NCBI GenBank assembly: GCA_030657355.1
Contig: CP131056.1
Location: forward strand, 3,306,501-3,370,500
Length of the DNA: 64,000 nt
Origin: Radicibacter daui
GTDB taxonomy: Bacteria > Pseudomonadota > Alphaproteobacteria > Radicibacterales > Radicibacteraceae
Direction: 5' to 3'
Part shown: positions 1 through 64,000 of the stretch, one piece after another
Layout: each line of letters opens with the position of its first letter
How positions within the stretch are numbered: the stretch's first letter is position 1
Made by a program: the position numbers and the translations under genes
Notes under the pieces: generated by a model
Databases searched by the model: none
What the model saw: only the letters and a program-made list of their open reading frames with translations
Told to the model about the DNA's origin: nothing

Positions 1-662
1 CAACCTTCGCCGCCCTGTGGAGCGGCTTTGCCTCTGGCGAACTGGTGGACCGTACTCTTGCCTCGCTCCGCGTACTGCTGGTGGGTTACGCCGGCGGGGT
101 GGCGGTTGCAGCGCTCTTGGCAAGTTTCGCCGCGCTCTCGCGCTGGGGGGACGACGCGCTGGGGGTGCTCACCTCGATGTTCAATCCACTGCCGGCGGTG
201 GCGCTGCTGCCCATCGCCCTGCTGTGGTTCGGCATTGGCATGCCCAGCATCGTCTTCGTCATCATTCATTCCGTGGCCTGGCCACTGGCTGTGGCCGGCC
301 ATACCGGCTTCCGCTCCGTGGCGCCGACCCTGCGCATGGCGGCGCGGAACATGGGGCTCTCCGGCCCACGCTTCGTGGTGGAGATCCTTGTCCCGGCTGC
401 TTTTCCGCAGATTCTCTCCGGCCTCAGGATCGGCTGGGCCTTTGCCTGGCGCACGCTGATTGCCGCCGAACTGGTGTTTGGCACCAGCTCCCAGTCCGGC
501 GGCCTCGGCTGGTTCATCTACATCAACCGGGCCCAGCTGGAGACGCCCAGCGTCTTCGCCGGCCTTGCCGTCATCATTCTCATCGGCCTGCTGGTCGAGG
601 GGCTGCTGTTCCGCAGCGTCTCGCGGCTGACCGTGCAACGTTGGGGACAGGAACAGTCATGA
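1..662 (+). CDS. ABC transporter permease, nitrate/sulfonate/taurine (SsuC/TauC) type, 5' truncated
   Basis: Inner-membrane permease of an ABC importer of the SsuC/TauC family. The frame is already open at the left edge, with its first full codon at base 3, so the N-terminus lies outside the window; the GTG at 45 is probably internal. Several hydrophobic membrane segments are visible. The cytoplasmic EAA-type loop (AARNMGLSGPRFVVEILVPA region) contacts the ATPase. The stop overlaps the start of the dioxygenase gene (ATGA at 659-662), so the two are translationally coupled. The ATPase and binding protein presumably lie upstream. The substrate cannot be read from the permease; the dioxygenase neighbour suggests a sulfonate or similar organic anion. 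Confidence 0.85.
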   Translation, partial: TFAALWSGFASGELVDRTLASLRVLLVGYAGGVAVAALLASFAALSRWGDDALGVLTSMFNPLPAVALLPIALLWFGIGMPSIVFVIIHSVAWPLAVAGHTGFRSVAPTLRMAARNMGLSGPRFVVEILVPAAFPQILSGLRIGWAFAWRTLIAAELVFGTSSQSGGLGWFIYINRAQLETPSVFAGLAVIILIGLLVEGLLFRSVSRLTVQRWGQEQS

Positions 663-1537
663 CCCGCCGCTTCCAGATCAAGCCGCTGCCCGACATCCTC
701 GGGGCGGAAATTACCGGTCTCGATCTTTCCACACCGCTGCCGGAAGCGGATTTCCTTGAAATCCGCAAGGCGCTGGCGGACCGGCAGGTGCTGGTCTTCC
801 GCGACCAGGAAAAGCTGACGCCGGATGAGCAGATCGCGTTCAGCCGCCGTTTCGGCCCTCTGGACATTCACATCCAGCATCATTTCCATCTCGGCGGCCA
901 TCCGGAGATCCTCATCGTCTCCAATGTCATCGAAGACGGCAAACCCATCGGTCTGGTCGATGCCGGCAAGTACTGGCACTCGGACCTTTCCTATATGGCA
1001 GAGCCCAGCCTCGGCTCGCTGCTGCACTCCAAGGAGTGGCCGGCCAATGGCGGAGACACGATCTTCGTCAACATGGTCGCCGCCTATGAAGCACTGCCCG
1101 AAGGCGTGCGCCGCCGCATCGACCCCTTGAAGGCCGAGCACAGCTATGGCGCCCGTAACCGCAAGCAACAGGCGCTGAATGGCGCGCTCCGGCCCGGCCT
1201 TACGGCGGAGCAGGAAGCGCGGGTGCCGCCGGTGATCCATCCGGTGGTGCGCCTGCATCCCGAAAGCGGCAAACGCGCGCTCTTTGTCAGCGAAGGCTTT
1301 ACCACCCGCATCGTCGGGCTGGAGGAGAAGGAGAGCGATGAGCTTCTCGCCTTCCTCTTCCATTTCTCGACGTCCGAGCTTTTCCAGTACCGCCATCGCT
1401 GGCAGCCGCATGACATGGTGTTCTGGGACAACCGCCAGACCCTGCATCTGGCCACCGGCTGCCCGCCGGAGCTGCGCCGCACGCTCTACCGCACCACGGT
1501 ACGCGGCGAGGTCCCGCTGGCCGCGACCGCGGCCTGA
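659..1537 (+). CDS. TauD/TfdA-family Fe(II)/2-oxoglutarate-dependent dioxygenase
   Basis: Predicted non-heme iron oxygenase of 292 residues, the usual length for TauD/TfdA. The iron facial triad is recognisable as H107-x-D109 (in WHSDLSY) and H263 (in NRQTLHLAT). R278 sits 15 residues after the distal histidine, where TauD binds the 2-oxoglutarate carboxylate. The family hydroxylates a carbon next to sulfonate, ether or carboxylate groups, so the product fragments. The ATG at 659 overlaps the permease stop, tying it to the importer. Taurine is only one possible substrate; other sulfonates, aryloxyacetates or alkyl sulfates are equally allowed. Confidence 0.88.
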   Translation: MTRRFQIKPLPDILGAEITGLDLSTPLPEADFLEIRKALADRQVLVFRDQEKLTPDEQIAFSRRFGPLDIHIQHHFHLGGHPEILIVSNVIEDGKPIGLVDAGKYWHSDLSYMAEPSLGSLLHSKEWPANGGDTIFVNMVAAYEALPEGVRRRIDPLKAEHSYGARNRKQQALNGALRPGLTAEQEARVPPVIHPVVRLHPESGKRALFVSEGFTTRIVGLEEKESDELLAFLFHFSTSELFQYRHRWQPHDMVFWDNRQTLHLATGCPPELRRTLYRTTVRGEVPLAATAA

Positions 1538-1623
1538 AGGCAGGCGCTGCGGCCATCCGCCAATTTCCCCTCCGGCCGTGATAGTCTGAAGAAAAATCAG
1601 ACCACGACCGGAGGGAGGAAACC

Positions 1624-2403
1624 ATGGATCTGCAGCTGAAAGACAAGGTCGCCGTCATTACCGGCGCCTCCAAGGGCATCGGCCTCGGCATCGCCAGGGC
1701 CTTCGCGCAGGAAGGCTGCCATGTGGTGATGACCGCCCGCACCCAAGGCGAGGTCGATGCGGCGGCGATGGCCATCGAGCGGGAATTTCACGTCAAGGCC
1801 GCCACCGTCGCCTCCGACGTTTCAACAGCCGAAGGCTGCGAGGCGATCATCACCCACGCCGCGGGTCTAGGCGGGGCGGATATCTTCGTCTCCAACGCCG
1901 GCACCGGTTCCAACGAAACCGTGGCCGATGCGCCGGATGAAAAATGGATGGATTACTGGAACCTGCATGTCATGGCCGCGGTACGCCTCAGCCGGCGCCT
2001 TGCGGACCAGATGGAGAAGAAGGGCGGCGGCGCCATGCTGATGAATGCCAGCATCTGCGCCGTGCAGCCGCTCTGGTACGAGCCGATCTATAACGTGACC
2101 AAGGCGGCGCTTTTGATGTTCGGCAAGTGTCTGTCGAACGAAATGATCAAGCGCAATATCCGGGTCAACACCGTCAATCCCGGCCTTATCCGTACCGGAG
2201 ACTGGGTAAAGACCGCCCGCGAGCTGCGCGGCGAGGCGTGGGAAAGTTACCTGCAGGAAGTCGCCGACGAACATGCCCCCATCCGCCGTTTCGCCACGGT
2301 GGAGGAGCTGGCCGATTTCTGCGTCTTCCTCTGCTCCCCCCGCGCCTCCTACAGCGTCGGCTCGGCCTATCATGTCGATGGCGGCATGCTGAAGACGGTG
2401 TGA
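1624..2403 (+). CDS. Short-chain dehydrogenase/reductase (SDR)
   Basis: Classical SDR of 259 residues. It has the nucleotide-binding TGASKGIG motif at residues 13-20, NAG at 91-93, and the catalytic S143 with Y156-x3-K160 (in YNVTK). A good ribosome-binding site (GGAGGGAGG) precedes the ATG. It follows the dioxygenase by 86 bases on the same strand and converges on the DeoR gene. It could process the dioxygenase product or belong to the neighbouring sugar module as a polyol or sugar dehydrogenase. The FabG-like label often given to such proteins is not informative here, because there is no fatty-acid context. Confidence 0.85.
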   Translation: MDLQLKDKVAVITGASKGIGLGIARAFAQEGCHVVMTARTQGEVDAAAMAIEREFHVKAATVASDVSTAEGCEAIITHAAGLGGADIFVSNAGTGSNETVADAPDEKWMDYWNLHVMAAVRLSRRLADQMEKKGGGAMLMNASICAVQPLWYEPIYNVTKAALLMFGKCLSNEMIKRNIRVNTVNPGLIRTGDWVKTARELRGEAWESYLQEVADEHAPIRRFATVEELADFCVFLCSPRASYSVGSAYHVDGGMLKTV

Positions 2404-2416
2404 GACGTGCCAGCCC

Positions 2417-3220
2417 TTACTTCGCGATCAGGATCTCGATGCCGCGCCGCTCGAACTCCTTGGCGTCGGCATCGCTGATGCCGTCGTCGGTGATGAAGGA
2501 GTGGATGACCTCCAGCGAGCCGAGGCGGGTGAGCGAGGCCTTGTTGATCTTGGTGGAATCCGCCACCAGATAAACGCGGCTCGCCGCCCGGATCATCGCT
2601 TCCTTCAGCTGGAGATCGGCAAAGCTGGGATAGGTAAGCCCCGCTTCAAGGCCGACGCCTGCGGTGGCGAGGAAGAGCTTGCCGGCAAAGATGTTGCGGA
2701 AATAATCCACCGACTTGTCGCCGGAGAGCGACAGCGTCGGCGCCTTGAACTGGCCGCCCGGCATATGCACGGCAAAACCCGGCACCGCGCCGAGGATGAG
2801 CGCGATGTTGAGCGCATTGGTGATGATGGTGAGGTTGCGGCGGGCAACGAGGCGCGTCGCCACCTCCGTCGTCGTGGTGCCGGCATCAAGGATCAGCGTT
2901 TCGCCGTCATGCACCAGCGAGGCGGCAAGCGCACCGATGCGGCGCTTCTTCTCCATATTGTCCTGATGGTGGAGCGTCATCGCCCCCACCTGCGCCGGCA
3001 CGGTGTTGAGGAAGGCCCCGCCATGTTCGCGGGTGATCAGCCCCTCGCCTTCCAGCCGCTCCAGATCCTGGCGGATGGTGGCTTCCGACACCTGGAAGGC
3101 CGCCGCCAGCTCGCGCACGCGGGCCGAACCTTCTTCCTGAATCCAGTCCAGTATGCGCCGCCGCCGCGGCTCGGAGAGCAGGCCCGTCATCTCGCCGCGG
3201 GTTTCTACCGGTTTTGTCTC
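2417..3220 (-). CDS. DeoR-family transcriptional regulator
   Basis: Sugar-phosphate-responsive regulator of about 267 residues. The N-terminal helix-turn-helix is the region around ARVRELAAAFQVSEATIRQ, followed by the DeoR C-terminal sensor domain (DAGTTTTEVA and VADSTKINK motifs). I prefer the ATG at 3220, which has AGAAGG upstream, over a TTG in frame at 3253. It is the last gene of the leftward transporter operon. The family represses transport and catabolic genes until a phosphorylated sugar binds, so the FGGY-kinase product of the rightward operon is the natural effector. Its likely operators are the CGATTAGT repeats between 7634 and 7870. Confidence 0.88.
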   Translation of the reverse strand, partial: ETKPVETRGEMTGLLSEPRRRRILDWIQEEGSARVRELAAAFQVSEATIRQDLERLEGEGLITREHGGAFLNTVPAQVGAMTLHHQDNMEKKRRIGALAASLVHDGETLILDAGTTTTEVATRLVARRNLTIITNALNIALILGAVPGFAVHMPGGQFKAPTLSLSGDKSVDYFRNIFAGKLFLATAGVGLEAGLTYPSFADLQLKEAMIRAASRVYLVADSTKINKASLTRLGSLEVIHSFITDDGISDADAKEFERRGIEILIAK

Positions 3221-3336
3221 CATCGGGGCGGCGGTACCTTCTGTAATTCGCAAGCAAACATCTTCGAACGCACTCTATCCGATTGCGCTTTGCCGGCAAA
3301 CAGCAACGGCGCGGCAGCCGGACGGGCAGCGGGGCG

Positions 3337-4374
3337 TCAGTGCCCCACTGCCGCCTGCTGCTGAAGCACCACCCGGGCATGCAGGCGCTGCTGGGCCTGG
3401 TCCACCACCACGGCGGCGATGATGACCACACCCTTGATGACCGTCTGCCAGAAGGAGGAGACGCCCATCATCACAAGGCCGTCCGACAGGATGCCGATAA
3501 CGAAGGCACCGATGACGGTACCGCCCACCCGGCCGCGGCCACCGGACATCGAGGTGCCGCCCAGTACGGCGGCGGCAATGGCGTTGAGCTCGAAGGTCTC
3601 GCCGGTTGCCGGATGCGCCGCCTGCAGCTGCGAGGCGATGACGAGCCCCACCAGCGCCGCGCAGAAACCGGAGAACATATAGACGGCCATCTTGACCCGG
3701 TTGACCTTCACGCCGGACAGCGCCGCCCCGCGCTCGTTGCCGCCCACCGCATAGATGTGCCGGCCAAGCGGCGTGCGCTGGGAGGCATAGGCCGCCAGCA
3801 GCGCGACGATGACGAGCAGCCAGATCGAGACCGGAATGCCGGCAAGATTGCCCGCCCCCAGAAACCGGAACGTGTCGGAGCCATAATCCGGATTGCCGCC
3901 CAGATTGGGGAAGGTCGCACCGTTGGAGGAAAGCAGCGCCGCGCCTCGCGCTACATAAAGCGTGCCCAGCGTGGCGATGAAGGGCGCGACATTGAGGCGG
4001 GTGATGAGAAACCCGTTGATGACGCCGACACCGATGCCGACCAGGCAGACGATGAGGCAGATCTCGAGGGTGTTGAACTGGATGGACCAGCCATATCCCG
4101 GATCGATGCCGTAAAGCACCAGCCAGCCGGCTACCATGGCGCACAGGCCCACGATGGAGCCGACGGACAGATCGATGCCGCCGGTGATGATGACGAAAGT
4201 CATGCCGATGGCGAGAAACGCATTGAGCGCCACATGCTTGGACATGATGACGATGTTTTCCGCCGACAGGAAATTCGGCGCGGCATAGGCAAAGAAGGCA
4301 AAGACGAGAAACAGCGCCACGAAGGTACGCAGCCGCAGCAGCAGGAGAAGGGCGGAGGCGGAAGAAGCGGTCAT
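3337..4374 (-). CDS. Ribose-type sugar ABC transporter permease (RbsC family)
   Basis: Inner-membrane permease of the carbohydrate uptake class 2 (CUT2) group, 345 residues with about ten hydrophobic segments. It carries RbsC family patterns such as ITGGIDLSVGS and LNAIAAAVLGGTSMSGG. The start overlaps the ATPase stop by ATGA (4371-4374). CUT2 systems import pentoses, hexoses, autoinducer-2 and polyols; the sugar cannot be assigned from the permease. It works with the ATPase at 4371-5930 and the binding protein at 6648-7586. Confidence 0.93.
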   Translation of the reverse strand: MTASSASALLLLLRLRTFVALFLVFAFFAYAAPNFLSAENIVIMSKHVALNAFLAIGMTFVIITGGIDLSVGSIVGLCAMVAGWLVLYGIDPGYGWSIQFNTLEICLIVCLVGIGVGVINGFLITRLNVAPFIATLGTLYVARGAALLSSNGATFPNLGGNPDYGSDTFRFLGAGNLAGIPVSIWLLVIVALLAAYASQRTPLGRHIYAVGGNERGAALSGVKVNRVKMAVYMFSGFCAALVGLVIASQLQAAHPATGETFELNAIAAAVLGGTSMSGGRGRVGGTVIGAFVIGILSDGLVMMGVSSFWQTVIKGVVIIAAVVVDQAQQRLHARVVLQQQAAVGH

Positions 4375-5930
4375 GCTGCGGTTTCCTGGTGACGGTTCGG
4401 CGCCGCGGCGGCGGCGACTTCGGCGGGGGTGGTCGACGCGGCATCGAAAATGCCGGTCACGCGCCCCTGCGCCATGACGAGAATGCGATCAGAAAGAGCC
4501 ATCACCTCATCGAGGTCGGAGGTGACGAAGATGATGCCGAGCCCCTCCCCGGCCAGATGGCGCATGGTGCGGAACACCTCTGCCTTGGCGCCGATATCGA
4601 TGCCGCGCGACGGCTCGTCCATCAGCAACACCTTTGGCTTCGTCATCAGTGCCTTGCCGATGACGACCTTCTGCTGGTTGCCGCCGGAAAGGCTGGAGAC
4701 GGGGTTGTCCGGGCTTGCCACCTTGATGGTAAGCCGCTTGATGAAAGCCAGCGCCCCGGCCGCCTCCGCCTTGAGGTTCAGATGGAACAGCCGGGTGAAA
4801 TCCTTGAGCGAGGAGAGCGTGATGTTCTCGCGGATCGACATGATCTGCACGAGCCCGTCGCGCTTGCGGTCTTCCGGGATGAGGGCGATGCCGCGGCGGA
4901 TGCGCCCGGTCACGTCCGGCTCCGTCAGCAGCCTGCCCTCGACATAGAGCTTGCCGCCCGAATGCGGGTGCTGCGCCATCACACATTCCAGAAACTCGGA
5001 TCGCCCGGCCCCCATGAGGCCATAGACGCCGAGAATTTCACCGGCCCGCACCGATAGCGAGACATGGTCAACGGCAAAACCACCGCCAAGGCGCGGCAGG
5101 GTCACCTCCTCGGCGCGAAAAATCTCGTCGCCGAAAGCAGCGGTTTCCGTGCGCGGGAAATCCCTGGAGGCATCGCCGATCATGTTGCGCACGATCCAGG
5201 GGATATCGACCCCGTCCATCGGCCGGGCGCCGGTTATGACGCCGTCTCGCAGCACGGTGATGTAATCGCCGATGCGGATGAGTTCCGGCAGGCGGTGGGA
5301 GATATAGACGATGCCCACCCCGTGGGCCTTCAGATCCTCGATCACGCGGAACAGCACTTCCACCTCGTGGGCGGACAGCGCGGAGGTCGGCTCATCAAGG
5401 ATGAGGATGCGCGCATCCTGCGCCAGCGACTTGGCGATCTCCACGATCTGCTGCTGGCCGATGCGCAGGTTGCCGACCGGCGTATCCGGGTCGATCTCCT
5501 GCTCCAGCCGCTGCATCAGCCGCCGCGTCGCCTCGCGCTGGGCAGCACGGTCGATATCGATGCCGCCGCGGGCGATCTCGCGGGCGATGAAGATGTTTTC
5601 GCTGACCGTCAGGTTGGCGAAGAGATTGAGCTCCTGGTTGACAATGCCGATGCCATGGGCAACCGCCTCCGCCTTGTCGCGGAAATGGACGGGCTTGCCC
5701 TCCATCAGCATCGTGCCTTCGGTCAGCTGCTCGATGCCGGCAATCACCTTCATCATGGTGGATTTGCCGGCGCCGTTTTCGCCCACCAGCACATTGACCG
5801 CGCCCATGCGCAGATCAAAATCCACCGCCTTCAGCGCGCGGGTACCGGGATAAATCTTGGTACCGCCCCGAATGCTGAGCCCGATGGGATACGCCTCCGC
5901 GCCTGCTGCACCGCTCATGGCCCCGCTCAT
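4371..5930 (-). CDS. Ribose-type sugar ABC transporter ATPase (RbsA family, duplicated)
   Basis: ATPase of 519 residues with two fused nucleotide-binding halves, as in RbsA/MglA. The first half has a full Walker A (GENGAGKST), a signature region and Walker B (ILILDEPTSALS). The second half has the degenerate P-loop GLMGAGRSE, the signature LSGGNQQK and LLMDEPSRGIDIGAK. The duplicated architecture and the degenerate second P-loop are normal for CUT2 ATPases. Its start overlaps the lipoprotein stop (5927-5930) and its stop overlaps the permease start, so the four structural genes form one tight operon. Confidence 0.94.
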   Translation of the reverse strand: MSGAMSGAAGAEAYPIGLSIRGGTKIYPGTRALKAVDFDLRMGAVNVLVGENGAGKSTMMKVIAGIEQLTEGTMLMEGKPVHFRDKAEAVAHGIGIVNQELNLFANLTVSENIFIAREIARGGIDIDRAAQREATRRLMQRLEQEIDPDTPVGNLRIGQQQIVEIAKSLAQDARILILDEPTSALSAHEVEVLFRVIEDLKAHGVGIVYISHRLPELIRIGDYITVLRDGVITGARPMDGVDIPWIVRNMIGDASRDFPRTETAAFGDEIFRAEEVTLPRLGGGFAVDHVSLSVRAGEILGVYGLMGAGRSEFLECVMAQHPHSGGKLYVEGRLLTEPDVTGRIRRGIALIPEDRKRDGLVQIMSIRENITLSSLKDFTRLFHLNLKAEAAGALAFIKRLTIKVASPDNPVSSLSGGNQQKVVIGKALMTKPKVLLMDEPSRGIDIGAKAEVFRTMRHLAGEGLGIIFVTSDLDEVMALSDRILVMAQGRVTGIFDAASTTPAEVAAAAAPNRHQETAA

Positions 5931-6571
5931 GGCAGAACCGTCAGGCTGGTCGGCAGCACCAGAAGCGCCTCGCTCTGGCTGCGGATGGCAAGGGCGCCGG
6001 AGAAGTCGACTTTCCGGCCGACAAGATCGCCATCCGGCAGCTTGATGGCGCCGACGGCCTTGTCATTGAGCGCGCGGGCCAGCTTTGCGAACTCGATCTG
6101 GTCGCGAAAGGCGGTGAAGTCATAAAAGGGCGCAAAGTCGCGCAGCGCCGTGCCGCGAATGACCGGGCCAATCTGCAGCGTCACGTCGCCCTTGCCGTCG
6201 CCGTCGCTATCGACCTCCAGCTTCGCCGCCCGGCTGGCGCGGTCGGAGGAAACCACCGTGCCGGTACCCTTGATGGCAAAATTCCAGGCACCGCCGGCAC
6301 CGCCGGCGCGCAGGCCATGCGCCTTGCCGGCTGCATCCAGCCCGGCGGCGATTTCCTTGCGCAGCTCCACGGCATCCACCGCCTTGTCGGCGATCAGCGG
6401 CAGCACCTGGCTGTCCCAGGTCTTGTCGACCAGGGCGGCCATTCGGGCTTCATCACCGGCGGGGTCATTGGCCGAAACCTCGCCGGCCGGCTTGGTCTTG
6501 ACGATCTTGCAGGCGGCGAGCGGAGCGGTTGCCAGCAAAAGGGCAGCCGCCAGCACGGGCAGGGATTTCAT
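5927..6571 (-). CDS. DUF2291 periplasmic lipoprotein of a sugar ABC operon
   Basis: Lipoprotein of 214 residues from the ATG at 6571 (an in-frame start at 6589 adds six residues). The signal peptide ends in the lipobox LAAC, followed by KIVKTKPAGE. The body matches what I know of DUF2291, a family of unknown function found beside ribose-type ABC transporters, with the conserved TWDSQVLPLI and GPVIRGTALRDF patches. Its place between the binding-protein and ATPase genes supports an accessory role in uptake, perhaps anchoring or assisting the binding protein at the inner membrane; that role is inferred. Confidence 0.82.
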   Translation of the reverse strand: MKSLPVLAAALLLATAPLAACKIVKTKPAGEVSANDPAGDEARMAALVDKTWDSQVLPLIADKAVDAVELRKEIAAGLDAAGKAHGLRAGGAGGAWNFAIKGTGTVVSSDRASRAAKLEVDSDGDGKGDVTLQIGPVIRGTALRDFAPFYDFTAFRDQIEFAKLARALNDKAVGAIKLPDGDLVGRKVDFSGALAIRSQSEALLVLPTSLTVLP

Positions 6572-6647
6572 GAGGACAAGTTCCGGCAAAGTAAAAAAGC
6601 CCGGTGCCGCTGGCGGGCCGGCGGCACCGGGAGCAGGAGGAGACGCC

Positions 6648-7968
<1,321 letters not shown>

Positions 7969-9435
7969 ATGGTGTTGCAAATCCGCCGGCAGGTGACCCT
8001 CGGCGTCGTCATCGGCAGCCGCGCCTTCTTCAACGGCGCCCCGTGCAAGGCGTCGCGCGACGAGACCCTCGCCCAGCTTGAAAAACTCGGCGTCCGCGCT
8101 CTGACCCTGCCTTTCGAGGCGACGGTCAATGGCGCCGTACAGTCGGTTGCCGACGCTGTGCTTTACGCTGACTTCTTTCGCAAACAGGCGGACGAGATCG
8201 ACGGGCTGGTGATCGGCCTGCCGAATTTCGGCGACGAGATCGCGATTGCCGAGCTGGTGAACCGCGCGAAACTGAACGTGCCGATCCTGCTGCAGGCCAG
8301 CAATGACGAGGTCGACAAGGTTTCGGTCCATGAGCGGCGCGATGCCTTTTGCGGCAAGATCAGCGTCTCCAATAATTTCTGGCAGTACGGCGTCCCCTTT
8401 ACCGAAACCACCTCCCACACCTGCGATACCGACAGCGCCGAATTCGGCGCCGATCTGGAGCGCTTTGCCCGCCTTTGCCGCACCGTGCGCGGCATGCGCG
8501 GCGCCCGGCTTGGCGCCATCGGCGCCCGCACCGGTGCCTTCCAGACCATGCGCTACAGCGAAAAGCTGCTTCAGGCCGGCGGCATCACCGTGGTGACGGT
8601 CGATCTTTCGGAAATGATGTCTGCTGCCGGCGCCATCTCCGACAGCGATCCGGACCTGCGCGCCAAGATGGAGCGCATCCGCTCTTACGGCACCATCCCC
8701 GCGCACATCACCGAGGCGCAGGTAACCCGCCAGGCCAAGTGGACACTCGCGGTCAATCGCTGGATCGAGGAAAACGGCTGCGATGCCAGCGCCATCCAGT
8801 GCTGGCGCTCGCTGCAGGATAATTTCGGCTGCGCCACCTGCGTGACCATGAGCATGATGGGCGAGGAGCTGATGCCGTCCGCCTGCGAGGTGGATGTGAT
8901 GGGCGCGCTTTCCATGTACGCGCTGGCGCTTGCCTCCGGCGCCCCGCCCGCCATCCTGGACTGGAACAACAATTACGGACGGGAAGCCGACAAGTGCGTC
9001 TGCACCCATTGCGGCAACTACCCCAGGAGCTTTATCGGCGACACGCCGGAGATCGGCGAGCTCGACGTGCTGGGCGAGACCATCGGCCGCTCCAAATGTT
9101 TCGGCGCGGTGAAGGGCAAGGTGAAGCCCGGGCCGATGACCTATTTCCGCCTCTCCTCCGATGACCGGGCCGGCACGCTCAAATGTTATCTCGGCGAGGG
9201 TGAGTTTACCGACGACCCCTTCCCCATGGATGGCGGCATCGCGGTCACCAGAGTGCCGCGCCTGCGCGAGCTCATGCGCTTCGTCACGCAAAACGGCTTT
9301 GAGCACCATGTTGCAATGGTGCGCGGCAACCACGCCGATGTCGTGAACGAGGCCGTCACCCGTTATCTCGGCTGGCCGCTCTATGCCCACAACATCGAAC
9401 AGGAACCCGCGCTCACCCTGCCGCGGCGGTTCTGA
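7969..9435 (+). CDS. L-fucose/L-arabinose isomerase-family protein
   Basis: Protein of 488 residues from the ATG at 7969, preceded by AAGGA; an in-frame ATG at 7786 lacks a site and reads through control DNA. It resembles the L-fucose isomerase family, whose members use Mn2+ to interconvert aldoses and ketoses. The C-terminal part carries a cysteine-rich patch (DKCVCTHCGNYPRSF, near residues 342-357) and YFRLSSDDRAGTLKCYLGEGE, typical of these divergent fucose-isomerase-like proteins. First gene of an isomerase, transketolase A/B, FGGY-kinase operon. It would turn an imported aldose into a ketose for phosphorylation; the sugar is unknown. Confidence 0.8.
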   Translation: MVLQIRRQVTLGVVIGSRAFFNGAPCKASRDETLAQLEKLGVRALTLPFEATVNGAVQSVADAVLYADFFRKQADEIDGLVIGLPNFGDEIAIAELVNRAKLNVPILLQASNDEVDKVSVHERRDAFCGKISVSNNFWQYGVPFTETTSHTCDTDSAEFGADLERFARLCRTVRGMRGARLGAIGARTGAFQTMRYSEKLLQAGGITVVTVDLSEMMSAAGAISDSDPDLRAKMERIRSYGTIPAHITEAQVTRQAKWTLAVNRWIEENGCDASAIQCWRSLQDNFGCATCVTMSMMGEELMPSACEVDVMGALSMYALALASGAPPAILDWNNNYGREADKCVCTHCGNYPRSFIGDTPEIGELDVLGETIGRSKCFGAVKGKVKPGPMTYFRLSSDDRAGTLKCYLGEGEFTDDPFPMDGGIAVTRVPRLRELMRFVTQNGFEHHVAMVRGNHADVVNEAVTRYLGWPLYAHNIEQEPALTLPRRF

Positions 9436-9493
9436 CGCGCCCCTGCCTTCCCGGCACCGGCGCCTTCAGGCAAGGTTTTTAAGGAAACAGCGC

Positions 9494-10339
9494 ATGTCGC
9501 ACATCACACGGCCCGTTTCACATCCGGCAAACCCGCTGGACCTCATCCGCGAGAAGGCTCTGTGGATGCGTCGCCGGGCCTTCCGCATGGTTTATGAGGC
9601 GCAGCTTGGCCATCCGGGCGGGGATTTTTCCGCCATCGATGCCATCGCCACGCTTTATTTCGGCGTGCTGCGCTTCGACCCGCAGCAGCCGGACTGGCCG
9701 GAGCGCGACCGTTTCATCATGTCCAAGGGCCATGCCACCGGCGCGCTCTATACCGCGCTTTGTGCCGCCGGTTATTACCCGGAAGACTGGCTTGAGACCT
9801 ATATGCAGCCCCTCTCCCGCCTCAACGGCCACCCCAACCGCAACTACCTGCCGGGGGTGGAAACCAACACCGGGCCGCTCGGCCACGGCCTGCCGGTCGG
9901 GCTTGGCATCGCAGTTGCCGGCCAGATCAGCGGTGCGAGCTACCGCACCTATGTGCTGACCGGCGATGGCGAGTTGCAGGAAGGCTCCAACTGGGAAGCG
10001 GCTGCCGTTGCCGGCCACCGCAAGCTGGCGAACCTGACCCTGATCGTGGACCGCAACCGCCTGCAGCAGGGTGCCCGCACCGAAGATACCGTGACCATGG
10101 ACCCGCTGGACGAGCGCTTCCGTGCCTTCGGCTGGGAGGTGGCGGTGATTGACGGGCACGATCATGCCGCGCTCCTCAAGGCGCTCGGCAGCCCGGTGGC
10201 GCAGCGGCAGAAGCCGCTCTGCGTCATTGCCAACACCGTCAAGGGCAAGGGCGTCTCCTTCATGGAGAATGTCGCCGCCTGGCATCACGGCGTGCCCAAC
10301 GCCGAACAGTTTGAAATCGCGATGAAGGAGCTTGTGTGA
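9494..10339 (+). CDS. Transketolase, N-terminal (ThDP-binding) subunit
   Basis: Split transketolase first half, 281 residues from the ATG at 9494 (AAGGAAAC site), against about 660 residues for a single-chain enzyme. It shows GHPGGDFSAID near the N-terminus, the cofactor motif GDGELQEGSNWEAA, and the following NLTLIVDRNRLQQ that supplies the Mg-binding asparagine. It must pair with the product of 10339-11298. Split transketolases in sugar gene clusters often act on a dedicated sugar phosphate; the apulose-4-phosphate transketolase AptA/AptB of D-apiose catabolism is the best-known parallel. Confidence 0.9.
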   Translation: MSHITRPVSHPANPLDLIREKALWMRRRAFRMVYEAQLGHPGGDFSAIDAIATLYFGVLRFDPQQPDWPERDRFIMSKGHATGALYTALCAAGYYPEDWLETYMQPLSRLNGHPNRNYLPGVETNTGPLGHGLPVGLGIAVAGQISGASYRTYVLTGDGELQEGSNWEAAAVAGHRKLANLTLIVDRNRLQQGARTEDTVTMDPLDERFRAFGWEVAVIDGHDHAALLKALGSPVAQRQKPLCVIANTVKGKGVSFMENVAAWHHGVPNAEQFEIAMKELV

Positions 10340-11298
10340 TGGCCCACGCCGCCCCGAAGGCCGAAGGGCTTCACGATTGCCGCGAGGCCTGGGCCAGCAC
10401 GCTGGAGACACTGGCCGCCGCCGATCCGCGCATCGTGGCCGTGGTCAATGATTCCGTCGGCTCCTCCAAGCTCGGCGGCTTCCAGAAAAAGTTTCCCGAC
10501 CGGCTTGTCAATGTCGGCATCGCCGAGCAAACCATGGTCGGTGTCGGCGCCGGCCTTGCCAATGGCGGGCGCATCCCCTTCGTCTCCGCCGCTTCCTGCT
10601 TCCTCACCGGCCGCGCGCTGGAGCAGATCAAGGCCGATGTTGCCTATTCCAACTTCAACGTGAAACTGGTCGGCCAGTCCTCCGGCATCGCTTATGGCGA
10701 GCTGGGGCCGACGCATCATTCGATCGAGGATTTTGCCTGGCTGCGCGTGCTGCGCAACCTCACCCTCATCGTGCCGGCCGACCCGTGGGAGACGGCGGAG
10801 GCCGTGAAATGGGCCGCCGCGCATGACGGCCCGGTCTATATCCGGGTAAGCCGTATGCCGGTGCCGGACCTGGCCGTACCACACCGCGTCTTCCGCCCCG
10901 GCAAGGCCGAGCTGGTGCGCGAAGGCCACGACGTAACACTCATTGCCTGCGGCACCACCGTGCATCTCGCCGTCAGCGCTGCCGAGGCGCTGGCCGGCGA
11001 AGGCATTGCAGCGCGCGTGCTCAACATGGCGACCCTCAACCCGCTCGATGAAGAAGCCGTGCTGGAAGCCGCTGCTGCCACCGGCGCCCTCGTCACAGTG
11101 GAGGAAGCTTCCGTGCGCGGCGGTCTTGGCGGCGCCGTTGCCGAATATACCGCCCTGCATTTGCCGGTGCCGGTGGAGATGGTGGGTTTTCCCGGTTTTG
11201 TGCCCACCGGGTCGGTAGAATGGCTCTTCGATCATTTCGGGCTCACGGCAACCGGCATTGCCGCCGCCGCGCGCCGGGCACTGGCGCGGAAACACTGA
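10339..11298 (+). CDS. Transketolase, C-terminal (pyrimidine-binding) subunit
   Basis: Second half of the split transketolase, 319 residues. The ATG at 10339 shares its A with the TGA of the first half (TGATG), so the two subunits are translationally coupled. It contains the pyrimidine-domain motif VGIAEQTMVGVGAGLA, with the catalytic glutamate that activates ThDP, and the C-terminal domain (VTLIACGTTVHLAV; VEEASVRGGLGGAVAE). The active site forms at the interface with the first subunit. The complex would move a two-carbon unit from the phosphorylated ketose to an aldose-phosphate acceptor. Confidence 0.9.
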   Translation: MAHAAPKAEGLHDCREAWASTLETLAAADPRIVAVVNDSVGSSKLGGFQKKFPDRLVNVGIAEQTMVGVGAGLANGGRIPFVSAASCFLTGRALEQIKADVAYSNFNVKLVGQSSGIAYGELGPTHHSIEDFAWLRVLRNLTLIVPADPWETAEAVKWAAAHDGPVYIRVSRMPVPDLAVPHRVFRPGKAELVREGHDVTLIACGTTVHLAVSAAEALAGEGIAARVLNMATLNPLDEEAVLEAAAATGALVTVEEASVRGGLGGAVAEYTALHLPVPVEMVGFPGFVPTGSVEWLFDHFGLTATGIAAAARRALARKH

Positions 11299-11299
11299 C

Positions 11300-12772
11300 T
11301 TGGCCGGTCCCCGCATCCTTGCCATCGACCAGGGCACGACCAATACCAAGGCCGTGCTGCTGGATTCCGGCGGCACGCTTCTGGCCCAGGCGAGCGCCCC
11401 GCTCACCTCCACCTATCCCAAAGCCGGCTGGGCCGAGCAGTCGGCAACCGCGCTCTGGCAATCGGTGCAGAAGGTTATCTCGCAGATCGTCACGCAGGCT
11501 GGCAGCGAGGATGTCGCCGGCATCGCCATTGCCAACCAGCGCGAGACGCTGGTGGTTTGGGATGCCGAAACCGGCAAGCCCGTCGCCCCCGCCATCCTCT
11601 GGCAGTGTCGCCGCACCGCTGACGCCTGCGCCCACCTGCATCAGGCCGGCGCCAACCCGGCAGTGGAGGCAGCAACCGGCCTTGCCATCAACCCGCTGTT
11701 TCCGGCCAGCAAACTCGGCTGGGTGATGCAGCAGGTGCCCGAGGCACGCCCGCTCGCCGAGGCAGGCCGCCTTCGTGCCGGCACGGTCGACAGCTGGCTG
11801 CTCTGGCAGCTGACCGGCGGCCGCTCCTTTGCGACCGACACCTCCAACGCCTCCCGCACCCAGCTTTTCAATACCGGCACCCTGACCTGGGACAAGGAGC
11901 TGGCGGCACTCTTTGGCGCACCAGTGGCTGCCCTGCCGGCAGTACAGCCTTCCGCCAGCAGCTTTGGCATCACGGCAGGCACCACCGCCCTGCCCGCCGG
12001 CATTCCCATCCTTGCCATGATGGGCGACAGCCACGCAGCCCTATACGGCCATGGCGTGCGCCAGCCCGGCGCCGTCAAGGCAACCTACGGCACCGGCTCC
12101 TCGCTGATGGCACTGACGCCGGAGCGCATCACCTCAAAAAGCGGCCTTTCCGGTACCATCGCCTGGTCGGCCGCCGAGGGCGTGGCCTATGCCATTGAAG
12201 GCAACATCACCGTCTCGGCGCAGGCCGCTTCCTTCATGGCCACCCTGCTCGGCCTGCCTTCCGCCCGTGCGCTCTCCGATCTGGCGCAGACGGTGGAAAG
12301 CTCGAACGGGGTCACCTTCGTGCCCGCCCTTGCCGGGCTGGGCGCCCCGCACTGGAAAGACAGCGCCACCGGCACGCTGGCCGGCATGACGCTCGCTGCC
12401 ACCCCGGCCCATGCCGCCCGCGCCACCTTCGAGGCTATCGCGCTGCAAATCGCCGACGTGTTCCACGCCATGGAGCAGGATATCGGCACGCCGCTCACCG
12501 CACTTCATGCCGATGGCGGCGCCTCGGCCAATGACTTTCTCATGCAGCTGCAGGCCGATGTGCTGGGCTGCCCGGTGATACGCAGCGAGGTGGCCGAAGT
12601 CGGCGCGCTGGGCGTGGCGGCCATGGCCTTCGCCAGCCTTGGCATCGACCCGGAAGCCGTGCTCAGCCGCTCGGCTGACGGCACGCGCTTTGAGCCGAAA
12701 GCCGGCGCCGAGTGGCGCACGGCACTGCAGGCCGGCTGGAAGGCCGCGCTCGCCCCGATGCTTTCGGCCTGA
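11300..12772 (+). CDS. FGGY-family carbohydrate kinase
   Basis: Sugar kinase of about 490 residues. The N-terminal ATPase motif is AIDQGTTNTKAVLLD, the FGGY signature region includes ATYGTGSSLMAL, and the C-terminal signature is LHADGGASANDFLMQLQADVLGCPV. I place the start at TTG 11300, just past the transketolase stop, because an upstream ATG at 11258 adds unlike sequence and overlaps by 41 bases. The family phosphorylates xylulose, ribulose, erythritol, glycerol, apulose and similar. As the last gene of the operon it would phosphorylate the ketose made by the isomerase before transketolase cleavage. Confidence 0.9.
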   Translation: MAGPRILAIDQGTTNTKAVLLDSGGTLLAQASAPLTSTYPKAGWAEQSATALWQSVQKVISQIVTQAGSEDVAGIAIANQRETLVVWDAETGKPVAPAILWQCRRTADACAHLHQAGANPAVEAATGLAINPLFPASKLGWVMQQVPEARPLAEAGRLRAGTVDSWLLWQLTGGRSFATDTSNASRTQLFNTGTLTWDKELAALFGAPVAALPAVQPSASSFGITAGTTALPAGIPILAMMGDSHAALYGHGVRQPGAVKATYGTGSSLMALTPERITSKSGLSGTIAWSAAEGVAYAIEGNITVSAQAASFMATLLGLPSARALSDLAQTVESSNGVTFVPALAGLGAPHWKDSATGTLAGMTLAATPAHAARATFEAIALQIADVFHAMEQDIGTPLTALHADGGASANDFLMQLQADVLGCPVIRSEVAEVGALGVAAMAFASLGIDPEAVLSRSADGTRFEPKAGAEWRTALQAGWKAALAPMLSA

Positions 12773-12793
12773 GCTTTTGCCCCGAAAACAAAA

Positions 12794-12823
12794 CGGCCCG
12801 GCGCAGGATGGGGCGCCGGGCCG
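12794..12823. terminator. Bidirectional terminator hairpin between the kinase gene and ribH2
   Basis: Perfect 11-base-pair GC-rich stem (CGGCCCGGCGC at 12794-12804 with GCGCCGGGCCG at 12813-12823) and an 8-base loop. An A-tract precedes it and a T-rich tail follows (TTTCGTCTTTT), so it can end both the rightward sugar operon and leftward ribH2. Confidence 0.85.
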
Positions 12824-12849
12824 CTTTCGTCTTTTAAAGGCTCACTGCC

Positions 12850-13353
12850 TCAGGCAAGGCGCAGCTTCGGCGCGCTCGTGCCGGCGGCATCGGCATCCAG
12901 CGTGGTGCTGAGGGCCAGCACCTGGCGCACAGCCTCGGCAGCCTCGGCGCCCTTCTTCACGAAATGCTCGCGATAGAAAGCCGTCAGCACTTCGACTGGC
13001 TGGTAATTGTGCGGGGTGAGCGAGACGGAGAAGACTGGCACGTTGGTGGCAAGCTGCGCCTGCATGAGGCCGGTGACGACCGCGCCGGCGACAAAATCAT
13101 GCCGGTAAATACCGCCATCGACGACGAAGGCCGCGGCGACAACGGCATCAAACTTGCCGGTCTGCGCCAGACGCTGGGCCAGCAGCGGCATCTCGAACGC
13201 ACCCGGCACATTGAAGGTCTCGATAGCCGCGCCCGGCAGCAGATCGGCGGCAGCGGCGACAAACCCCTCATGCGCACGGTCGACGATGTCGGCATGCCAC
13301 TGGGCCTTGATAAAGGCGATACGCGGGGTGGAGGCAGAAGAGGTAGCAGTCAT
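12850..13353 (-). CDS. ribH2: 6,7-dimethyl-8-ribityllumazine synthase, type II (RibH2)
   Basis: Catalyses the penultimate step of riboflavin synthesis, condensing 5-amino-6-ribitylamino-uracil with 3,4-dihydroxy-2-butanone 4-phosphate. 167 residues. The sequence follows the Brucella/Mesorhizobium RibH2 pattern closely: IAFIKAQWHADIVDRAHEGF, NVPGAFEMPL, AAFVVDGGIYRHDFVA and VFSVSLTPHNYQ. In RibH2 the usual GAVIRG loop is replaced by this VVDGGIYRHDF form, and the family assembles as decamers. The gene stands alone on its strand behind an FMN riboswitch, which fits RibH2 being the flavin-regulated paralogue; a housekeeping RibH1 should exist elsewhere. Confidence 0.95.
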   Translation of the reverse strand: MTATSSASTPRIAFIKAQWHADIVDRAHEGFVAAAADLLPGAAIETFNVPGAFEMPLLAQRLAQTGKFDAVVAAAFVVDGGIYRHDFVAGAVVTGLMQAQLATNVPVFSVSLTPHNYQPVEVLTAFYREHFVKKGAEAAEAVRQVLALSTTLDADAAGTSAPKLRLA

Positions 13354-13354
13354 T

Positions 13355-13387
13355 GGAACCTTCCGTTTGAATACAAGCGAAGGTCCC
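13355..13387 (-). promoter_or_regulatory. Shine-Dalgarno-sequestering hairpin upstream of ribH2
   Basis: On the minus strand GGGACCTTC (13387-13379) pairs with GAAGGTTCC (13363-13355) over nine base pairs, including one G-U. The right arm contains the ribH2 Shine-Dalgarno GGAAGG directly before the ATG. This looks like the expression platform of the riboswitch: FMN-bound RNA would keep the hairpin closed and block translation. Confidence 0.6.
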
Positions 13388-13440
13388 AGAGCATGGGAAC
13401 ATAGGCGAGAATCCGGCTCCTGAAGGCACCGGCCCGCTTT

Positions 13441-13570
13441 TGTCCTCTTTCATCCGGACTATACCGTCGGCCCCGGAGTTTCACCGGATCTGCTGACCTT
13501 GCGCCTTGAGGGACACAAGCGCTCGCGGGCTATACCGCCGGTGGGGAATTGCACCCCGCCCTGAGAACAG
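13441..13570 (-). ncRNA. FMN riboswitch (RFN element)
   Basis: Strong match, reading leftward, to the conserved RFN blocks: AGGGCGGGGTG, TTCCCCACCGGCGGTA, AGCCCGCGAGC, GGTCAGCAGATCCGGTG, CCGGGGCCGACGGTATAG and TCCGGATG followed by GAGGA. The order and spacing fit the six-helix FMN aptamer. It lies 88 bases upstream of ribH2, with the sequestering hairpin in between, so it should lower ribH2 expression when FMN is abundant. Confidence 0.97.
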
Positions 13571-13575
13571 AATGA

Positions 13576-13604
13576 GGGTTAGCGCCTTGGACAACCCCGT
13601 GCAA
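13576..13604 (-). promoter_or_regulatory. Candidate sigma-70 promoter of the ribH2 leader
   Basis: On the minus strand TTGCAC (13604-13599) and TAACCC (13581-13576) are separated by 17 bases, immediately upstream of the RFN element. The -10 box is weak. Position and spacing are the main support. The remaining bases up to 13753 hold nothing I recognise. Confidence 0.4.
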
Positions 13605-13753
13605 GGTGTCGCTTCACAAAACCCGATCTTGCCCTTGCGGCGGCCCCGCAAAGCGGGAACACTTGGGCACCTAACGAAGTGCAGCGGGGCCTTGATCCCG
13701 CACGAAAAAAATACCGCCCGGACAAGAGGCGGCCCGAGGGGGCGGGAAGACGG

Positions 13754-14635
13754 ATGAAACCACATGACAACAGGGCGTGGCTGCTGCTGGCGCCTGCTGC
13801 TGCCATCCTCGCCTTCGTCGGCATCGTGCCGCTGATGACCGTCTTCAACTATTCCTTCCTCGACCTTTTCAGCATCAACGATCCGTTCTGGGTCGGCACG
13901 GAATGGTATGGCGATATCGTCTCCTCGCCGCGTTTTTATGCCAGCCTTGGCCGCAGCCTTCTGTTTTCCGCCCTTGTGCTGCTGGTGCAGATGCCGCTTG
14001 GCGTAGGCATCGCCCTGCTGCTTGCCAAGACCGGCCCCTGGCGCATCGCCGTGCTGATGCTGCTGGCCGTGCCGCTGGTCGTGCCGTGGAACATGATCCC
14101 CATCATCTGGCTGGGCCTCATCAATCCCCATACCGGACTGGTGGGTCAGGCGCTCGCCGCCCTCGGCATTGGCTTTGATTACAAGTTCAACCCGCTCCAC
14201 ACCTGGACGCTCCTGGTGGTGATGGATACCTGGCACTGGCTGGGGCTGGTGGTCGTGCTGGCCTATGCCGGGCTTTCCGGCATCCCTCACGCCTATTATC
14301 AGGCCGCCGCCATCGACGGCGCCTCGCGCCTGCAGGTGCTGCGATATATCCAGCTGCCGAAGATGGGCGGCGTGCTTTCCATGGCGCTGCTGCTGCGCTT
14401 CATGGACAGTTTCATGATCTATATCGAGGCCTTCCGCATCAATGCCGGCGGGCCGCAGGGGGCGACCACCTTCCTCTCCCTCGACCTTGGCGAGGAGATC
14501 AACGCCTATAATTACGGGCCGGCGGCAGCACGCTCGATGGTCTATTTCCTGACCGTGCTTACCGTCGCCTGGGCGTTCCGCACCCTGATGGATGCGCACC
14601 GCCGGCAGGAACAGCAGCAAGAGGTGGCGGCATGA
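13754..14635 (+). CDS. ABC transporter permease, glycerol GlpP-like
   Basis: Inner-membrane permease of the MalF-type group, 293 residues with about six membrane segments. The cytoplasmic loop is YYQAAAIDGASRLQVLRYIQ. The sequence resembles the GlpP subunit of the rhizobial glycerol transporter GlpSTPQV (patterns AWLLLAPAAAILAF, MDTWHWLGLVVVLAYAGL, LLRFMDSFMIYIE). The ATG at 13754 has GGCGGGAAGA upstream. The usual order has two ATPase genes before it and a binding-protein gene after the second permease; here neither is present, and ribH2 and its leader lie upstream on the other strand. Confidence 0.85.
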   Translation: MKPHDNRAWLLLAPAAAILAFVGIVPLMTVFNYSFLDLFSINDPFWVGTEWYGDIVSSPRFYASLGRSLLFSALVLLVQMPLGVGIALLLAKTGPWRIAVLMLLAVPLVVPWNMIPIIWLGLINPHTGLVGQALAALGIGFDYKFNPLHTWTLLVVMDTWHWLGLVVVLAYAGLSGIPHAYYQAAAIDGASRLQVLRYIQLPKMGGVLSMALLLRFMDSFMIYIEAFRINAGGPQGATTFLSLDLGEEINAYNYGPAAARSMVYFLTVLTVAWAFRTLMDAHRRQEQQQEVAA

Positions 14636-15459
14636 CAAGGCCCCGCTCCAGCCCCGGCGGCACCGGCATGACCGGCCTTGTCCTGCGGCTTGCCGTCTTT
14701 GCCGTCGTCGCCTTCTTCATCCTGCTGCCGCTGGCGCAGACGCTGCTGCTGAGCGTGACCGCCACGCTGGAACATGACGGCGTGGCGGAAGGGACTTACA
14801 GCCTTGTCAATTACCGCAACATCTTCCACTCCGGCCCGCTTACGGCCTCGATCTTCAACTCGGCGCTCTATGTGCTGCTCAATGTGGCGCTCTGCCTCGT
14901 TGCGGCGCTGCCGGCGGCCTATGCCTTCTCGCGCTTCAGCTTTGCCGGCGACCGGCATTTCTATTTCCTGCTGCTCACCTTCCGCATCACGCCGCCGGTG
15001 GTGCTGTCACTGCCGGTCTTTATCCTCTTTGCCCAGTTCGAGCTGGTGAACACGCCGGTCGGCATCGCGCTGGTGCACTGCCTCTTCAACATCCCCATCA
15101 CCATCTGGATTCTGGAGAGCTTCATCTCCGCCCTGCCGCGGGAGTTTGACGAGACCGCCTTTCTCGACGGTTATTCGCTGCCGCGTTTCTTCCTCAAGCA
15201 CCTCATCCCCGCCATCGCACCAGGCATCGGTGTCGCTGCCTTTTTCTGTTTCGTCTTTTCCTGGGTGGAGGTGGTGTTTGCCCGCATCCTGACCCTGACG
15301 GCCGGCAAACCCATCACCATGGCCATCAACGCCCTGTTCGGTTTTCAGACCGATATCGGGCTTGTCATGGCGATGACGGTGTTTTCCCTGCTGCCCGGCG
15401 TGGCGATGATCTGGTTCGTGCGCAACCACATCGCCAGCGGTTTCGTCATCCGGACTTAG
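14632..15459 (+). CDS. ABC transporter permease, glycerol GlpQ-like
   Basis: Second permease, 275 residues, starting in an ATGA overlap with the first (14632-14635). Its loop motif is REFDETAFLDGYSLPRFFLKHLIPA. The C-terminal stretch (PITMAINALFGFQTDIGLVMAMTVFSLLPG) is typical of GlpQ. It would form a heterodimeric channel with the product of 13754-14635. It ends in a 14-base convergent overlap with the glycerate kinase gene. Without a local ATPase or binding protein the pair must borrow them from elsewhere or be a remnant. Confidence 0.85.
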   Translation: MTRPRSSPGGTGMTGLVLRLAVFAVVAFFILLPLAQTLLLSVTATLEHDGVAEGTYSLVNYRNIFHSGPLTASIFNSALYVLLNVALCLVAALPAAYAFSRFSFAGDRHFYFLLLTFRITPPVVLSLPVFILFAQFELVNTPVGIALVHCLFNIPITIWILESFISALPREFDETAFLDGYSLPRFFLKHLIPAIAPGIGVAAFFCFVFSWVEVVFARILTLTAGKPITMAINALFGFQTDIGLVMAMTVFSLLPGVAMIWFVRNHIASGFVIRT

Positions 15460-16783
15460 GCGGCGGCTGTATGAGGATAGCGCGAAAGTCATTCACGTTG
15501 GTGAGCGTGGGGCCGGTGACTACCTGATCTCCCAGCCGGGCGAAAAAGCCATGGCTGTCATTGGCCTCCAGCGCGGCCACCGGGTCGACCTGCCGGCTCG
15601 CAGCCCGCGCCAATGTTCCGGGGCCGATCATCGCGCCCGCTACTTCCGCTGCGCCATCCACCCCGTCTGTATCGCAGGCGAGCGCCCAGATGCCGGCGGC
15701 GCCTTCAAGCGCGATGGCCAGGGCGAGACAATATTCGGCATTCGGCCCCCCGGTCCCTGCGCCGCGCCGGGTCACCGTGCATTCCCCGCCGGAAAGCAGC
15801 AGAACCGGCGCATCGCCCGGCCGCAACGTCCCGGCGAGCTCAAGAGCCTGCCCGGCATGGGCACGGGCAAGCTCGCGGGCCTCCCCCTCCAGCGCATCCC
15901 CCAGCATGTGGACGGTAAGCCCGGCCGCCAGCGCCCGGTCGGCCGCTGCTTCCAGCGACTGGGCCGGTGCGGCGATGACCCGGTTTTGCGTACGCGATAG
16001 CCGGGCATCTTCCGGCAGAACCGTCTGGCGCACGCCGGCCAGCACCGCTTCGACGGAAGCCGGCAGCGGGATGTGCCAGCGTTGCAGTATCTCCCGCGCC
16101 TCTTCGGCAAGGGAGATATCGCCTACCGTCGGACCGGACGCGATCATGGCCGGATCGTCACCGGGCACATCCGAGACGATCAGGGCCAGCACGGTTGCCG
16201 GATAGGCCGCCGCCGCCAGCCGCCCGCCCTTGGCGCCTGACAGATGCTTGCGCACGATATTCATGGCATTGATCGGCGCGCCGGAGGACAGCAGCGCTGC
16301 GGTCAGTGCCTGCTCCTCCTCCAGCGTGATCTCCCCCGCCGGGCAGGACAGCAGGGCGGAACCGCCGCCCGAAATCAGGGCGAGGACAAAATCCCCGTCC
16401 CCGCAGCCTTGCAGCAGCGCGAGCAGTCGCTTCGTCGCTAGAAGCCCGCGCCGGTCGGGGACCGGGTGTGAGGCCTCCAGTACCTCGATCCCCTGCAGAG
16501 GCCTTGCGTACCCGTCACGGGTGATCACCAGGCCCTCGCAGGGGCCCCAGCACAGCTCTACGGCCTCCGCCATCCGCGCGGCCGCTTTGCCCGCCCCGAC
16601 CACGACCACCCGCGCTTCCGGCTTTGGCGGCAGCGCCCGCGGCACGCAGTGCAGCGGGTCCGCCCGCTCCACCGCGACCATGAACAGCTCCCGCAGGAAC
16701 TGCCGCGGATCGGCCCAAGGGCGGGCTTCCCCTTCCGGGGCGTGTTTGTCTGGCAAGGCGGGCATCAACCGGTCTCTCGGCAT
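15446..16783 (-). CDS. Glycerate 2-kinase / hydroxypyruvate reductase (TtuD/GckA, MOFRL family)
   Basis: Protein of 445 residues (439 from a second in-frame ATG at 16765, which has a better-placed GAGAG). It matches the DUF4147-MOFRL family: VVVVGAGKAAARMAEAVE, ALISGGGSALLSCPAGEITLEEE, NIVRKHLSGAKGGRLA and the C-terminal GGECTVT region with TDGVDG. Members phosphorylate D-glycerate to 2-phosphoglycerate; older annotations call them TtuD hydroxypyruvate reductase of tartrate degradation. It lies 15 bases after the dehydrogenase pair on the same strand, giving the last step of a tartrate-to-glycolysis route. Confidence 0.87.
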   Translation of the reverse strand: MPRDRLMPALPDKHAPEGEARPWADPRQFLRELFMVAVERADPLHCVPRALPPKPEARVVVVGAGKAAARMAEAVELCWGPCEGLVITRDGYARPLQGIEVLEASHPVPDRRGLLATKRLLALLQGCGDGDFVLALISGGGSALLSCPAGEITLEEEQALTAALLSSGAPINAMNIVRKHLSGAKGGRLAAAAYPATVLALIVSDVPGDDPAMIASGPTVGDISLAEEAREILQRWHIPLPASVEAVLAGVRQTVLPEDARLSRTQNRVIAAPAQSLEAAADRALAAGLTVHMLGDALEGEARELARAHAGQALELAGTLRPGDAPVLLLSGGECTVTRRGAGTGGPNAEYCLALAIALEGAAGIWALACDTDGVDGAAEVAGAMIGPGTLARAASRQVDPVAALEANDSHGFFARLGDQVVTGPTLTNVNDFRAILIQPPPKSG

Positions 16784-16798
16784 ACTGTCTGGAAGGGG

Positions 16799-17872
16799 TC
16801 AGGCGAGCGCGTCGGCAATCGCCTTGCCGCAGGCGACCGTATCGGCAGAGCCACCAAGATCGCGCGTGCGCAGCTTCGGCTCGGCAAGTACCCGCTCGAT
16901 GGCGGAAACGATACCGGCCGCGGCTTCACGGTGGCCCAAATGTTCCAGCATCATCGCGCCGGCCCAGATCTGGCCGACCGGGTTGGCGATCCCCTTGCCG
17001 GCGATATCCGGCGCCGACCCGTGCACCGGCTCGAACAGCGAGGGGAAAAGCCGCTCCGGATTGATGTTGCCCGAGGGGGCAATGCCGATCGTGCCCGTGC
17101 AGGCTGGCCCGAGGTCGGAGAGGATGTCGCCAAAGAGATTGGAGGCGACCACCACATCAAACCGGTCGGGATTGAGCACGAAATGCGCGGTCAGGATGTC
17201 GATATGGTACTTGTCCCACACCACCTCGGGATACTGCCGGGCCATCGCCTCCACCCGCTCGTCCCAGTAGGGCATGGTGATGGAGATGCCGTTTGACTTG
17301 GTGGCCGAGGTCAGGCGCTTGCGGCCGCGCTTCTGAGCGAGCTCAAAGGCATAACGCAGCACCCGGTCGACGCCGATACGGCTCATCACCGTTTCCTGGA
17401 TCACGATTTCCCGGTCGGTGTCCTGGTACATCTTGCCGCCAACCGAGGAATATTCGCCCTCGGTATTCTCCCGCACGATCCAGAAATCGATGTCGCCCGG
17501 CTTGCGGCCGGCAAGCGGGGAAGGGACCCCCGGCATCAGCCGCGCCGGACGCAGGCTGATATACTGGTCGAACTGGCGCCGGAACTGGATCAGCGAGCCC
17601 CAGAGCGAGACATGATCGGGCACGGTTTCCGGCCAGCCGACCGCGCCGAAGAAGATGGCGTCATGCCCGCCGATCTGCTCCTTCCAGTCATCGGGCATCA
17701 TCTGCCCGTGCTTGAGGTAATAGTCGCAGGACGCGAAGTGAAACTCGTCAAAGCGCAGGTCCAGCTCATAACGCCGGGCCGCCGCCTCCACCACCCGCAG
17801 CCCCTCGGGCACCACTTCCTTGCCGATGCCGTCACCGGCGATCACGGCAACCCTCAACTGGTTCGTCTTCAT
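16799..17872 (-). CDS. Tartrate / D-malate dehydrogenase-type beta-decarboxylating dehydrogenase (TtuC family)
   Basis: NAD-dependent beta-decarboxylating dehydrogenase of the isocitrate/isopropylmalate superfamily, 357 residues. The N-terminal motif is VAVIAGDGIGKEVVPEG. The substrate loop carries LIQFRRQFDQYISLRP, followed by IVRENTEGEYSSVGG and the metal/NAD region NLFGDILSDLGP with EPVHGSAPDIAGKG. The loop and the length fit tartrate dehydrogenase/decarboxylase and D-malate dehydrogenase (TtuC, DmlA) better than LeuB or Icd. Tartrate dehydrogenase yields oxaloglycolate or D-glycerate, the substrate of the adjacent kinase. Confidence 0.87.
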   Translation of the reverse strand: MKTNQLRVAVIAGDGIGKEVVPEGLRVVEAAARRYELDLRFDEFHFASCDYYLKHGQMMPDDWKEQIGGHDAIFFGAVGWPETVPDHVSLWGSLIQFRRQFDQYISLRPARLMPGVPSPLAGRKPGDIDFWIVRENTEGEYSSVGGKMYQDTDREIVIQETVMSRIGVDRVLRYAFELAQKRGRKRLTSATKSNGISITMPYWDERVEAMARQYPEVVWDKYHIDILTAHFVLNPDRFDVVVASNLFGDILSDLGPACTGTIGIAPSGNINPERLFPSLFEPVHGSAPDIAGKGIANPVGQIWAGAMMLEHLGHREAAAGIVSAIERVLAEPKLRTRDLGGSADTVACGKAIADALA

Positions 17873-17891
17873 TTTTGCCTCTGCCGCTGCT

Positions 17892-18968
17892 TCAGGAGTT
17901 ATCGCCGCGAATGGTGGCGAGCATTGCGTCGGTCACTGCGCGGGTGGTTGCGCTGCCGCCAAGGTCCGGCGTGTGCAGGCTGGTATCGGCCGTCACCTTC
18001 TCGACCGCCTTCATCAGGCGCTCTGCCGCCGGCCGTTCGCCGAGATGTTCCAGCATCATTGCCGCCGTCCAGAAGGTGGCAACCGGATTGGCGATGCCCT
18101 TGCCAGTGATGTCGAAGGCCGACCCGTGGATGGGCTCGAACATCGAGGGCGTATCGCGCTCGGGGTTGAGATTTGCCGTCGGGGCAACACCGATGGAGCC
18201 GGCAAGGGCTGCTGCCAGATCGGAGAGAATGTCGGCATGCAGGTTGGTGGCGACGATGGTGTCCAGCGAAGCGGGCTTCATGGTCATGCGCACCGTCATG
18301 GCATCGACCAGCATCTTGTCCCAGCTCACATCCGGGAAATCGGCGGCCACCTCGGCGGCAATCTGGTCCCACAGCACCATGCCATGCCGCTGGGCGTTGG
18401 ACTTGGTCACCACCGTCAGCAGCTTGCGCGGCCGTGAGCGGGCAAGGCTGAAGGCAAACCGCATGATCCGCTCGACCCCGGCCCGGGTATAGACCGAGAC
18501 ATCCGTTGCCACCTCCAGCGGCAGGCCCGGATGCGAGCGACCGCCCTGGCCTGCATATTCGCCTTCCGAGTTTTCACGCACGATTACCCAGTCGAGCTCA
18601 CCGCCATTTACATGGCGCAGCGGGCTCTGGATGCCGGGCAAAACCCGGGTCGGGCGGACATTGGCATACTGGTCGAGCGGCTGGCAGATGGCGAGCCGCA
18701 GGCCCCAGAGCGTCAGATGGTCGGGCACGTCCGGCGCACCGACGGCACCGAAGAGGATGGCGTCGAACGCACGCAGCTGGTCCGCGCCATCCGCCGGCAT
18801 GAAGGCGCCGGTGCGCCGGTAACGGTCGGTGCTCCAGTCAAAATGGCTCACCTCCAGCTCAAATCCGCCGTCACGCGCGGCAAGGGCGTGCAGCACCTCA
18901 AGCCCGGCCGCAACAACTTCCACGCCGATCCCGTCACCGGGGATGGCGGCAATCCTGTGGGTCCGCAT
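17892..18968 (-). CDS. Second isocitrate/isopropylmalate/tartrate dehydrogenase-family enzyme
   Basis: Paralogue of the downstream gene, 358 residues from the ATG at 18968 (an in-frame start at 19037 adds a poor N-terminus and overlaps the transporter). It keeps the fold motifs: IAAIPGDGIGVEVVAAG, IVRENSEGEYAGQGG, NLHADILSDLAAAL and EPIHGSAFDITGKG. The substrate loop differs clearly (LRLAICQPLDQYANVRP in place of LIQFRRQFDQYISLRP), so the two probably take different 2-hydroxy acids or stereoisomers. It sits 28 bases after the TctA-TctB gene. Confidence 0.85.
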   Translation of the reverse strand: MRTHRIAAIPGDGIGVEVVAAGLEVLHALAARDGGFELEVSHFDWSTDRYRRTGAFMPADGADQLRAFDAILFGAVGAPDVPDHLTLWGLRLAICQPLDQYANVRPTRVLPGIQSPLRHVNGGELDWVIVRENSEGEYAGQGGRSHPGLPLEVATDVSVYTRAGVERIMRFAFSLARSRPRKLLTVVTKSNAQRHGMVLWDQIAAEVAADFPDVSWDKMLVDAMTVRMTMKPASLDTIVATNLHADILSDLAAALAGSIGVAPTANLNPERDTPSMFEPIHGSAFDITGKGIANPVATFWTAAMMLEHLGERPAAERLMKAVEKVTADTSLHTPDLGGSATTRAVTDAMLATIRGDNS

Positions 18969-18996
18969 TTTCTTCAACTCGCTGTTTTGAATGGAT

Positions 18997-20970
18997 TTAG
19001 AGGAAAAGCCCTGCGGGGACCCGCAGCAGCAGGACATGGACCATGATCCACCAGAAACCGGTCACGATGGCCGCACCGGCAATGGCCCGGATGATCCAGG
19101 TTCGCGCGCTCGTGCGGCTGTAATCGGCGATGACCATCGTCACCGCAAAGGCCGCAAGGCTGGTGACCAGAAAGCCGGTAACGGAGAGCAAAAGCGCCCA
19201 GACCGGCAGCAGGGCCGCGATTGCGATACGGCGCAGCGTGCCACTGCCCAGCCCGGCTTCCGGTGCCCTGCCGGCTCCGCGGCGGCGCAGCAGCATGAAG
19301 CCAAGCACGAGCGAAAAGCCGATCATCGCGACCGCGATGGTGCCCGGAAACACGGCGCCCAGCGCAGAAGCCTTGCCGGTTCCCCAGAGCATCAGCGCGC
19401 CGAGGATGACAAAGCCACCGGCCGCAATAACGCCGCCGGTATCGCGGCCCTGCTGCACCGCGCCAGCCTTACCCTCGGTCTTTGCCTTATTGCGGGCCCG
19501 GAGCTGGCTGACCAGCGGGTACAGCAGGGTGGCAAGCGCGGCGAGGATGATGGCGATGCTGATCGGCCGGCCAAAGAACATCGTGCCGAGACTGCCGGAG
19601 GCATGGCCGATCAGATAGGTCTGCACGAACCCCTGTTCGGCGATCTGTCCGAGCACCAGGCCCAGCACGATCGGTGACGGGGCAAAGCCGTAACGCGAGA
19701 GCAGCCAGGAGATGAGACCCAGCCCGACCATGGTCTGCACGTCATCGACATTGGAGTGGATGGCAAAGGCGCCGATGACGGTCAGCAGCGCTACGGTCGC
19801 CGCCAGCAGCGGCTTGGGCACCTTGACGACGGAGGCGAAGGCATATCGCCCGATCAGCAGGCCGGCCGGCAGCATCAGCACGGTGGCAATCAGCAGGCCC
19901 CAGATGAAGGTATCGACAACGGCGCCCTGTGCGCTGAACAGCGCCGGGCCAATCTTGATACCCTGCACCAGGAGGGCGCCCAGGATGATGGCATCCGGCG
20001 GCGTACCGGGAATGCCGAGCACGAGTGTCGGGATAAAGCCACCGCCCACCGTGGCATTGTTGGCCGCCTCGGTCGCAATCACCCCGTTGGGATTGCCCTT
20101 GCCGAAGCTGTCCGGGTCCTTCGAGGCGCGCCGTGCCTCGGTATAGGAAACGAGCCCGGCGATGGAGCCCCCCGCCCCCGGCAGGATGCCGATCACCGTA
20201 CCGATGACGGAAGAGCGCAGGACATTGAGCTTGTTGGCCCAGGCGAGCCGGAAGCCTTCGGCCAGCCGGAGCCCGCCGGTCTCCGCCGCCCTCAGATGCG
20301 GGTTGGGCGTGGCGACAAGGTCGAGGATAACCGGGATGCAATACAGCCCGATAATCGCCGAGGTGAGGTCAATACCGCCAAGGAAACGCTGCATGCCCAG
20401 CGTGTAGCGCACATCCCCGCCCACCACGGCCACGCCGATGGTGGAGAGAAAGAGCCCGAAACAGGCACCGATCAGGCCCTTCAGCGTATTGCCGACCGAG
20501 AGCGAGGCAATCAGCGTCAGGCCGAAGATGGCAAGCCAGAAATATTCCGTCGGCCCGAAGGCCAGCGCCACCCTGGCCAGAGGGGGTGCGAGCAGCAGCA
20601 GGCTGATCGCCCCCACAAGGCCGCCGACAACGGACGAAATCGTCGCCAGCGTGATGGCAAGCCCCCCATCGCCTTTGCGCGCCATCGGATAACCGTCAAA
20701 GGTCGTCGCGATGGAGGAAGGCGTGCCGGGCGTGTTGACAAGGATGGCGGCAAAGGCGCCGCCATAGATGGCGCCGGTATAGATCGCGCCAAGGGCGATA
20801 AGGCCCGAGGCGGGATCCATGGCGAAGGTGAAGGGAACCAGCACGGCCACGGCCATCGTCGCTGACAGCCCGGGCAGCGCGCCGACAATGGTGCCGAGCG
20901 ATACCCCCGCAAGGGCCAGCAGGAGATTGTAGGGCGTCAGCGCTGCGACGAGGTAACCGAGAATCTGCAT
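18997..20970 (-). CDS. Tripartite tricarboxylate transporter, TctA-TctB fusion
   Basis: Inner-membrane carrier of 657 residues. Residues 1 to about 495 are the large TctA subunit (SLGTIVGALPGLSATMAVAVL; GAIYTGAIYGGAFAAILVNTPGTP; GIPGTPPDAIILGALLVQGI). After a polar linker (about residues 495-520) the last 140 residues have four hydrophobic segments with the pattern of the small TctB subunit. The two proteins are normally encoded separately (tctB then tctA), so this is a fusion with TctB at the C-terminus. It acts with the TctC protein upstream in importing a carboxylic acid, probably tartrate or a relative. Confidence 0.88.
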   Translation of the reverse strand: MQILGYLVAALTPYNLLLALAGVSLGTIVGALPGLSATMAVAVLVPFTFAMDPASGLIALGAIYTGAIYGGAFAAILVNTPGTPSSIATTFDGYPMARKGDGGLAITLATISSVVGGLVGAISLLLLAPPLARVALAFGPTEYFWLAIFGLTLIASLSVGNTLKGLIGACFGLFLSTIGVAVVGGDVRYTLGMQRFLGGIDLTSAIIGLYCIPVILDLVATPNPHLRAAETGGLRLAEGFRLAWANKLNVLRSSVIGTVIGILPGAGGSIAGLVSYTEARRASKDPDSFGKGNPNGVIATEAANNATVGGGFIPTLVLGIPGTPPDAIILGALLVQGIKIGPALFSAQGAVVDTFIWGLLIATVLMLPAGLLIGRYAFASVVKVPKPLLAATVALLTVIGAFAIHSNVDDVQTMVGLGLISWLLSRYGFAPSPIVLGLVLGQIAEQGFVQTYLIGHASGSLGTMFFGRPISIAIILAALATLLYPLVSQLRARNKAKTEGKAGAVQQGRDTGGVIAAGGFVILGALMLWGTGKASALGAVFPGTIAVAMIGFSLVLGFMLLRRRGAGRAPEAGLGSGTLRRIAIAALLPVWALLLSVTGFLVTSLAAFAVTMVIADYSRTSARTWIIRAIAGAAIVTGFWWIMVHVLLLRVPAGLFL

Positions 20971-20987
20971 CTCTTCACCCGCGCCGG

Positions 20988-21941
20988 TCAGTTGCCGATA
21001 CCAAGCGCTTTGGCGCCGGCTTCATATTCTTTGGTCTGGCGAACCATGAAATCCGGCATCTGCTTGTAGCCGATGTCGGTCAGCACGAAGCCGCCATCCT
21101 GCATGCGCTTGATGAAGTCCGGCTGCTGATTGATCTTCGTGACGATGTCGGAGACCTGCTGGCGCACGGCTTCAGGCGTCGAGGCCGGTACGGCAACGCC
21201 GCGATAGGCCCCGCCGACCAGATCGTAACCCAGCTCCTTGAAGGTCGGCACATCGGGGAAGGCCGGCATGCGTTCCTCCGCGGAGACGGCCAGCATGCGC
21301 ATGGCATCACCCTGGTTCATGCCCGAGGTTACGTAGTTGAAGCCACCGGTGGTCTGCCCGCCCAGCACGGCGGTCACCGACGGGCCGGTACCCGAGAAGG
21401 GCACATAGGTGGTCTTGATGCCAGCAAGCTGGTCGAACTGCGCCTGCCCCAACTGGTTGGCGGAGTTGGAACCCGAACCGGCAAAGGTCACCATACCAGG
21501 ATTGGCCTTGGCGTAGGTCACCAGCTCGGCCAGCGTCTTGTACGGGCTGTCCTTGGGGACGAAGATCGCGTTCGGCGTGTAGTGGAAGAAATTGACCGGC
21601 ACCAGATCGGCCGTCTTGTAACCCACCGACCCCATCAGCGGCTGCAGCACGATGTGCGGCAGGTTGATGCCCATGATGGTGTAACCATCGCCGGCAATCT
21701 GGTTGAGCTGCGACCAGGCCTGCGCCCCGCCCGCACCGGGCTGGTACTGGATGATGACCGGCTGCCCAGAGACCTTTTCCCAGTCCGTCTGCTGGAAACG
21801 GGCCGAAATATCGGACTCGCCGCCGGCATCGAAGGGGATGATGTAGGTTATCGGCTTGGACGGGAAGCTCTCCGCCCGCACGGCAAATGGCGCTGCTGCC
21901 AGAAGGGCGGCAAGTACCGCCGTAACTGTCCTTATTTTCAT
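20988..21941 (-). CDS. Tripartite tricarboxylate transporter binding protein (TctC/Bug family)
   Basis: Periplasmic binding protein of 317 residues with signal peptide MKIRTVTAVLAALLAAAPFAVRA. It has the TctC/Bug pattern: PSKPITYIIPFDAGGESDISAR, YQPGAGGAQAWSQLN, VTFAGSGSNSANQL. The ATG at 21941 is preceded by GAGGAGG, so an in-frame start at 21968 is rejected. Bug proteins clasp the two carboxylates of dicarboxylates. First gene of the leftward operon (tctC, tctAB, two dehydrogenases, glycerate kinase), divergent from a LysR gene. Confidence 0.92.
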   Translation of the reverse strand: MKIRTVTAVLAALLAAAPFAVRAESFPSKPITYIIPFDAGGESDISARFQQTDWEKVSGQPVIIQYQPGAGGAQAWSQLNQIAGDGYTIMGINLPHIVLQPLMGSVGYKTADLVPVNFFHYTPNAIFVPKDSPYKTLAELVTYAKANPGMVTFAGSGSNSANQLGQAQFDQLAGIKTTYVPFSGTGPSVTAVLGGQTTGGFNYVTSGMNQGDAMRMLAVSAEERMPAFPDVPTFKELGYDLVGGAYRGVAVPASTPEAVRQQVSDIVTKINQQPDFIKRMQDGGFVLTDIGYKQMPDFMVRQTKEYEAGAKALGIGN

Positions 21942-22183
21942 GAGATCCTCCTCTTCGCGCCGAAACATTGGACGCAGGCAGCCATTGCCCGCGCGTTCGG
22001 CGTCGTTTCCCGTGGTCCGGGGGCGGTTACCCGCAATGGAAGAGGTCGCGCCGGATCGTATCGATCCGGTTCAGAAGTCCCTGACGTCTCCTCCACTCCC
22101 GGTTCTTTTCTGACGGTTCGAGCCGCCTGACCGTGGATGCCCTGCTCACTGAACAGGACGGAGGAATGCTAGACTTCTTCATG

Positions 22184-22198
22184 GAATTTTATAAATTC
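22184..22198. promoter_or_regulatory. Candidate LysR operator
   Basis: Inverted repeat GAATTT-TAT-AAATTC in the 292-base region between tctC and the LysR gene, 36 bases before the LysR start. It has the AT-rich T-N11-A type dyad expected for LysR proteins. Support is position and symmetry only. Confidence 0.45.
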
Positions 22199-22233
22199 AT
22201 AACCTGAACATCATTATTGCGTTTGAATCACAA

Positions 22234-23163
22234 ATGATGGATGCAGATCTCGGCTTCTTCGTCCTGCTGGCGCGCAACGAAAGCTTCACGGCGACGGGGC
22301 GGGAACTTGGCCTGACGGCCTCTGCCGTCAGCCGCCGGCTGGCGCGGCTGGAAGACAGGCTGGGTGTGCGGCTTCTTAACCGCACCACCCGGCGCGTCAG
22401 CCTGACCGGCGAGGGCGAGGTTTATTTTGCCGAAGCCGTTCGCCTGCTGGCCGAGATCGAGGCGCTGGAACACAGCCTTGGCAAAACGCGGGACCTGCCG
22501 TCCGGCCTGCTGCGCATCAACGCCACGCTCGGTTTCGGTCGGGCCTATCTGGCGCCGGCAATTTCCAGCTTCCGGCGGCTTTATCCGGACGTCGAGATAC
22601 AGCTGGTGCTGTCGGACGCCGCGCTGAACCTGGTGGAGGCCGGCATCGATCTCGGCATCCGCTTCGGCATACCGCCGGCCACGCGGATGGTCACCCGGCT
22701 GCTTCAGCGCAACCGCCGTTTCCTGTGCGCCGCCCCCGCCTATCTGGAGCAGCACGGCGTCCCCCGCGCCTTGGCCGACCTGCAACGGCACGACTGCATC
22801 GTGCTGCGCCAGGATTACGATGCCTATGATATCTGGCGCTTTGACGAGCTGGACGGCGAGCTGCCGCACAGCAAGGTGTCGGGCAATCTCAGCACCAATG
22901 ACGGCGAGATCGCCCTTGGCTGGGCGCTTGACGGTCACGGCATCATGCTGCGCTCGGAATGGGATATTGCCCGCCATGTGCGTGACGGCCGGCTGAAGGT
23001 GGTGCTGCCGCATTATCTGCAGACCGCCAACATCGCGGCGGTCTATCCCGAGCGGCACAATCTTTCAGCCAAGGTGCGGGTGTTCGTGGATTATCTGGCA
23101 AACGAGATCAGACAAGCCGCCGCCATCACGCCGCTGCGGCTGACGGCAGCCCAGCTGCGCTAA
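22234..23163 (+). CDS. LysR-family transcriptional regulator
   Basis: DNA-binding regulator of 309 residues (or 308 from the second ATG). The N-terminal winged helix is FFVLLARNESFTATGRELGLTASAVSRRLARLE, followed by a LysR substrate domain. The sequence type (short MDADLGFFVLLARNES start, FDELDGELPHSKVSGN) resembles LysR proteins beside dehydrogenase and carboxylate genes. It is divergent from tctC, so it probably activates the tartrate-type operon in response to the imported acid. Its stop overlaps the stop of the convergent diguanylate cyclase gene by three bases. Confidence 0.9.
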   Translation: MMDADLGFFVLLARNESFTATGRELGLTASAVSRRLARLEDRLGVRLLNRTTRRVSLTGEGEVYFAEAVRLLAEIEALEHSLGKTRDLPSGLLRINATLGFGRAYLAPAISSFRRLYPDVEIQLVLSDAALNLVEAGIDLGIRFGIPPATRMVTRLLQRNRRFLCAAPAYLEQHGVPRALADLQRHDCIVLRQDYDAYDIWRFDELDGELPHSKVSGNLSTNDGEIALGWALDGHGIMLRSEWDIARHVRDGRLKVVLPHYLQTANIAAVYPERHNLSAKVRVFVDYLANEIRQAAAITPLRLTAAQLR

Positions 23164-24194
23164 CCCGCCGCCCGGCGCGCCTCGCGGTTTTTCTTCTTGT
23201 CCTGATACATCAGCGTATCGGCGTCACGCAGGGCGTCTTCTGGCGTTGTTTCCGCCGGGTCGGCCTCGATCACGCCGAAGCTGGCGCCCTGATAATCGAA
23301 GGCCACGCCGCGCAGGGCATAGTGGCCGACCAGCAGAGGGGTGAGCCGGCGATGGGCCGCTTCCGCCGCCTGCCCCGGCCGCTCGCCCGGCGCAGTAAGG
23401 CCGATGATCACGAACTCGTCGCCCCCCAGCCGCCCGAGCGTGTCGCTGGCCCTGAGCCCGGCCGCAAGCCGCCGGCCAACCTCGACCAGAAACGCATCAC
23501 CAACCTCATGGCCCCAGTTGTCATTGATCGCCTTGAAACCATCCAGATCGACAAAGGCGACCAGCACCTTCTGCCCGGCGCGGCCGGCAAGCAGGAACAG
23601 CCGCCGCAACTCATCGAAGATGAACCGGCGGTTGGGCAGCCCGGTCAGCATGTCGGTAACCGATGCCGCCTCAAGTGCACGGTTGGCGCTTTGAAGCTGC
23701 TCCAGCAACTGCTCGCGCTGAACCTGCTGGGCGATCAGGGTGGAAAACAGCGAGAGCACCTGCTGGCCGTCGGGCGACAAGGGCCGACGCTCGGAGCTTG
23801 CCGCGCACAACGTGCCATAAAGCGCCCCGCTTTCCAGATAGATGGGGGTGCTGGCATAGGTCTGGATGCCCAGTGCCCTGGCAGCCTCGCTCTCACCCCA
23901 TCGGGCGGCAACATCGTCGGTATAGGCGCAGTTTTCATCGAGGGCGCGTTTGCAAAGGGTATCGCCCCACGGCACCGACAGCCCTTCGGGAATCACCATG
24001 GCGCGGCTGTTGTTGGAAAAGAGGATGCTCTGCACGCCCGCGCCTTCATCCACCTGGGTCAGATAGGCGCTGTCGAGCCCGGTGACCGCCTGCAGCAGAC
24101 CGAGCAGGGGCCGTGTCAGTTCTTCCAGAGAGCGGGAGACAGATAGGGTCTCGAAAACCCGGTCGAGAAGCGCCGCAGAAATGATAACCCCCAT
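23160..24194 (-). CDS. GAF-GGDEF diguanylate cyclase
   Basis: Cytosolic enzyme of 344 residues that makes cyclic di-GMP from GTP. Residues 1 to about 165 form a GAF-like sensor domain (SVPWGDTLCKRALDENCAYTDDVAARWG is characteristic). A short helical linker (LIAQQVQREQLLEQLQSANRALEAA) follows, then the GGDEF domain. The active site GGDEF is near residues 257-261, and an intact RxxD inhibitory site (RASD) stands exactly five residues before it, so product feedback is likely. No membrane segment or EAL domain. Ligand of the GAF domain is unknown; no partner gene is adjacent. Confidence 0.92.
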   Translation of the reverse strand: MGVIISAALLDRVFETLSVSRSLEELTRPLLGLLQAVTGLDSAYLTQVDEGAGVQSILFSNNSRAMVIPEGLSVPWGDTLCKRALDENCAYTDDVAARWGESEAARALGIQTYASTPIYLESGALYGTLCAASSERRPLSPDGQQVLSLFSTLIAQQVQREQLLEQLQSANRALEAASVTDMLTGLPNRRFIFDELRRLFLLAGRAGQKVLVAFVDLDGFKAINDNWGHEVGDAFLVEVGRRLAAGLRASDTLGRLGGDEFVIIGLTAPGERPGQAAEAAHRRLTPLLVGHYALRGVAFDYQGASFGVIEADPAETTPEDALRDADTLMYQDKKKNREARRAAG

Positions 24195-24686
24195 TGCTGC
24201 TCAAATACTGGCAGCCAGCCGACAGCCGTTTCGTCCACCGCAGGGCGGTGGGCACAGTCCAGTTTGCATAAGAAGGAAATTATAACCAAGGCCCTTCAAT
24301 GACACGGCATAGGACGCATCACATAGTTAATGGCCGGGAGGCGATCTGTTCTGATCGAGCTGCATCTCCCGCAACCAATACTCATAAAATTTTTCACAAA
24401 ATTCAATTTATGCAGCAGGCATGCATGAAGTCCGCCGGAGCAGAAGGAGCGCCGGCGCAGACAATTGCGGGATTTGGGAAAGAAGTGCGCTGGTAGGCCG
24501 AGAGGGACTTGAACCCCCAACCAGACCGTTATGAGCGGTCGGCTCTAACCAGTTGAGCTATCGGCCCCCGAGCGCCGGCGCAATTTGGCGAAACCGGCCG
24601 ACGATTGCAAGTTCATGACGCACCTGCGGCAGAAGAAAAACCTCGCGGCAGCGAAGCCGGAAGGCTGGACCCACAGGGGCCCCTCT
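24195..24686. other. Intergenic region holding only a tRNA gene
   Basis: About 490 bases between the cyclase and the first (3'-most) APE gene. Apart from the tRNA at 24491-24567 I see nothing coding, no direct repeat of the tRNA 3' end and no integrase. The part 24280-24420 is noticeably AT-richer than its surroundings. Confidence 0.6.
24491..24567 (-). tRNA. tRNA-Ile2 (anticodon CAT, lysidine type)
   Basis: A 77-base cloverleaf with encoded CCA (TGG at 24491-24493 on the plus strand). The acceptor stem GGGCCGA pairs with TCGGCCT; the D arm has AGCTCAACTGGTTAGAGC, the anticodon stem is GACCG/CGGTC around CTCATAA, and the T arm is GGGGG-TTCAAGT-CCCTC. The anticodon CAT lies at 24533-24531. 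Ile identity pairs C4-G69, C29-G41 and U12-A23 are present and the C1-A72 mismatch of initiator tRNA is absent. I therefore call Ile2, whose C34 TilS converts to lysidine to read AUA; elongator Met is the alternative. Confidence 0.9.
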
Positions 24687-25916
24687 TCAGGCGGCGCGGA
24701 AAATCAGCGACGTGTTGATGCCGCCAAAAGCGAAGTTGTTCGACATCCAGTGTTCTGCATCCACCTCACGAACCGAGCCGGCGATATAATCCAGTTCCGC
24801 ACAGGCTGGATCGACCGCCTCGAGATTGGCGATCGGGATAACCATCTTCTCCCGGATCATCTCAATACCAAGCCAGGCTTCAATGGCGCCGCAGGCACCC
24901 AGGCTGTGTCCGAAATGGCCCTTCAGCGTATGAAGTGGCACTGCCCGCCCGAACACATCGCGCGTTGCATGGCTCTCGGCGACATCCCCGTGATCCGTTG
25001 CCGTGCCATGGCCGTTGACGAGTGCGATGTCATCGGCAGCAAGCCCGGCAGACGCCAGGGCCTGCTGCAGGGCGATCCGGATCGTGCCAGGCACGGGCTG
25101 GGTTACATGCGCGCCGTCGGAGTTGGAGGCAAACCCCACAATCTCCGCCAAAATGGTCGCACCGCGCGCCCTTGCATGTTCATATTCTTCAAGGATGAGC
25201 GTCGCCGCTCCCTCGCCGATCACAAGGCCGTCCCGGTTGCGGTCGAAAGGCCGCGGCGTCAGCTCCGGGTCATGATTGCGCACACTGGTGGCAAAAAGCG
25301 TATCAAACACCGCCACCATGGTCGGGCACAGCTCCTCTGCCCCGCCGGCAATCATCACATCCTGAAGGCCGAACCTGATGGCCTCATAGGCATAGCCGAT
25401 ACCCATGCTGCCGGAAGTGCAGGCCGTGGAAGTCGGGATGATGCGGCCGGAAATGCCATAGAGCAGGCCGATATTCACCGCTGCCGTATGGCTCATCATC
25501 TGGATATAGCTGGTTGCGGTAATGGTGTTGGAATTGCCGGTTTCCATCAGTCTGGCAAAGCCCACCACCGGCGCCGTGCTGCCGAAGGACGAGCCATAGG
25601 CAATACCCACCCGCCCGCCGCGCAGCAGGGCCTTTTCCTCCAGCAAGCCGGCCTCGCCGAGTGCCGCAGCCGTGGCGCTTGCCGCCATTTCGGCGACACG
25701 GCCCATTCCCCTTGCCTGCTTGCGGGTAAAGCGGGTGCCGGTTTCAAAGCTGCTTACCGGGGCGGCCAGCCGGGTGCGGAGGTCATACCGCCCTTCCCAG
25801 TCTTCCATCCGGCGAATACCGGTCTGCCCGGCCAGCATCTTTTCCTTGATGCCCGCCCAGTCATCCCCGAGCGCGGTGATGCCGGCCATGCCGGTTACGA
25901 CGACACGCCGGTTCAT
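24687..25916 (-). CDS. apeR: APE cluster beta-ketoacyl-ACP synthase (ApeR-like KS)
   Basis: Ketosynthase of 409 residues, FabF type. The catalytic triad is complete: C166 (TACTSGS), H303 (NGHGTATDHGD) and H337 (LKGHFGHSLGACG). In APE clusters the last KS gene, ApeR, works as a homodimer alongside the ApeO/ApeC pair; the position after KS, DH and KR genes matches that order (N-O-P-Q-R). The ATG at 25916 overlaps the KR stop (ATGA). Last gene of the leftward operon. Confidence 0.9.
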   Translation of the reverse strand: MNRRVVVTGMAGITALGDDWAGIKEKMLAGQTGIRRMEDWEGRYDLRTRLAAPVSSFETGTRFTRKQARGMGRVAEMAASATAAALGEAGLLEEKALLRGGRVGIAYGSSFGSTAPVVGFARLMETGNSNTITATSYIQMMSHTAAVNIGLLYGISGRIIPTSTACTSGSMGIGYAYEAIRFGLQDVMIAGGAEELCPTMVAVFDTLFATSVRNHDPELTPRPFDRNRDGLVIGEGAATLILEEYEHARARGATILAEIVGFASNSDGAHVTQPVPGTIRIALQQALASAGLAADDIALVNGHGTATDHGDVAESHATRDVFGRAVPLHTLKGHFGHSLGACGAIEAWLGIEMIREKMVIPIANLEAVDPACAELDYIAGSVREVDAEHWMSNNFAFGGINTSLIFRAA

Positions 25917-26638
25917 AACATTCCCCCGTTCACGCTTATGACCTGCCGGGTGATGTAACCCGCCTCGTCCCCGCATAGGAAAGCGACAGCCGCAGCCACC
26001 TCGTCTGCCGTGCCGTAGCGCCGCATCGGAATGAGCGCTTCCAGATGTTCTGCCGGAAGCCCCTCGGTCATCTGTGTCTCGATGACGCCGGGAGCCACGG
26101 CATTGACTGTTATCTTCCGCTTGGCCAGTTCCAGCGCCAGCGCCTTGACCGCACCGATGATGCCGGCCTTGGACGCGGAGTAGTTGACCTGACCGCGATT
26201 TCCCGCGAGCCCGGCAATGGAGGTGAGCGCCACAATACGCCCTCCCTTGCGGGCCTGGATCATCGGCATCACCAGCGGCCGGGCAACATTGTAAAAGCCG
26301 TCAAGATTGGTACCGAGCACGGCATCCCAGTCCTCCCCCTCTAGGGCGGGAAACGGCGCATCACGGGCAATACCGGCATTCATCACCAGCCCGTAGGGCG
26401 CGCCATGGCTTGCCATGAAGGCTTCCAGCGCATCAGCGGTTGCCTGGCGGTCTGCCACATCGAACTGGAGGCGCAAGGCGGCCTGCCCGCAGGCTTCCAC
26501 ATCCCGCGCGACGGCGCCGGCGCCTTCCGCATCGGAATTATAGTGGATTGCAATGTCGAAGCCGTCCCGCGCCAGCCGGCGGGCAACGGCGGCGCCAATG
26601 CCCTTGCTGGCGCCCGTCACGAGAATGAGTCTAGCCAA
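25913..26638 (-). CDS. apeQ: APE cluster 3-ketoacyl-ACP reductase (ApeQ-like KR)
   Basis: SDR-type ketoreductase of about 241 residues. It has VTGASKGIGAAVARRLA at the N-terminus, NAG, the catalytic Ser and Y-x3-K (LTSIAGLAGNRGQVNYSASKAG), and the FabG-like end ISVNGGML. It reduces the beta-keto group after each polyene extension. I prefer a TTG start at 26638 overlapping the dehydratase stop by eight bases; an ATG at 26674 adds 12 residues (MISGTFHRKTKK) that look unlike a KR and overlap more. It precedes the ApeR-like KS. Confidence 0.9.
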   Translation of the reverse strand: MARLILVTGASKGIGAAVARRLARDGFDIAIHYNSDAEGAGAVARDVEACGQAALRLQFDVADRQATADALEAFMASHGAPYGLVMNAGIARDAPFPALEGEDWDAVLGTNLDGFYNVARPLVMPMIQARKGGRIVALTSIAGLAGNRGQVNYSASKAGIIGAVKALALELAKRKITVNAVAPGVIETQMTEGLPAEHLEALIPMRRYGTADEVAAAVAFLCGDEAGYITRQVISVNGGML

Positions 26639-27107
26639 TTTCTTCGTTTTTCTGTGAAAAGTCCCGGAGATCATCCGGCTGATATACGTTGACCCTGGCG
26701 CTTACTACCAAACGCCCCTCGTTATGGACAGTCCCGTCAAAGACGGCCATCTGCCCGTCTTCAAAGATGCCTTCGACTGCCACATCAAGCTGCGAGCCCG
26801 GTACAAACCACGGCTCCAGAACCGACATGCGGCGTGTCCCGAGAAGGAAACCGACGCGGGGCTCTACCTTCTGCTGCGCCAGATGCTGGCGATACCCCGC
26901 GATGGCCGCGATGGTCTGGGCGATATATTCAATCCCCACATGGGACGGCACCCCCCGGCCCGGCCGGTAAAACAGGCTGGCCGCCGTGACCTGCACCTTC
27001 ACCGTCATGCTGTTGGCGCTGGCCGCAGCAATCCGGTCAATCAGCAGCATGGGCGGCGCATGCGGCACCAGCGCCGCGACGGGCGGGAAGCCTGCGAGTT
27101 CGCTCAT
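26631..27107 (-). CDS. apeP: APE cluster 3-hydroxyacyl-ACP dehydratase (ApeP-like, hotdog fold)
   Basis: Protein of 158 residues with a FabA/FabZ-like hotdog fold. LVPHAPPMLLIDRI carries the active-site histidine, and the helix HVGIEYIAQTIAAIAGY holds the acidic position. It removes water from the beta-hydroxyacyl-ACP to leave the trans double bond of the polyene. No enoyl reductase is encoded in the cluster, as expected for a polyene. ATGA overlap with the upstream KS gene (27104-27107). Confidence 0.88.
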   Translation of the reverse strand: MSELAGFPPVAALVPHAPPMLLIDRIAAASANSMTVKVQVTAASLFYRPGRGVPSHVGIEYIAQTIAAIAGYRQHLAQQKVEPRVGFLLGTRRMSVLEPWFVPGSQLDVAVEGIFEDGQMAVFDGTVHNEGRLVVSARVNVYQPDDLRDFSQKNEEIG

Positions 27108-28300
27108 GCCGCACCGGCCCCGCGGGCCAGAATCACAGCCGCGTTGCTGCCACCAAAAGCAAACGAACTGCTCATCATGGCTATCCTGCCTTTCGGCACG
27201 AGGCGGGCGCCTGTCACCAGCGCCAGTTCCGGCAGGGCCGGATCGGCGGCGCCATCCCAGACATGGCGGGGCAGCGACATGCCCGGTACAGCCAGCAGCA
27301 GCCAGAGGATAGCCGCCTCGATGGCGCCGGCAGCCCCCAGCGTATGGCCCGTAAGGGGTTTGGTGGAACTGGCGGCGACGTGGTGGCCCAGCACCTCGAC
27401 AACGGCGCGGGCTTCCATCTCGTCATTGAGCGGCGTTGCCGTGCCATGAAGGTTAAGATAGCTGATCTCGTCCGGGGTCAGGCCCGCTTCGGCCAGCGCC
27501 ATGCGCATGGCGGCAATTGCGCCCTTGCCTTCCGGGTGCGGCGCGCTGGGGTGATGGGCATCGGAAGACTCCCCGACGCCAAGCAGGGCAACCGGCGCCT
27601 CTTCCCGCCCCATCAGGAAAAGGGCGGCGCCTTCGCCGATATTGATGCCATCGCGATTGGTACTCATGGGATTGCACAATGTCGCCGAGACCGAGCTCAA
27701 CGCATCGAACCCGGCAACGGTAAAGCGGCAAAGCCCGTCAACGCCTCCCACCAGCACTGCGTCGCAAAGCCCCATACGCACAAGCCGGCGCCCGGCCGCC
27801 AGAACCTTGGCACTGGAGGAACAGGCGGTGGAAATGGTGTAGGCGGGCCCGGCCACGCCCAGCGCATCGCGCAGAAACTCCGCCGGCCCGCTCAACTCCT
27901 GCCGGCGATAGACAAAACCATCCGGAAGCCGCCCGTCCTGCAAATAATGGGCATAGGCCGCGGTGCCCTCCTCTATTCCGGAGGTGCTTGTTCCCAAAAC
28001 GACGCCAATGCGCCCGGCGCCATACCGGCCAAGGGCAGCTTCTATCTCGGGCCGGATTTGCCGGGCTGCAGCCCATAAAAGCCGGTTCGTGCGGGTATCA
28101 TGGGCGTCCATGCCGGCAGGCAAGGCCTCCAGCGTGCCTGGCACCTCGCCAACCACTACCTCGCGCTCCGGCAGATAGCCCGGCCGGGCCGCCATGCTGG
28201 AAGGTCGCAGCCCCTGCAACGCGGCAACGGTCTCGTCCTTGCCAATGCCGAGGGCGGAGACAATGCCCAGCGCCTGCAGATACAGCGCAGCTTCCTGCAT
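27104..28300 (-). CDS. apeO: APE cluster beta-ketoacyl-ACP synthase (ApeO-like KS)
   Basis: Ketosynthase of 398 residues with a complete triad: C160 (STACSSSA), H285 (LNLHGTATPLND) and H319 (KPLTGHTLGAAG). In characterised APE systems ApeO forms a heterodimer with the chain-length factor ApeC, here the product of 38734-39471. It begins three bases after the DUF3261 lipoprotein gene. N-terminus (YLQALGIVSALG) and length fit APE-type ketosynthases rather than housekeeping FabF. Confidence 0.9.
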   Translation of the reverse strand: MQEAALYLQALGIVSALGIGKDETVAALQGLRPSSMAARPGYLPEREVVVGEVPGTLEALPAGMDAHDTRTNRLLWAAARQIRPEIEAALGRYGAGRIGVVLGTSTSGIEEGTAAYAHYLQDGRLPDGFVYRRQELSGPAEFLRDALGVAGPAYTISTACSSSAKVLAAGRRLVRMGLCDAVLVGGVDGLCRFTVAGFDALSSVSATLCNPMSTNRDGINIGEGAALFLMGREEAPVALLGVGESSDAHHPSAPHPEGKGAIAAMRMALAEAGLTPDEISYLNLHGTATPLNDEMEARAVVEVLGHHVAASSTKPLTGHTLGAAGAIEAAILWLLLAVPGMSLPRHVWDGAADPALPELALVTGARLVPKGRIAMMSSSFAFGGSNAAVILARGAGAA

Positions 28301-28303
28301 GGC

Positions 28304-28930
28304 CTACTCCCCAAGCTTTCGGGATTGGATGGTCAGGCTGTAACCAAGATCAAGATTCGCAAGGCTGGCGGCGCCTTGCCATTGGTCCGGCTGCGGCCGG
28401 TTTATCTCGACAAGGGGTTTGCCGGTCTGGCGATCCAGAATGGCACGCCCCCCTTCAAGCTCAAGCAGTTCGGCTGTCTGCGGCAAGGCCTGCTTCAGCA
28501 CGTCCTGCGGCCAGTAGACCAGGAGCACATCCGCCAGCGCGCGGCGGGGATCGACCTGTCGGGGCAGCCAGTCCGCAGCGTTCACCTCCAGTGACGAGGC
28601 AGTCCAGTGTGCGTCGATTGCCCGTCGTCCGAGGCCATCCAGCATGACGATATGCACATCGCCGGGCTTCATAGCCAGCCGGGCGGCAAACTCGTTGGTG
28701 CTGCCATCAGGGGCGGTCGCGACAATCTGCTGCTCGACATCAACAGTGCCGGCACTTGCCGGCCACGGCTCGCGCGGCAGCTCAAGGGCAAGGCCCGGCT
28801 GAAGCTCGATCCGTGTAGATACAGCCGTAGTGGCAGCGGGAACCGCAGTGGTTCCGCTTGCGGAAGGGTGGGAGGCAGCGCAGCCGCTCATCAGCAGCGC
28901 GGCAAGGATCAGGCAGGCGTAGTGGCGCAT
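28304..28930 (-). CDS. apeN: DUF3261 lipoprotein of the APE cluster (ApeN-like)
   Basis: Lipoprotein of 208 residues. The signal sequence MRHYACLILAALLMSGCAAS has the lipobox MSGC; the mature part contains a Thr/Ala/Ser-rich linker, then a globular domain with DVHIVMLDGLGRRAID and YWPQDVLKQALP. DUF3261 proteins occur almost only in APE-type clusters beside the MMPL exporter and LolA-like gene, and are thought to help place the pigment lipid in the outer membrane. Its start overlaps the flavoprotein gene by 22 bases. Confidence 0.85.
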   Translation of the reverse strand: MRHYACLILAALLMSGCAASHPSASGTTAVPAATTAVSTRIELQPGLALELPREPWPASAGTVDVEQQIVATAPDGSTNEFAARLAMKPGDVHIVMLDGLGRRAIDAHWTASSLEVNAADWLPRQVDPRRALADVLLVYWPQDVLKQALPQTAELLELEGGRAILDRQTGKPLVEINRPQPDQWQGAASLANLDLGYSLTIQSRKLGE

Positions 28931-30141
28931 AACTCGTACAACATGTTGAGATAACGATCAGTCTGGGCGACCAGCTTGTTTTCACGGTTCCACGCATATC
29001 CGGCCAGAATTGAGACGATCATGCGCTTGAGCGGGGAATCTTCTTCGGGCTGGTTGAAAATGATGTCCTGCAAGCGGCCGTCATACCAGGCGCTGACATA
29101 GGAGCGGAACGTATCGACCCCCTGACCGAGCGGGCCCGCATAGGCCGCCTCCCAGTCAACCACCTCCCCGCGGCAGCGGCTGATGATCGCCCTGGCGGCA
29201 AGTTCGGCGGAATAAAGCGCGATGGTAACGCCGGAAGAAAAGATGGGGTCGAGGAACCCTGCCGAATTGCCGAGCAGCACATAACCGTCACCATGAAGCT
29301 CGTGGGCCCTGCTGGCATATCCGGCAAGGCTTGAAAGCTCGCGCACCGGCCGGGCGCCGGAGAGCAGGCGCGCCAGATCGGTGGCGGCGACCAACCGCCC
29401 GAAGGCTTCCCCGACACTGCCTGCCCCGGCGGCATCTTCCTCCGGGAACACCACACCGACAGACGCGCTGTTGTCTGAAAACGGGATCAGCCAGTACCAG
29501 ATGTCCTGCCGGTCCGGATGAACGGTGATCAGTATCCTTTCCCGGTCAAAATCCGGCAGCCCCGGCTGCAGGGCAAAATGGCCGAAAATCGCCCGTCGCG
29601 GCATCAGCCTGCTGGCATCCGGCATATCCAGGAGGCGCGGCAGCACACGGCCAAAGCCGCTGGCATCCACGACAAAGCGGGATGAAAGCTGCCCGGCTCG
29701 TCCGGCTTCATCCACAAAGGAAAGGTGGCAGTCCCCCTCCCTCAGCCGGGCCGCCTCGACCTTGTGCCCGAAGCGCACCCTGGCGCCGGCCTTGGCGGCC
29801 TCTTCGGCCAGCAGGGCATCGAAGCGGGCGCGCTGCACCTGAAAGGTCGTTCCCCAGCCGGCACTCTCGAAATTCTCGCGAAAATCAATGGACCGCCGCA
29901 TCTCGGCCCGCTGGAAAACCGCCCCGGTCTTGAACTGGAAGCCCGCCTTGCTGACCGCCTCAAGCAGGCCGCAGCGCTCAAGGATATTCATGCTGTTGGG
30001 CAGCAGGCTCTCGCCAATCATGAAGCGCGGAAAATGCTGGGCCTCCAGCACGGTGACGCAAAGACCTGCATCTGTCAGGAACTTGGCGGCTACGCTGCCG
30101 GCCGGCCCCGCGCCAATAATCGCCACATCACAATCATGCAT
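28909..30141 (-). CDS. FAD-dependent oxidoreductase, halogenase/geranylgeranyl-reductase-like, in the APE cluster
   Basis: Flavoprotein of 410 residues. The N-terminal FAD motif is VAIIGAGPAGSVAAKFL (residues 6-22), followed by GESLLPNSMNILE typical of flavin halogenases and geranylgeranyl reductases. Residues 215-220 read WYWLIP, matching the WxWxIP motif of flavin-dependent halogenases. A second FAD contact is the GNSAGFLDPIFSSGV segment. Homologues occur in flexirubin and some APE clusters. It may hydroxylate, desaturate or halogenate the aryl head or polyene; which one cannot be told from sequence. It is encoded between the exporter and the DUF3261 gene. Confidence 0.85.
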   Translation of the reverse strand: MHDCDVAIIGAGPAGSVAAKFLTDAGLCVTVLEAQHFPRFMIGESLLPNSMNILERCGLLEAVSKAGFQFKTGAVFQRAEMRRSIDFRENFESAGWGTTFQVQRARFDALLAEEAAKAGARVRFGHKVEAARLREGDCHLSFVDEAGRAGQLSSRFVVDASGFGRVLPRLLDMPDASRLMPRRAIFGHFALQPGLPDFDRERILITVHPDRQDIWYWLIPFSDNSASVGVVFPEEDAAGAGSVGEAFGRLVAATDLARLLSGARPVRELSSLAGYASRAHELHGDGYVLLGNSAGFLDPIFSSGVTIALYSAELAARAIISRCRGEVVDWEAAYAGPLGQGVDTFRSYVSAWYDGRLQDIIFNQPEEDSPLKRMIVSILAGYAWNRENKLVAQTDRYLNMLYELCATTPA

Positions 30142-30144
30142 TCT

Positions 30145-32427
30145 TCAACCCTCGCCGCCACGGGCAGTGTCACGGGCCATCAGCGGTGCCAGCAGCCAGG
30201 CCGCCACCAGACCAAGGGCGATCACACTGCCGATATCACTGACAAGCGGGACCGAGCTGGTGGCCAGCAAACCGAAACCGAAAAGGCTGCTTAAAAGGCA
30301 AAGGAAGACGGCAAGGCTGGTTCCGTGCCCTTCGGTCACCCCCCGGCTCTCGGCAATAAAAAGCACGTAATCGGCCCCCACTCCGAACACCAGAACGAGT
30401 GCCATCGTCGTAAAGAGATTGCTCGGCACACCCAGCAGGAGACTGCCCAGAAGCGCGGCCAGAACCGCCCCGCAAGGCGCCGCACAGACACAAAGCCCGG
30501 TAAACCAGCCATACCGCCAGGTCGCAATGGCAAGAGCGGCAAGAGCGGTCAGCGCCAGGGCGAAACCGGCCTTGTGCCGGTAATCCCCCAACTGGCGGGA
30601 GATCATCTCGACCGGATCAATCAGACGGGCATAGTCCGCCTGCCGGACCACCGCCTCCACCCGCGCCACATCGCTTACTCCCCGCAACTGCACCAGATCG
30701 CTGCCGTCGTCATAAGCAAGGGCAGCCAGTTCCGGCAGGGCGGCACGCACAGCTCCGTCAAAAGCAAGTCCCGCACTCGCCGGCCCGTTGACCGGCACGG
30801 GCAGGTTCTGCGCCAGCTTGTCGCCATAGGGCCCATAGAGGGCCTGCAAGGCCAGCGCCCGGTCCTGCTGCTGGCGCCTGAGCGAAGGGATAAAGTCGGC
30901 AGGGCTCAACAGCCCTTGAAGCGCCCCCTCTACGATCAGCGGCGCAAGCTTTGCCCGCAGTTCTTCTTCACGTTCAAGGCGCTGTTCGGCACTGGCTCCG
31001 CTTACCCGGATCACAAAGGGCCGGGCGCCAAGGGAGAGCACATTCGAGATGGTTGCCGCTTCATCGCGCAGGTCCGGGTCAACGCGCCCGAGCCGCCTTA
31101 TGTCGTCGTCGCCCCGCACCAGCATCACGGCCAGCGCTGCCGCGGCAATCATGACCAGCAATGCCGCTATTCGGGCGCGCCGGCCAAGGCGCAGGCGCTC
31201 ATAAAAGCGCTCGACTGCCGCAAGCGCAGGAGCCGCCAGCCAGAAGGGGCGCACAGGCCGCTGCGGCAGCACCGGGCCGACGAAAAAAACCGTCAGGAAC
31301 GCCGCGATCAGCCCCGTGGCAGAAAAGACGGCGATCTGGAAAAGCAGCACGGCCGGAGTGATTGCCAGCGCGGCAAATCCCGCGACCGACGTGACGAGCC
31401 CAAGCAAAAGCCCCGGCAGGATACGCCGCAACCTTGCCTGCCCATCCCCGCCCGGCAAGGGCACCGTTGCCAGATGCAGCGCATAGTCAACGGCCATGCC
31501 GATCAGGCTGGTGCCGAAAACAAGCGCGATCACATGCACCGAGCTGAAGCAGAACAGTACGGATGCAAATCCGGCCAGCACGCCGCTGCCAACCGTCAAG
31601 AGGCCCAGCAGCAGTGGGACCCAGGAGCGGAAAACCAGCAGGAACATGGCAACAATAGCAAGGCTCGCCCAAAGGCCGATGCGCTGCACATCCAGCCGCG
31701 CCGAGACCTGCTGTGCCTGCGAGAAGAACACCTGGCCGGTGCGCCGGAGCGAAACACCGTCCGGCAGATCCAGCCCGGCCAATATCTGCGAAACACCGCT
31801 CACCCACTGTCCGGCAGCAAGGCCGGTTCCGTCCCTGAGGGCAACATAGACCGGCGCGTGGAACAGCCCGTCCTTTTCAACGATGCCCGAGCCGCCGCCC
31901 GCCTTTTCAGCCAGTTCCAGCAGGAAGGGTGGCAGCAGGAAGAAGGGATCAGCTGCCAGAGAACGGGCACTGACCGGCATTTCGGGAGAAAAAAGAGTCT
32001 GCAAGGCACGCTGGTAAAGCGCCTCGCCCTTGCCCTGCATCAGCGCCTGCCGGTCCTTTTCCGCCAGTAACCCGGGCTCATACAGGCCATAGAGCGCCAT
32101 GAGCTTGCCCAGACGCTCCTGCTGGTTTGCAGGCGAGGTGACCCCTGCCGTCCCCGGCAGCGCAAGCAGCTTTTGCGCAAGATCGCCCGCTGCTGTGGTT
32201 ACAACCCCACGATCCTTGCCGGAGAGCAGGAAGATTGCACGCCCTGCATCCTGCGCAACGATATGGCGCGCCGCCTCTACATCATCCGCCCCGCCTGATT
32301 GCGGGCTCGCCTCCGCCCCGACAAGGGAGAGAAAATCACCGCTGAAACTGCCGGTGCCGGTCTCCAGCCGCCAGACGGTTGCAGCCAGCACCGCCAGCAG
32401 GAGCGCACACCACAGGAAAGCCCGCAC
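30145..32427 (-). CDS. apeM: MMPL/RND-family exporter of the APE cluster (ApeM-like)
   Basis: Inner-membrane transporter of 760 residues in two repeats, each with a large periplasmic domain and a bundle of about six membrane helices. The family motifs are visible in both halves (GTSLIGMAVDYALHLA and VFGVGADYVLFIAES). In APE clusters this MMPL protein is the predicted pump moving the aryl-polyene lipid across the inner membrane, working with the LolA-like carrier encoded next to it. It starts four bases after that gene and ends four bases before the flavoprotein gene. Confidence 0.9.
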   Translation of the reverse strand: MRAFLWCALLLAVLAATVWRLETGTGSFSGDFLSLVGAEASPQSGGADDVEAARHIVAQDAGRAIFLLSGKDRGVVTTAAGDLAQKLLALPGTAGVTSPANQQERLGKLMALYGLYEPGLLAEKDRQALMQGKGEALYQRALQTLFSPEMPVSARSLAADPFFLLPPFLLELAEKAGGGSGIVEKDGLFHAPVYVALRDGTGLAAGQWVSGVSQILAGLDLPDGVSLRRTGQVFFSQAQQVSARLDVQRIGLWASLAIVAMFLLVFRSWVPLLLGLLTVGSGVLAGFASVLFCFSSVHVIALVFGTSLIGMAVDYALHLATVPLPGGDGQARLRRILPGLLLGLVTSVAGFAALAITPAVLLFQIAVFSATGLIAAFLTVFFVGPVLPQRPVRPFWLAAPALAAVERFYERLRLGRRARIAALLVMIAAAALAVMLVRGDDDIRRLGRVDPDLRDEAATISNVLSLGARPFVIRVSGASAEQRLEREEELRAKLAPLIVEGALQGLLSPADFIPSLRRQQQDRALALQALYGPYGDKLAQNLPVPVNGPASAGLAFDGAVRAALPELAALAYDDGSDLVQLRGVSDVARVEAVVRQADYARLIDPVEMISRQLGDYRHKAGFALALTALAALAIATWRYGWFTGLCVCAAPCGAVLAALLGSLLLGVPSNLFTTMALVLVFGVGADYVLFIAESRGVTEGHGTSLAVFLCLLSSLFGFGLLATSSVPLVSDIGSVIALGLVAAWLLAPLMARDTARGGEG

Positions 32428-32430
32428 CCG

Positions 32431-33057
32431 TCAGTTGCTCCCCTTGCCGAGGAACTGCGCGGCCTCATCCGGCAGCGGCAAGGCGGCGACGGACTGGTTT
32501 TCAAGGGCAATCAGGTCAAAGTCACCACCGGGGCGCCCCACCTTTACCTGAGAGACAAACTGCCCTCCTTCGGCCTCAAGCTGGCTGACCGCGGCTGCCA
32601 CCGGATTGCCGCTTGCCGGTGTCAGCACGGCGCTCCAGCGCCCGCCCTCCTGCTGCCGGGTGCTGATAGCAAAGCCGTCTTTAAGGGCCGCGATATCGCC
32701 GGCAAGCATGTCGGCAATCAGCCGGGCGATGGCCGCAAACTGGTCTCCGCTCGCGACATGAGAGCGGGCGCCGCCGGCATCAAGCCGGTCAATGCCGGAC
32801 GGGGTCAGGATGGTCGTTCCGGCAAAAGGCTCCTGCGTCTGCCAGAGGAGGCCGGAAGCAGGCGCGACAACAAAATGCCCGCGTGAGGTCAGCGGCTTTT
32901 CAAAGCCTGCCAGATGGCGCTCCATCACGAAGTCACCCTGCAGATATTGATCTGCCCCCAGCCGGGGGCCGCCGGGCTGCGGGCTTTCAGCATGGGCCGC
33001 GTTCACACCGGCCACGACAATCAGCATCAGCAGAAGAAGACAGGCCAGATTACGCAC
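32431..33057 (-). CDS. apeL: LolA-like periplasmic lipid carrier of the APE cluster (ApeL-like)
   Basis: Periplasmic protein of 208 residues from a GTG at 33057 that overlaps the thioesterase stop by eight bases. It has a signal peptide (RNLACLLLLMLIVVAGVNAAHAE) and the LolA-like body (GDFVMERHLAGFEKPLTSRGHFVVAPASGLLWQTQEPF). An upstream in-frame ATG at 33132 is buried in the thioesterase gene and would hide the signal peptide. It probably ferries the finished aryl-polyene lipid through the periplasm from the MMPL pump. Confidence 0.87.
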   Translation of the reverse strand: MRNLACLLLLMLIVVAGVNAAHAESPQPGGPRLGADQYLQGDFVMERHLAGFEKPLTSRGHFVVAPASGLLWQTQEPFAGTTILTPSGIDRLDAGGARSHVASGDQFAAIARLIADMLAGDIAALKDGFAISTRQQEGGRWSAVLTPASGNPVAAAVSQLEAEGGQFVSQVKVGRPGGDFDLIALENQSVAALPLPDEAAQFLGKGSN

Positions 33058-33460
33058 CGAATGCCTCCACCAGAGTGATGAAGCAGTCCGGCGAGCGGAA
33101 CTGCATTTCCCCGCTAACCTTCTCCACAGCAACCTGGATGGTGCTGGCCTTTGTCATCTTCTCGCCGGTGGCGGCATCCCGGATCAGATAATCCACGCAC
33201 AGCCGGTTTTCGTATTCCTTGAGTGTCGTCTGGATATCCAGCACCTGACCGAACCGGCCGGGCCGGATATACTTCACCTTCATGTCGACGATCGGCCAGA
33301 AATAACCGGACTGGTCCATCTCCGGATAATTATAGCCAATCATCCCGAGAAGATCGGACCGCGCCGCCTCCATGAAGGCGATGTAGTTGCCGTGCCAGAC
33401 CACCCCCATCGGGTCCAGATGGTTGAACTGCACCTTGATTGCTGTTCTGGCCGTTATCAT
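33050..33460 (-). CDS. apeK: 4HBT-type acyl thioesterase of the APE cluster (ApeK-like)
   Basis: Hotdog thioesterase of 136 residues, YbgC/4-hydroxybenzoyl-CoA thioesterase type. The N-terminal motif is VQFNHLDPMGVVWHGNYIAFME, in which the Asp of LDPMGVV is the catalytic acid. The family hydrolyses acyl-CoA or acyl-ACP thioesters; in APE clusters a role in releasing chains or in editing is likely. Translationally coupled to the glycosyltransferase/acyltransferase gene by ATGA (33457-33460) and to the LolA gene. Confidence 0.88.
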   Translation of the reverse strand: MITARTAIKVQFNHLDPMGVVWHGNYIAFMEAARSDLLGMIGYNYPEMDQSGYFWPIVDMKVKYIRPGRFGQVLDIQTTLKEYENRLCVDYLIRDAATGEKMTKASTIQVAVEKVSGEMQFRSPDCFITLVEAFGA

Positions 33461-35205
33461 TTCGCCAATGACCCTTCTTGCGGCGCCGCTTCAGGCCCGG
33501 CCGGTTGCTGATCAGGGCGGGCAGCCCAGAAGTCATAGAAATTGAACCACTGGCCCGGCGCGCGCAGAACCAGCCTTTCCAGCCAGCGCGCATAGTGCGC
33601 CGCGTTGGCAGCGATTGCCGCAGACCGCCTGGCCCGGGGCAGGATGATCCTGTCCGCCAGCTTGTCGCATGCCAGCCGGTATCCCTGATCTTCACGCCAG
33701 GCGGCGGCCATATAGACCGGCTTTTGCAAAAGATGGGCGAGGATATAGGGCCCTTGCGGGAATTCTGCCGCTTCGCCCAGAAAGGGTACGCTCACGCCGC
33801 GCCCCTCGCCGGAAGGGGGCAGCCGGTCGGCGGCGATAACCACCCATTCACCGCGCGCCACTTTCTCGCTGAGCGCCATGGCAGTGCCCGGCCCCATATC
33901 CTCGATCTCGATCAGGTCGACCTGTGAGCGGGCGGAGGCTTGCTGAAGAATGCGCGCAAACTTTGCCGCGTTTTTCTGGTGCAGCAGGACATTGACGCGG
34001 AAGTCCCGCTCCATGCTGGCAATCGCCCGGATCACCTCGATGTTCCCGAAATGGGAGACGAAGAGGATGATGGCCTCATCCTTCGGCAGGAAGGAAAAGA
34101 GACTGTCAGCCCCTGCCGGCAGGCGCACATCATCTGTCGTTATCTGGCCGCTCCAGGCCGCAATCTTGTCGAGGAGCGCACCGCCGAATTGCAAAAAATG
34201 CCCGAAGCTGCCGGGCACCAGCACACCGGCCGGGGTACCCACGCGCCGGACCCGGGCCAGGAACGCGCGGGAGGCATCCCGCGCCGTCCTGCCGCTGGCA
34301 TAGAAATAGAAGATTACCGGCAGCATGGCCCAGGAGCACAGACGCCGCCCGAAAAGCGCGTGGACTGCGAACAGGAAACGAAGGCCCAAATACCCGCCCC
34401 GCTCCCCAAGGTTTGCCCAGTTCTGGCGCTCCGCCCCCCCTGCCGCTGACGGGCCGACAGCCGGACCGCGCGCCCAGCGCGCGCCCCGCGCCAGATAACC
34501 CGGCAGCCGCCGCACCATCCCGAAGAAAAGGCGCGTATGCATCCAGCTGATACGCACATTGTCCGCCAGCCCGCGGAAATTCGAGAGATTGCCGGCAGGG
34601 TATGTCACGCCGACAGGCAACTGCCGGACCGGAACGCCGCGCCAGAACAGCCGGACCATGATCTCGGTATCAAAATCCATACGCCGGCCAACCGGCTCCT
34701 CGCGCCATACGGCGAGGCTGGCTTCCACGGGATAGACCCGAAACCCGCACATGCTGTCGCGAATGACGAAGGAGAGTGTCTCCACCCATACCCAGAAATG
34801 CGTGATCCAACGCCCCAGCTTTCGCCCCAGCGGGATCGAGCGGTCATATTGCGGCACACCGGTTACCAGCGCCTGCGGCGCCTCCCGCGACAGGCGCATC
34901 ATCTCGTCCAGCCGGGCCAGATCATGCTGCCCGTCGGCGTCGATCTGCGCGGCGTGGCTGAAGCCGGCGCGCGAGGCAAGCTCCAGCCCCTTGATGACGG
35001 CAGCGCCCTTGCCGGCATTGACCGGCAGCCGCTCGACATGAACTCCCCCGGCAGGATCGTTCAGTGCGGCAATGTGGATGGCTGCCTCCGCCCGCGAGCC
35101 ATCATCGATGACGTACAGGGTAAGCCCGGCATCCCGCAGCCGCCGGACAATCTCCGGCAGGGCCTTGTAATGATTGCAGGTCGGAATGACTGCGCAGATT
35201 TTCAT
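33457..35205 (-). CDS. apeJ: Glycosyltransferase family 2 / LpxL-like acyltransferase fusion (ApeJ-like)
   Basis: Bifunctional protein of 582 residues from the ATG at 35205, which overlaps the ligase stop (ATGA); an in-frame ATG at 35223 is less likely. Residues 1-230 are a GT2 domain (VIPTCNHYKALPEIV; YVIDDGSRAE; the metal-binding QIDADGQHDL). From about residue 280 to the end is a lysophospholipid or lauroyl acyltransferase domain with the H-x4-E motif HFGNIE. The fusion is normal for APE clusters and is thought to build the lipid or sugar anchor of the pigment. The donor sugar is unknown. Confidence 0.88.
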   Translation of the reverse strand: MKICAVIPTCNHYKALPEIVRRLRDAGLTLYVIDDGSRAEAAIHIAALNDPAGGVHVERLPVNAGKGAAVIKGLELASRAGFSHAAQIDADGQHDLARLDEMMRLSREAPQALVTGVPQYDRSIPLGRKLGRWITHFWVWVETLSFVIRDSMCGFRVYPVEASLAVWREEPVGRRMDFDTEIMVRLFWRGVPVRQLPVGVTYPAGNLSNFRGLADNVRISWMHTRLFFGMVRRLPGYLARGARWARGPAVGPSAAGGAERQNWANLGERGGYLGLRFLFAVHALFGRRLCSWAMLPVIFYFYASGRTARDASRAFLARVRRVGTPAGVLVPGSFGHFLQFGGALLDKIAAWSGQITTDDVRLPAGADSLFSFLPKDEAIILFVSHFGNIEVIRAIASMERDFRVNVLLHQKNAAKFARILQQASARSQVDLIEIEDMGPGTAMALSEKVARGEWVVIAADRLPPSGEGRGVSVPFLGEAAEFPQGPYILAHLLQKPVYMAAAWREDQGYRLACDKLADRIILPRARRSAAIAANAAHYARWLERLVLRAPGQWFNFYDFWAARPDQQPAGPEAAPQEGSLAK

Positions 35206-36899
35206 GGGGACCGGGCATCCCATTTCAGTACGCCGCTGGCGTGCTCCTCGCCGGCCACAAGATAGCGAAAGGCGATCCTCGGGCGCTGCGGGTCCTGCTC
35301 AAGCACCAGGTCCACCTCGGCTCCCGGCACCAGCGGACGGCGGAACTTGAGCGGCCCGACCTCAGAGAGATCGGCCGGCATTTCAAACAGGGTACGGGCA
35401 AGTTCTACGGCCCAGTCGAGCTGAACCACACCGGGCAGCAGCGCGAATTCGGCAAAATGCCCTTTGAAATAGAGCAGTTTTTCGTCAAGGCGCAGCCGCA
35501 CCCGATAACACCGCTCGCTTTCCCTGATTTCCTCCAGCACGGGGATGCCCGCAGCCTCCGCCTCACCGGGCTCGAAAAGCGAGGCCAGCAGGTGATAGGG
35601 GCGCTTGCCCTGGCTGTCCGCCGGCATTTCTTCCACGAAGCGCCAGTGCTGCGGCAGAGCCGCAGCTTCTTCATACCGGGCGAGCTCGGCCCTCAGCAGG
35701 CGGCCAAACCGGAAAGTGCCCAGATCGGCAAGGCGCTCCGCGCCGGCTGCTGACGGCACAATTACCGCCGCCAGACGGGCTGCCCCGCTCCCGTCACCGG
35801 GAAACACAACGGCATCGCTCACCAACTCGTTTTGCAGCAACCGCCGCTCGACCGCGGAAATGGAAACGCGCCTGCCGGCTATCTTAACCACCCTGTCCGC
35901 CCGCCCCTTGAGTTCAAAGCGCCCGATCTGCGGCGCCATGACCGCAAGATCCTGGGTTTCAAACCAGCTCTGCCCAGCGACATAGACGGCCTTGACGGTC
36001 AGGCAACCGGCAGCGTTGCCGGCAACCTCCACCCCCGGCAACGCCGACCAGAGCAGTCCACCGGTCCCGGCAGCATCCTGCTGCTTCCAGGCAAGAGCCC
36101 CGGTTTCGGTGCTGCCATAGATTTCCGTGGGGAAAAAGCCAAGGCAACGCGCGGCCTCGTTTGCCGTTTCCGGCTCAAGGGGGCCGCCTGCGCTGAAAAC
36201 CACGCCGGGCCCGGCGCCGGGCGCGGGCGCTGCGTGCAGGGAGCGCAGATGAGCCGGCGTGGCAATGAGGATATCCGCCGGAGCAAGGTCGGCGGCAACA
36301 GCCTCCCAGCGCTCGACCTGTTCAGCCTTGAAGGGCCGCCCGGCGATGACCGGCCATAACAGCCTGAAGACGAGGCCGTAGAGATGCTGGTGCGAAACGA
36401 AGCCGTATGTGCAGCCGGCAGCGTCCATCCCCGCGCCCCAGTGGCGCTCAAGCTCCGCCACCTCGCTCTCCAGCTGGGCGAGGGTCTTGGGAACCTCCTT
36501 CACCGCTCCGGTAGAGCCGGAGGTGAAAAACACCAGCCTGCATTCCTCCGGCGCCGGCAGCGGGACGGACGCGGTGTCGGCGTCACCGAGAGCCAGATAA
36601 CCGGCAATTGCCGCATCATCCATCAGCTGGTCAAAGCTCTGCGCGATTTCAGCCAGATAACCGGGCCGGTCATTGGCAGGCAGCACCACTGTGCCGCCAC
36701 TGCGCCAGATCGCTACCAGCGCCACAAGGAAAAGCCGGGCCGACCGGCAGCTGAGCGCGATACGCCGGGCACCCATGTGAGGCGCGAGCCGGTCGATCTG
36801 GCTGGAGATATCTGCGGCTGAAACACGGCGTCCGGCTTCAAGACACACGGTGCGAGACCGGTGTTCCGGCGCCAGCAGGGCATCAAACAGGCCGCTCAC
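35202..36899 (-). CDS. Acyl/aryl-AMP ligase fused to an ApeI-like dehydratase domain
   Basis: Protein of 565 residues. Residues 1 to about 455 are an adenylate-forming ligase: the ATP loop FFTSGSTGAVKEVPKT (125-140), IYGSTETGALAWKQ, and GRADRVVKIAGRRVS. It would load an aryl acid such as 4-hydroxybenzoate onto an ACP (ApeH role). The last 110 residues (from about 455) form a hotdog dehydratase with YFKGHFAEFALLPGVVQLDWAVE, as in ApeI. In the classical cluster these are two consecutive genes, apeH and apeI, so this is a ligase-dehydratase fusion. It follows the membrane-protein gene in an ATGA overlap. Confidence 0.88.
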   Translation of the reverse strand: MSGLFDALLAPEHRSRTVCLEAGRRVSAADISSQIDRLAPHMGARRIALSCRSARLFLVALVAIWRSGGTVVLPANDRPGYLAEIAQSFDQLMDDAAIAGYLALGDADTASVPLPAPEECRLVFFTSGSTGAVKEVPKTLAQLESEVAELERHWGAGMDAAGCTYGFVSHQHLYGLVFRLLWPVIAGRPFKAEQVERWEAVAADLAPADILIATPAHLRSLHAAPAPGAGPGVVFSAGGPLEPETANEAARCLGFFPTEIYGSTETGALAWKQQDAAGTGGLLWSALPGVEVAGNAAGCLTVKAVYVAGQSWFETQDLAVMAPQIGRFELKGRADRVVKIAGRRVSISAVERRLLQNELVSDAVVFPGDGSGAARLAAVIVPSAAGAERLADLGTFRFGRLLRAELARYEEAAALPQHWRFVEEMPADSQGKRPYHLLASLFEPGEAEAAGIPVLEEIRESERCYRVRLRLDEKLLYFKGHFAEFALLPGVVQLDWAVELARTLFEMPADLSEVGPLKFRRPLVPGAEVDLVLEQDPQRPRIAFRYLVAGEEHASGVLKWDARSP

Positions 36900-37477
36900 G
36901 AGGCCTGCCTTTCATGGCGGCGCCGGCAATAACGGCGCACGGGCCATTCGCCCACAAAAAGCGCGCCCACCAGCAGATAGGAAACAAGCCCGGTATAAAG
37001 CGCCCAGTATTCTGTCGGCCAGGCAAGCCCCGCCCAGGTACAAAGGCCCGCATTCAGGATAAAGAACACCACCCAGACCAGCGTCAGCCGCCGGGTGTAC
37101 TGCACGCCATAGGCATCAAGATCGGGCTCGCGCAGCCGCGCCAGCCGCTCGATCAGGGACGGCGGAAAGACCAGCGTCGTGCCGAACACGGCGGCAAACA
37201 CCAGATTGACCAGAACCGGATAAAGCCGGACCGCATCCAGCTGCCCCAACTGGTGAAAACCGGCCAGCGCCGCCGCGACACCAAGCGCAAGCACACCGGC
37301 AAGCCGCCGCCCCGAGGCAAAAAACAGCCCCGCTCGCAGCACGATCACCACCAGCAGCACAGCCAGCGACCAGCCGGCCGAGGCCATGCGTTCGGTGAAA
37401 TAGACACTGAACGGATAACAGACCGTCACGACGATCAGGAGAGCGTCAAGCGCTCTCCTAGCTGCCGAGGAGGGCAT
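36896..37477 (-). CDS. apeG: APE cluster integral membrane protein (ApeG-like, COG4648 type)
   Basis: Membrane protein of about 193 residues with roughly five hydrophobic segments (ALDALLIVVTVCYPFSVYF; SLAVLLVVIVLRAGLFF; LVFAAVFGTTLVF; LVWVVFFILNAGLCTWAGL; ALYTGLVSYLLVGALFVGEW). It matches the small membrane protein found between the ACP and AMP-ligase genes in APE clusters; its function is not known. I use the ATG at 37477, which overlaps the ACP gene by 20 bases; the ATG at 37501 overlaps it by 44. Confidence 0.8.
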   Translation of the reverse strand: MPSSAARRALDALLIVVTVCYPFSVYFTERMASAGWSLAVLLVVIVLRAGLFFASGRRLAGVLALGVAAALAGFHQLGQLDAVRLYPVLVNLVFAAVFGTTLVFPPSLIERLARLREPDLDAYGVQYTRRLTLVWVVFFILNAGLCTWAGLAWPTEYWALYTGLVSYLLVGALFVGEWPVRRYCRRRHERQAS

Positions 37478-37706
37478 GGATCTTGCCGACAACATCATCA
37501 ACCGTCCGGACCGACTTGAACTCGGCCGGCGATATCTTCTTGCCGGTCAATTCCTGAAAACGAACCATCAGATCGACAGCGTCGATGCTGTCCAGCTCAA
37601 GATCCTCGAACAGCAGGGCATCGGGCTTTACGCGCTCTGCCGGCACATCAAACAGCTCGACCAGAAGCTCCTGCAGCTTCTGGTAAACATCCTCACGGCT
37701 ACGCAT
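37458..37706 (-). CDS. apeF: Acyl carrier protein, APE cluster (second, ApeF-like)
   Basis: Acyl carrier protein of 82 residues, acidic and helical, with the phosphopantetheine site serine in LELDSIDAVDLM. The arm would be attached by the divergently encoded phosphopantetheinyl transferase at 39994-40533. APE synthases use two ACPs; which one carries the starter and which the malonyl extender cannot be told here. Eight-base overlap with the first ACP gene. Confidence 0.92.
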   Translation of the reverse strand: MRSREDVYQKLQELLVELFDVPAERVKPDALLFEDLELDSIDAVDLMVRFQELTGKKISPAEFKSVRTVDDVVGKIHALLGS

Positions 37707-37968
37707 TGGAAACGGCCTCCCTAGCCACCAGAAAAGCCGCGAGATCCCTGACCGAGGCGAAATGCGCCTTCACATCATCTTTCTTGGGATCGATCCGGAC
37801 CTTGTATTTTTTCTGCAGCTCGACGCCCAGCTCAAGCGCATCGATTGAATCCAGCCCCAGCCCCTCGCCAAACAACGGCTCACTGCTGTCGATATCCTCG
37901 GGCTTCACATCTTCGAGATTAAGCGTCTCGATGATGAAGAGTTTCAGCTCATTTTCCAGCGACGTCAT
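37699..37968 (-). CDS. apeE: Acyl carrier protein, APE cluster (first, ApeE-like)
   Basis: Acyl carrier protein of 89 residues with the modification serine in LGLDSIDALELGVEL. The N-terminal ENELKLFIIETLNLEDVKPEDID and the central KKYKVRIDPKKDDVK are typical of APE ACPs. It holds the growing polyene as a thioester. Starts in an ATGA overlap with the acyltransferase gene (37965-37968) and runs into the second ACP gene. Confidence 0.92.
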   Translation of the reverse strand: MTSLENELKLFIIETLNLEDVKPEDIDSSEPLFGEGLGLDSIDALELGVELQKKYKVRIDPKKDDVKAHFASVRDLAAFLVAREAVSNA

Positions 37969-38741
37969 GCTGATAACCTGTCCATGAAATAATTATTTAT
38001 AACGCCCGTCAGGGCACGGGCCCGCAGCGGCCTTGGCTGCTCGTTATCGTTTTCTCCCCCGAAAACCAGTGGCGTCCCGACCTCCAGAACGTAGTCGATA
38101 CGCGACGCGGGTACGTCATACCATTTTGATCCTTTTTTCAGGGTGTCGTGGTTACACCGCACCACTACCGGGATCAATGGGGCGCCGGCCTCAATCGCAA
38201 TATTGGCAGCGCCGCGTTGCAACGGCCCCAGCACCTGCCGCGGCGCGGTACGGGTGCCTTCCGGAAAGATCACGATGCTGGCGCCGGAGCGTAGCTGGCG
38301 TGCCGCCTCGTGGATCACATTCTCCGCATCCTCGCCGTTGCGGATATAGCCGGTCGCCCGCACCACCCCGCCCAGAAACGGGTTTCGCAGCAGGCTCTGC
38401 TTCACCACGCACTGGCAACGCTTCATCATGGCAAGAATGATCACGACATCCAGCAGGGTCGGGTGGTTGGCAATGATCACAGCCCCCGACGCCGCGCTCA
38501 GCCGTTCCGCACCCCTCACCTCAACGCTCGCCACGTCCATCCAGCGCAAGAGCAGGACGAACCCGCCAAAACTCCGGCACACCAGCCCCTGCGCCGCTGC
38601 CTGCCGTCGCTCCGGATTGCGGATGGCCAGCAACAGCAGCGGAAAAACCGTCGTCGCCAGCAAAAAGCCGCCAACGCCAAAGACGGTAAAAGAAGCCGCC
38701 GTCGCCAGTACCCGGCGCCATTTCGCAAGGCTTCTATACAT
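37965..38741 (-). CDS. apeD: PlsC-type 1-acyl-glycerol-3-phosphate acyltransferase-like protein, APE cluster (ApeD-like)
   Basis: Acyltransferase of 258 residues. One or two N-terminal hydrophobic segments (AASFTVFGVGGFLLATTVFPLLLLA) are followed by the H-x4-D motif NHPTLLDVV and the FPEGTRTAP block that binds the acceptor phosphate. In APE biosynthesis such a protein is thought to help attach the polyene acyl chain to its lipid anchor. Eight-base overlap with the upstream chain-length-factor gene. Confidence 0.87.
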   Translation of the reverse strand: MYRSLAKWRRVLATAASFTVFGVGGFLLATTVFPLLLLAIRNPERRQAAAQGLVCRSFGGFVLLLRWMDVASVEVRGAERLSAASGAVIIANHPTLLDVVIILAMMKRCQCVVKQSLLRNPFLGGVVRATGYIRNGEDAENVIHEAARQLRSGASIVIFPEGTRTAPRQVLGPLQRGAANIAIEAGAPLIPVVVRCNHDTLKKGSKWYDVPASRIDYVLEVGTPLVFGGENDNEQPRPLRARALTGVINNYFMDRLSA

Positions 38742-39471
38742 TGCGCACCAGCCTCCATCCGGCGTTACGGCCTATCAACCCCGCCGACATCTGCCCGGCA
38801 TCGAGTGCAAAGTCACAAAAGAGCCGGGCGTGCTGCCTGCAGCGATCGCCAACACCATCCCCCGGAACATAGCTGGCCGTGAAGCTCCCTTGCTCCAGCC
38901 CGGCATTTTCCAGCACCGTTGCAATAGCAACCGGTGCGGCATCCGGGTCGTCATGGGCGGCATATATCTCCGGCAACGGCAGATCGATATAGACCAGAAC
39001 CACTGGCTGTGACGGGGCTTCGGCAAGCTGGCAGAAAGCCTCTGTCAGCGCGCAAACCACCGTATCCTCACCGGCTGCAATTGCGGTGTGGCTGGCAGTT
39101 ATCCGCCAGTTGATGGAGGCAATGCCGGCGATAGCGTTGTGCACGGCCATGCTGAAATCAGCGGGCGACGCCGTGCCGTCGCTGGCAACCTGCTCGATCA
39201 GCCTGACGGTGCGCTCCATATCGCCGTGGCGCGAGGCGAACACGACGCGCGGATTTTCCAGTGTCTCCAGCGCATGGGTGAGCGTCTGGATCGATATCCG
39301 GCCAAATGGATTGAGCCGCCGCCGCCACATCGGCTGGACAGCCGTTGCCAGCGAGCCTGCCTCGCCGGCCGGCAGGCGCGCACCTTCCGGTTCGCTGATC
39401 TCGACCAGCGAGCCATCAAGTGCGCCCCAGAACCGGGTCCGGCGAAAACGGAGACTGAAAGCGGTCATCAC
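38734..39471 (-). CDS. apeC: Ketosynthase-like chain-length factor of the APE cluster (ApeC-like)
   Basis: KS-like protein of 245 residues, shorter than a catalytic ketosynthase and lacking the active-site cysteine. Where a KS has TACSS, this protein has FSMAVHNAIAGIASI, the pattern of the APE-type beta-ketoacyl synthase-like N-terminal domain. ApeC is reported to pair with ApeO as a KS/CLF heterodimer and so helps set polyene length. In E. coli-type clusters a methyltransferase gene stands just upstream; here a small lipoprotein gene does. Confidence 0.87.
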   Translation of the reverse strand: MMTAFSLRFRRTRFWGALDGSLVEISEPEGARLPAGEAGSLATAVQPMWRRRLNPFGRISIQTLTHALETLENPRVVFASRHGDMERTVRLIEQVASDGTASPADFSMAVHNAIAGIASINWRITASHTAIAAGEDTVVCALTEAFCQLAEAPSQPVVLVYIDLPLPEIYAAHDDPDAAPVAIATVLENAGLEQGSFTASYVPGDGVGDRCRQHARLFCDFALDAGQMSAGLIGRNAGWRLVRNV

Positions 39472-39480
39472 AGAGAACGG

Positions 39481-39879
39481 TCAGGAGGCAGAAGCAACCT
39501 TCACCGAGACCCCGGAAAGGATGTCATGCTGAAGATTATTGACCCAGCGATTATAGTTCCGGTGAATTTCGGTACCGTCATAAAGGAGATTGACGCTGTC
39601 CACATAGCGGATCGAGAATTTCTTGAGATCGAAATCCACCTCGACCTTGGCTTCTACATCCCGCGGCGAATAGGTCAGCACCAGCTTGCCCGGAGCCGTC
39701 TCAGACACGATCCAGTCACGGCCGGCAGCCACCTGCACGATCACGCTCTTGATGTCGGCCATGCTCAGCTTTTCCGTACCTGCCGGAAATTCCGCATCGC
39801 TCACCTGATAGATCGGCGCCCGGCACGAAACCAGAAGGCACATGAAAAGGGCTGCTACAGCAAACCGGAAAACACGCAT
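39481..39879 (-). CDS. Small lipoprotein, first gene of the APE operon
   Basis: Lipoprotein of 132 residues from the ATG at 39879, which has a strong AAGGGGGAG site. Signal peptide MRVFRFAVAALFMCLLVSC with lipobox LVSC. The mature part is about 115 residues, rich in beta-strand propensity, with a central DWIVSETAPGKLVLTYSPRDVEAKVEVDF stretch. I recognise no named family; small lipoproteins of this kind occur at the head of APE clusters. It leads the 17-gene operon, so its promoter region (39880-39993) controls all of it. Confidence 0.75.
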   Translation of the reverse strand: MRVFRFAVAALFMCLLVSCRAPIYQVSDAEFPAGTEKLSMADIKSVIVQVAAGRDWIVSETAPGKLVLTYSPRDVEAKVEVDFDLKKFSIRYVDSVNLLYDGTEIHRNYNRWVNNLQHDILSGVSVKVASAS

Positions 39880-39926
39880 TGAAAACTCCCCCTTGCATAT
39901 CAACGCATTCGTTTATGCATTTTATC

Positions 39927-39951
39927 GTCGGGATGGAACAGAAATCCCGAC
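39927..39951. promoter_or_regulatory. Inverted repeat in the APE / PPTase divergent promoter region
   Basis: Perfect eight-base arms GTCGGGAT (39927-39934) and ATCCCGAC (39944-39951), nine bases apart. It sits in the only control region of the APE cluster, between the divergent lipoprotein and phosphopantetheinyl transferase genes. It could be a regulator operator or an RNA hairpin in the leader of the transferase. No regulator gene is part of the cluster. Confidence 0.5.
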
Positions 39952-39993
39952 AGCACGACCATAAAGCTCAATCTGTTTCAGCAAGCTGACAAA

Positions 39994-40533
39994 ATGCCGA
40001 CAGAAAACAGCCTGGATACGATCCATGACAGCACCCCATTTTGGCGCTGGTGCTGGCTCGACGGGCAAGGCCACCATGAACGACCGGACCGCAGCCGCAC
40101 CTCGCAAAGGGCGCAGGAGCTTCTCCTATCTCTGGCACGCGACACGTTGCCAGAGTGCGATATCTCCTTTCAAAAGGACAAGGGTGGACGCCCTTGGATA
40201 ACAGCGAATGGCAAGCTGTACCACGCCAGCATCAGCCACAGCCGCCGGCTCATTGCCGTTGCCCTTAACCCTGCGGGGCCGGTGGGCATCGATGTCGAGT
40301 TTCGTGACCCTGGAAGGCGCATCGCTTCCCTCACGCGCTGGCTGACAGAGCAGGGTTATGAAGTGCCGGAGGGTGATTTTTACCGGGGCTGGTGTCGTTA
40401 CGAGGCCAGCTTAAAGGCACTGGGCAAAACCCTGCCATCCCCCATGGCTCTGACCGTTAGCCGCTGTGGAGATTGGCCCGAATATGAAGGGGCACTGGCG
40501 TGGGGAAATGCGCCCCTGATGGCGCCAGAATAA
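39994..40533 (+). CDS. Sfp-type 4'-phosphopantetheinyl transferase
   Basis: Enzyme of 179 residues that transfers phosphopantetheine from CoA to the ACP serine. The Sfp-family blocks are present: DKGGRPWI, the YHASISHSRRLIAVAL region, VGIDVEF with the Mg-binding Asp and Glu, and WCRYEASLKALGK. In the last block the usual KEA lysine is a tyrosine (YEA), a moderate deviation. It is divergent from the APE operon and almost certainly activates its two ACPs. A strong terminator follows directly. Confidence 0.88.
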   Translation: MPTENSLDTIHDSTPFWRWCWLDGQGHHERPDRSRTSQRAQELLLSLARDTLPECDISFQKDKGGRPWITANGKLYHASISHSRRLIAVALNPAGPVGIDVEFRDPGRRIASLTRWLTEQGYEVPEGDFYRGWCRYEASLKALGKTLPSPMALTVSRCGDWPEYEGALAWGNAPLMAPE

Positions 40534-40534
40534 A

Positions 40535-40566
40535 AGAACCCTTCCGGACGGGACCGGAAGGGTTCT
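40535..40566. terminator. Bidirectional terminator between PPTase and rpoD
   Basis: Perfect 13-base-pair stem (AGAACCCTTCCGG at 40535-40547 with CCGGAAGGGTTCT at 40554-40566) and a six-base loop. It lies between the convergent 3' ends of the phosphopantetheinyl transferase gene and rpoD, beginning two bases after the former's stop codon. Confidence 0.88.
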
Positions 40567-40600
40567 TGTACTAACGGTTCTGAAACGCCCCTTCGGGAGA

Positions 40601-42583
<1,983 letters not shown>

Positions 42584-42739
42584 TCGCTACTCTCTCCACG
42601 GGCGGGCGGCGCCACGAAAATGGCCCGTCAGGGCTATTCCTTTGTCTCCCGGCGGACCTTGCCATCCGGCGGGGGGAATAGTTCTGCGGGCGAAAACCTC
42701 AACAATTCCGGTACGAAACGTCTCTTACCATGGGGTGAA

Positions 42740-44671
42740 CTACCCTCCCGAGCCTGTCCAGGCGGCGGGCTGGTCGTCATCCTCCCCAAGGTTGTTCAGT
42801 GCTTGATCGAGATGTTCTATCTGGCGGTGCAGCTCGGCCACGCGTTCCTCCGCGAAGCTATCGGGCTTCAAAAGCCGCATGCGACCTGCTTCCTTCAGTT
42901 CATCCAGCAGATGGTCACGCTGCAGCGCCATGTGCTGCGCATTCCATCGGCTCAAGACCACACTATCCGGCACCCCACCCAGCGCATAACGGGCGTGGGA
43001 GGCTGCCATCTCCCTCAACTCGGCAACGATCCGGTCGTACCCGGAAAGACTGAGTTGGTTGCTGAGGGCCGCCGAGTCAAGATCCGGGGCCTCGGAGAGT
43101 GCACTTATGAGTTTCTGGCGGAAATTGTCAAGACGCCCATCCCCGCCATATTCAAGGTGCCCGAGCGGTTCGGCGACATGGTCGAAGATTCCGGGCCGCA
43201 CCAGCACGATGGCCAGCAGCAGTTCTTTGGAAGACGGCATGCTCTGGCCAGGGCGCCTGCGCTGGATTTGCACCGGCGGCGGCCCGCCGCGGCGCCCGCC
43301 CCGCCCCTGAAAGCCTCCGCCCCCGCTCCAGCCGCCGGCGTTGCGCGGTTGCCAGCCTCCCTGCTGCCCTCCGGCAGCGGGGGCTTGCGCCGGGCGCTGG
43401 CGCTGCTCGTTGAAGAAGCGCTCCATCAGCCAGCTGCGATAGGCCTGCTGCACATCGCCGTTCTGGATGCCGGAGGCGCGGTCATTGAGGCGGGCCTTGA
43501 GGCCGGCCATTGATTCAGGCGTGGTGTCGGGTGTCGCCTCGCGCTCGATGGCATAGATGAGCGCGGCAAGATCACGCGCCTCCTCCAGCACGGTGCGCAT
43601 GGCCGCCGGGCCGCTGCTCTTCAACAGCGAGTCCGGGTCTTCCCCTTCCGGCAGGAAGGCAACCCGCACCGAATGGTCCGGCTTCAGCATCGGCAGGATG
43701 CGGTCGGCAGCACGGGCAGCCGCACGGCGCCCGGCACCGTCGCCATCAAAACACAGGATCGGCAACCGCCGCCCGCCGGGCTGCAGCTTCCACAGCGCCT
43801 CAATCTGGCTTTCGGTGAGCGCGGTGCCGAGCGGCGCCACCGCCCCGTCCCAGCCGGCACGCACCAGCGCAATCACATCCATATAGCCTTCCACCACAAT
43901 GAGCGGCTGGCCATCGGCGGCGGCCTTGCGGGCGCTTGCCATGTTGTAGAGCAGCTGGCCCTTGTGGAAGAGCGGGGTGTCGCCGGTATTGATGTATTTG
44001 GGTCCGTCGCCTTCCATCAGGCGGCCACCGAAGGCGACGATCCGGTCGCGCCGGTCGCCGACGGGAAACATCACCCGGTGGCGAAAGAAGCTGAACAGCC
44101 GCCCGTCATCGGCCCGGCGCACGAGCCCGGCCTCGATCATGTCGGCTTCTTCATACCCGTCGCGTTTCAGTGCGGCGATCAGGGCCTGCGCATCCTGCGG
44201 CGCGTAACCGAGGCGAAAGCGCGTGATCGCCTCGTCATCAAGGCCGCGGCGGCGGAAATAATCGAGCCCCTGCCGCCCGGCCGGCGCCCGCAGCTGCGCC
44301 TCGAAGAAGCGGGCAGCCGCATCGATCAGGTCATAGAGCGTCTTTTGCCGCTCGACCTTCTCGGCTTCCTCGCGCGTGGGCTTGGGCACATCAAGCCCGG
44401 CCTCGCCCGCCAGCAGCTCCACCGCTTCCATGAAAGCGAGATTGTCGTGCCGCATCACAAAGCTCAGCACGTCGCCATGCGCGCCGCAGCCGAAGCAGTG
44501 AAAAAAACCCTTCTGGTCATTGATGTAGAAGGAGGGTGTTTTTTCCCCGTGGAACGGGCAGCAGCCCTTGAACTCACGCCCGGCACGCGTGAGCTTCAGC
44601 CGCTTGGCGGCAACTTCCGAAACCGGAACGCGCGCGCGCAGCTCGTCAAGAAACTGGGGGGAAAGCGACAT
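42740..44671 (-). CDS. dnaG: DNA primase DnaG
   Basis: Replication primase, 643 residues. The N-terminal CHC2 zinc finger is intact (GCCPFHGEKTPSFYINDQ then FFHCFGCGAHG). The RNA polymerase core has FGGRLMEGDGPKYINTGDTPLFHK and the TOPRIM acidic motifs (VVEGYMDVIAL; LCFDGDGAG). A low-complexity Gln/Gly/Arg/Pro-rich linker (about residues 430-480) separates it from the C-terminal helicase-binding domain, which contacts DnaB. The order yqeY, dnaG, rpoD is a known macromolecular-synthesis arrangement in Alphaproteobacteria. Confidence 0.98.
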   Translation of the reverse strand: MSLSPQFLDELRARVPVSEVAAKRLKLTRAGREFKGCCPFHGEKTPSFYINDQKGFFHCFGCGAHGDVLSFVMRHDNLAFMEAVELLAGEAGLDVPKPTREEAEKVERQKTLYDLIDAAARFFEAQLRAPAGRQGLDYFRRRGLDDEAITRFRLGYAPQDAQALIAALKRDGYEEADMIEAGLVRRADDGRLFSFFRHRVMFPVGDRRDRIVAFGGRLMEGDGPKYINTGDTPLFHKGQLLYNMASARKAAADGQPLIVVEGYMDVIALVRAGWDGAVAPLGTALTESQIEALWKLQPGGRRLPILCFDGDGAGRRAAARAADRILPMLKPDHSVRVAFLPEGEDPDSLLKSSGPAAMRTVLEEARDLAALIYAIEREATPDTTPESMAGLKARLNDRASGIQNGDVQQAYRSWLMERFFNEQRQRPAQAPAAGGQQGGWQPRNAGGWSGGGGFQGRGGRRGGPPPVQIQRRRPGQSMPSSKELLLAIVLVRPGIFDHVAEPLGHLEYGGDGRLDNFRQKLISALSEAPDLDSAALSNQLSLSGYDRIVAELREMAASHARYALGGVPDSVVLSRWNAQHMALQRDHLLDELKEAGRMRLLKPDSFAEERVAELHRQIEHLDQALNNLGEDDDQPAAWTGSGG

Positions 44672-44790
44672 GGCGAAAACATTACCCCCTCATCGGGAGG
44701 CTTATCCATCAGGAAGCTGATTTTATGGCGATAACTGCGCCCGCAACAGGCCGGGAGCAGGAAAAGCCTGCCTGTCGCCAGAGAGGCAAA

Positions 44791-44820
44791 CGGGCGCCCT
44801 TCCTGCCGGAAGGACGCCCG
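44791..44820 (-). terminator. Hairpin downstream of yqeY
   Basis: Imperfect GC-rich stem-loop on the minus strand (CGGGCG-CCTTCC type arms with a one-base internal mismatch), 45 bases past the yqeY stop and upstream of dnaG, followed by a short T run. Likely a partial terminator or attenuator. Confidence 0.5.
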
Positions 44821-44864
44821 ATCACATAGCAGGCAGAGAATCGGCGGCCGTAACCGGCGCCGGC

Positions 44865-45320
44865 TCAGCCCAGCTTCTGGCGAACGATGGCGCTGGCCTT
44901 GGTAAAGTCCATCTGGCCGGCAAAACGGGCTTTCAGTTCGGCCATGCAGCGGCCCATATCCTTGATACAGGTGGCTTCGCTGGCCTTGATCGCCTCGTCA
45001 ATGGCCGCCGCAATCTCGGCATCATCCAGCTGGCGCGGCAGGAACCGCTCGATAACGGTAATTTCCTCGGCCTCACCGGCTGCCAGCTCCGGGCGGCCAC
45101 CGGCCTCGTACTGGGTGATCGAGTCGCGGCGCTGCTTGATCATGGTCACCAGCAGCGACTGGATCTCGCCATCATCGAGCCCCTCCGGCTTGCCGTTGCC
45201 GCGTGCAGCGATATCGCGATCCTTGATGGCGGCCATGATGAGACGCACGGTGCGCAGCGTCACCTGGTCCTTGGCGCGCATCGCATCCTTCATCGCTTCG
45301 CTAAGGGTTTCACGCAACAT
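44865..45320 (-). CDS. GatB/YqeY domain-containing protein
   Basis: Protein of 151 residues from the ATG at 45320, which has CAGGAG upstream; a longer in-frame reading to 45527 has no site and lies across the carA promoter. It matches the YqeY family: MLRETLSEAMKDAMRAKDQVTLRTVRLIMAAIKDRDI, IQSLLVTMIKQRRDSITQYEAGGRPELAAGEAEEI, and a C-terminal tRNA-binding-like tail. The family resembles the tail domain of the GatB amidotransferase, but its own function is unproven. It stands between carA (divergent) and dnaG, the usual alphaproteobacterial position. Confidence 0.93.
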   Translation of the reverse strand: MLRETLSEAMKDAMRAKDQVTLRTVRLIMAAIKDRDIAARGNGKPEGLDDGEIQSLLVTMIKQRRDSITQYEAGGRPELAAGEAEEITVIERFLPRQLDDAEIAAAIDEAIKASEATCIKDMGRCMAELKARFAGQMDFTKASAIVRQKLG

Positions 45321-45646
45321 GGGTTTTTTGGCTCCTGAGACTGATCCGGGCTCGGCGCAACCGGCGCCAGCCCCGAAAGGCGCGGACTCTATAGCAAGCC
45401 TCCAGAGACCGCCACCAAAAGCGGAAATCGCGCAAGTCATTGATTTTGCACGATTTTCATTTTCTCTAGGGGCTTGACTGCGACCCCGCGATTGCTTATG
45501 CAAACGGCGCATCATGCCTGTAAGCACTTAACAGACCGTTCACGGGGCCAGCCCGTGATAGGTTTGCCCGCGCCTGCCATCAGGCAAACGCCGTCACGCT
45601 GCCAGCGGCCGCCCCGTCTGGCGACAAGTTGAAGGACCTCGCGATC
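45321..45646. other. yqeY-carA divergent intergenic region
   Basis: About 326 non-coding bases holding the promoters of yqeY and carA. Besides the candidate carA promoter at 45474-45501 there are some short GC-rich dyads (for example ACGGGGCCAGCCCGT near 45541). No reliable coding frame. Confidence 0.5.
45474..45501 (+). promoter_or_regulatory. carA: Candidate sigma-70 promoter of carA
   Basis: TTGACT (45474-45479) and TTATGC (45496-45501) separated by 16 bases, about 145 bases upstream of the carA start. The -35 box is near consensus and the -10 box is fair. Confidence 0.55.
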
Positions 45647-46807
45647 ATGTCAGCCACCGCCGCGCCCGAAGGCGCCACCGCCGCTCTCGTCCTCGCCGAT
45701 GGGACCGTGCTGTGGGGCCGAGGCATCGGCGCCGAGGGATCGGCCGTCGGCGAGGTCTGCTTCAACACCTCGCTCACCGGCTATCAGGAAATCCTGACCG
45801 ACCCCAGCTATGCCGGGCAGATCATCACCTTCACCTTCCCGCATATCGGCAATGTAGGCACCAATCTTGACGATATGGAGACGGTGACGCCCGCCAGCCG
45901 CGGCCTCGTGCTGCGCGCGGATGTGACCGATCCTTCCAACTGGCGCGCCGAGAAGCATCTGGACGAGTGGCTGAAGCGCATCGGGCTTATCGGTATCTCC
46001 GGTGTCGATACCCGCCGCCTCACCCGCCTGGTGCGCGCCGCCGGCGCGCCCACCGGCGTCATCGCCCATGCGCCGGACGGCAAGTTCGACATTCCGGCCC
46101 TGGTGGCTAAGGCCAAGGCATGGCCCGGCCTTGACGGCATGGATCTCGCCAAGGAAGTCAGCTGCCGCCAGACCTACCACTGGAACGAGACGCGCTGGAG
46201 CCTCAAGGACGGTTACGGCAAGCTCGAGAACCCGCGTTTCAAGGTCGTGGCTGTCGATTACGGTGCCAAGCGCAACATCCTGCGCTGCCTCGCCTCTGTC
46301 GGCTGCGACGTGACGGTGGTGCCCGCCACGGCAAGCGCGGAGGAAATCCTGCGCCACGAGCCGGACGGCATCTTCCTGTCCAACGGCCCGGGCGACCCCG
46401 CCGCGACCGGCGAATATGCCGTGCCGACCATCAAGGCGCTGCTGGATACCGGCAAGCCGCTCTTCGGCATCTGCCTTGGCCACCAGCTGCTGGCGCTCGC
46501 CCTAGGCGGCAAGACCGGCAAGATGCATCAGGGCCATCGCGGCGGTAACCACCCGGTGCAGGACCTCACCACCGGCAAGGTGGAGATCACCAGCCAGAAC
46601 CATGGCTTCATGGTGCTGGACGAGAGCCTGCCCGAAGGCGTCAAGCGCACCCACAGCTCGCTCTTCGACGGCACGCTGGAAGGCATCGCCGTTGACGGCA
46701 AGCCGGTGTTCTCGGTGCAGTACCACCCCGAAGCCTCCCCCGGCCCGCAGGACAGCCACTATCTGTTCGAGCGCTTCGCCGGGCTGATGGAGAAGGCGGC
46801 GAGCTAG
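45647..46807 (+). CDS. carA: Carbamoyl-phosphate synthase small (glutaminase) subunit CarA
   Basis: Glutaminase subunit, 386 residues, supplying ammonia for carbamoyl phosphate used in arginine and pyrimidine synthesis. The N-terminal CarA domain (TSLTGYQEILTDPSYAGQIITFTFPHIGNVGTN) precedes the class I glutamine amidotransferase domain, with the nucleophile in FGICLGHQLLALALGG, the motif SNGPGDPAA and the His/Glu pair in YHPEASPGP. I use the ATG at 45647; an in-frame TTG at 45629 is possible. A terminator follows at once, so carB is not co-transcribed and must be elsewhere. Confidence 0.98.
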   Translation: MSATAAPEGATAALVLADGTVLWGRGIGAEGSAVGEVCFNTSLTGYQEILTDPSYAGQIITFTFPHIGNVGTNLDDMETVTPASRGLVLRADVTDPSNWRAEKHLDEWLKRIGLIGISGVDTRRLTRLVRAAGAPTGVIAHAPDGKFDIPALVAKAKAWPGLDGMDLAKEVSCRQTYHWNETRWSLKDGYGKLENPRFKVVAVDYGAKRNILRCLASVGCDVTVVPATASAEEILRHEPDGIFLSNGPGDPAATGEYAVPTIKALLDTGKPLFGICLGHQLLALALGGKTGKMHQGHRGGNHPVQDLTTGKVEITSQNHGFMVLDESLPEGVKRTHSSLFDGTLEGIAVDGKPVFSVQYHPEASPGPQDSHYLFERFAGLMEKAAS

Positions 46808-46842
46808 GCTGCTCGCTGACATTCCGTTCTCGGCAATTTCAG

Positions 46843-46872
46843 GAACCCCGGAATCCTTGCATTCCGGGGTTC
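46843..46872 (+). terminator. Rho-independent terminator after carA
   Basis: Perfect 12-base-pair stem (GAACCCCGGAAT at 46843-46854 with ATTCCGGGGTTC at 46861-46872), a six-base loop and a TTTT tail. It begins 36 bases after the carA stop. Confidence 0.9.
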
Positions 46873-46943
46873 TTTTGTATGGCCGTTTATTTGCCCGGTG
46901 AACACAGATAGGCTTGCGGATAGACGGCTGAACAAGGGCGCAA

Positions 46944-47066
46944 ATGCCGAAGCTACCGCTGGAACAGATGGAGCTGGCGCTCAGCGATCTGGCGCTGGCG
47001 TTGAAGGATATGACGCCGGCTGTTGTTCTCGTAGGCGACAGCGCCGTCGAGTTCTACACCGCCTAG
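46944..47066 (+). CDS. Hypothetical small protein
   Basis: Possible 40-residue protein (MPKLPLEQMELALSDLALAL then KDMTPAVVLVGDSAVEFYTA) in the 508-base region after carA. The sequence is protein-like and mildly amphipathic, with regular Leu/Ala spacing. A nearby GTG frame from 46898 in another phase reads as low-quality Arg/Gly/Ala sequence and is less likely. The next small frame begins 15 bases after its stop, suggesting a pair. No family recognised. Confidence 0.35.
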   Translation: MPKLPLEQMELALSDLALALKDMTPAVVLVGDSAVEFYTA

Positions 47067-47081
47067 GCAAGAGATCAAACG

Positions 47082-47291
47082 ATGCGACCGGCTATAAAAT
47101 TCTCAGAGTGGAAAGCGGAACGGATCGCCGTTATGGCGAATAATCCGGAAGCCCTTCGACGCCTGGAATCAGGCCCCGAGGCATTGCGTAACCGTCCGCG
47201 CCTTGAGAGCAAAAAGGCATTACTGACGGCTATGGCCGAACAGGCCCAAAGTCCGGACTGTACTCAGCCACTCACTTTTGTGCGTCGTTAA
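47082..47291 (+). CDS. Hypothetical small protein
   Basis: Possible 69-residue protein, strongly charged and probably helical (FSEWKAERIAVMANNPEALRR; PRLESKKALLTAMAEQA). A weak AAGAGA site lies nine bases before the ATG. Base composition is less GC-rich than the neighbours, which could point to recent acquisition or to non-coding DNA. It ends 24 bases before the stop of the convergent LysR gene. No family recognised. Confidence 0.4.
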   Translation: MRPAIKFSEWKAERIAVMANNPEALRRLESGPEALRNRPRLESKKALLTAMAEQAQSPDCTQPLTFVRR

Positions 47292-47315
47292 TATACCTCG
47301 ACCAGATAGCCTGAC

Positions 47316-48221
47316 TCAGGGGATCCGCCCCCGCTCGGCCAGAAAGTCGAGCACGGCCCGCACGCGGGAGGGCAACGGGCCGCCCTGCCCGGCATAAACG
47401 GCGCTGAAGCTCTCGCGGTCGCCGGGGTTGAGCGCTTCCAGCACCGGCACCAGCCGGCCGGCAGCGATGTCGGCGGCAACGGTAAAGGCGGCGAGCCGGA
47501 CGAGCCCGCTGCCGCCCAGCGCCAGCCGGCGCAGCGCCTCGCCGTCACTGGCCAACACCCGGCCGGCCGAGGAGAGGGTCACTACCTCCCCGGCTACTTT
47601 CAGGGGCCACCCGTCAATGGCCCGCACATAACCCGGCACGAGGCAGTTGTGACTAGCGAGATCCTCGACCGTCTGCGGCACCCCTGCATGGTCGAGATAG
47701 GCCGGGGAGCCGACGATCACCATGGCTGTGTCGCCCAGCTTGCGGGCGATGAGGGTGGAGCTTTTGAGCGGGCCGGCCCGCACCGCCACATCGGTACGCT
47801 CGGCCAGCAGATCGATCACCAGATCGGTCTGCACGATATCGAGGGTGATCTGCGGATACTGCGCCAGAAAGTCCGGCAGGACCGGCGCCAGAACATGGGA
47901 GGCATAGGAGGCGCTGGTATTGAGGCGCACCCGTCCGGCCGGCCGTTCCCCCGCTCCGGCTGAATTTTCGGCCTCCGCGATATCCGCCAGAATGCGCACG
48001 GCGCGCTCATAAAAGGCGCAGCCCTCCGGCGTCAGCTCCAGCCGCCGGGTGGAGCGGCTGAGAAGCCGCGTGCCAAGCCGCAGCTCCAGCCGGGCGATGA
48101 GCTTGCTGACGGCGGACGGGGTCATCCGGCACAGTCGGGCAGCGGCGGAAAACCCGCCCTGCTCCACTACCTGGACGAAGACTTCCATCTCGCCGGACCG
48201 GTTGATGTCAAAACGCGCCAT
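47316..48221 (-). CDS. LysR-family transcriptional regulator
   Basis: Regulator of 301 residues from the ATG at 48221 (an in-frame start at 48245 is possible). The N-terminal helix-turn-helix is FVQVVEQGGFSAAARLCRMTPSAVSKLIARLE; the effector domain follows with RVRLNTSASYASHVLAPVLPDFL. The pattern is the CrgA/DmlR-like group. It is divergent from the aldo/keto reductase gene at 48340, and this two-gene layout normally means it controls that gene. Signal unknown. Confidence 0.9.
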   Translation of the reverse strand: MARFDINRSGEMEVFVQVVEQGGFSAAARLCRMTPSAVSKLIARLELRLGTRLLSRSTRRLELTPEGCAFYERAVRILADIAEAENSAGAGERPAGRVRLNTSASYASHVLAPVLPDFLAQYPQITLDIVQTDLVIDLLAERTDVAVRAGPLKSSTLIARKLGDTAMVIVGSPAYLDHAGVPQTVEDLASHNCLVPGYVRAIDGWPLKVAGEVVTLSSAGRVLASDGEALRRLALGGSGLVRLAAFTVAADIAAGRLVPVLEALNPGDRESFSAVYAGQGGPLPSRVRAVLDFLAERGRIP

Positions 48222-48339
48222 CTGGTCCTTGAACTCATAAATCATGTGCCTGATGGCACTCTATATCACAGAAAGCCCCATACCTATCTCTCCTCCATCA
48301 GCCCGATGCCCCGGCATCCGGCCTCAGCAAGGATGAGAC

Positions 48340-49377
48340 GTGATGGACTATCGCCCGCTTGGAAGATCCGGCCTCAAGGTGCCGGTTCTCAGTTTCGGGG
48401 CCGGCACCTTCGGCGGCTCCGGCCCGCTCTTCGGTGCCTGGGGCGCAACCGATGCCACCGAGGCGCGCCGCCTTGTCGACATCTGCCTCGAGGCCGGCGT
48501 TACCCTGTTCGATACCGCCGATGTCTATTCAAACGGCGCCTCGGAAGAGGTGCTGGGCGCCGCCATCAAGGGCCGCCGCGACGGCGTGCTGATCTCCACC
48601 AAGACCAGCCTGCCGACGGGCGATGGCCCCAACGATGCCGGCTCGTCCCGCCTGCGCCTTGTCCGCGCCGTCGAGGCTGCGCTCAAGCGGCTCGGCACCG
48701 ATTATATCGATCTTTTGCAACTGCACGCCTTCGATGCCGGCACGCCGGTAGAAGAAGTACTCTCCACGCTCGATACGCTCATCCGTGCCGGCAAGCTGCG
48801 TTATGTCGGCGTCTCCAACTTTGCCGGCTGGCAGATCATGAAGTCGCTGGCTGTAGCGGAAAAACATGGGCTTCCGCGTTATGTCGCCAACCAGGTCTAT
48901 TATTCGCTGATCGGCCGCGACTATGAGTGGGACCTGATGCCGCTCGGTGCCGATCAGGGGCTGGGCGCACTGGTGTGGAGCCCGCTTGGCTGGGGCAGGC
49001 TGACCGGCAAAATCCGGCGTGGCAGCCCGCTGCCAGAAGGAAGCCGCCTGCATGAGACCGCCAGCTTCGGCCCGCCCGTCGATGACGAGTTGCTGTTCCG
49101 TGTCGTGGATGTGCTGGAGGAGATTGCCGGGGAGACCGGCAAGACGATTCCGCAGATCGCGCTCAACTGGCTTACGCAGCGGCCAACCGTCTCTTCCGTC
49201 ATCATCGGTGCGCGCAATGAAGCGCAGCTGCGCCAGAATCTGGGTGCCGTGGGCTGGGCGCTGACGGCGGACCAGATTGGCCGGCTGAATGCCGCAAGCG
49301 CCGTTGCCGCGCCCTATCCGCACTTTCCCTACCAGCGGCAGGAGGCTTTTGCTCGCCTCAATCCGCCGATGGTGTAA
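48340..49377 (+). CDS. Aldo/keto reductase
   Basis: NADPH-dependent (by family) aldehyde/ketone reductase, 345 residues, TIM barrel. Recognisable elements are MDYRPLGRSGLKVPVLSFGAG, the catalytic Asp/Tyr segment LFDTADVYSNGASEEVLGAA, the Lys region LISTKTSLPTGDGPN, the His block DYIDLLQLHAFD, and the cofactor-binding IIGARNEAQLRQNLGAVGW. It resembles the AKR11/12 branch (YajO, YhdN-like). It stands alone, divergent from a LysR regulator, so it may be induced by a carbonyl compound. Substrate unknown. Confidence 0.92.
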   Translation: MMDYRPLGRSGLKVPVLSFGAGTFGGSGPLFGAWGATDATEARRLVDICLEAGVTLFDTADVYSNGASEEVLGAAIKGRRDGVLISTKTSLPTGDGPNDAGSSRLRLVRAVEAALKRLGTDYIDLLQLHAFDAGTPVEEVLSTLDTLIRAGKLRYVGVSNFAGWQIMKSLAVAEKHGLPRYVANQVYYSLIGRDYEWDLMPLGADQGLGALVWSPLGWGRLTGKIRRGSPLPEGSRLHETASFGPPVDDELLFRVVDVLEEIAGETGKTIPQIALNWLTQRPTVSSVIIGARNEAQLRQNLGAVGWALTADQIGRLNAASAVAAPYPHFPYQRQEAFARLNPPMV

Positions 49378-49397
49378 CGCCCCTTCGTCCCGTCGCA

Positions 49398-49419
49398 GCC
49401 CCGGCCTTGCTGCCGGGGC
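49398..49419. terminator. Hairpin between the aldo/keto reductase and methyltransferase genes
   Basis: Eight-base-pair stem GCCCCGGC (49398-49405) with GCCGGGGC (49412-49419) between convergent 3' ends. There is no clear T run, so termination is plausible but not certain. Confidence 0.5.
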
Positions 49420-49431
49420 CGTTGCCACGTT

Positions 49432-50244
49432 TCAGGGTTTCTCCACCGAGATGGCGTAACGGTGCTGCAGTCCCCGCGTAAGGCCCTTGAAGAAGCTGAA
49501 ATTACGCCGCTGCGCCCTATGGATGCGGCGCAGGTTGCTGTCGACAAGGCGGGTGCGGAAGCCCGCTTCCTGCAGCATCGCCACCACCGCCTCCTGCCGC
49601 GCGCCGGCCGAGAAATAGACCCGTGAGAGAATGCTCTGGTGCGTCTCGGCCATGGCGGTGGGGGGATGCGGCACCGGCTCGGGCTTGACGAGCCCGAACC
49701 TTTCCGCCGCCGCAGCCAGCTTCTTCACCAGCCTTTCCCCAAAGCCGATAGTGACGAAGTCGCCATCGACGATCAGCAGCCGGCCGCCCGGTTTCAGCAC
49801 CCGCAGCCATTCGGCAAAACAGGCTTTCGGATCGACCAGCGTCCAGACCAGATGGCGGGTGATGATGACGTCATAGGAAGCCTCCGGCTCGCGCGTCACT
49901 TCCGCATCGCCGAGGAAAAAGCGGATGGAGCGGCTGCGCTCCTTCGCCTTGGCCCGGGCGCGCTCCAGCATCGCTTCCGACCAGTCGAGCCCGGTCACCT
50001 GATAGCCCAGATCGTCCATCAGATGGGAGATCACGCCGGTGCCGCTGGCCAGATCAAGCGCCCGCCGCCCGGCGCCGGGGCCCAGATGGCGCAGGATCAG
50101 CGCCTGCCAGGCCCGCCTTTCATCGTCTGAAAAAATCTCGTGGCCCGGTGACTGGTCGAACGTTTCGGCACGCTGGGACCAGTAGGCCTTTATCTCGTCG
50201 CGCAGATCGTAATTGCTGCCGTAACCGGCCAGATCGTCCGTCAT
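49432..50244 (-). CDS. Class I SAM-dependent methyltransferase
   Basis: Methyltransferase of 270 residues from the ATG at 50244 (in-frame starts at 50286 and 50343 lie in the control region). The SAM-binding motif I is RALDLASGTGVISHLMDDLGY, motif II GLDWSEAMLERARAKA, with the acidic residue in RFFLGDAEV and the later motif VLKPGGRLLIVDGDF. N-terminal YWSQRAETFDQSPGHEIFSDDERRAW marks the Methyltransf_11/25 type. It is divergent from a metallophore importer; co-occurrence of such methyltransferases with FecBCD-type importers suggests a role in handling the ligand, but this is inferred. Confidence 0.85.
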   Translation of the reverse strand: MTDDLAGYGSNYDLRDEIKAYWSQRAETFDQSPGHEIFSDDERRAWQALILRHLGPGAGRRALDLASGTGVISHLMDDLGYQVTGLDWSEAMLERARAKAKERSRSIRFFLGDAEVTREPEASYDVIITRHLVWTLVDPKACFAEWLRVLKPGGRLLIVDGDFVTIGFGERLVKKLAAAAERFGLVKPEPVPHPPTAMAETHQSILSRVYFSAGARQEAVVAMLQEAGFRTRLVDSNLRRIHRAQRRNFSFFKGLTRGLQHRYAISVEKP

Positions 50245-50384
50245 CACCGTTCTCTTTTTCGGCGGCACCCGCCCGGTTTTTATCATTACTCGGCGGCCCA
50301 CTGCGATCCATTTGCAAAATGAATCTTGACTTGCCGGGGCCAAAAACTTATCGCCAGAGCAAGCTGCAACTGCGAGTAATTTTC

Positions 50385-51512
50385 ATGCGCAATATAGGCA
50401 AGGCCGCCCTTCTGGCAATCGGCATTTTCGGGGCCGCGTTCCCCGCGCTGGCCGAAAAGATTTCGGTGACCGATGTCACCGGCCGCACCGTGGAGGTGAA
50501 CGCCCCCGCCGAGCGCATGATCCTGGGTGAAGGCCGGCAGATTTACTTCCTTGCCGTGCTGGACAAGGACGCCCCCTTCCACCGCGTGGTCGGCTGGCGG
50601 GATGATCTGCCCAAGGCAGACCCGGAGAGCTACGCCGCCTATCTGGAAAAATACCCGCAGATCGCAAAGCTGCCGACCTTCGGCGGCATGAAGGATGGCA
50701 CCTTCGACATCGAGCAGGCAGTGGCGCTGAAGCCCGACGTCATCCTGATGAATGTGGATGCCAAGACAGCGACGGAAGAGGCCGGTTACATCGAGAAGCT
50801 CGGCAAGGTCGGCATTCCGCTCGTCTATGTCGATTTCCGTGAAAAGCCGATGGAGAACACCGAGCCCAGCATGCGCCTTATCGGCAAGCTGGTGGGCAAG
50901 GAGGCGCTGGCCGAGGAATTCATCAAGTTCCGCGCCGATGCCATTGCCCGCGTGACCGACACGCTCGCCAAAGCCAATCCGCCGAGGCCCGTCGTCTTCA
51001 TGGAACGTGCGGGTGGCTATTCGGATGATTGCTGCATGTCCTTCGGCAACGAGAATTTCGGCCGCATGGTCGAGATTGCCGGCGGCACCAATATGGCCAG
51101 GGGGATCATCCCCGGCACCTTCGGCACGGTTAACCCCGAGCAGATCATCGCCTCCAACCCCGACCAGGTCATCATCACCGGCGGCAAGTGGGAAGCCTAT
51201 GTGCCGCATGGCAAATGGGTGGGCGTCGGTTATGGCGCCGATCTCCCCGAGGCGCGCCGCAAGCTGGAAGGGCTGACGCATCGCCCGGCCTTCACCGGCA
51301 TCAAGGCGGTCAAGGACGGCAATGTCCACGCCATCTGGCACCAGTTCTACAACAACCCCTACCAGTTCGTGGCCATCCAGCAGATCGCCAAATGGCTGCA
51401 TCCGGACCTCTTTGCCGATCTGGATCCGGAAGCAACGCTCAAGGAACTGCATGAACGTTTCCTGCCGCTGCCCTACAAGCCGGGTTATTTCGTCTCGCTG
51501 AAGGGCGAGTAA
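50385..51512 (+). CDS. Metallophore/iron ABC transporter substrate-binding protein (FecB/BtuF-type)
   Basis: Periplasmic binding protein of 375 residues with signal peptide MRNIGKAALLAIGIFGAAFPALA. It belongs to the helical-backbone class III group: ISVTDVTGRTVEVNAPAERM at the start, then LKPDVILMN and the C-terminal half with PEQIIASNPDQVIITGG. Residues near 210-225 read SDDCCMSFGNENFG with two adjacent cysteines, unusual in siderophore-binding proteins. First gene of a three-gene importer; the permease starts four bases downstream. No TonB-dependent receptor is in the window. Fe-siderophore, heme, corrinoid or another metal chelate are all possible. Confidence 0.88.
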   Translation: MRNIGKAALLAIGIFGAAFPALAEKISVTDVTGRTVEVNAPAERMILGEGRQIYFLAVLDKDAPFHRVVGWRDDLPKADPESYAAYLEKYPQIAKLPTFGGMKDGTFDIEQAVALKPDVILMNVDAKTATEEAGYIEKLGKVGIPLVYVDFREKPMENTEPSMRLIGKLVGKEALAEEFIKFRADAIARVTDTLAKANPPRPVVFMERAGGYSDDCCMSFGNENFGRMVEIAGGTNMARGIIPGTFGTVNPEQIIASNPDQVIITGGKWEAYVPHGKWVGVGYGADLPEARRKLEGLTHRPAFTGIKAVKDGNVHAIWHQFYNNPYQFVAIQQIAKWLHPDLFADLDPEATLKELHERFLPLPYKPGYFVSLKGE

Positions 51513-51515
51513 ACG

Positions 51516-52580
51516 ATGGCGAGCGTGGTCCTGGAGCCGGCACTGGCGGGGCGGATACGATACCGCGCACTTGCCCTGCGCCGTATCCTCGTGCTGGCCG
51601 GCCTCACGGTCGCGCTCGTCCTCAGTGTATGTGTCGACCTTGCCCTCGGGCCGGCGCGCTACACGCTGGCGCAGGTGATCTCCGCCCTCACCGATCCGGC
51701 GGCGGTAAGTGACCAGCTGCGGGTGGTCATCTGGGATATCCGTCTGCCCATCGCGCTGATCGCGGTAACGGTCGGCGCCTCGCTCTCCACGGCAGGCGCC
51801 CAGATGCAGACCATCCTCGCCAACCCGCTGGCAAGCCCCTTTACCCTCGGCATCTCGGCGGCGGCCAGTTTCGGCGCCGCGCTGGCGCTGGTGGCGGGCG
51901 TCGCGCTGTTTCCCGGGGCTGTCCAGTATGCGGTGCCGGTCAACGCCTTCCTGATGGCGGTTGCGGCCTCGCTCTTCATCTATTTTGCCTCCACCCTGCG
52001 CGGGGTCAGCGTGCAGACCATCGTGCTGCTGGGCATCGCGCTGGTCTTCACCTTCAATGCCGCGCTCTCGCTGCTGGAATATCTGGCCTCGGAGCAGGCG
52101 CTGGCCGCCGTCGTGTTCTGGACCATGGGCAGCCTCACCAAGGCAACCTGGGACAAGGTGGCGATCACGGCGCTCATCCTCGTCCTTACCCTGCCGCTGT
52201 TCATGAAGGATGCCTGGGCGCTTACCGCCCTGCGCCTGGGCGACGAGAAGGCCGAGAGCATGGGCGTCAATGTGCGTGCCTTGCGCCTCAAGACGCTGCT
52301 CCTCATCAGCCTGCTGGCCGCCATACCGGTGTCCTTTGTCGGCACCATCGGTTTCGTCGGCCTTGTCGGCCCGCACATCGCCCGCATGTGCGTGGGCGAG
52401 GACCAGCGCTTTTTCCTGCCCTGCTCGGTTATCTGCGGGGCGCTTCTGCTCTCCGTCACCTCCGTCGTCAGCAAGGTGCTGATCCCCGGCGCCATCCTGC
52501 CCATCGGCGTGATCACCGCGCTCGTGGGCGTACCCTTCTTCTTCGCCCTCATCTTCAGCAACCGGAGGCGTGCATGGTAG
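51516..52580 (+). CDS. FecCD-type ABC transporter permease
   Basis: Inner-membrane permease of 354 residues, about ten helices. It carries the FecCD patterns DIRLPIALIAVTVGASLSTAGAQMQTILANPLASPFTLGIS near the N-terminus and FVGTIGFVGLVGPHIARMCVGEDQRFFLP near the C-terminus. One gene is enough because the family works as a homodimer in BtuCD-like systems. It starts four bases after the binding-protein stop and its own stop overlaps the ATPase start (52574-52580). Confidence 0.93.
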   Translation: MASVVLEPALAGRIRYRALALRRILVLAGLTVALVLSVCVDLALGPARYTLAQVISALTDPAAVSDQLRVVIWDIRLPIALIAVTVGASLSTAGAQMQTILANPLASPFTLGISAAASFGAALALVAGVALFPGAVQYAVPVNAFLMAVAASLFIYFASTLRGVSVQTIVLLGIALVFTFNAALSLLEYLASEQALAAVVFWTMGSLTKATWDKVAITALILVLTLPLFMKDAWALTALRLGDEKAESMGVNVRALRLKTLLLISLLAAIPVSFVGTIGFVGLVGPHIARMCVGEDQRFFLPCSVICGALLLSVTSVVSKVLIPGAILPIGVITALVGVPFFFALIFSNRRRAW

Positions 52581-53383
52581 CCCTCGCACTCGATGGCATC
52601 GGCGCTGCTTATGGCCGCCATATCGTGCTGGCCGATGTCGGGATCGATGTTCTCAAGGCCGGCAGCCTTACCGCCGTCATCGGCCCCAACGCCGCCGGCA
52701 AATCCACCCTCTTCAAGCGCATCGCCGGCCTGATCAAGGGCCCCGGCCTCGTCGAGCTGTCGGACAGCGCGCGCGGCGAGCGCGCCATCTGCTACATGCC
52801 GCAGGATACCGGCGCCAATGCCGTGCTTACCGTCTATGAATCCGTGCTGCTCGCCGCCAAGCAGGGCAGCAGCTGGAAGGTGCATGACGGCGAACTGGTC
52901 GAGATCGACGAGACCCTGAAGGCCCTGCGCATCGAGGATCTGGCCTTTCGCGGCCTTGGCGAACTCTCCGGCGGGCAGCGCCAGCTTGTCTCCCTCGCGC
53001 AGGCGCTGGTACGCCGGCCCGAGGTGCTGCTGATGGACGAGCCGACCAGCGCGCTCGACCTGCATCGCCAGATCGAGGTGCTGGGCTTCGTTGCCAGCCT
53101 TGCCGAACGTACCGGCATGATCGTGCTGATCGCCCTGCACGACCTCAACCACGCGCTGCGCTACTGCGCCAATGCCATCGTCATCGCCAATGGCCAGATG
53201 GCCGTCAGCGGCGCCAGCGCGGAGGTCATCAACGAGGCCATGCTGCGCGACATCTACAAGGTGAATGCCCGCATCGAGCGCTGCTCGAAAGGCCGGCCGC
53301 TGGTCATCGTCGACAGCCCGTGCCTTGAAGCCCCTGCGGCGCAGCCGGCCCAGCCTGCGCAGAAGGTCCCCGCCCCGGTCTAG
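52574..53383 (+). CDS. FecE/FepC-type ABC transporter ATPase
   Basis: ATPase of 269 residues. Walker A is IGPNAAGKST, the Q-loop region is CYMPQDTGANAVLTVYESVL, the signature is ELSGGQRQ, and Walker B is VLLMDEPTSALDLHRQ with the switch His in ALHDLNHALRYC. The ATG at 52574 overlaps the permease stop by seven bases. It energises the importer of 50385-52580. Ends seven bases before the stop of the convergent epimerase gene. Confidence 0.93.
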   Translation: MVALALDGIGAAYGRHIVLADVGIDVLKAGSLTAVIGPNAAGKSTLFKRIAGLIKGPGLVELSDSARGERAICYMPQDTGANAVLTVYESVLLAAKQGSSWKVHDGELVEIDETLKALRIEDLAFRGLGELSGGQRQLVSLAQALVRRPEVLLMDEPTSALDLHRQIEVLGFVASLAERTGMIVLIALHDLNHALRYCANAIVIANGQMAVSGASAEVINEAMLRDIYKVNARIERCSKGRPLVIVDSPCLEAPAAQPAQPAQKVPAPV

Positions 53384-53390
53384 CCCGGCG

Positions 53391-54428
53391 CTACGACCTG
53401 ACTTCGGGCACCAACCCCAATGCCAGCAGGCTGCGCCCGGTTTCGGCAATGGCCTCTTCAGCCGGGCGCGGTACCCAGCCGAGCAGGCGCTGCGCCTTGG
53501 CGGAGGAGGAGTTGCGCACCTTGCCGAGGTCCGGGAGCACCCGGCGGGCCTTCGGGTCCCACCAGGCCATGATTTTCAGCAGCCAGTCCGGCACCTGACG
53601 CTCCGGTGCGCGGCTGGCGGCGGGGCCAAGCGCCCGGTGCAGGGCATCCGCCACCTGCTGCAGGGAAAGACAGTTGCCGGAAACGGCCAGAAAGCGCTCG
53701 CCCTTCGCCTCCGGCCGGGTCATCGTCGCCAGATGCAGCGCTGCCGCATCGCGCACATCGATAACGCCGAAATAGAGCCGCGGGGTGCGCGGCATGCCGC
53801 CCGCCAGCATGGTGCGGATGATGAGCGTGGAAGCGGAAAGATCGCTGCCCAGCACTGGCCCGAAGATGCCGACCGGATTGACCACCGAAAACTCGGTGCC
53901 CGCTCCTTCCCGCGCCATGAAATCCCATGCTGCACGCTCGGCAATCGCCTTGGATTTCACATAGGCGCTGAGGCCGGGGGCTGACGGGTCCGTCCAGTCG
54001 GCTTCGGTAAAGGCATCGCGGCGCGGCGCCTGCCCGTACCCCACAGCCGCGAAGGACGAGGTCATCACCACCCGCCGCACACCGGCGGCCACTGCAAACC
54101 GCAGCACCCGGAGCGTGCCCTCCCGCGCCGGGAGGATCAGCTCATCCTCATGGGCCGGCACCCCGGCGGGAAAGGGGGAGGCGACATGCAGCACATAATC
54201 GCAGCCGGCCATGGCGCCGGCCCAGCCGTCATCCTGCATCAGGTCGGCCGCGAAGAAACCGAGCGGGGCGTCGGCGGCGACGCCGGCTGCGACCAGAGTG
54301 GCGCGTACCTCGCCCTCGCGGGCAAGGCTGCGCAGGCTGGCGCGCACGCTGTGCCCCTCGGCAAGCAATTGCAGGATGATGTGGCCGGCGAGAAACCCCG
54401 ACCCGCCGGTAACCAGCACGGTTGCCAT
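53391..54428 (-). CDS. NAD-dependent epimerase/dehydratase (dihydroflavonol-reductase-like extended SDR)
   Basis: Extended SDR of 345 residues. The Rossmann motif is VLVTGGSGFLAGHIILQLL (residues 4-22). It is followed by HVASPFPAGVPAHED, the Ser region VVMTSSFAAVGYG, and the catalytic Y-x3-K in AYVKSKAIAERAAW. This combination is typical of dihydroflavonol-4-reductase-like enzymes acting on aldehydes or ketones rather than nucleotide sugars. It begins one base after the TetR gene, so the two form an operon and the TetR protein probably regulates it. Substrate unknown. Confidence 0.88.
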   Translation of the reverse strand: MATVLVTGGSGFLAGHIILQLLAEGHSVRASLRSLAREGEVRATLVAAGVAADAPLGFFAADLMQDDGWAGAMAGCDYVLHVASPFPAGVPAHEDELILPAREGTLRVLRFAVAAGVRRVVMTSSFAAVGYGQAPRRDAFTEADWTDPSAPGLSAYVKSKAIAERAAWDFMAREGAGTEFSVVNPVGIFGPVLGSDLSASTLIIRTMLAGGMPRTPRLYFGVIDVRDAAALHLATMTRPEAKGERFLAVSGNCLSLQQVADALHRALGPAASRAPERQVPDWLLKIMAWWDPKARRVLPDLGKVRNSSSAKAQRLLGWVPRPAEEAIAETGRSLLALGLVPEVRS

Positions 54429-54429
54429 T

Positions 54430-55011
54430 TCAAGAGACTTTCAGTTGGCAGATAGCGCGTACGCACAGCGCCATGGAGCGGCGGAAAAGCTCGCGCTCGC
54501 GTGGCCTTTCTTTCCAGGTAAGCCCTACGGTAAACAACACCTCCGCCAGTTCGGCCGGCGTGCAGACATTGCCGCTGGCCGCAATTTCCGGCGCCTGAGC
54601 AAGGGCCGCTTCCAGCAGGGCGGTGAAGCGCTGCCGGTAGAATTCCGTCGATTGCGGAGAGATGCGGTCCCCGGCATCGATCACATCGATAAAGGCATTG
54701 GAGAAGGTCACCAGATGCCGGCCGAACCAGGCATCGAGAGCCGCCACAAGCCGCGCCTCCAGCCCCTCGCCCGGCAATGCCAGCACCTGCCGCGTCAGCT
54801 CCAGCCCGTCCTCAAGATAGAGCCTCAACGCTTCGGAGAAGATCTGGTCCTTGCCGGAGAAATGCAGATAGAGCCCTTGCTTGGAAAGGCCCGCCGCGGC
54901 AGCAAGATCATCAACCGAAGCCTTGCGAAACCCGTAATGCCCGAAGACCGGGATCACGGCCCGCAGGATAGCGTCGCGCCGGGTATCCGGCAGGGGATGG
55001 GAGATGCTCAT
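54430..55011 (-). CDS. TetR/AcrR-family transcriptional regulator
   Basis: Repressor of 193 residues. The N-terminal helix-turn-helix is AILRAVIPVFGHYGFRKASVDDLAAAAGLSKQGLYLHFSGKDQIF; the C-terminal part is the variable ligand domain. Directly in front of its start lies an 11-base perfect inverted repeat (55015-55052), a good autoregulatory operator. It is co-transcribed with the downstream epimerase/dehydratase gene, which is the likely target. Ligand unknown. Confidence 0.92.
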   Translation of the reverse strand: MSISHPLPDTRRDAILRAVIPVFGHYGFRKASVDDLAAAAGLSKQGLYLHFSGKDQIFSEALRLYLEDGLELTRQVLALPGEGLEARLVAALDAWFGRHLVTFSNAFIDVIDAGDRISPQSTEFYRQRFTALLEAALAQAPEIAASGNVCTPAELAEVLFTVGLTWKERPRERELFRRSMALCVRAICQLKVS

Positions 55012-55014
55012 GAT

Positions 55015-55052
55015 ACGAACTTGACCATATTGATCATTTTAGTCAAGTTCGT
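55015..55052. promoter_or_regulatory. TetR operator candidate (long inverted repeat)
   Basis: Perfect 11-base arms ACGAACTTGAC (55015-55025) and GTCAAGTTCGT (55042-55052) around a 16-base AT-rich spacer, starting four bases upstream of the TetR start codon. The arms include TTGAC boxes, so operator and promoter probably overlap. Size and symmetry are right for two TetR dimers or one dimer pair. Confidence 0.75.
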
Positions 55053-55085
55053 GTGGCCAGCCTTTCCCGACTGAAGTGCACCGGA

Positions 55086-56105
55086 TCACAGGCGGGGCTG
55101 GAAACGCTGACGATAGTCCCCCGGAGTGAGCCCAACCAGCCGCTGGAAGAGTTTGCGGAAGGCCCCGGCATCCTCGTAGCCGCAGGCAAAGGCCACCTGC
55201 TCCACCGGACGGGCGGTTGCTTCCAGGAGGCCCCGCGCCCGCTCGATGCGCAGGCGTTGCAGATAATCCGTGGGGGTAAGGCCCGTTGCCCGGCTGAAAC
55301 GGCGCAGGAAGGTGCGCTCGCCAAGCCCGGCTTCAGCCGCCATGCCGGCGATATCCAGCTTCTCGCCCCGGCGCGCTTCCAGCCAGCGCTGTACCTTCAG
55401 CACCGGCTCGTCGCCATGCTCATAGGCCGGGCGGAAGCTGGAATAGAAACTCTGCTCGCGGCCGGAAGGATCGATCAGGAAAAACCGCGCCACCTCCAGC
55501 ATCAATGCCCGGCCCATGAAGCGCTCGACGAGCCGCAGGCCAAGATCGGTCCAGGCCATCACCCCGCCGGCGGTAATGAGCCCCGCTTCCTCCACCAGCA
55601 GCTTGCCGGCATTGACGCTCACCTTAGGGAAGCGCCGCGCCAGCTCATCCGCCAGCGCCCAGTGAGTGGTGGCCGCGCGGCCGTCAAGCAGCCCGGCTTC
55701 GGCCAGAAGAAAGGCCCCTGCGCAGACCGAACACATCAGCGCGCCGCTGCGGTGATAACCGGTCAGCCAATCCGTTATCGCCCGCCGCCCGGCACTATAG
55801 GCCTGCGAGCGGTCAAGGCTGGGCGGCAGGATGATCACATCGGGCGCAGACGGGGAGCCGGCGGGAAAAGCGGCGTCCGGAATTGGCGCCTCCGCCCCCT
55901 CACCCTCCGGCAGCCGCCACAGGGTAACGGTGAAGCACCGAAGGGGCGTTTCGCCGGCCTCCGTTTCCCGGACGAGCGCAAGGCGGCTTGCAACGGCAAA
56001 CAGATCGGCAAGCCCGTGCACGGCTGCCGCCTGCGCTCCCGGATAGGCCAGAATGCCGATTGTTACCGGCCGCTCCGGATCCGCTTTGTTTGCCGCTTTT
56101 GCCAT
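55086..56105 (-). CDS. GlxA-family (DJ-1/PfpI plus AraC) transcriptional regulator
   Basis: Regulator of 339 residues. Residues 10-190 form a DJ-1/PfpI-like domain with the nucleophile-elbow cysteine in SALMCSVCAGAFLLAEAGLLDGR, AATTHWALADEL and NAGKLLVEEAGLITAGGVMAWTDLGLRL. Residues 230-330 are an AraC helix-turn-helix pair (LDIAGMAAEAGLGERTFLRRFSRATGLTPTDYLQRLRIE; VAFACGYEDAGAFRKLFQRLVGLTPGDYRQRF). It is divergent from the cysteine hydrolase gene at 56210 and probably controls it. Confidence 0.93.
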   Translation of the reverse strand: MAKAANKADPERPVTIGILAYPGAQAAAVHGLADLFAVASRLALVRETEAGETPLRCFTVTLWRLPEGEGAEAPIPDAAFPAGSPSAPDVIILPPSLDRSQAYSAGRRAITDWLTGYHRSGALMCSVCAGAFLLAEAGLLDGRAATTHWALADELARRFPKVSVNAGKLLVEEAGLITAGGVMAWTDLGLRLVERFMGRALMLEVARFFLIDPSGREQSFYSSFRPAYEHGDEPVLKVQRWLEARRGEKLDIAGMAAEAGLGERTFLRRFSRATGLTPTDYLQRLRIERARGLLEATARPVEQVAFACGYEDAGAFRKLFQRLVGLTPGDYRQRFQPRL

Positions 56106-56209
56106 TTGTCAATTTTGGCCTTCATTGTGTCAGTTCCGCCAATCGGCAGACTGCACCCGGCGGGCTATACCGTCCAGCATCAACGAGCCCCCCACGATGG
56201 AGCCCTGCC

Positions 56210-56773
56210 ATGAGCGACCGCGCCCTCATCCTCATCGATATCCAGAACGACTATTTCACCGGCGGCCGCTGGGAACTGGAGGGCCAGGAAGCAGCAGCCA
56301 CCCGCGCCGGCGAGCTTCTGGCTGCCGCCCGTGCGGCCGGTGACCTTGTCATCCATGTGCATCATGAATTCGAAAGCACCGACGCACCCTTCTTCGTGCC
56401 CGGCACAGACGGTGCCCGCATACATGACAGCGTCGCTCCGCGGGCGGGCGAGATCACCGTGCTGAAGCACAAGGCCAATTCCTTTCGCGGCACCAACCTC
56501 AAGGAACTGCTGGAGAAGCACGGCATCCACCGCGTCACCCTTGCCGGCTCAATGAGCCATATGTGCATCGATGCCGGTGCCCGCGCTGCCGCCGATTACG
56601 GCTATGAGGTCACGGTGGTGGAAGATGCCTGCGCCACCCGCACGCAGGAATTCCTTGGCGTGACCGTTCCCGGCCCGCAGGTCCATGCCGTCTTCATGGC
56701 CGCGTTGCAGTTCGCCTATGCCCGCGTGGTGAACACCAGCGACTATCTGGCCGGGCTTCAGGCTGCCGCCTGA
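56210..56773 (+). CDS. Isochorismatase-family cysteine hydrolase
   Basis: Hydrolase of 187 residues. The catalytic triad of the family can be traced: Asp in LILIDIQNDYF, Lys in VLKHKANSF, and Cys in GSMSHMCIDAGARAA, with EDACATRTQEF beyond. Family members cleave amides, ureides or vinyl ethers (nicotinamidase, N-carbamoylsarcosine amidase, isochorismatase). The MSHMC context is like the nicotinamidase-related YcaC/PncA branch rather than siderophore isochorismatases. Divergent from the GlxA-type regulator; a terminator follows. Confidence 0.9.
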   Translation: MSDRALILIDIQNDYFTGGRWELEGQEAAATRAGELLAAARAAGDLVIHVHHEFESTDAPFFVPGTDGARIHDSVAPRAGEITVLKHKANSFRGTNLKELLEKHGIHRVTLAGSMSHMCIDAGARAAADYGYEVTVVEDACATRTQEFLGVTVPGPQVHAVFMAALQFAYARVVNTSDYLAGLQAAA

Positions 56774-56785
56774 AGAGCTTGACGC

Positions 56786-56819
56786 AAAAAGGGCCGCCCG
56801 TTTCCAGACGGCCCTTTTT
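56786..56819. terminator. Bidirectional terminator between the cysteine hydrolase gene and uxuA
   Basis: AAAAAGGGCCG (56786-56796) pairs with CGGCCCTTTTT (56809-56819) around a 12-base loop. The A and T tracts on both sides allow termination in both directions between convergent genes. Confidence 0.88.
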
Positions 56820-56845
56820 ACTTTCTGGCCCCGGACCTGCCGCGC

Positions 56846-58042
56846 TTAAAGCGGCAGACCCTTGAGCTGGCTGACCGCCTGCATCACGCCGCGCAGCTCG
56901 GCAAGGCCCTTGAGGCGGCCGATGATGGGGTAACCCGGATGGGTGGGCTTGCCCACATCGTCCAGCAGTTCGTGGCCATGGTCCGGGCGCATCGGGATAC
57001 GCCAGTTGTCATTGCCGGCATCGCGGCGGCGCTTCTGCTCTTCCAGCAGGGCAACCACCACGCCCACCATGTCATTGTCGCCGCCCAGATGGTCCGCTTC
57101 CATGAAGGAGCCGTCCGGGTCCTTGGTCACGTTGCGCAGATGGGCAAACTTGACGTGCGGCGCAAACTGGCGGGCCATCTCGGCCACCTTGTTATGCGCT
57201 CCCGCGCCCAGCGAGCCGGTGCAGAAGGTGATGCCATTGGCCGGCGACGGCACGGCCTTGACGATAAAGTCGAGGTCCTCCGCCGAGGAGACGATGCGCG
57301 GCAGGCCGAACAGCGAGCGGGGCGGATCGTCGGGATGCACGCACATGGCAACCCCCACCTCTTCCGCCGTCGGGATCACCTCGCGCAGGAAACGCGCAAA
57401 ATTCTCGCGCAGCTCCTCGCGGGAAATCTCGCCATAGAGCGCCAGCATCTTGCGCAGGCCCGGCACGTCGTAGCGGTCATAGGCGCCCGGCAGGCCGGCC
57501 ATGATGTTGGCGAGCAGTATGTTGCGGCTCTCTTCGGTCGAGGCCTTGTACCAGGCCCGAGCCTTCGCCATCACCTCGTCGCTGACGCCCTCTTCGGCGC
57601 CCGGCCGCTCCAGCATGAAGCAGTCGAAGGCGACATATTCGTGATAGTTGAAGCGCAGCGCCGTGCCGCCGCCCGGCAGGGCATAGGCCAGCTGCGTGCG
57701 CGTCCAGTCCAGCACCGGCATGAAGTTGTAGCAAACCGTGCGCACGCCGCATTTCGCGAGGTTGCGCAGCGAGGCCCGGTAGGTGTCGAACAGCGGGGCA
57801 AGATCCCCTTTTCCGATCTTGATGCTCTCATGGATCGGCAGGCTTTCCACCACACTCCACCTGAGCCCGAGCGAAGCGTCGGCCGAGATCAGCGCCTTGC
57901 GCTTCTCGATCTCTTCCACACTCCATTCCACGCCATAGGGAATGTGGTGAAGGGCGGTCACGATGCCGGTTGCGCCGGTCTGTCTGATCTGCGGCAGGCG
58001 GACATTGTCTTCCGGGCCGAACCAGCGCCAGGTCTGTTCCAT
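56846..58042 (-). CDS. uxuA: Mannonate dehydratase UxuA
   Basis: Converts D-mannonate to 2-keto-3-deoxy-D-gluconate in hexuronate degradation. 398 residues. UxuA family markers: MEQTWRWFGPEDNVRLPQIRQTGATGIVTALHHIPYG at the N-terminus, FCLGSLGAG-like FCTGSLGAGAHNKV, and VAMCVHPDDPPRSLFGLPRIVSS with the metal-site residues. A GAGTAGAGCG leader with AAAGGAG precedes the ATG. It follows uxuB by about 60 bases and is the last gene of the leftward operon. Confidence 0.97.
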   Translation of the reverse strand: MEQTWRWFGPEDNVRLPQIRQTGATGIVTALHHIPYGVEWSVEEIEKRKALISADASLGLRWSVVESLPIHESIKIGKGDLAPLFDTYRASLRNLAKCGVRTVCYNFMPVLDWTRTQLAYALPGGGTALRFNYHEYVAFDCFMLERPGAEEGVSDEVMAKARAWYKASTEESRNILLANIMAGLPGAYDRYDVPGLRKMLALYGEISREELRENFARFLREVIPTAEEVGVAMCVHPDDPPRSLFGLPRIVSSAEDLDFIVKAVPSPANGITFCTGSLGAGAHNKVAEMARQFAPHVKFAHLRNVTKDPDGSFMEADHLGGDNDMVGVVVALLEEQKRRRDAGNDNWRIPMRPDHGHELLDDVGKPTHPGYPIIGRLKGLAELRGVMQAVSQLKGLPL

Positions 58043-58102
58043 GACGCTCTACTCCTTTTCTTTGTCCTGATTTCGCTTGGTTATTCTTGTTTGACTGTCA
58101 GC

Positions 58103-59620
58103 TCAGGCCGCCGCCCCGATCGCCGCCTTGACCCCGGCCTGCCGCAGCAGCGCCAGATGGCCGGCAATCGCCGAGGCAAACACCGCATCCCCGGCAAGGT
58201 CGCCGCCAAAGATGGCTTCCACGTCGAGGAAGGCACGCACCGTGTCGATAGGCCCGCCGCCGGCGGTGGCAAGTGCCATCAGCTCGGCCGCCATCGGGTC
58301 ACGGATTTCATAGCCGCCGCCATTGTCGTCGCGCCCTGCGAGGTAATGCATCCAGGCGGCGATGACGAGGGCGATACGCCCGATGGGCGCGCCCTGCCGG
58401 CGGCGCTCGCGCACCGTGGCCAGCAGCCGCTGCGGCAGCTTCTGCGACCCGTCCATGGCAATCTGGATGGTCTTGTGGGCAATCGCCGGGTTGGCGAAGC
58501 GCTCCATGAGTTCAGCCGTGTAGGCGCCAAGGTCCATGCCCGGGGGCGGCGGCACGGCCGGTACGATCTCCTCGCGCCACAGCGCCTCGATAAAGGCCCT
58601 GAGCGCCGGATCGGCCACCGCCTCGCGCACGGTGCCAAGGCCGGCCAGCACGCCGAGATAGGCGATGGCCGAATGCGCGCCGTTGAGCAGGCGCAGCTTC
58701 ATATGCTCGAACGGCGCCACATCGCTGACGAGCTGCGCCCCGGCGCTCTCCCAGGCCGGACGGCCGGCCGCGGCAAAGCGGTCCTCGATCACCCATTGGC
58801 GGAAGGGCTCATGCGCCACCGGCGCGGCGTCATAAAAGCCGGTCAGGCGTTCGGCAAGGGCGATATCGGCGTCGGTCGCCGCCGGCACGATGCGGTCGAC
58901 CATGGTGGAGGGAAACGCCCCTTCCGCCGCAATCCAGGCCGCAAGCCTGTCGTCGCGCAGCGCGGCCATGTCGTGCACCAGCCGCGCTACCAGCGCGCCA
59001 TTGCCCGGCAGGTTATCGCAGGTCAGCACCGTAAAGGGCGCCTGCCCGGCCTTGAAGCGGGCTTCCAGTGCCGCAACGATGAAACCCGGCGCCGTCTTCG
59101 GCATGCCCGGATGCTCCAGATCGTGCTTCACATCCGGATGGTCCGCCTTCAGGAGGCCGGTTGCCGGGTCGTGGCAATAACCCTTCTCCGTCACCGTCAG
59201 GCTAACGATGCGGGTGGAGGGGGCCGCCATCTGCGCCACGAGGCCGGCCGGGTCTTCCGGCGCCACCAGCACGCCCAGCAGGCAGCCGACCACCCGCGCC
59301 TCCGGCCCTTCCGGCCGGCGCTCGATCAGGGTGTAGTAACCATCCTGCGGGGCAAGGCGGTCGCGCTGGTCGGGCCGCTGCAGGCTTGCGCCCAGAATGC
59401 CCCAGTCAAGGCTGCCGGTGGCATCGGCCGCCAGCACATCCTCGGTGTAAGCGGCGCCATGGGCACGGAAGAAGGCACCCAGGCCCAGATGCACAATGGC
59501 CGGCCGCAGGCGCGAGCGGTCATAACGGGGGCGCGCCACGCCGGCGGGGAGCCGGTCGAGGCTGCCGGCGCTGCCGAGACGCGGCACGCCGTGGGGGTTG
59601 CTGCTGTCAGTCATGGACAT
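58103..59620 (-). CDS. uxuB: D-mannonate oxidoreductase / fructuronate reductase (UxuB, mannitol dehydrogenase family)
   Basis: NAD-dependent polyol/uronate reductase of 505 residues that interconverts D-fructuronate and D-mannonate. It shows the family N-terminus IVHLGLGAFFRAHGAAYTEDVLA, VLTCDNLPGNGALVARLVHDMA, FPSTMVDRIVPAAT and the catalytic-domain motif KLRLLNGAHSAIAYLG. The adjoining uxuA supports fructuronate over mannitol as substrate. Its start overlaps the GntR stop by 14 bases. Confidence 0.92.
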   Translation of the reverse strand: MSMTDSSNPHGVPRLGSAGSLDRLPAGVARPRYDRSRLRPAIVHLGLGAFFRAHGAAYTEDVLAADATGSLDWGILGASLQRPDQRDRLAPQDGYYTLIERRPEGPEARVVGCLLGVLVAPEDPAGLVAQMAAPSTRIVSLTVTEKGYCHDPATGLLKADHPDVKHDLEHPGMPKTAPGFIVAALEARFKAGQAPFTVLTCDNLPGNGALVARLVHDMAALRDDRLAAWIAAEGAFPSTMVDRIVPAATDADIALAERLTGFYDAAPVAHEPFRQWVIEDRFAAAGRPAWESAGAQLVSDVAPFEHMKLRLLNGAHSAIAYLGVLAGLGTVREAVADPALRAFIEALWREEIVPAVPPPPGMDLGAYTAELMERFANPAIAHKTIQIAMDGSQKLPQRLLATVRERRRQGAPIGRIALVIAAWMHYLAGRDDNGGGYEIRDPMAAELMALATAGGGPIDTVRAFLDVEAIFGGDLAGDAVFASAIAGHLALLRQAGVKAAIGAAA

Positions 59621-60311
59621 CGTTGACGATCAGTTCCGGATGGTTGGCGGCAAGATTGTCGGTCACGGTCAGCACCTCGGAAAGGTGCCGGCGCATGGCG
59701 ACTTCCGCTGCCGCGGGGTCACGTTGTTCAATGGCGGCAAGGATGGCCCGGTGCTGGGCCACCAGCACCGAAATGGGCGTGATGGCCGGCAGGGTCAGAA
59801 AACGGATGCGGTCGAACTGCACCTTTTCCCGCTCCACCACAAGCCACACGTCCCCAAGGCCGATGGCTTCGGCAAAATTACGGTGGAAGGCATCGTCCGC
59901 CTCGGTAAAGCGGCCGGGATCACCGGCGGCGGCTTCCTGCGCGGCGATATGGGCACGAGCGTTTTCCAGATACTGGCCGGCAAGGCCACGCTCGGCCGCC
60001 TCGCGGACGATGGCGATTTCCAGCGCCTGCCGTACGAAACGGGCCTGCCGCACGGCCTGCAACGAAATGCGGCGCACGAAGCTGCCACGCTGGGGCAACA
60101 CCTCGATCAGGCCATCTTCCACCAGCCGGATCAGCGCCTCCCGTACGGGCGTACGGGAGATGCCGAACCGCTCGGCCAGCTCGTTCTCGGAAAGGCGGGC
60201 ACCGGGGCGCAGCTGCAGGCGCACGATATCACGCCGCAGGGCGGCATAGATTTCTCGCACGGTCGGCGGCGTTCCCGCCCCCTCGCCCACAATGGTTGCT
60301 CCGCCCTTCAT
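59607..60311 (-). CDS. GntR-family (FadR/UxuR-type, FCD domain) regulator
   Basis: Regulator of 234 residues from the ATG at 60311, preceded by GAGGGAGG; an in-frame reading to 60404 crosses the TRAP gene end and is rejected. The N-terminal winged helix is EIYAALRRDIVRLQLRPGARLSENELAERFGISRTPVREALIRL; the C-terminal FCD domain carries the metal-binding residues in DDAFHRNFAEA and LVAQHRAILAAIEQRD. Its position between the TRAP genes and uxuB makes it the probable UxuR/ExuR-like repressor of hexuronate use, inactivated by fructuronate or mannonate. Confidence 0.9.
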   Translation of the reverse strand: MKGGATIVGEGAGTPPTVREIYAALRRDIVRLQLRPGARLSENELAERFGISRTPVREALIRLVEDGLIEVLPQRGSFVRRISLQAVRQARFVRQALEIAIVREAAERGLAGQYLENARAHIAAQEAAAGDPGRFTEADDAFHRNFAEAIGLGDVWLVVEREKVQFDRIRFLTLPAITPISVLVAQHRAILAAIEQRDPAAAEVAMRRHLSEVLTVTDNLAANHPELIVNDVHD

Positions 60312-60321
60312 CCAGCCTCCC

Positions 60322-61599
60322 TCACTTGTAGAACAGGCCCGGCAGCCACAGCGATATCTGCGGCAGATACGAGACCAGCAACAGGATGATGATGTTACAG
60401 GCAAGGAAAGGCCAGATCGCCCGGCTGACCTGCGCCAGCGACACCTTGCCGATATTGCCCGCCACGAACAGGCACACGCCCACCGGCGGGGTGGTGAGGC
60501 CGATCATCAGGTTGAGCACGGCAAAGGTGGCGAAATGAATGGGGTTGATGCCCACCTGCGTTGCCACCGCGAGCAGCGGCGGAAACAGGATGATGAGGGC
60601 GGCAATCGTCTCCATGAAGGTACCGACGATGAGCAGCAGCACGTTGATCATCAGGATGATCACATACTTGTTGCTGCTGACCGACAGCATGGCATTGGCA
60701 ATCGCCTGCGGGATCTGCTCGCTGGTGAGAATCCAGCCGAACACATTGGCCATGCCGACCAGCAGGATGAGCGCGCCGGAGCCGATGGCGCTCTCGATGA
60801 TGATGCCCGGCACCTGGCGCAGCGTGATGCCCTTGTAGATGAAGAGCCCGACGATGAGGGCGTAGAGCGCCGAGACGATGGACGCCTCCGTCGGGGTGAA
60901 GAAACCGCCGACGATGCCGAAGAGGATGAGCGCCGTCATCAGGATGGCCCAGACGGCCCCGCGGCTGGAACGCAGGATCTCTCCGAAGCCGGCCCACTTG
61001 CCCTTGGGATAACCCCTCTTGGTGGCGATGATGTAGACGGTGAGCATCATGCCGAGCCCGAGCAGCAGGCCCGGGATCGCACCGGCCAGGAACATCTTGC
61101 CGACGGAAAGGCCGGTCAGCGTGCCGGCGATGATCATCGGCACCGAGGGCGGAATGATGGGGCCGACGGTGGAGGCCGCCGCCGTGACCGCCGCCGCGAA
61201 CGGGGCGTCATAACCGGATTTGCGCATGGCCGGGATCATCACCGCGCCGATGGAGGCCGTCTCGGCCACTGCCGTGCCGGAGATGCCGGCGAAGATCATC
61301 GAGCCGGTAACGTTGGCAAGGCCAAGCCCGCCGCGGATATGGCCCACCAGCGCATTGCCGAAGCGTACGATCTGGTCGGTGATGCCGCCGCCATTCATGA
61401 GATTGCCGGCAAGCACGAAACCCGGGATGCAGAGCAGCACGAAACTGTCCATGCCCGCATACATAAACTGCGGCACCACGGCGAGATCGATGTCCGCGCC
61501 GATGAGATAGGCGGCCGAGGCGAGCCCCAGGGCGATGAGAACCGGCGCGCCGATCAGCAGCGCGAGCGCAAAGGTTCCGAAAAGCAGCGCAATGAGCAT
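60322..61599 (-). CDS. TRAP transporter large permease DctM
   Basis: Large membrane subunit of a tripartite ATP-independent periplasmic transporter, 425 residues, about 11-12 helices. Family motifs: MLIALLFGTFALALLIGAPVLIALG, FVLAGNLMNGGGITDQIVRFGNALVGHIRGGLGLANVTGSMIFAGISGTAVAETAS and PPSVPMIIAGTLTGLSVGKMFLAGAIPG. It uses a Na+ or H+ gradient. Its start shares one base with the DctQ stop (TGATG at 61601-61597). The GntR gene follows after 10 bases. Confidence 0.95.
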   Translation of the reverse strand: MLIALLFGTFALALLIGAPVLIALGLASAAYLIGADIDLAVVPQFMYAGMDSFVLLCIPGFVLAGNLMNGGGITDQIVRFGNALVGHIRGGLGLANVTGSMIFAGISGTAVAETASIGAVMIPAMRKSGYDAPFAAAVTAAASTVGPIIPPSVPMIIAGTLTGLSVGKMFLAGAIPGLLLGLGMMLTVYIIATKRGYPKGKWAGFGEILRSSRGAVWAILMTALILFGIVGGFFTPTEASIVSALYALIVGLFIYKGITLRQVPGIIIESAIGSGALILLVGMANVFGWILTSEQIPQAIANAMLSVSSNKYVIILMINVLLLIVGTFMETIAALIILFPPLLAVATQVGINPIHFATFAVLNLMIGLTTPPVGVCLFVAGNIGKVSLAQVSRAIWPFLACNIIILLLVSYLPQISLWLPGLFYK

Positions 61600-62111
61600 C
61601 AGACGAGTTCTCCGTGCGCGGCGGCATCGGCATCATGGGAGCGCCGGGCAAAGCCCATGAGGCGCGCGAGAGCAAAGAAGGCGAGTGACACCGGGATGAT
61701 GAGCGCGACGGCATAAACCCAGATCATCGGCATCTCGACGGTGCGCGCCCGCTCGCCAAGGCTGCCGGTCACATAGGCCCAGGCGCCGGGAATGATCGCG
61801 AGCGAGAAGGCGACGATCAGCAGATCGACCAGCTTTGCAACCACCCGCGCCACCGGAGCCGGCAGCTTGGAGGTCACCAGGTCGACATTCACCAGCTCGC
61901 CGCGCAGCAGGGCCACACCACAGGAAAAGGCCACCACATAGACAAGGGCGAAACGGGCGATTTCTTCCGTCCAGGCCGGCGGCTGGATGCCGGGGATACG
62001 CCCGCTCACCTGGACGAGGACCGACCCGATAAGCACGAGCGATGACAGAAGAATGCCGAGGCGGCACAGCCTTTCGGCGACGCTTACCAGGGCGGCAAGG
62101 AAGGCACGCAT
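61599..62111 (-). CDS. TRAP transporter small permease DctQ
   Basis: Four-helix small membrane subunit, 170 residues from the ATG at 62111; the in-frame ATG at 62162 would add 17 unlike residues. Family signs are VSGRIPGIQPPAWTEEIARFALVYVVAFSCGVALLRGELVNVDLV. It bridges the binding protein and DctM. It is encoded 104 bases after dctP and is coupled to dctM by a one-base overlap. Confidence 0.92.
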   Translation of the reverse strand: MRAFLAALVSVAERLCRLGILLSSLVLIGSVLVQVSGRIPGIQPPAWTEEIARFALVYVVAFSCGVALLRGELVNVDLVTSKLPAPVARVVAKLVDLLIVAFSLAIIPGAWAYVTGSLGERARTVEMPMIWVYAVALIIPVSLAFFALARLMGFARRSHDADAAAHGELV

Positions 62112-62215
62112 TGCAAGGACCCCAGGGGTTCTGGCCACCGGACAGGGGCCGCTCCCGGCCAATTTACCCCGATTGGGGAAACACCGGCCGAAAGCGGCAA
62201 CCTGTCCTGGGAGGA

Positions 62216-63211
62216 TTACTTCGTGTCGAGGATCTGGTTATAGAGCGGCAGGATTTCCGGCTTAAGCGACTTCAGCACGGCTGCCTTGGCCGCGGCCGCA
62301 AAAGCTGCCTGATCGCTGTCGACAAATTCCATGCCGGCAGACTTCAGGTCGACTTCCAGCTGCTTTTCATCGGCCAGGAACAGCGGGCGCTCGTAATCAT
62401 GCGCCACCTTGGCTGCTTCGCGCACGGCTTCCTGCTGCTCGGGCGACAGCTTCTTCATCGTCCGTTCGCCGGTCACCAGATAGATCCAGCTGCGCACATG
62501 CTCGGTACGGTTCACGTACTTCTGCACTTCGTTGAAGCTGGCCGACTTGATGAGCGCAAGCGGGTTTTCCTGGCCGTCGATGGTATTGCTCTGCAGCGCG
62601 GTGAACACTTCGGAGAAGGCCATCGGCACCGGGCTGGCGCCAAGGGCCTGCCACACATCGACGAACAGCGGCACGTTCGGCACGCGCATGCGGAAGCCAT
62701 TGAGGTCCGCCGGCGTCTTGATCGGCCGGTTGGAGGTCAGGTTACGCGGGCCGCGCGCGAAGTAGGTCAGCGGAACAAGCTGGGTCTTGTCCTGGATTTC
62801 CTTGGCAATGGCCTCGCCCACCGGGCCGCCCACCACATGGTCGAGATGGTCAAGGTCGCGGATGGCATAGGGCACAGCCAGCAGGGCGGCAGACGGCGCC
62901 CAGTTCTGCAGCGTCTCACCGGTGATGGTGAAGTCGACGATACCGAGCTGGATGCCTTTGATGAGATCGGTTTCCTTGCCAAGCTGCTCGTTCGGGAAAA
63001 CCTGGACCTCAACCTCGCCATTGGTGCGCTTGGAGACTTCCTCGGCAAACTTGAGCGCGGCCTTGTGCCAGACATTCTGTTCGTTGGCGAGGTGGCCAAG
63101 CTTCAGCACGGTCTTGGCTTCGGCGCTGGCAAAGCCCTGTGCGCCGAGGGCAACGGCAAGGCCAAAACCGGCGGCAAGCAGGCGCCGGGAAAAGCTGCGG
63201 GAAAAGGACAT
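62216..63211 (-). CDS. TRAP transporter substrate-binding protein DctP
   Basis: Periplasmic binding protein of 331 residues with signal peptide SRRLLAAGFGLAVALGAQGFASAEA. DctP/DctB family signs: LKLGHLANEQNVWHKAALKFAEEVSKRTNGEVEVQVFPNEQLG and RMRVPNVPLFVDVWQALGASPVPMAFSEVFTALQSNTIDGQENPLA, including the conserved Arg that grips the ligand carboxylate. With uxuA and uxuB downstream in the same operon, the ligand is probably a hexuronate such as glucuronate, galacturonate or fructuronate. Confidence 0.94.
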   Translation of the reverse strand: MSFSRSFSRRLLAAGFGLAVALGAQGFASAEAKTVLKLGHLANEQNVWHKAALKFAEEVSKRTNGEVEVQVFPNEQLGKETDLIKGIQLGIVDFTITGETLQNWAPSAALLAVPYAIRDLDHLDHVVGGPVGEAIAKEIQDKTQLVPLTYFARGPRNLTSNRPIKTPADLNGFRMRVPNVPLFVDVWQALGASPVPMAFSEVFTALQSNTIDGQENPLALIKSASFNEVQKYVNRTEHVRSWIYLVTGERTMKKLSPEQQEAVREAAKVAHDYERPLFLADEKQLEVDLKSAGMEFVDSDQAAFAAAAKAAVLKSLKPEILPLYNQILDTK

Positions 63212-63299
63212 GATTGTTTGTTTCCTCTGTCTGGCTTGTTATCGAACGGACCCACGACCGGGGCCCTGACCTTCAGGAACAGTGAGGGGCCCCCGCCCC

Positions 63300-64000
63300 T
63301 CAGCTGGTAAAATCGAGCTGCACCTTCACCGTCCGCTCCGGATGGTTTTCAATCAGCTCGAAAGCTTCGGCCGCATCACTGGCGGCAAAACTCTGGGTAA
63401 TCATCGCCTCCGGCTTCAGCTGGCCGGATGCCAGCCAGCCGATCACCTGCGGCAGCAGGCGGCGATTAAGGCGGGAGCCGACCAGCGTCAGCTCCTTCTT
63501 CACGATCTCCTGCTGGCTGATGTTGCAGGGCGCGGGCGAGAAGCCAAGCAGGCCGATACGGGCGGCCGGGCTCGCCACACGGCAGGCTTCCTCCAGCAGG
63601 GTCGGCACGCCGGCTCCGTCAATCACGAGGCTGGGGCCGAGCCCGTCATGTTCCTTGGCCACCACCTCGGGCACCGACTGCTTGCCCGACTGGATGACTT
63701 CATCCGCGCCAAAGGCGAGCGCCCGCTCCAGCCGCGCCGGATCGAGATCGGCGACGATGCAGCGCGCCCCGTGCAGCTTGGCAACCTGCAAGGCGGTGAG
63801 ACCCACGGTGCCGGCACCATAGATAAGCGCCACATCCTCCGGCCCGACGCCGGTACGCAGCAGCACATTGGCCGCGATGGAGAAGGGTTCGGCCAGCGCG
63901 CCCAGCGCCATCGGCATATCCGCCGGCAGCTTCACCGCGTTGGCGGCGGGCACGTTGACGAGGTCGCGAAAACCACCATCCCGGTGCACGCCAAAAACTT
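63300..64000 (-). CDS. Medium-chain (zinc-type) alcohol dehydrogenase, RspB/idonate-dehydrogenase-like, 5' truncated
   Basis: C-terminal two thirds of a medium-chain dehydrogenase; the reading frame is open at the right edge (GVHRDGGFRDLVNVPA continues from beyond 64000), so the N-terminal catalytic zinc site is missing here. The Rossmann motif is IYGAGTVGLTALQVAKLHGAR; LAEPFSIAANVL and IDGAGVPTLLEEACRVASP follow. It resembles RspB and L-idonate/L-gulonate dehydrogenases, which interconvert aldonates and ketoaldonates. It is the upstream neighbour of dctP (88-base gap containing a GC-rich hairpin at 63283-63302), so it likely belongs to the hexuronate operon. Confidence 0.87.
   Translation of the reverse strand, partial: VFGVHRDGGFRDLVNVPAANAVKLPADMPMALGALAEPFSIAANVLLRTGVGPEDVALIYGAGTVGLTALQVAKLHGARCIVADLDPARLERALAFGADEVIQSGKQSVPEVVAKEHDGLGPSLVIDGAGVPTLLEEACRVASPAARIGLLGFSPAPCNISQQEIVKKELTLVGSRLNRRLLPQVIGWLASGQLKPEAMITQSFAASDAAEAFELIENHPERTVKVQLDFTS

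Follow-up and report, generated by a model that had tools for sequence, protein, structure and literature searches.

Gene content and ketosynthase phylogeny point to an aryl-polyene lipid operon, with an embedded halogenase-like gene, in Radicibacter daui

The window analysed here, a stretch of 64,000 nucleotides from contig CP131056.1 of the alphaproteobacterium Radicibacter daui, very probably carries a functional-looking aryl-polyene (APE) lipid operon, judging from its sequence. The operon occupies positions 24687-39903 and comprises 17 genes (Table 1), all on the minus strand, with the ape order running from 39903 down to 24687. The 18 ape proteins of E. coli CFT073 were compared by BLASTP with the window ORFs of at least 50 codons. 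For 17 of them the first match lay at the expected place, collinear throughout, with E-values ranging from 1e-164 (ApeR) to 4e-9 (ApeN), the matches of ApeL, ApeN and ApeG being weak or partial. Chance resemblance was rejected on the basis of these 17 collinear matches. The E. coli cluster (apeA-apeR) and the window have in common 17 of the 18 genes, their order, the single strand and the overlapping frames, whereas the window lacks apeB, has apeH and apeI fused, contains, between apeM and apeN, an FAD-dependent halogenase-like gene, and has a phosphopantetheinyl transferase (PPTase) gene next to the operon.

These results agree with a preliminary description of the locus as a complete APE cluster in an alphaproteobacterium. 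The almost gene-for-gene ape order which it gave holds for the 17 matched proteins, but the FAD gene at 28909-30141 had been omitted and the absence of ApeB missed. Its "ligase" is indeed ApeH, although fused to ApeI, and the dehydratase part had been overlooked. The extent of 24687-40533 has to be divided between the operon and, at 39994-40533, the divergent PPTase gene on the plus strand. Nearly all junctions had been described as overlapping: measured on the longest ORFs (some true starts are internal to them), 12 of the 16 do so, and at the remaining four the genes are 3 to 9 bases apart. Housekeeping genes lie beside the operon, as described (rpoD, dnaG, yqeY and carA). From the translation, the ATG start of apeA is at about 39879; the true start of apeL is probably inside its ORF, and apeR likely starts with the ATG at 25916, which gives a 4-base overlap with apeQ.

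Table 1. Genes of the ape operon and the adjoining PPTase gene (window coordinates)
Gene	Coordinates	Strand	Product and evidence
apeA	39481..39903	-	Small lipoprotein; LVSC lipobox; E. coli ApeA match E=4e-21
apeC	38734..39471	-	Chain length factor (Ketoacyl-synt_2); Pfam PF13723 E=3e-49
apeD	37965..38741	-	Lysophospholipid-type acyltransferase; Pfam PF01553; E. coli ApeD E=4e-53
apeE	37699..37968	-	Acyl carrier protein; LDSID phosphopantetheine site; Pfam PF00550; NCBIfam PRK09184 over cut-off
apeF	37458..37706	-	Acyl carrier protein; LDSID site; NCBIfam PRK05350 over cut-off
apeG	36896..37501	-	Membrane protein; E. coli ApeG E=3e-23, C-terminal half of ApeG
apeH-apeI fusion	35202..36899	-	Acyl-ACP ligase + hotdog dehydratase
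apeJ	33457..35223	-	Glycosyltransferase-acyltransferase fusion; Pfam; E. coli ApeJ E=2e-145; Thalassospira 55-57%
apeK	33050..33460	-	4HBT thioesterase; Pfam PF03061; E. coli ApeK E=3e-37
apeL	32431..33132	-	LolA-like periplasmic carrier; E. coli ApeL E=7e-11; NCBIfam LolA2_flexi under cut-off
apeM	30145..32427	-	MMPL/RND-type exporter; E. coli ApeM E=3e-38; weak NCBIfam RND matches under cut-off
FAD-dependent halogenase-like oxidoreductase	28909..30141	-	Motifs; PDB 3nix, ChlB4, PltA; absent from E. coli cluster
apeN	28304..28930	-	DUF3261 lipoprotein (LolB-like); Pfam PF11659 E=2e-24; E. coli ApeN E=4e-9
apeO	27104..28300	-	Elongating ketosynthase; NCBIfam PRK09185 over cut-off; tree; 6qsp_A, 7f28_B
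apeP	26631..27107	-	Dehydratase; Pfam ApeP-like E=3e-17; best solved relative 6qsr_B
apeQ	25913..26674	-	Ketoreductase (FabG2 type); NCBIfam PRK05653.1-5, fabG_rel over cut-off; E. coli ApeQ E=6e-101
apeR	24687..25916	-	Second ketosynthase; NCBIfam PRK09116 631 bits, over cut-off; 7f27; tree
Sfp/AcpT-like phosphopantetheinyl transferase	39994..40533	+	Divergent from operon; motifs GIDVE, WCRYEASLK

The components of an APE system are present with the exception of the head-group methyltransferase ApeB. An ApeO-ApeC ketosynthase-chain length factor pair of the APE kind was found, together with the second ketosynthase ApeR, dedicated acyl carrier proteins (ACPs), the ApeH ligase, the ApeI and ApeP dehydratases, the ApeQ reductase and the proteins for attachment to a lipid and for export (ApeD, J, K, L, M, N, G and A; weak or partial for L, N and G). 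ApeR is unassigned in several complete-looking Shewanella loci and is therefore not universal. The ApeP-like and ApeI-like Pfam models were both over their cut-offs, and a ligase signature was present. The PPTase gene product scored 24.9 bits with the Pfam ACPS model, just under the cut-off of 25, and divergent matches to it occur at the same end of the cluster in other alphaproteobacterial loci.

Ketosynthase phylogeny had been named beforehand as a test that could refute the APE assignment. In the tree, which covered ApeO and ApeR but not ApeC, the 38 ApeO sequences, E. coli ApeO among them, lay on one side of one branch (SH-aLRT 100), and the 33 ApeR sequences, with E. coli ApeR, on one side of another (SH-aLRT 99). 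The window's ApeO and ApeR fell within these sets, both with Thalassospira as neighbours, whereas the three FabF proteins (the genome's own two and that of E. coli) stayed outside; this led us to reject ordinary fatty-acid genes. The best solved relatives of ApeO were 6qsp_A and 7f28_B, and those of ApeC, at E<=0.001, were only 7f28_A and 6qsp_B; for ApeR, 4ewg ranked first and 7f27 second. 6QSP, 7F28 and 7F27 are published Ape ketosynthases of Xenorhabdus and Acinetobacter.

In place of a plain APE operon, the locus could be a hybrid system of the flexirubin or dialkylresorcinol type, or a true xanthomonadin system, which the tree, covering ApeO, ApeR and FabF proteins and no flexirubin or xanthomonadin ketosynthases, does not exclude by itself. 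The NCBIfam flexirubin models LolA2_flexi and FlxB do match ApeL and ApeQ, and 3nix, to which the FAD enzyme is most closely related among solved structures, is a Bacteroidetes protein. Nevertheless, both flexirubin models remain under their cut-offs (40 vs 125 bits and 273 vs 340 bits, respectively), for which reason a flexirubin cluster was rejected; none of the Pfam matches of the 18 genes was read as a resorcinol-forming enzyme, and the gene order is that of the E. coli and Thalassospira ape clusters. Although xanthomonadin clusters are described as containing halogenase genes, we consider any of these systems very improbable here. Somewhat less remote, but still improbable, is a silent or decayed cluster from which no product results. 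Third-position GC is 0.73 in 16 of the 17 operon genes vs 0.81 in ten flanking genes, a pattern as for acquired DNA, and no sigma-70-like promoter was found between apeA and the PPTase gene, in a scan that was uninformative, as was that for terminator-like sites, whose frequency was no higher than in shuffled sequences. Against decay, all operon frames are open, the junctions are tight, and the ketosynthase, ACP and dehydratase signatures are intact.

In all, 96 ape loci were compared, grouped by record title or by membership of the same class (30 alpha-, 11 beta- and 53 gammaproteobacterial, and 2 others). These were picked with an ApeJ query, one scan comprising the best 80 of 573 relatives, and the counts are not population frequencies; three of the 30 alphaproteobacterial loci repeat contigs, to judge from their equal lengths (L038/L054, L042/L057 and L045/L084), and L085 (Enhydrobacter) was counted as alphaproteobacterial on our assumption. 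E. coli ApeH and ApeI match separate parts of one window ORF, encoding 565 aa with Pfam AMP-binding at 111-275 and ApeI-like at 467-548. Among the 30 alphaproteobacterial loci, 20 have this fusion (18/27 without the repeated contigs), 9 have the two parts split and 1 was not scorable. The fusion was also found in 10/11 betaproteobacterial, 2/53 gammaproteobacterial (1 not scorable) and 1/2 other loci, and was dropped as a novel point because it is common in other loci.

No ApeB counterpart was detected among window ORFs of at least 50 codons (BLASTP, best E = 2), and a whole-genome search with E. coli ApeB, run without a positive control, was also empty. Lack of ApeB would close this route to head-group methylation. 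It does not exclude APE membership, since ApeB is not universal: it was found in 30/53 gammaproteobacterial, 0/30 alphaproteobacterial and 0/11 betaproteobacterial loci, some of which are truncated. The 53 gammaproteobacterial loci included 10 with both the FAD gene and ApeB (the FAD gene being divergent in these), 20 with ApeB only, 16 with the FAD gene only and 7 with neither. Both were absent from 21/30 alphaproteobacterial and 11/11 betaproteobacterial loci. Several loci in these counts are cut by contig ends. Against the reading proposed below, the FAD gene and ApeB do not strictly replace one another.

The FAD enzyme contains the motifs GAGPAG at 10, IGESLLP at 42, K71, WYWLIP at 215 and FLDPIFSSG at 296. 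In halogenases GxGxxG, WxWxIP and an active-site lysine are the characteristic elements, and all three were found; the lysine aligns with a lysine of PltA and ChlB4. The lysine, WxWxIP, IGESLL and FxDPxFSSG were all kept in 38/38 aligned sequences, including that of the window, and the cut-off of the Pfam Trp_halogenase model was exceeded (91 vs 21 bits). However, the NCBIfam halogenase model CmlS gave 154 bits, far under its cut-off of 900, 3nix is named only "Flavoprotein/dehydrogenase", and monooxygenases are also among the matches. Within the APE reading, we rate it an even chance that this enzyme is no halogenase but hydroxylates or dehydrogenates the head group or the chain. That it halogenates the head group is speculative. 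The broader proposal, an operon making a halogenated (brominated or chlorinated), xanthomonadin-like APE lipid from a starter supplied without UbiC, with a flavin halogenase replacing ApeB, is a tentative and rather doubtful one. If true, an alphaproteobacterial lineage would have a flavin halogenase in the place that the ApeB methyltransferase takes in other bacteria. No relative of the FAD enzyme turned up among viral contigs scanned with short exact peptides taken from it.

UbiC (chorismate lyase) is absent from the genome, and was missing in 7/7 ape-bearing genomes of alphaproteobacteria, namely the present one and six of the 16 others. A search with PF21168, which we took as the family of XanB2-like chorismatase, was empty but uninformative, as the controls gave no match either. 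The genome holds four aromatic ammonia-lyase homologues, none within the window. The locus raises two questions, one being halogenation of the pigment by the embedded FAD enzyme and the other the origin of a hydroxybenzoate-type starter without UbiC.

The content and order of the genes, the protein families, the conserved motifs and the ketosynthase phylogeny are observed as above; on this footing a pathway can be proposed in which we infer every reaction step from studied APE systems. The PPTase would arm ApeE and ApeF with phosphopantetheine, and the ligase half of ApeH-I would activate a 4-hydroxybenzoate-type aromatic acid and load it onto ApeE or ApeF. ApeO-ApeC would elongate this starter using malonyl-ACP, each round being followed by reduction by ApeQ and dehydration by the ApeI domain and ApeP, to yield a conjugated polyene. 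ApeR would act as second ketosynthase; it has been reported to be needed for initiation in Xenorhabdus. ApeK would free the acid, ApeD and ApeJ would join it to a lipid, and ApeM, ApeG, ApeL, ApeN and ApeA would carry the product to the outer membrane. Whereas ApeB adds a methyl group to the head group in E. coli, tailoring here may fall to the FAD enzyme, perhaps in the form of halogenation. By the same analogy, the product would be a yellow, protective pigment located in the outer membrane.

The rarity implied in the preliminary description was overstated. In a sample of 384 further genomes of the class, 16 have an ApeJ of this kind (full-length in 14 and in two pieces in 2), and a divergent APE-like cluster is present in at least 10 more. 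APE clusters of alphaproteobacteria are already known, with published accounts for Acetobacteraceae (PMC8776678), Bombella and Pseudovibrio, and neither the H-I fusion nor the halogenase-like gene is confined to the present cluster, both being found again in those of other alphaproteobacteria. By their description, the Acetobacteraceae clusters resemble the present one in having a "probable halogenase" as well as an adenylate-forming protein (PMC8776678). Xanthomonas xanthomonadin clusters, likewise compared by description, also encode an aryl polyene of type II PKS origin and include a halogenase gene, and their pigments are described as carrying 0-2 bromines. Our searches found no literature joining a brominated aryl polyene with a flavin, nor any on aryl polyenes in Thalassospira.

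The APE operon of the window is clean and looks complete, and it comes from an order with a single genome in the collection searched (5.06 Mb, two contigs, 100% complete by tool estimate). Two Thalassospira loci (L048 and L050) differ in their neighbourhood, with no RpoD match in flanks of about 10 kb, but are identical in gene order: apeH and apeI are fused, the FAD gene separates apeM from apeN, and the PPTase gene is divergent. Identity to the Thalassospira proteins is 55-57% for ApeJ, 59-62% for the FAD enzyme and 75% for ApeR (L048).

The ORF listing gave 17 tightly packed ORFs for the ape operon; when the longest ORFs were taken, 12 of the 16 junctions overlapped and the remaining four left 3 to 9 bases between neighbours. 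Many of these ORFs could be named from Pfam and NCBIfam, and no Pfam match was obtained at E≤0.001 for the MMPL protein, ApeL, ApeG and ApeA. As reference set, the 18 ape proteins of the annotated region of E. coli CFT073 were used (gene functions in Table 1 of PMC8253772). Seventeen of the 18 had their best match among the window ORFs at the expected position, with the order kept. No counterpart of the methyltransferase ApeB was present among these ORFs, nor was it found in a genome search run without positive control. The window operon also differs from the E. coli plan in that ApeH and ApeI form one protein, a gene for a 410-residue FAD enzyme lies between apeM and apeN, and a PPTase gene is placed next to the operon in divergent orientation, whereas the E. 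coli cluster lacks one according to PMC8253772. The preliminary description had claimed a complete aryl polyene (APE) cluster in the gammaproteobacterial order. Its APE interpretation is supported and the order of the matched genes stands, but the FAD gene was missing from its list; the observation holds once corrected for the fusion, the FAD gene, the missing ApeB and the PPTase gene.

Location of the features in the window
Feature	Position	Strand	Remark
FMN riboswitch	13438-13572	-	119.6 bits
CAU-anticodon tRNA	24491-24567		flank of PPTase-ape block
ape operon	39903 to 24687	-	17 ORFs
FAD gene	28909-30141	-	between apeM and apeN
PPTase gene	39994-40533	+	divergent from operon
rpoD	40601-42583		opposite flank of PPTase-ape block

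Phylogeny of the ketosynthases, which the same description had named as refutation test, placed both enzymes within the ApeO and ApeR sets, apart from the fatty-acid ketosynthase FabF. The tree (38 ApeO, 33 ApeR and 3 FabF rows; quick method, no bootstrap) covered 36 of 96 loci carrying a window-type ApeJ, together with E. coli and the window, and the ApeO, ApeR and FabF sets were each split off by a single branch (SH-aLRT 100, 99 and 97). Since FabF was the sole other type II family included, this tree distinguishes APE ketosynthases from those of fatty-acid synthesis but does not set them apart from all pigment ketosynthases. The APE identity is further supported by the chain length factor ApeC, which in the solved-structure search matched only two sequences at E≤0.001, both from ApeO-ApeC entries. 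The window ketosynthases grouped with those of Thalassospira (SH-aLRT 99 for ApeR, 97 for ApeO), nested in a mainly alphaproteobacterial part of each set (ApeR 99; ApeO 93, not starred). The Ape ketosynthases of L051, a MAG contig titled Deltaproteobacteria, were also placed among alphaproteobacterial ones, through either transfer or a mislabelled bin.

The 96 loci comprised 80 from named records (the best 80 of 573 relatives) and 16 from the same-class sample. Their usual order was C-D-E-F-G-H-I-J-K-L-M-(FAD)-(N)-O-P-Q-R, and a few (e.g. L047, L066 and L088) were rearranged. The FAD gene, scored as present above 200 bits, occurred in 9/30 alphaproteobacterial (8/27 without repeats), 26/53 gammaproteobacterial, 0/11 betaproteobacterial and 1/2 other loci, and ApeB in 0/30, 30/53, 0/11 and 0/2; these presences are lower bounds because several loci end at contig ends. 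The ApeH-ApeI fusion was frequent in alphaproteobacterial (20/30) and betaproteobacterial loci (10/11, including L101, L113 and L117) and rare in gammaproteobacterial ones (2/53).

The FAD gene, missed in the preliminary description, is the most interesting part of the finding. Among solved structures, 3nix was the first relative of its product, followed by the halogenases ChlB4 and PltA, with whose lysine its lysine 71 aligns. The motifs GAGPAG, IGESLLP, WYWLIP and FLDPIFSSG are kept, and the last three and lysine 71 were found in all 38 aligned relatives, the window's enzyme included. Features of this kind are characteristic of flavin-dependent halogenases, of which the product is a putative member.

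APE clusters are already known in alphaproteobacteria, and the window operon is a further example. They are reported for Acetobacteraceae, where 19 of 43 acidophilic and 28 of 96 acetous strains have one and the linked genes include a 'probable halogenase' (PMC8776678), for Bombella apis (PMC8262860) and for Pseudovibrio (PMC5563371), and xanthomonadin clusters with a halogenase, plus brominated pigments, are described in PMC3691225. For Thalassospira, no paper on APE was found in a search lacking most subscription journals. Among 385 genomes of the same class (source genome included; up to three ApeJ candidates scored per genome), 15, the source genome among them, had a full-length ApeJ and 2 more had it in two pieces; in 11 further genomes the ApeJ halves matched separately and more weakly. 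One of these 11 has the halves on different contigs; in the ten inspected loci (L172-L181), an ApeO-like ketosynthase (40-45% identity) and a FAD enzyme resembling the window's (29-35%) were each nearby in 9, and ACP, MMPL and ligase matches were also present. Judged by these matches, the ten loci, in which ApeJ is divided into two genes and the FAD gene, where present, is halogenase-like, form another APE-like cluster type at a greater distance from the window's. This type may correspond to the Acetobacteraceae or xanthomonadin one. APE-like clusters were present in at least 26 of the 384 other sampled genomes; with the distant type counted, those with a FAD enzyme are more widespread in the class than the full-length and two-piece ApeJ matches had indicated. 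Ape clusters were also seen in Candidatus Paracaedibacteraceae (L042 and L057, one repeated locus) and in a 1.7 Mb genome with the same family code (L043), a group of symbionts that live inside protist cells. In such small-genome alphaproteobacteria a membrane pigment would be unexpected.

On the rpoD side, the ape block also has dnaG, yqeY and carA as neighbours; beyond its other end come the CAU-anticodon tRNA and genes for a GGDEF protein and a tripartite tricarboxylate transporter. The region after rpoD was compared with that in 29 other rpoD loci of the class, the best-scoring among 75 other genomes. Seven of them had a CAU tRNA in the orientation of rpoD no more than about 400 bases past it, and in one further locus it lay 1.4 kb past rpoD; these tRNAs were identical to the window's at 53-64 of 77 positions. 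This suggests insertion of the PPTase gene and the ape operon between rpoD and the tRNA in this lineage, a suggestion only, since 21 of the 29 loci, reaching at most 1.5 kb past rpoD, had no such tRNA. The third-position GC of 16 operon genes (0.73, against 0.81 in ten flanking genes) is also weakly indicative of acquisition.

In the E. coli route, UbiC is predicted to be used (PMC8253772). The UbiC family was absent from the source genome and from all six genomes checked of the 16 other alphaproteobacterial ape genomes, the E. coli control being positive. The whole source genome encodes four aromatic amino acid ammonia-lyase homologues (C1:4204002, 3770950, 350661 and 1072448), one of which could supply the aromatic starter.
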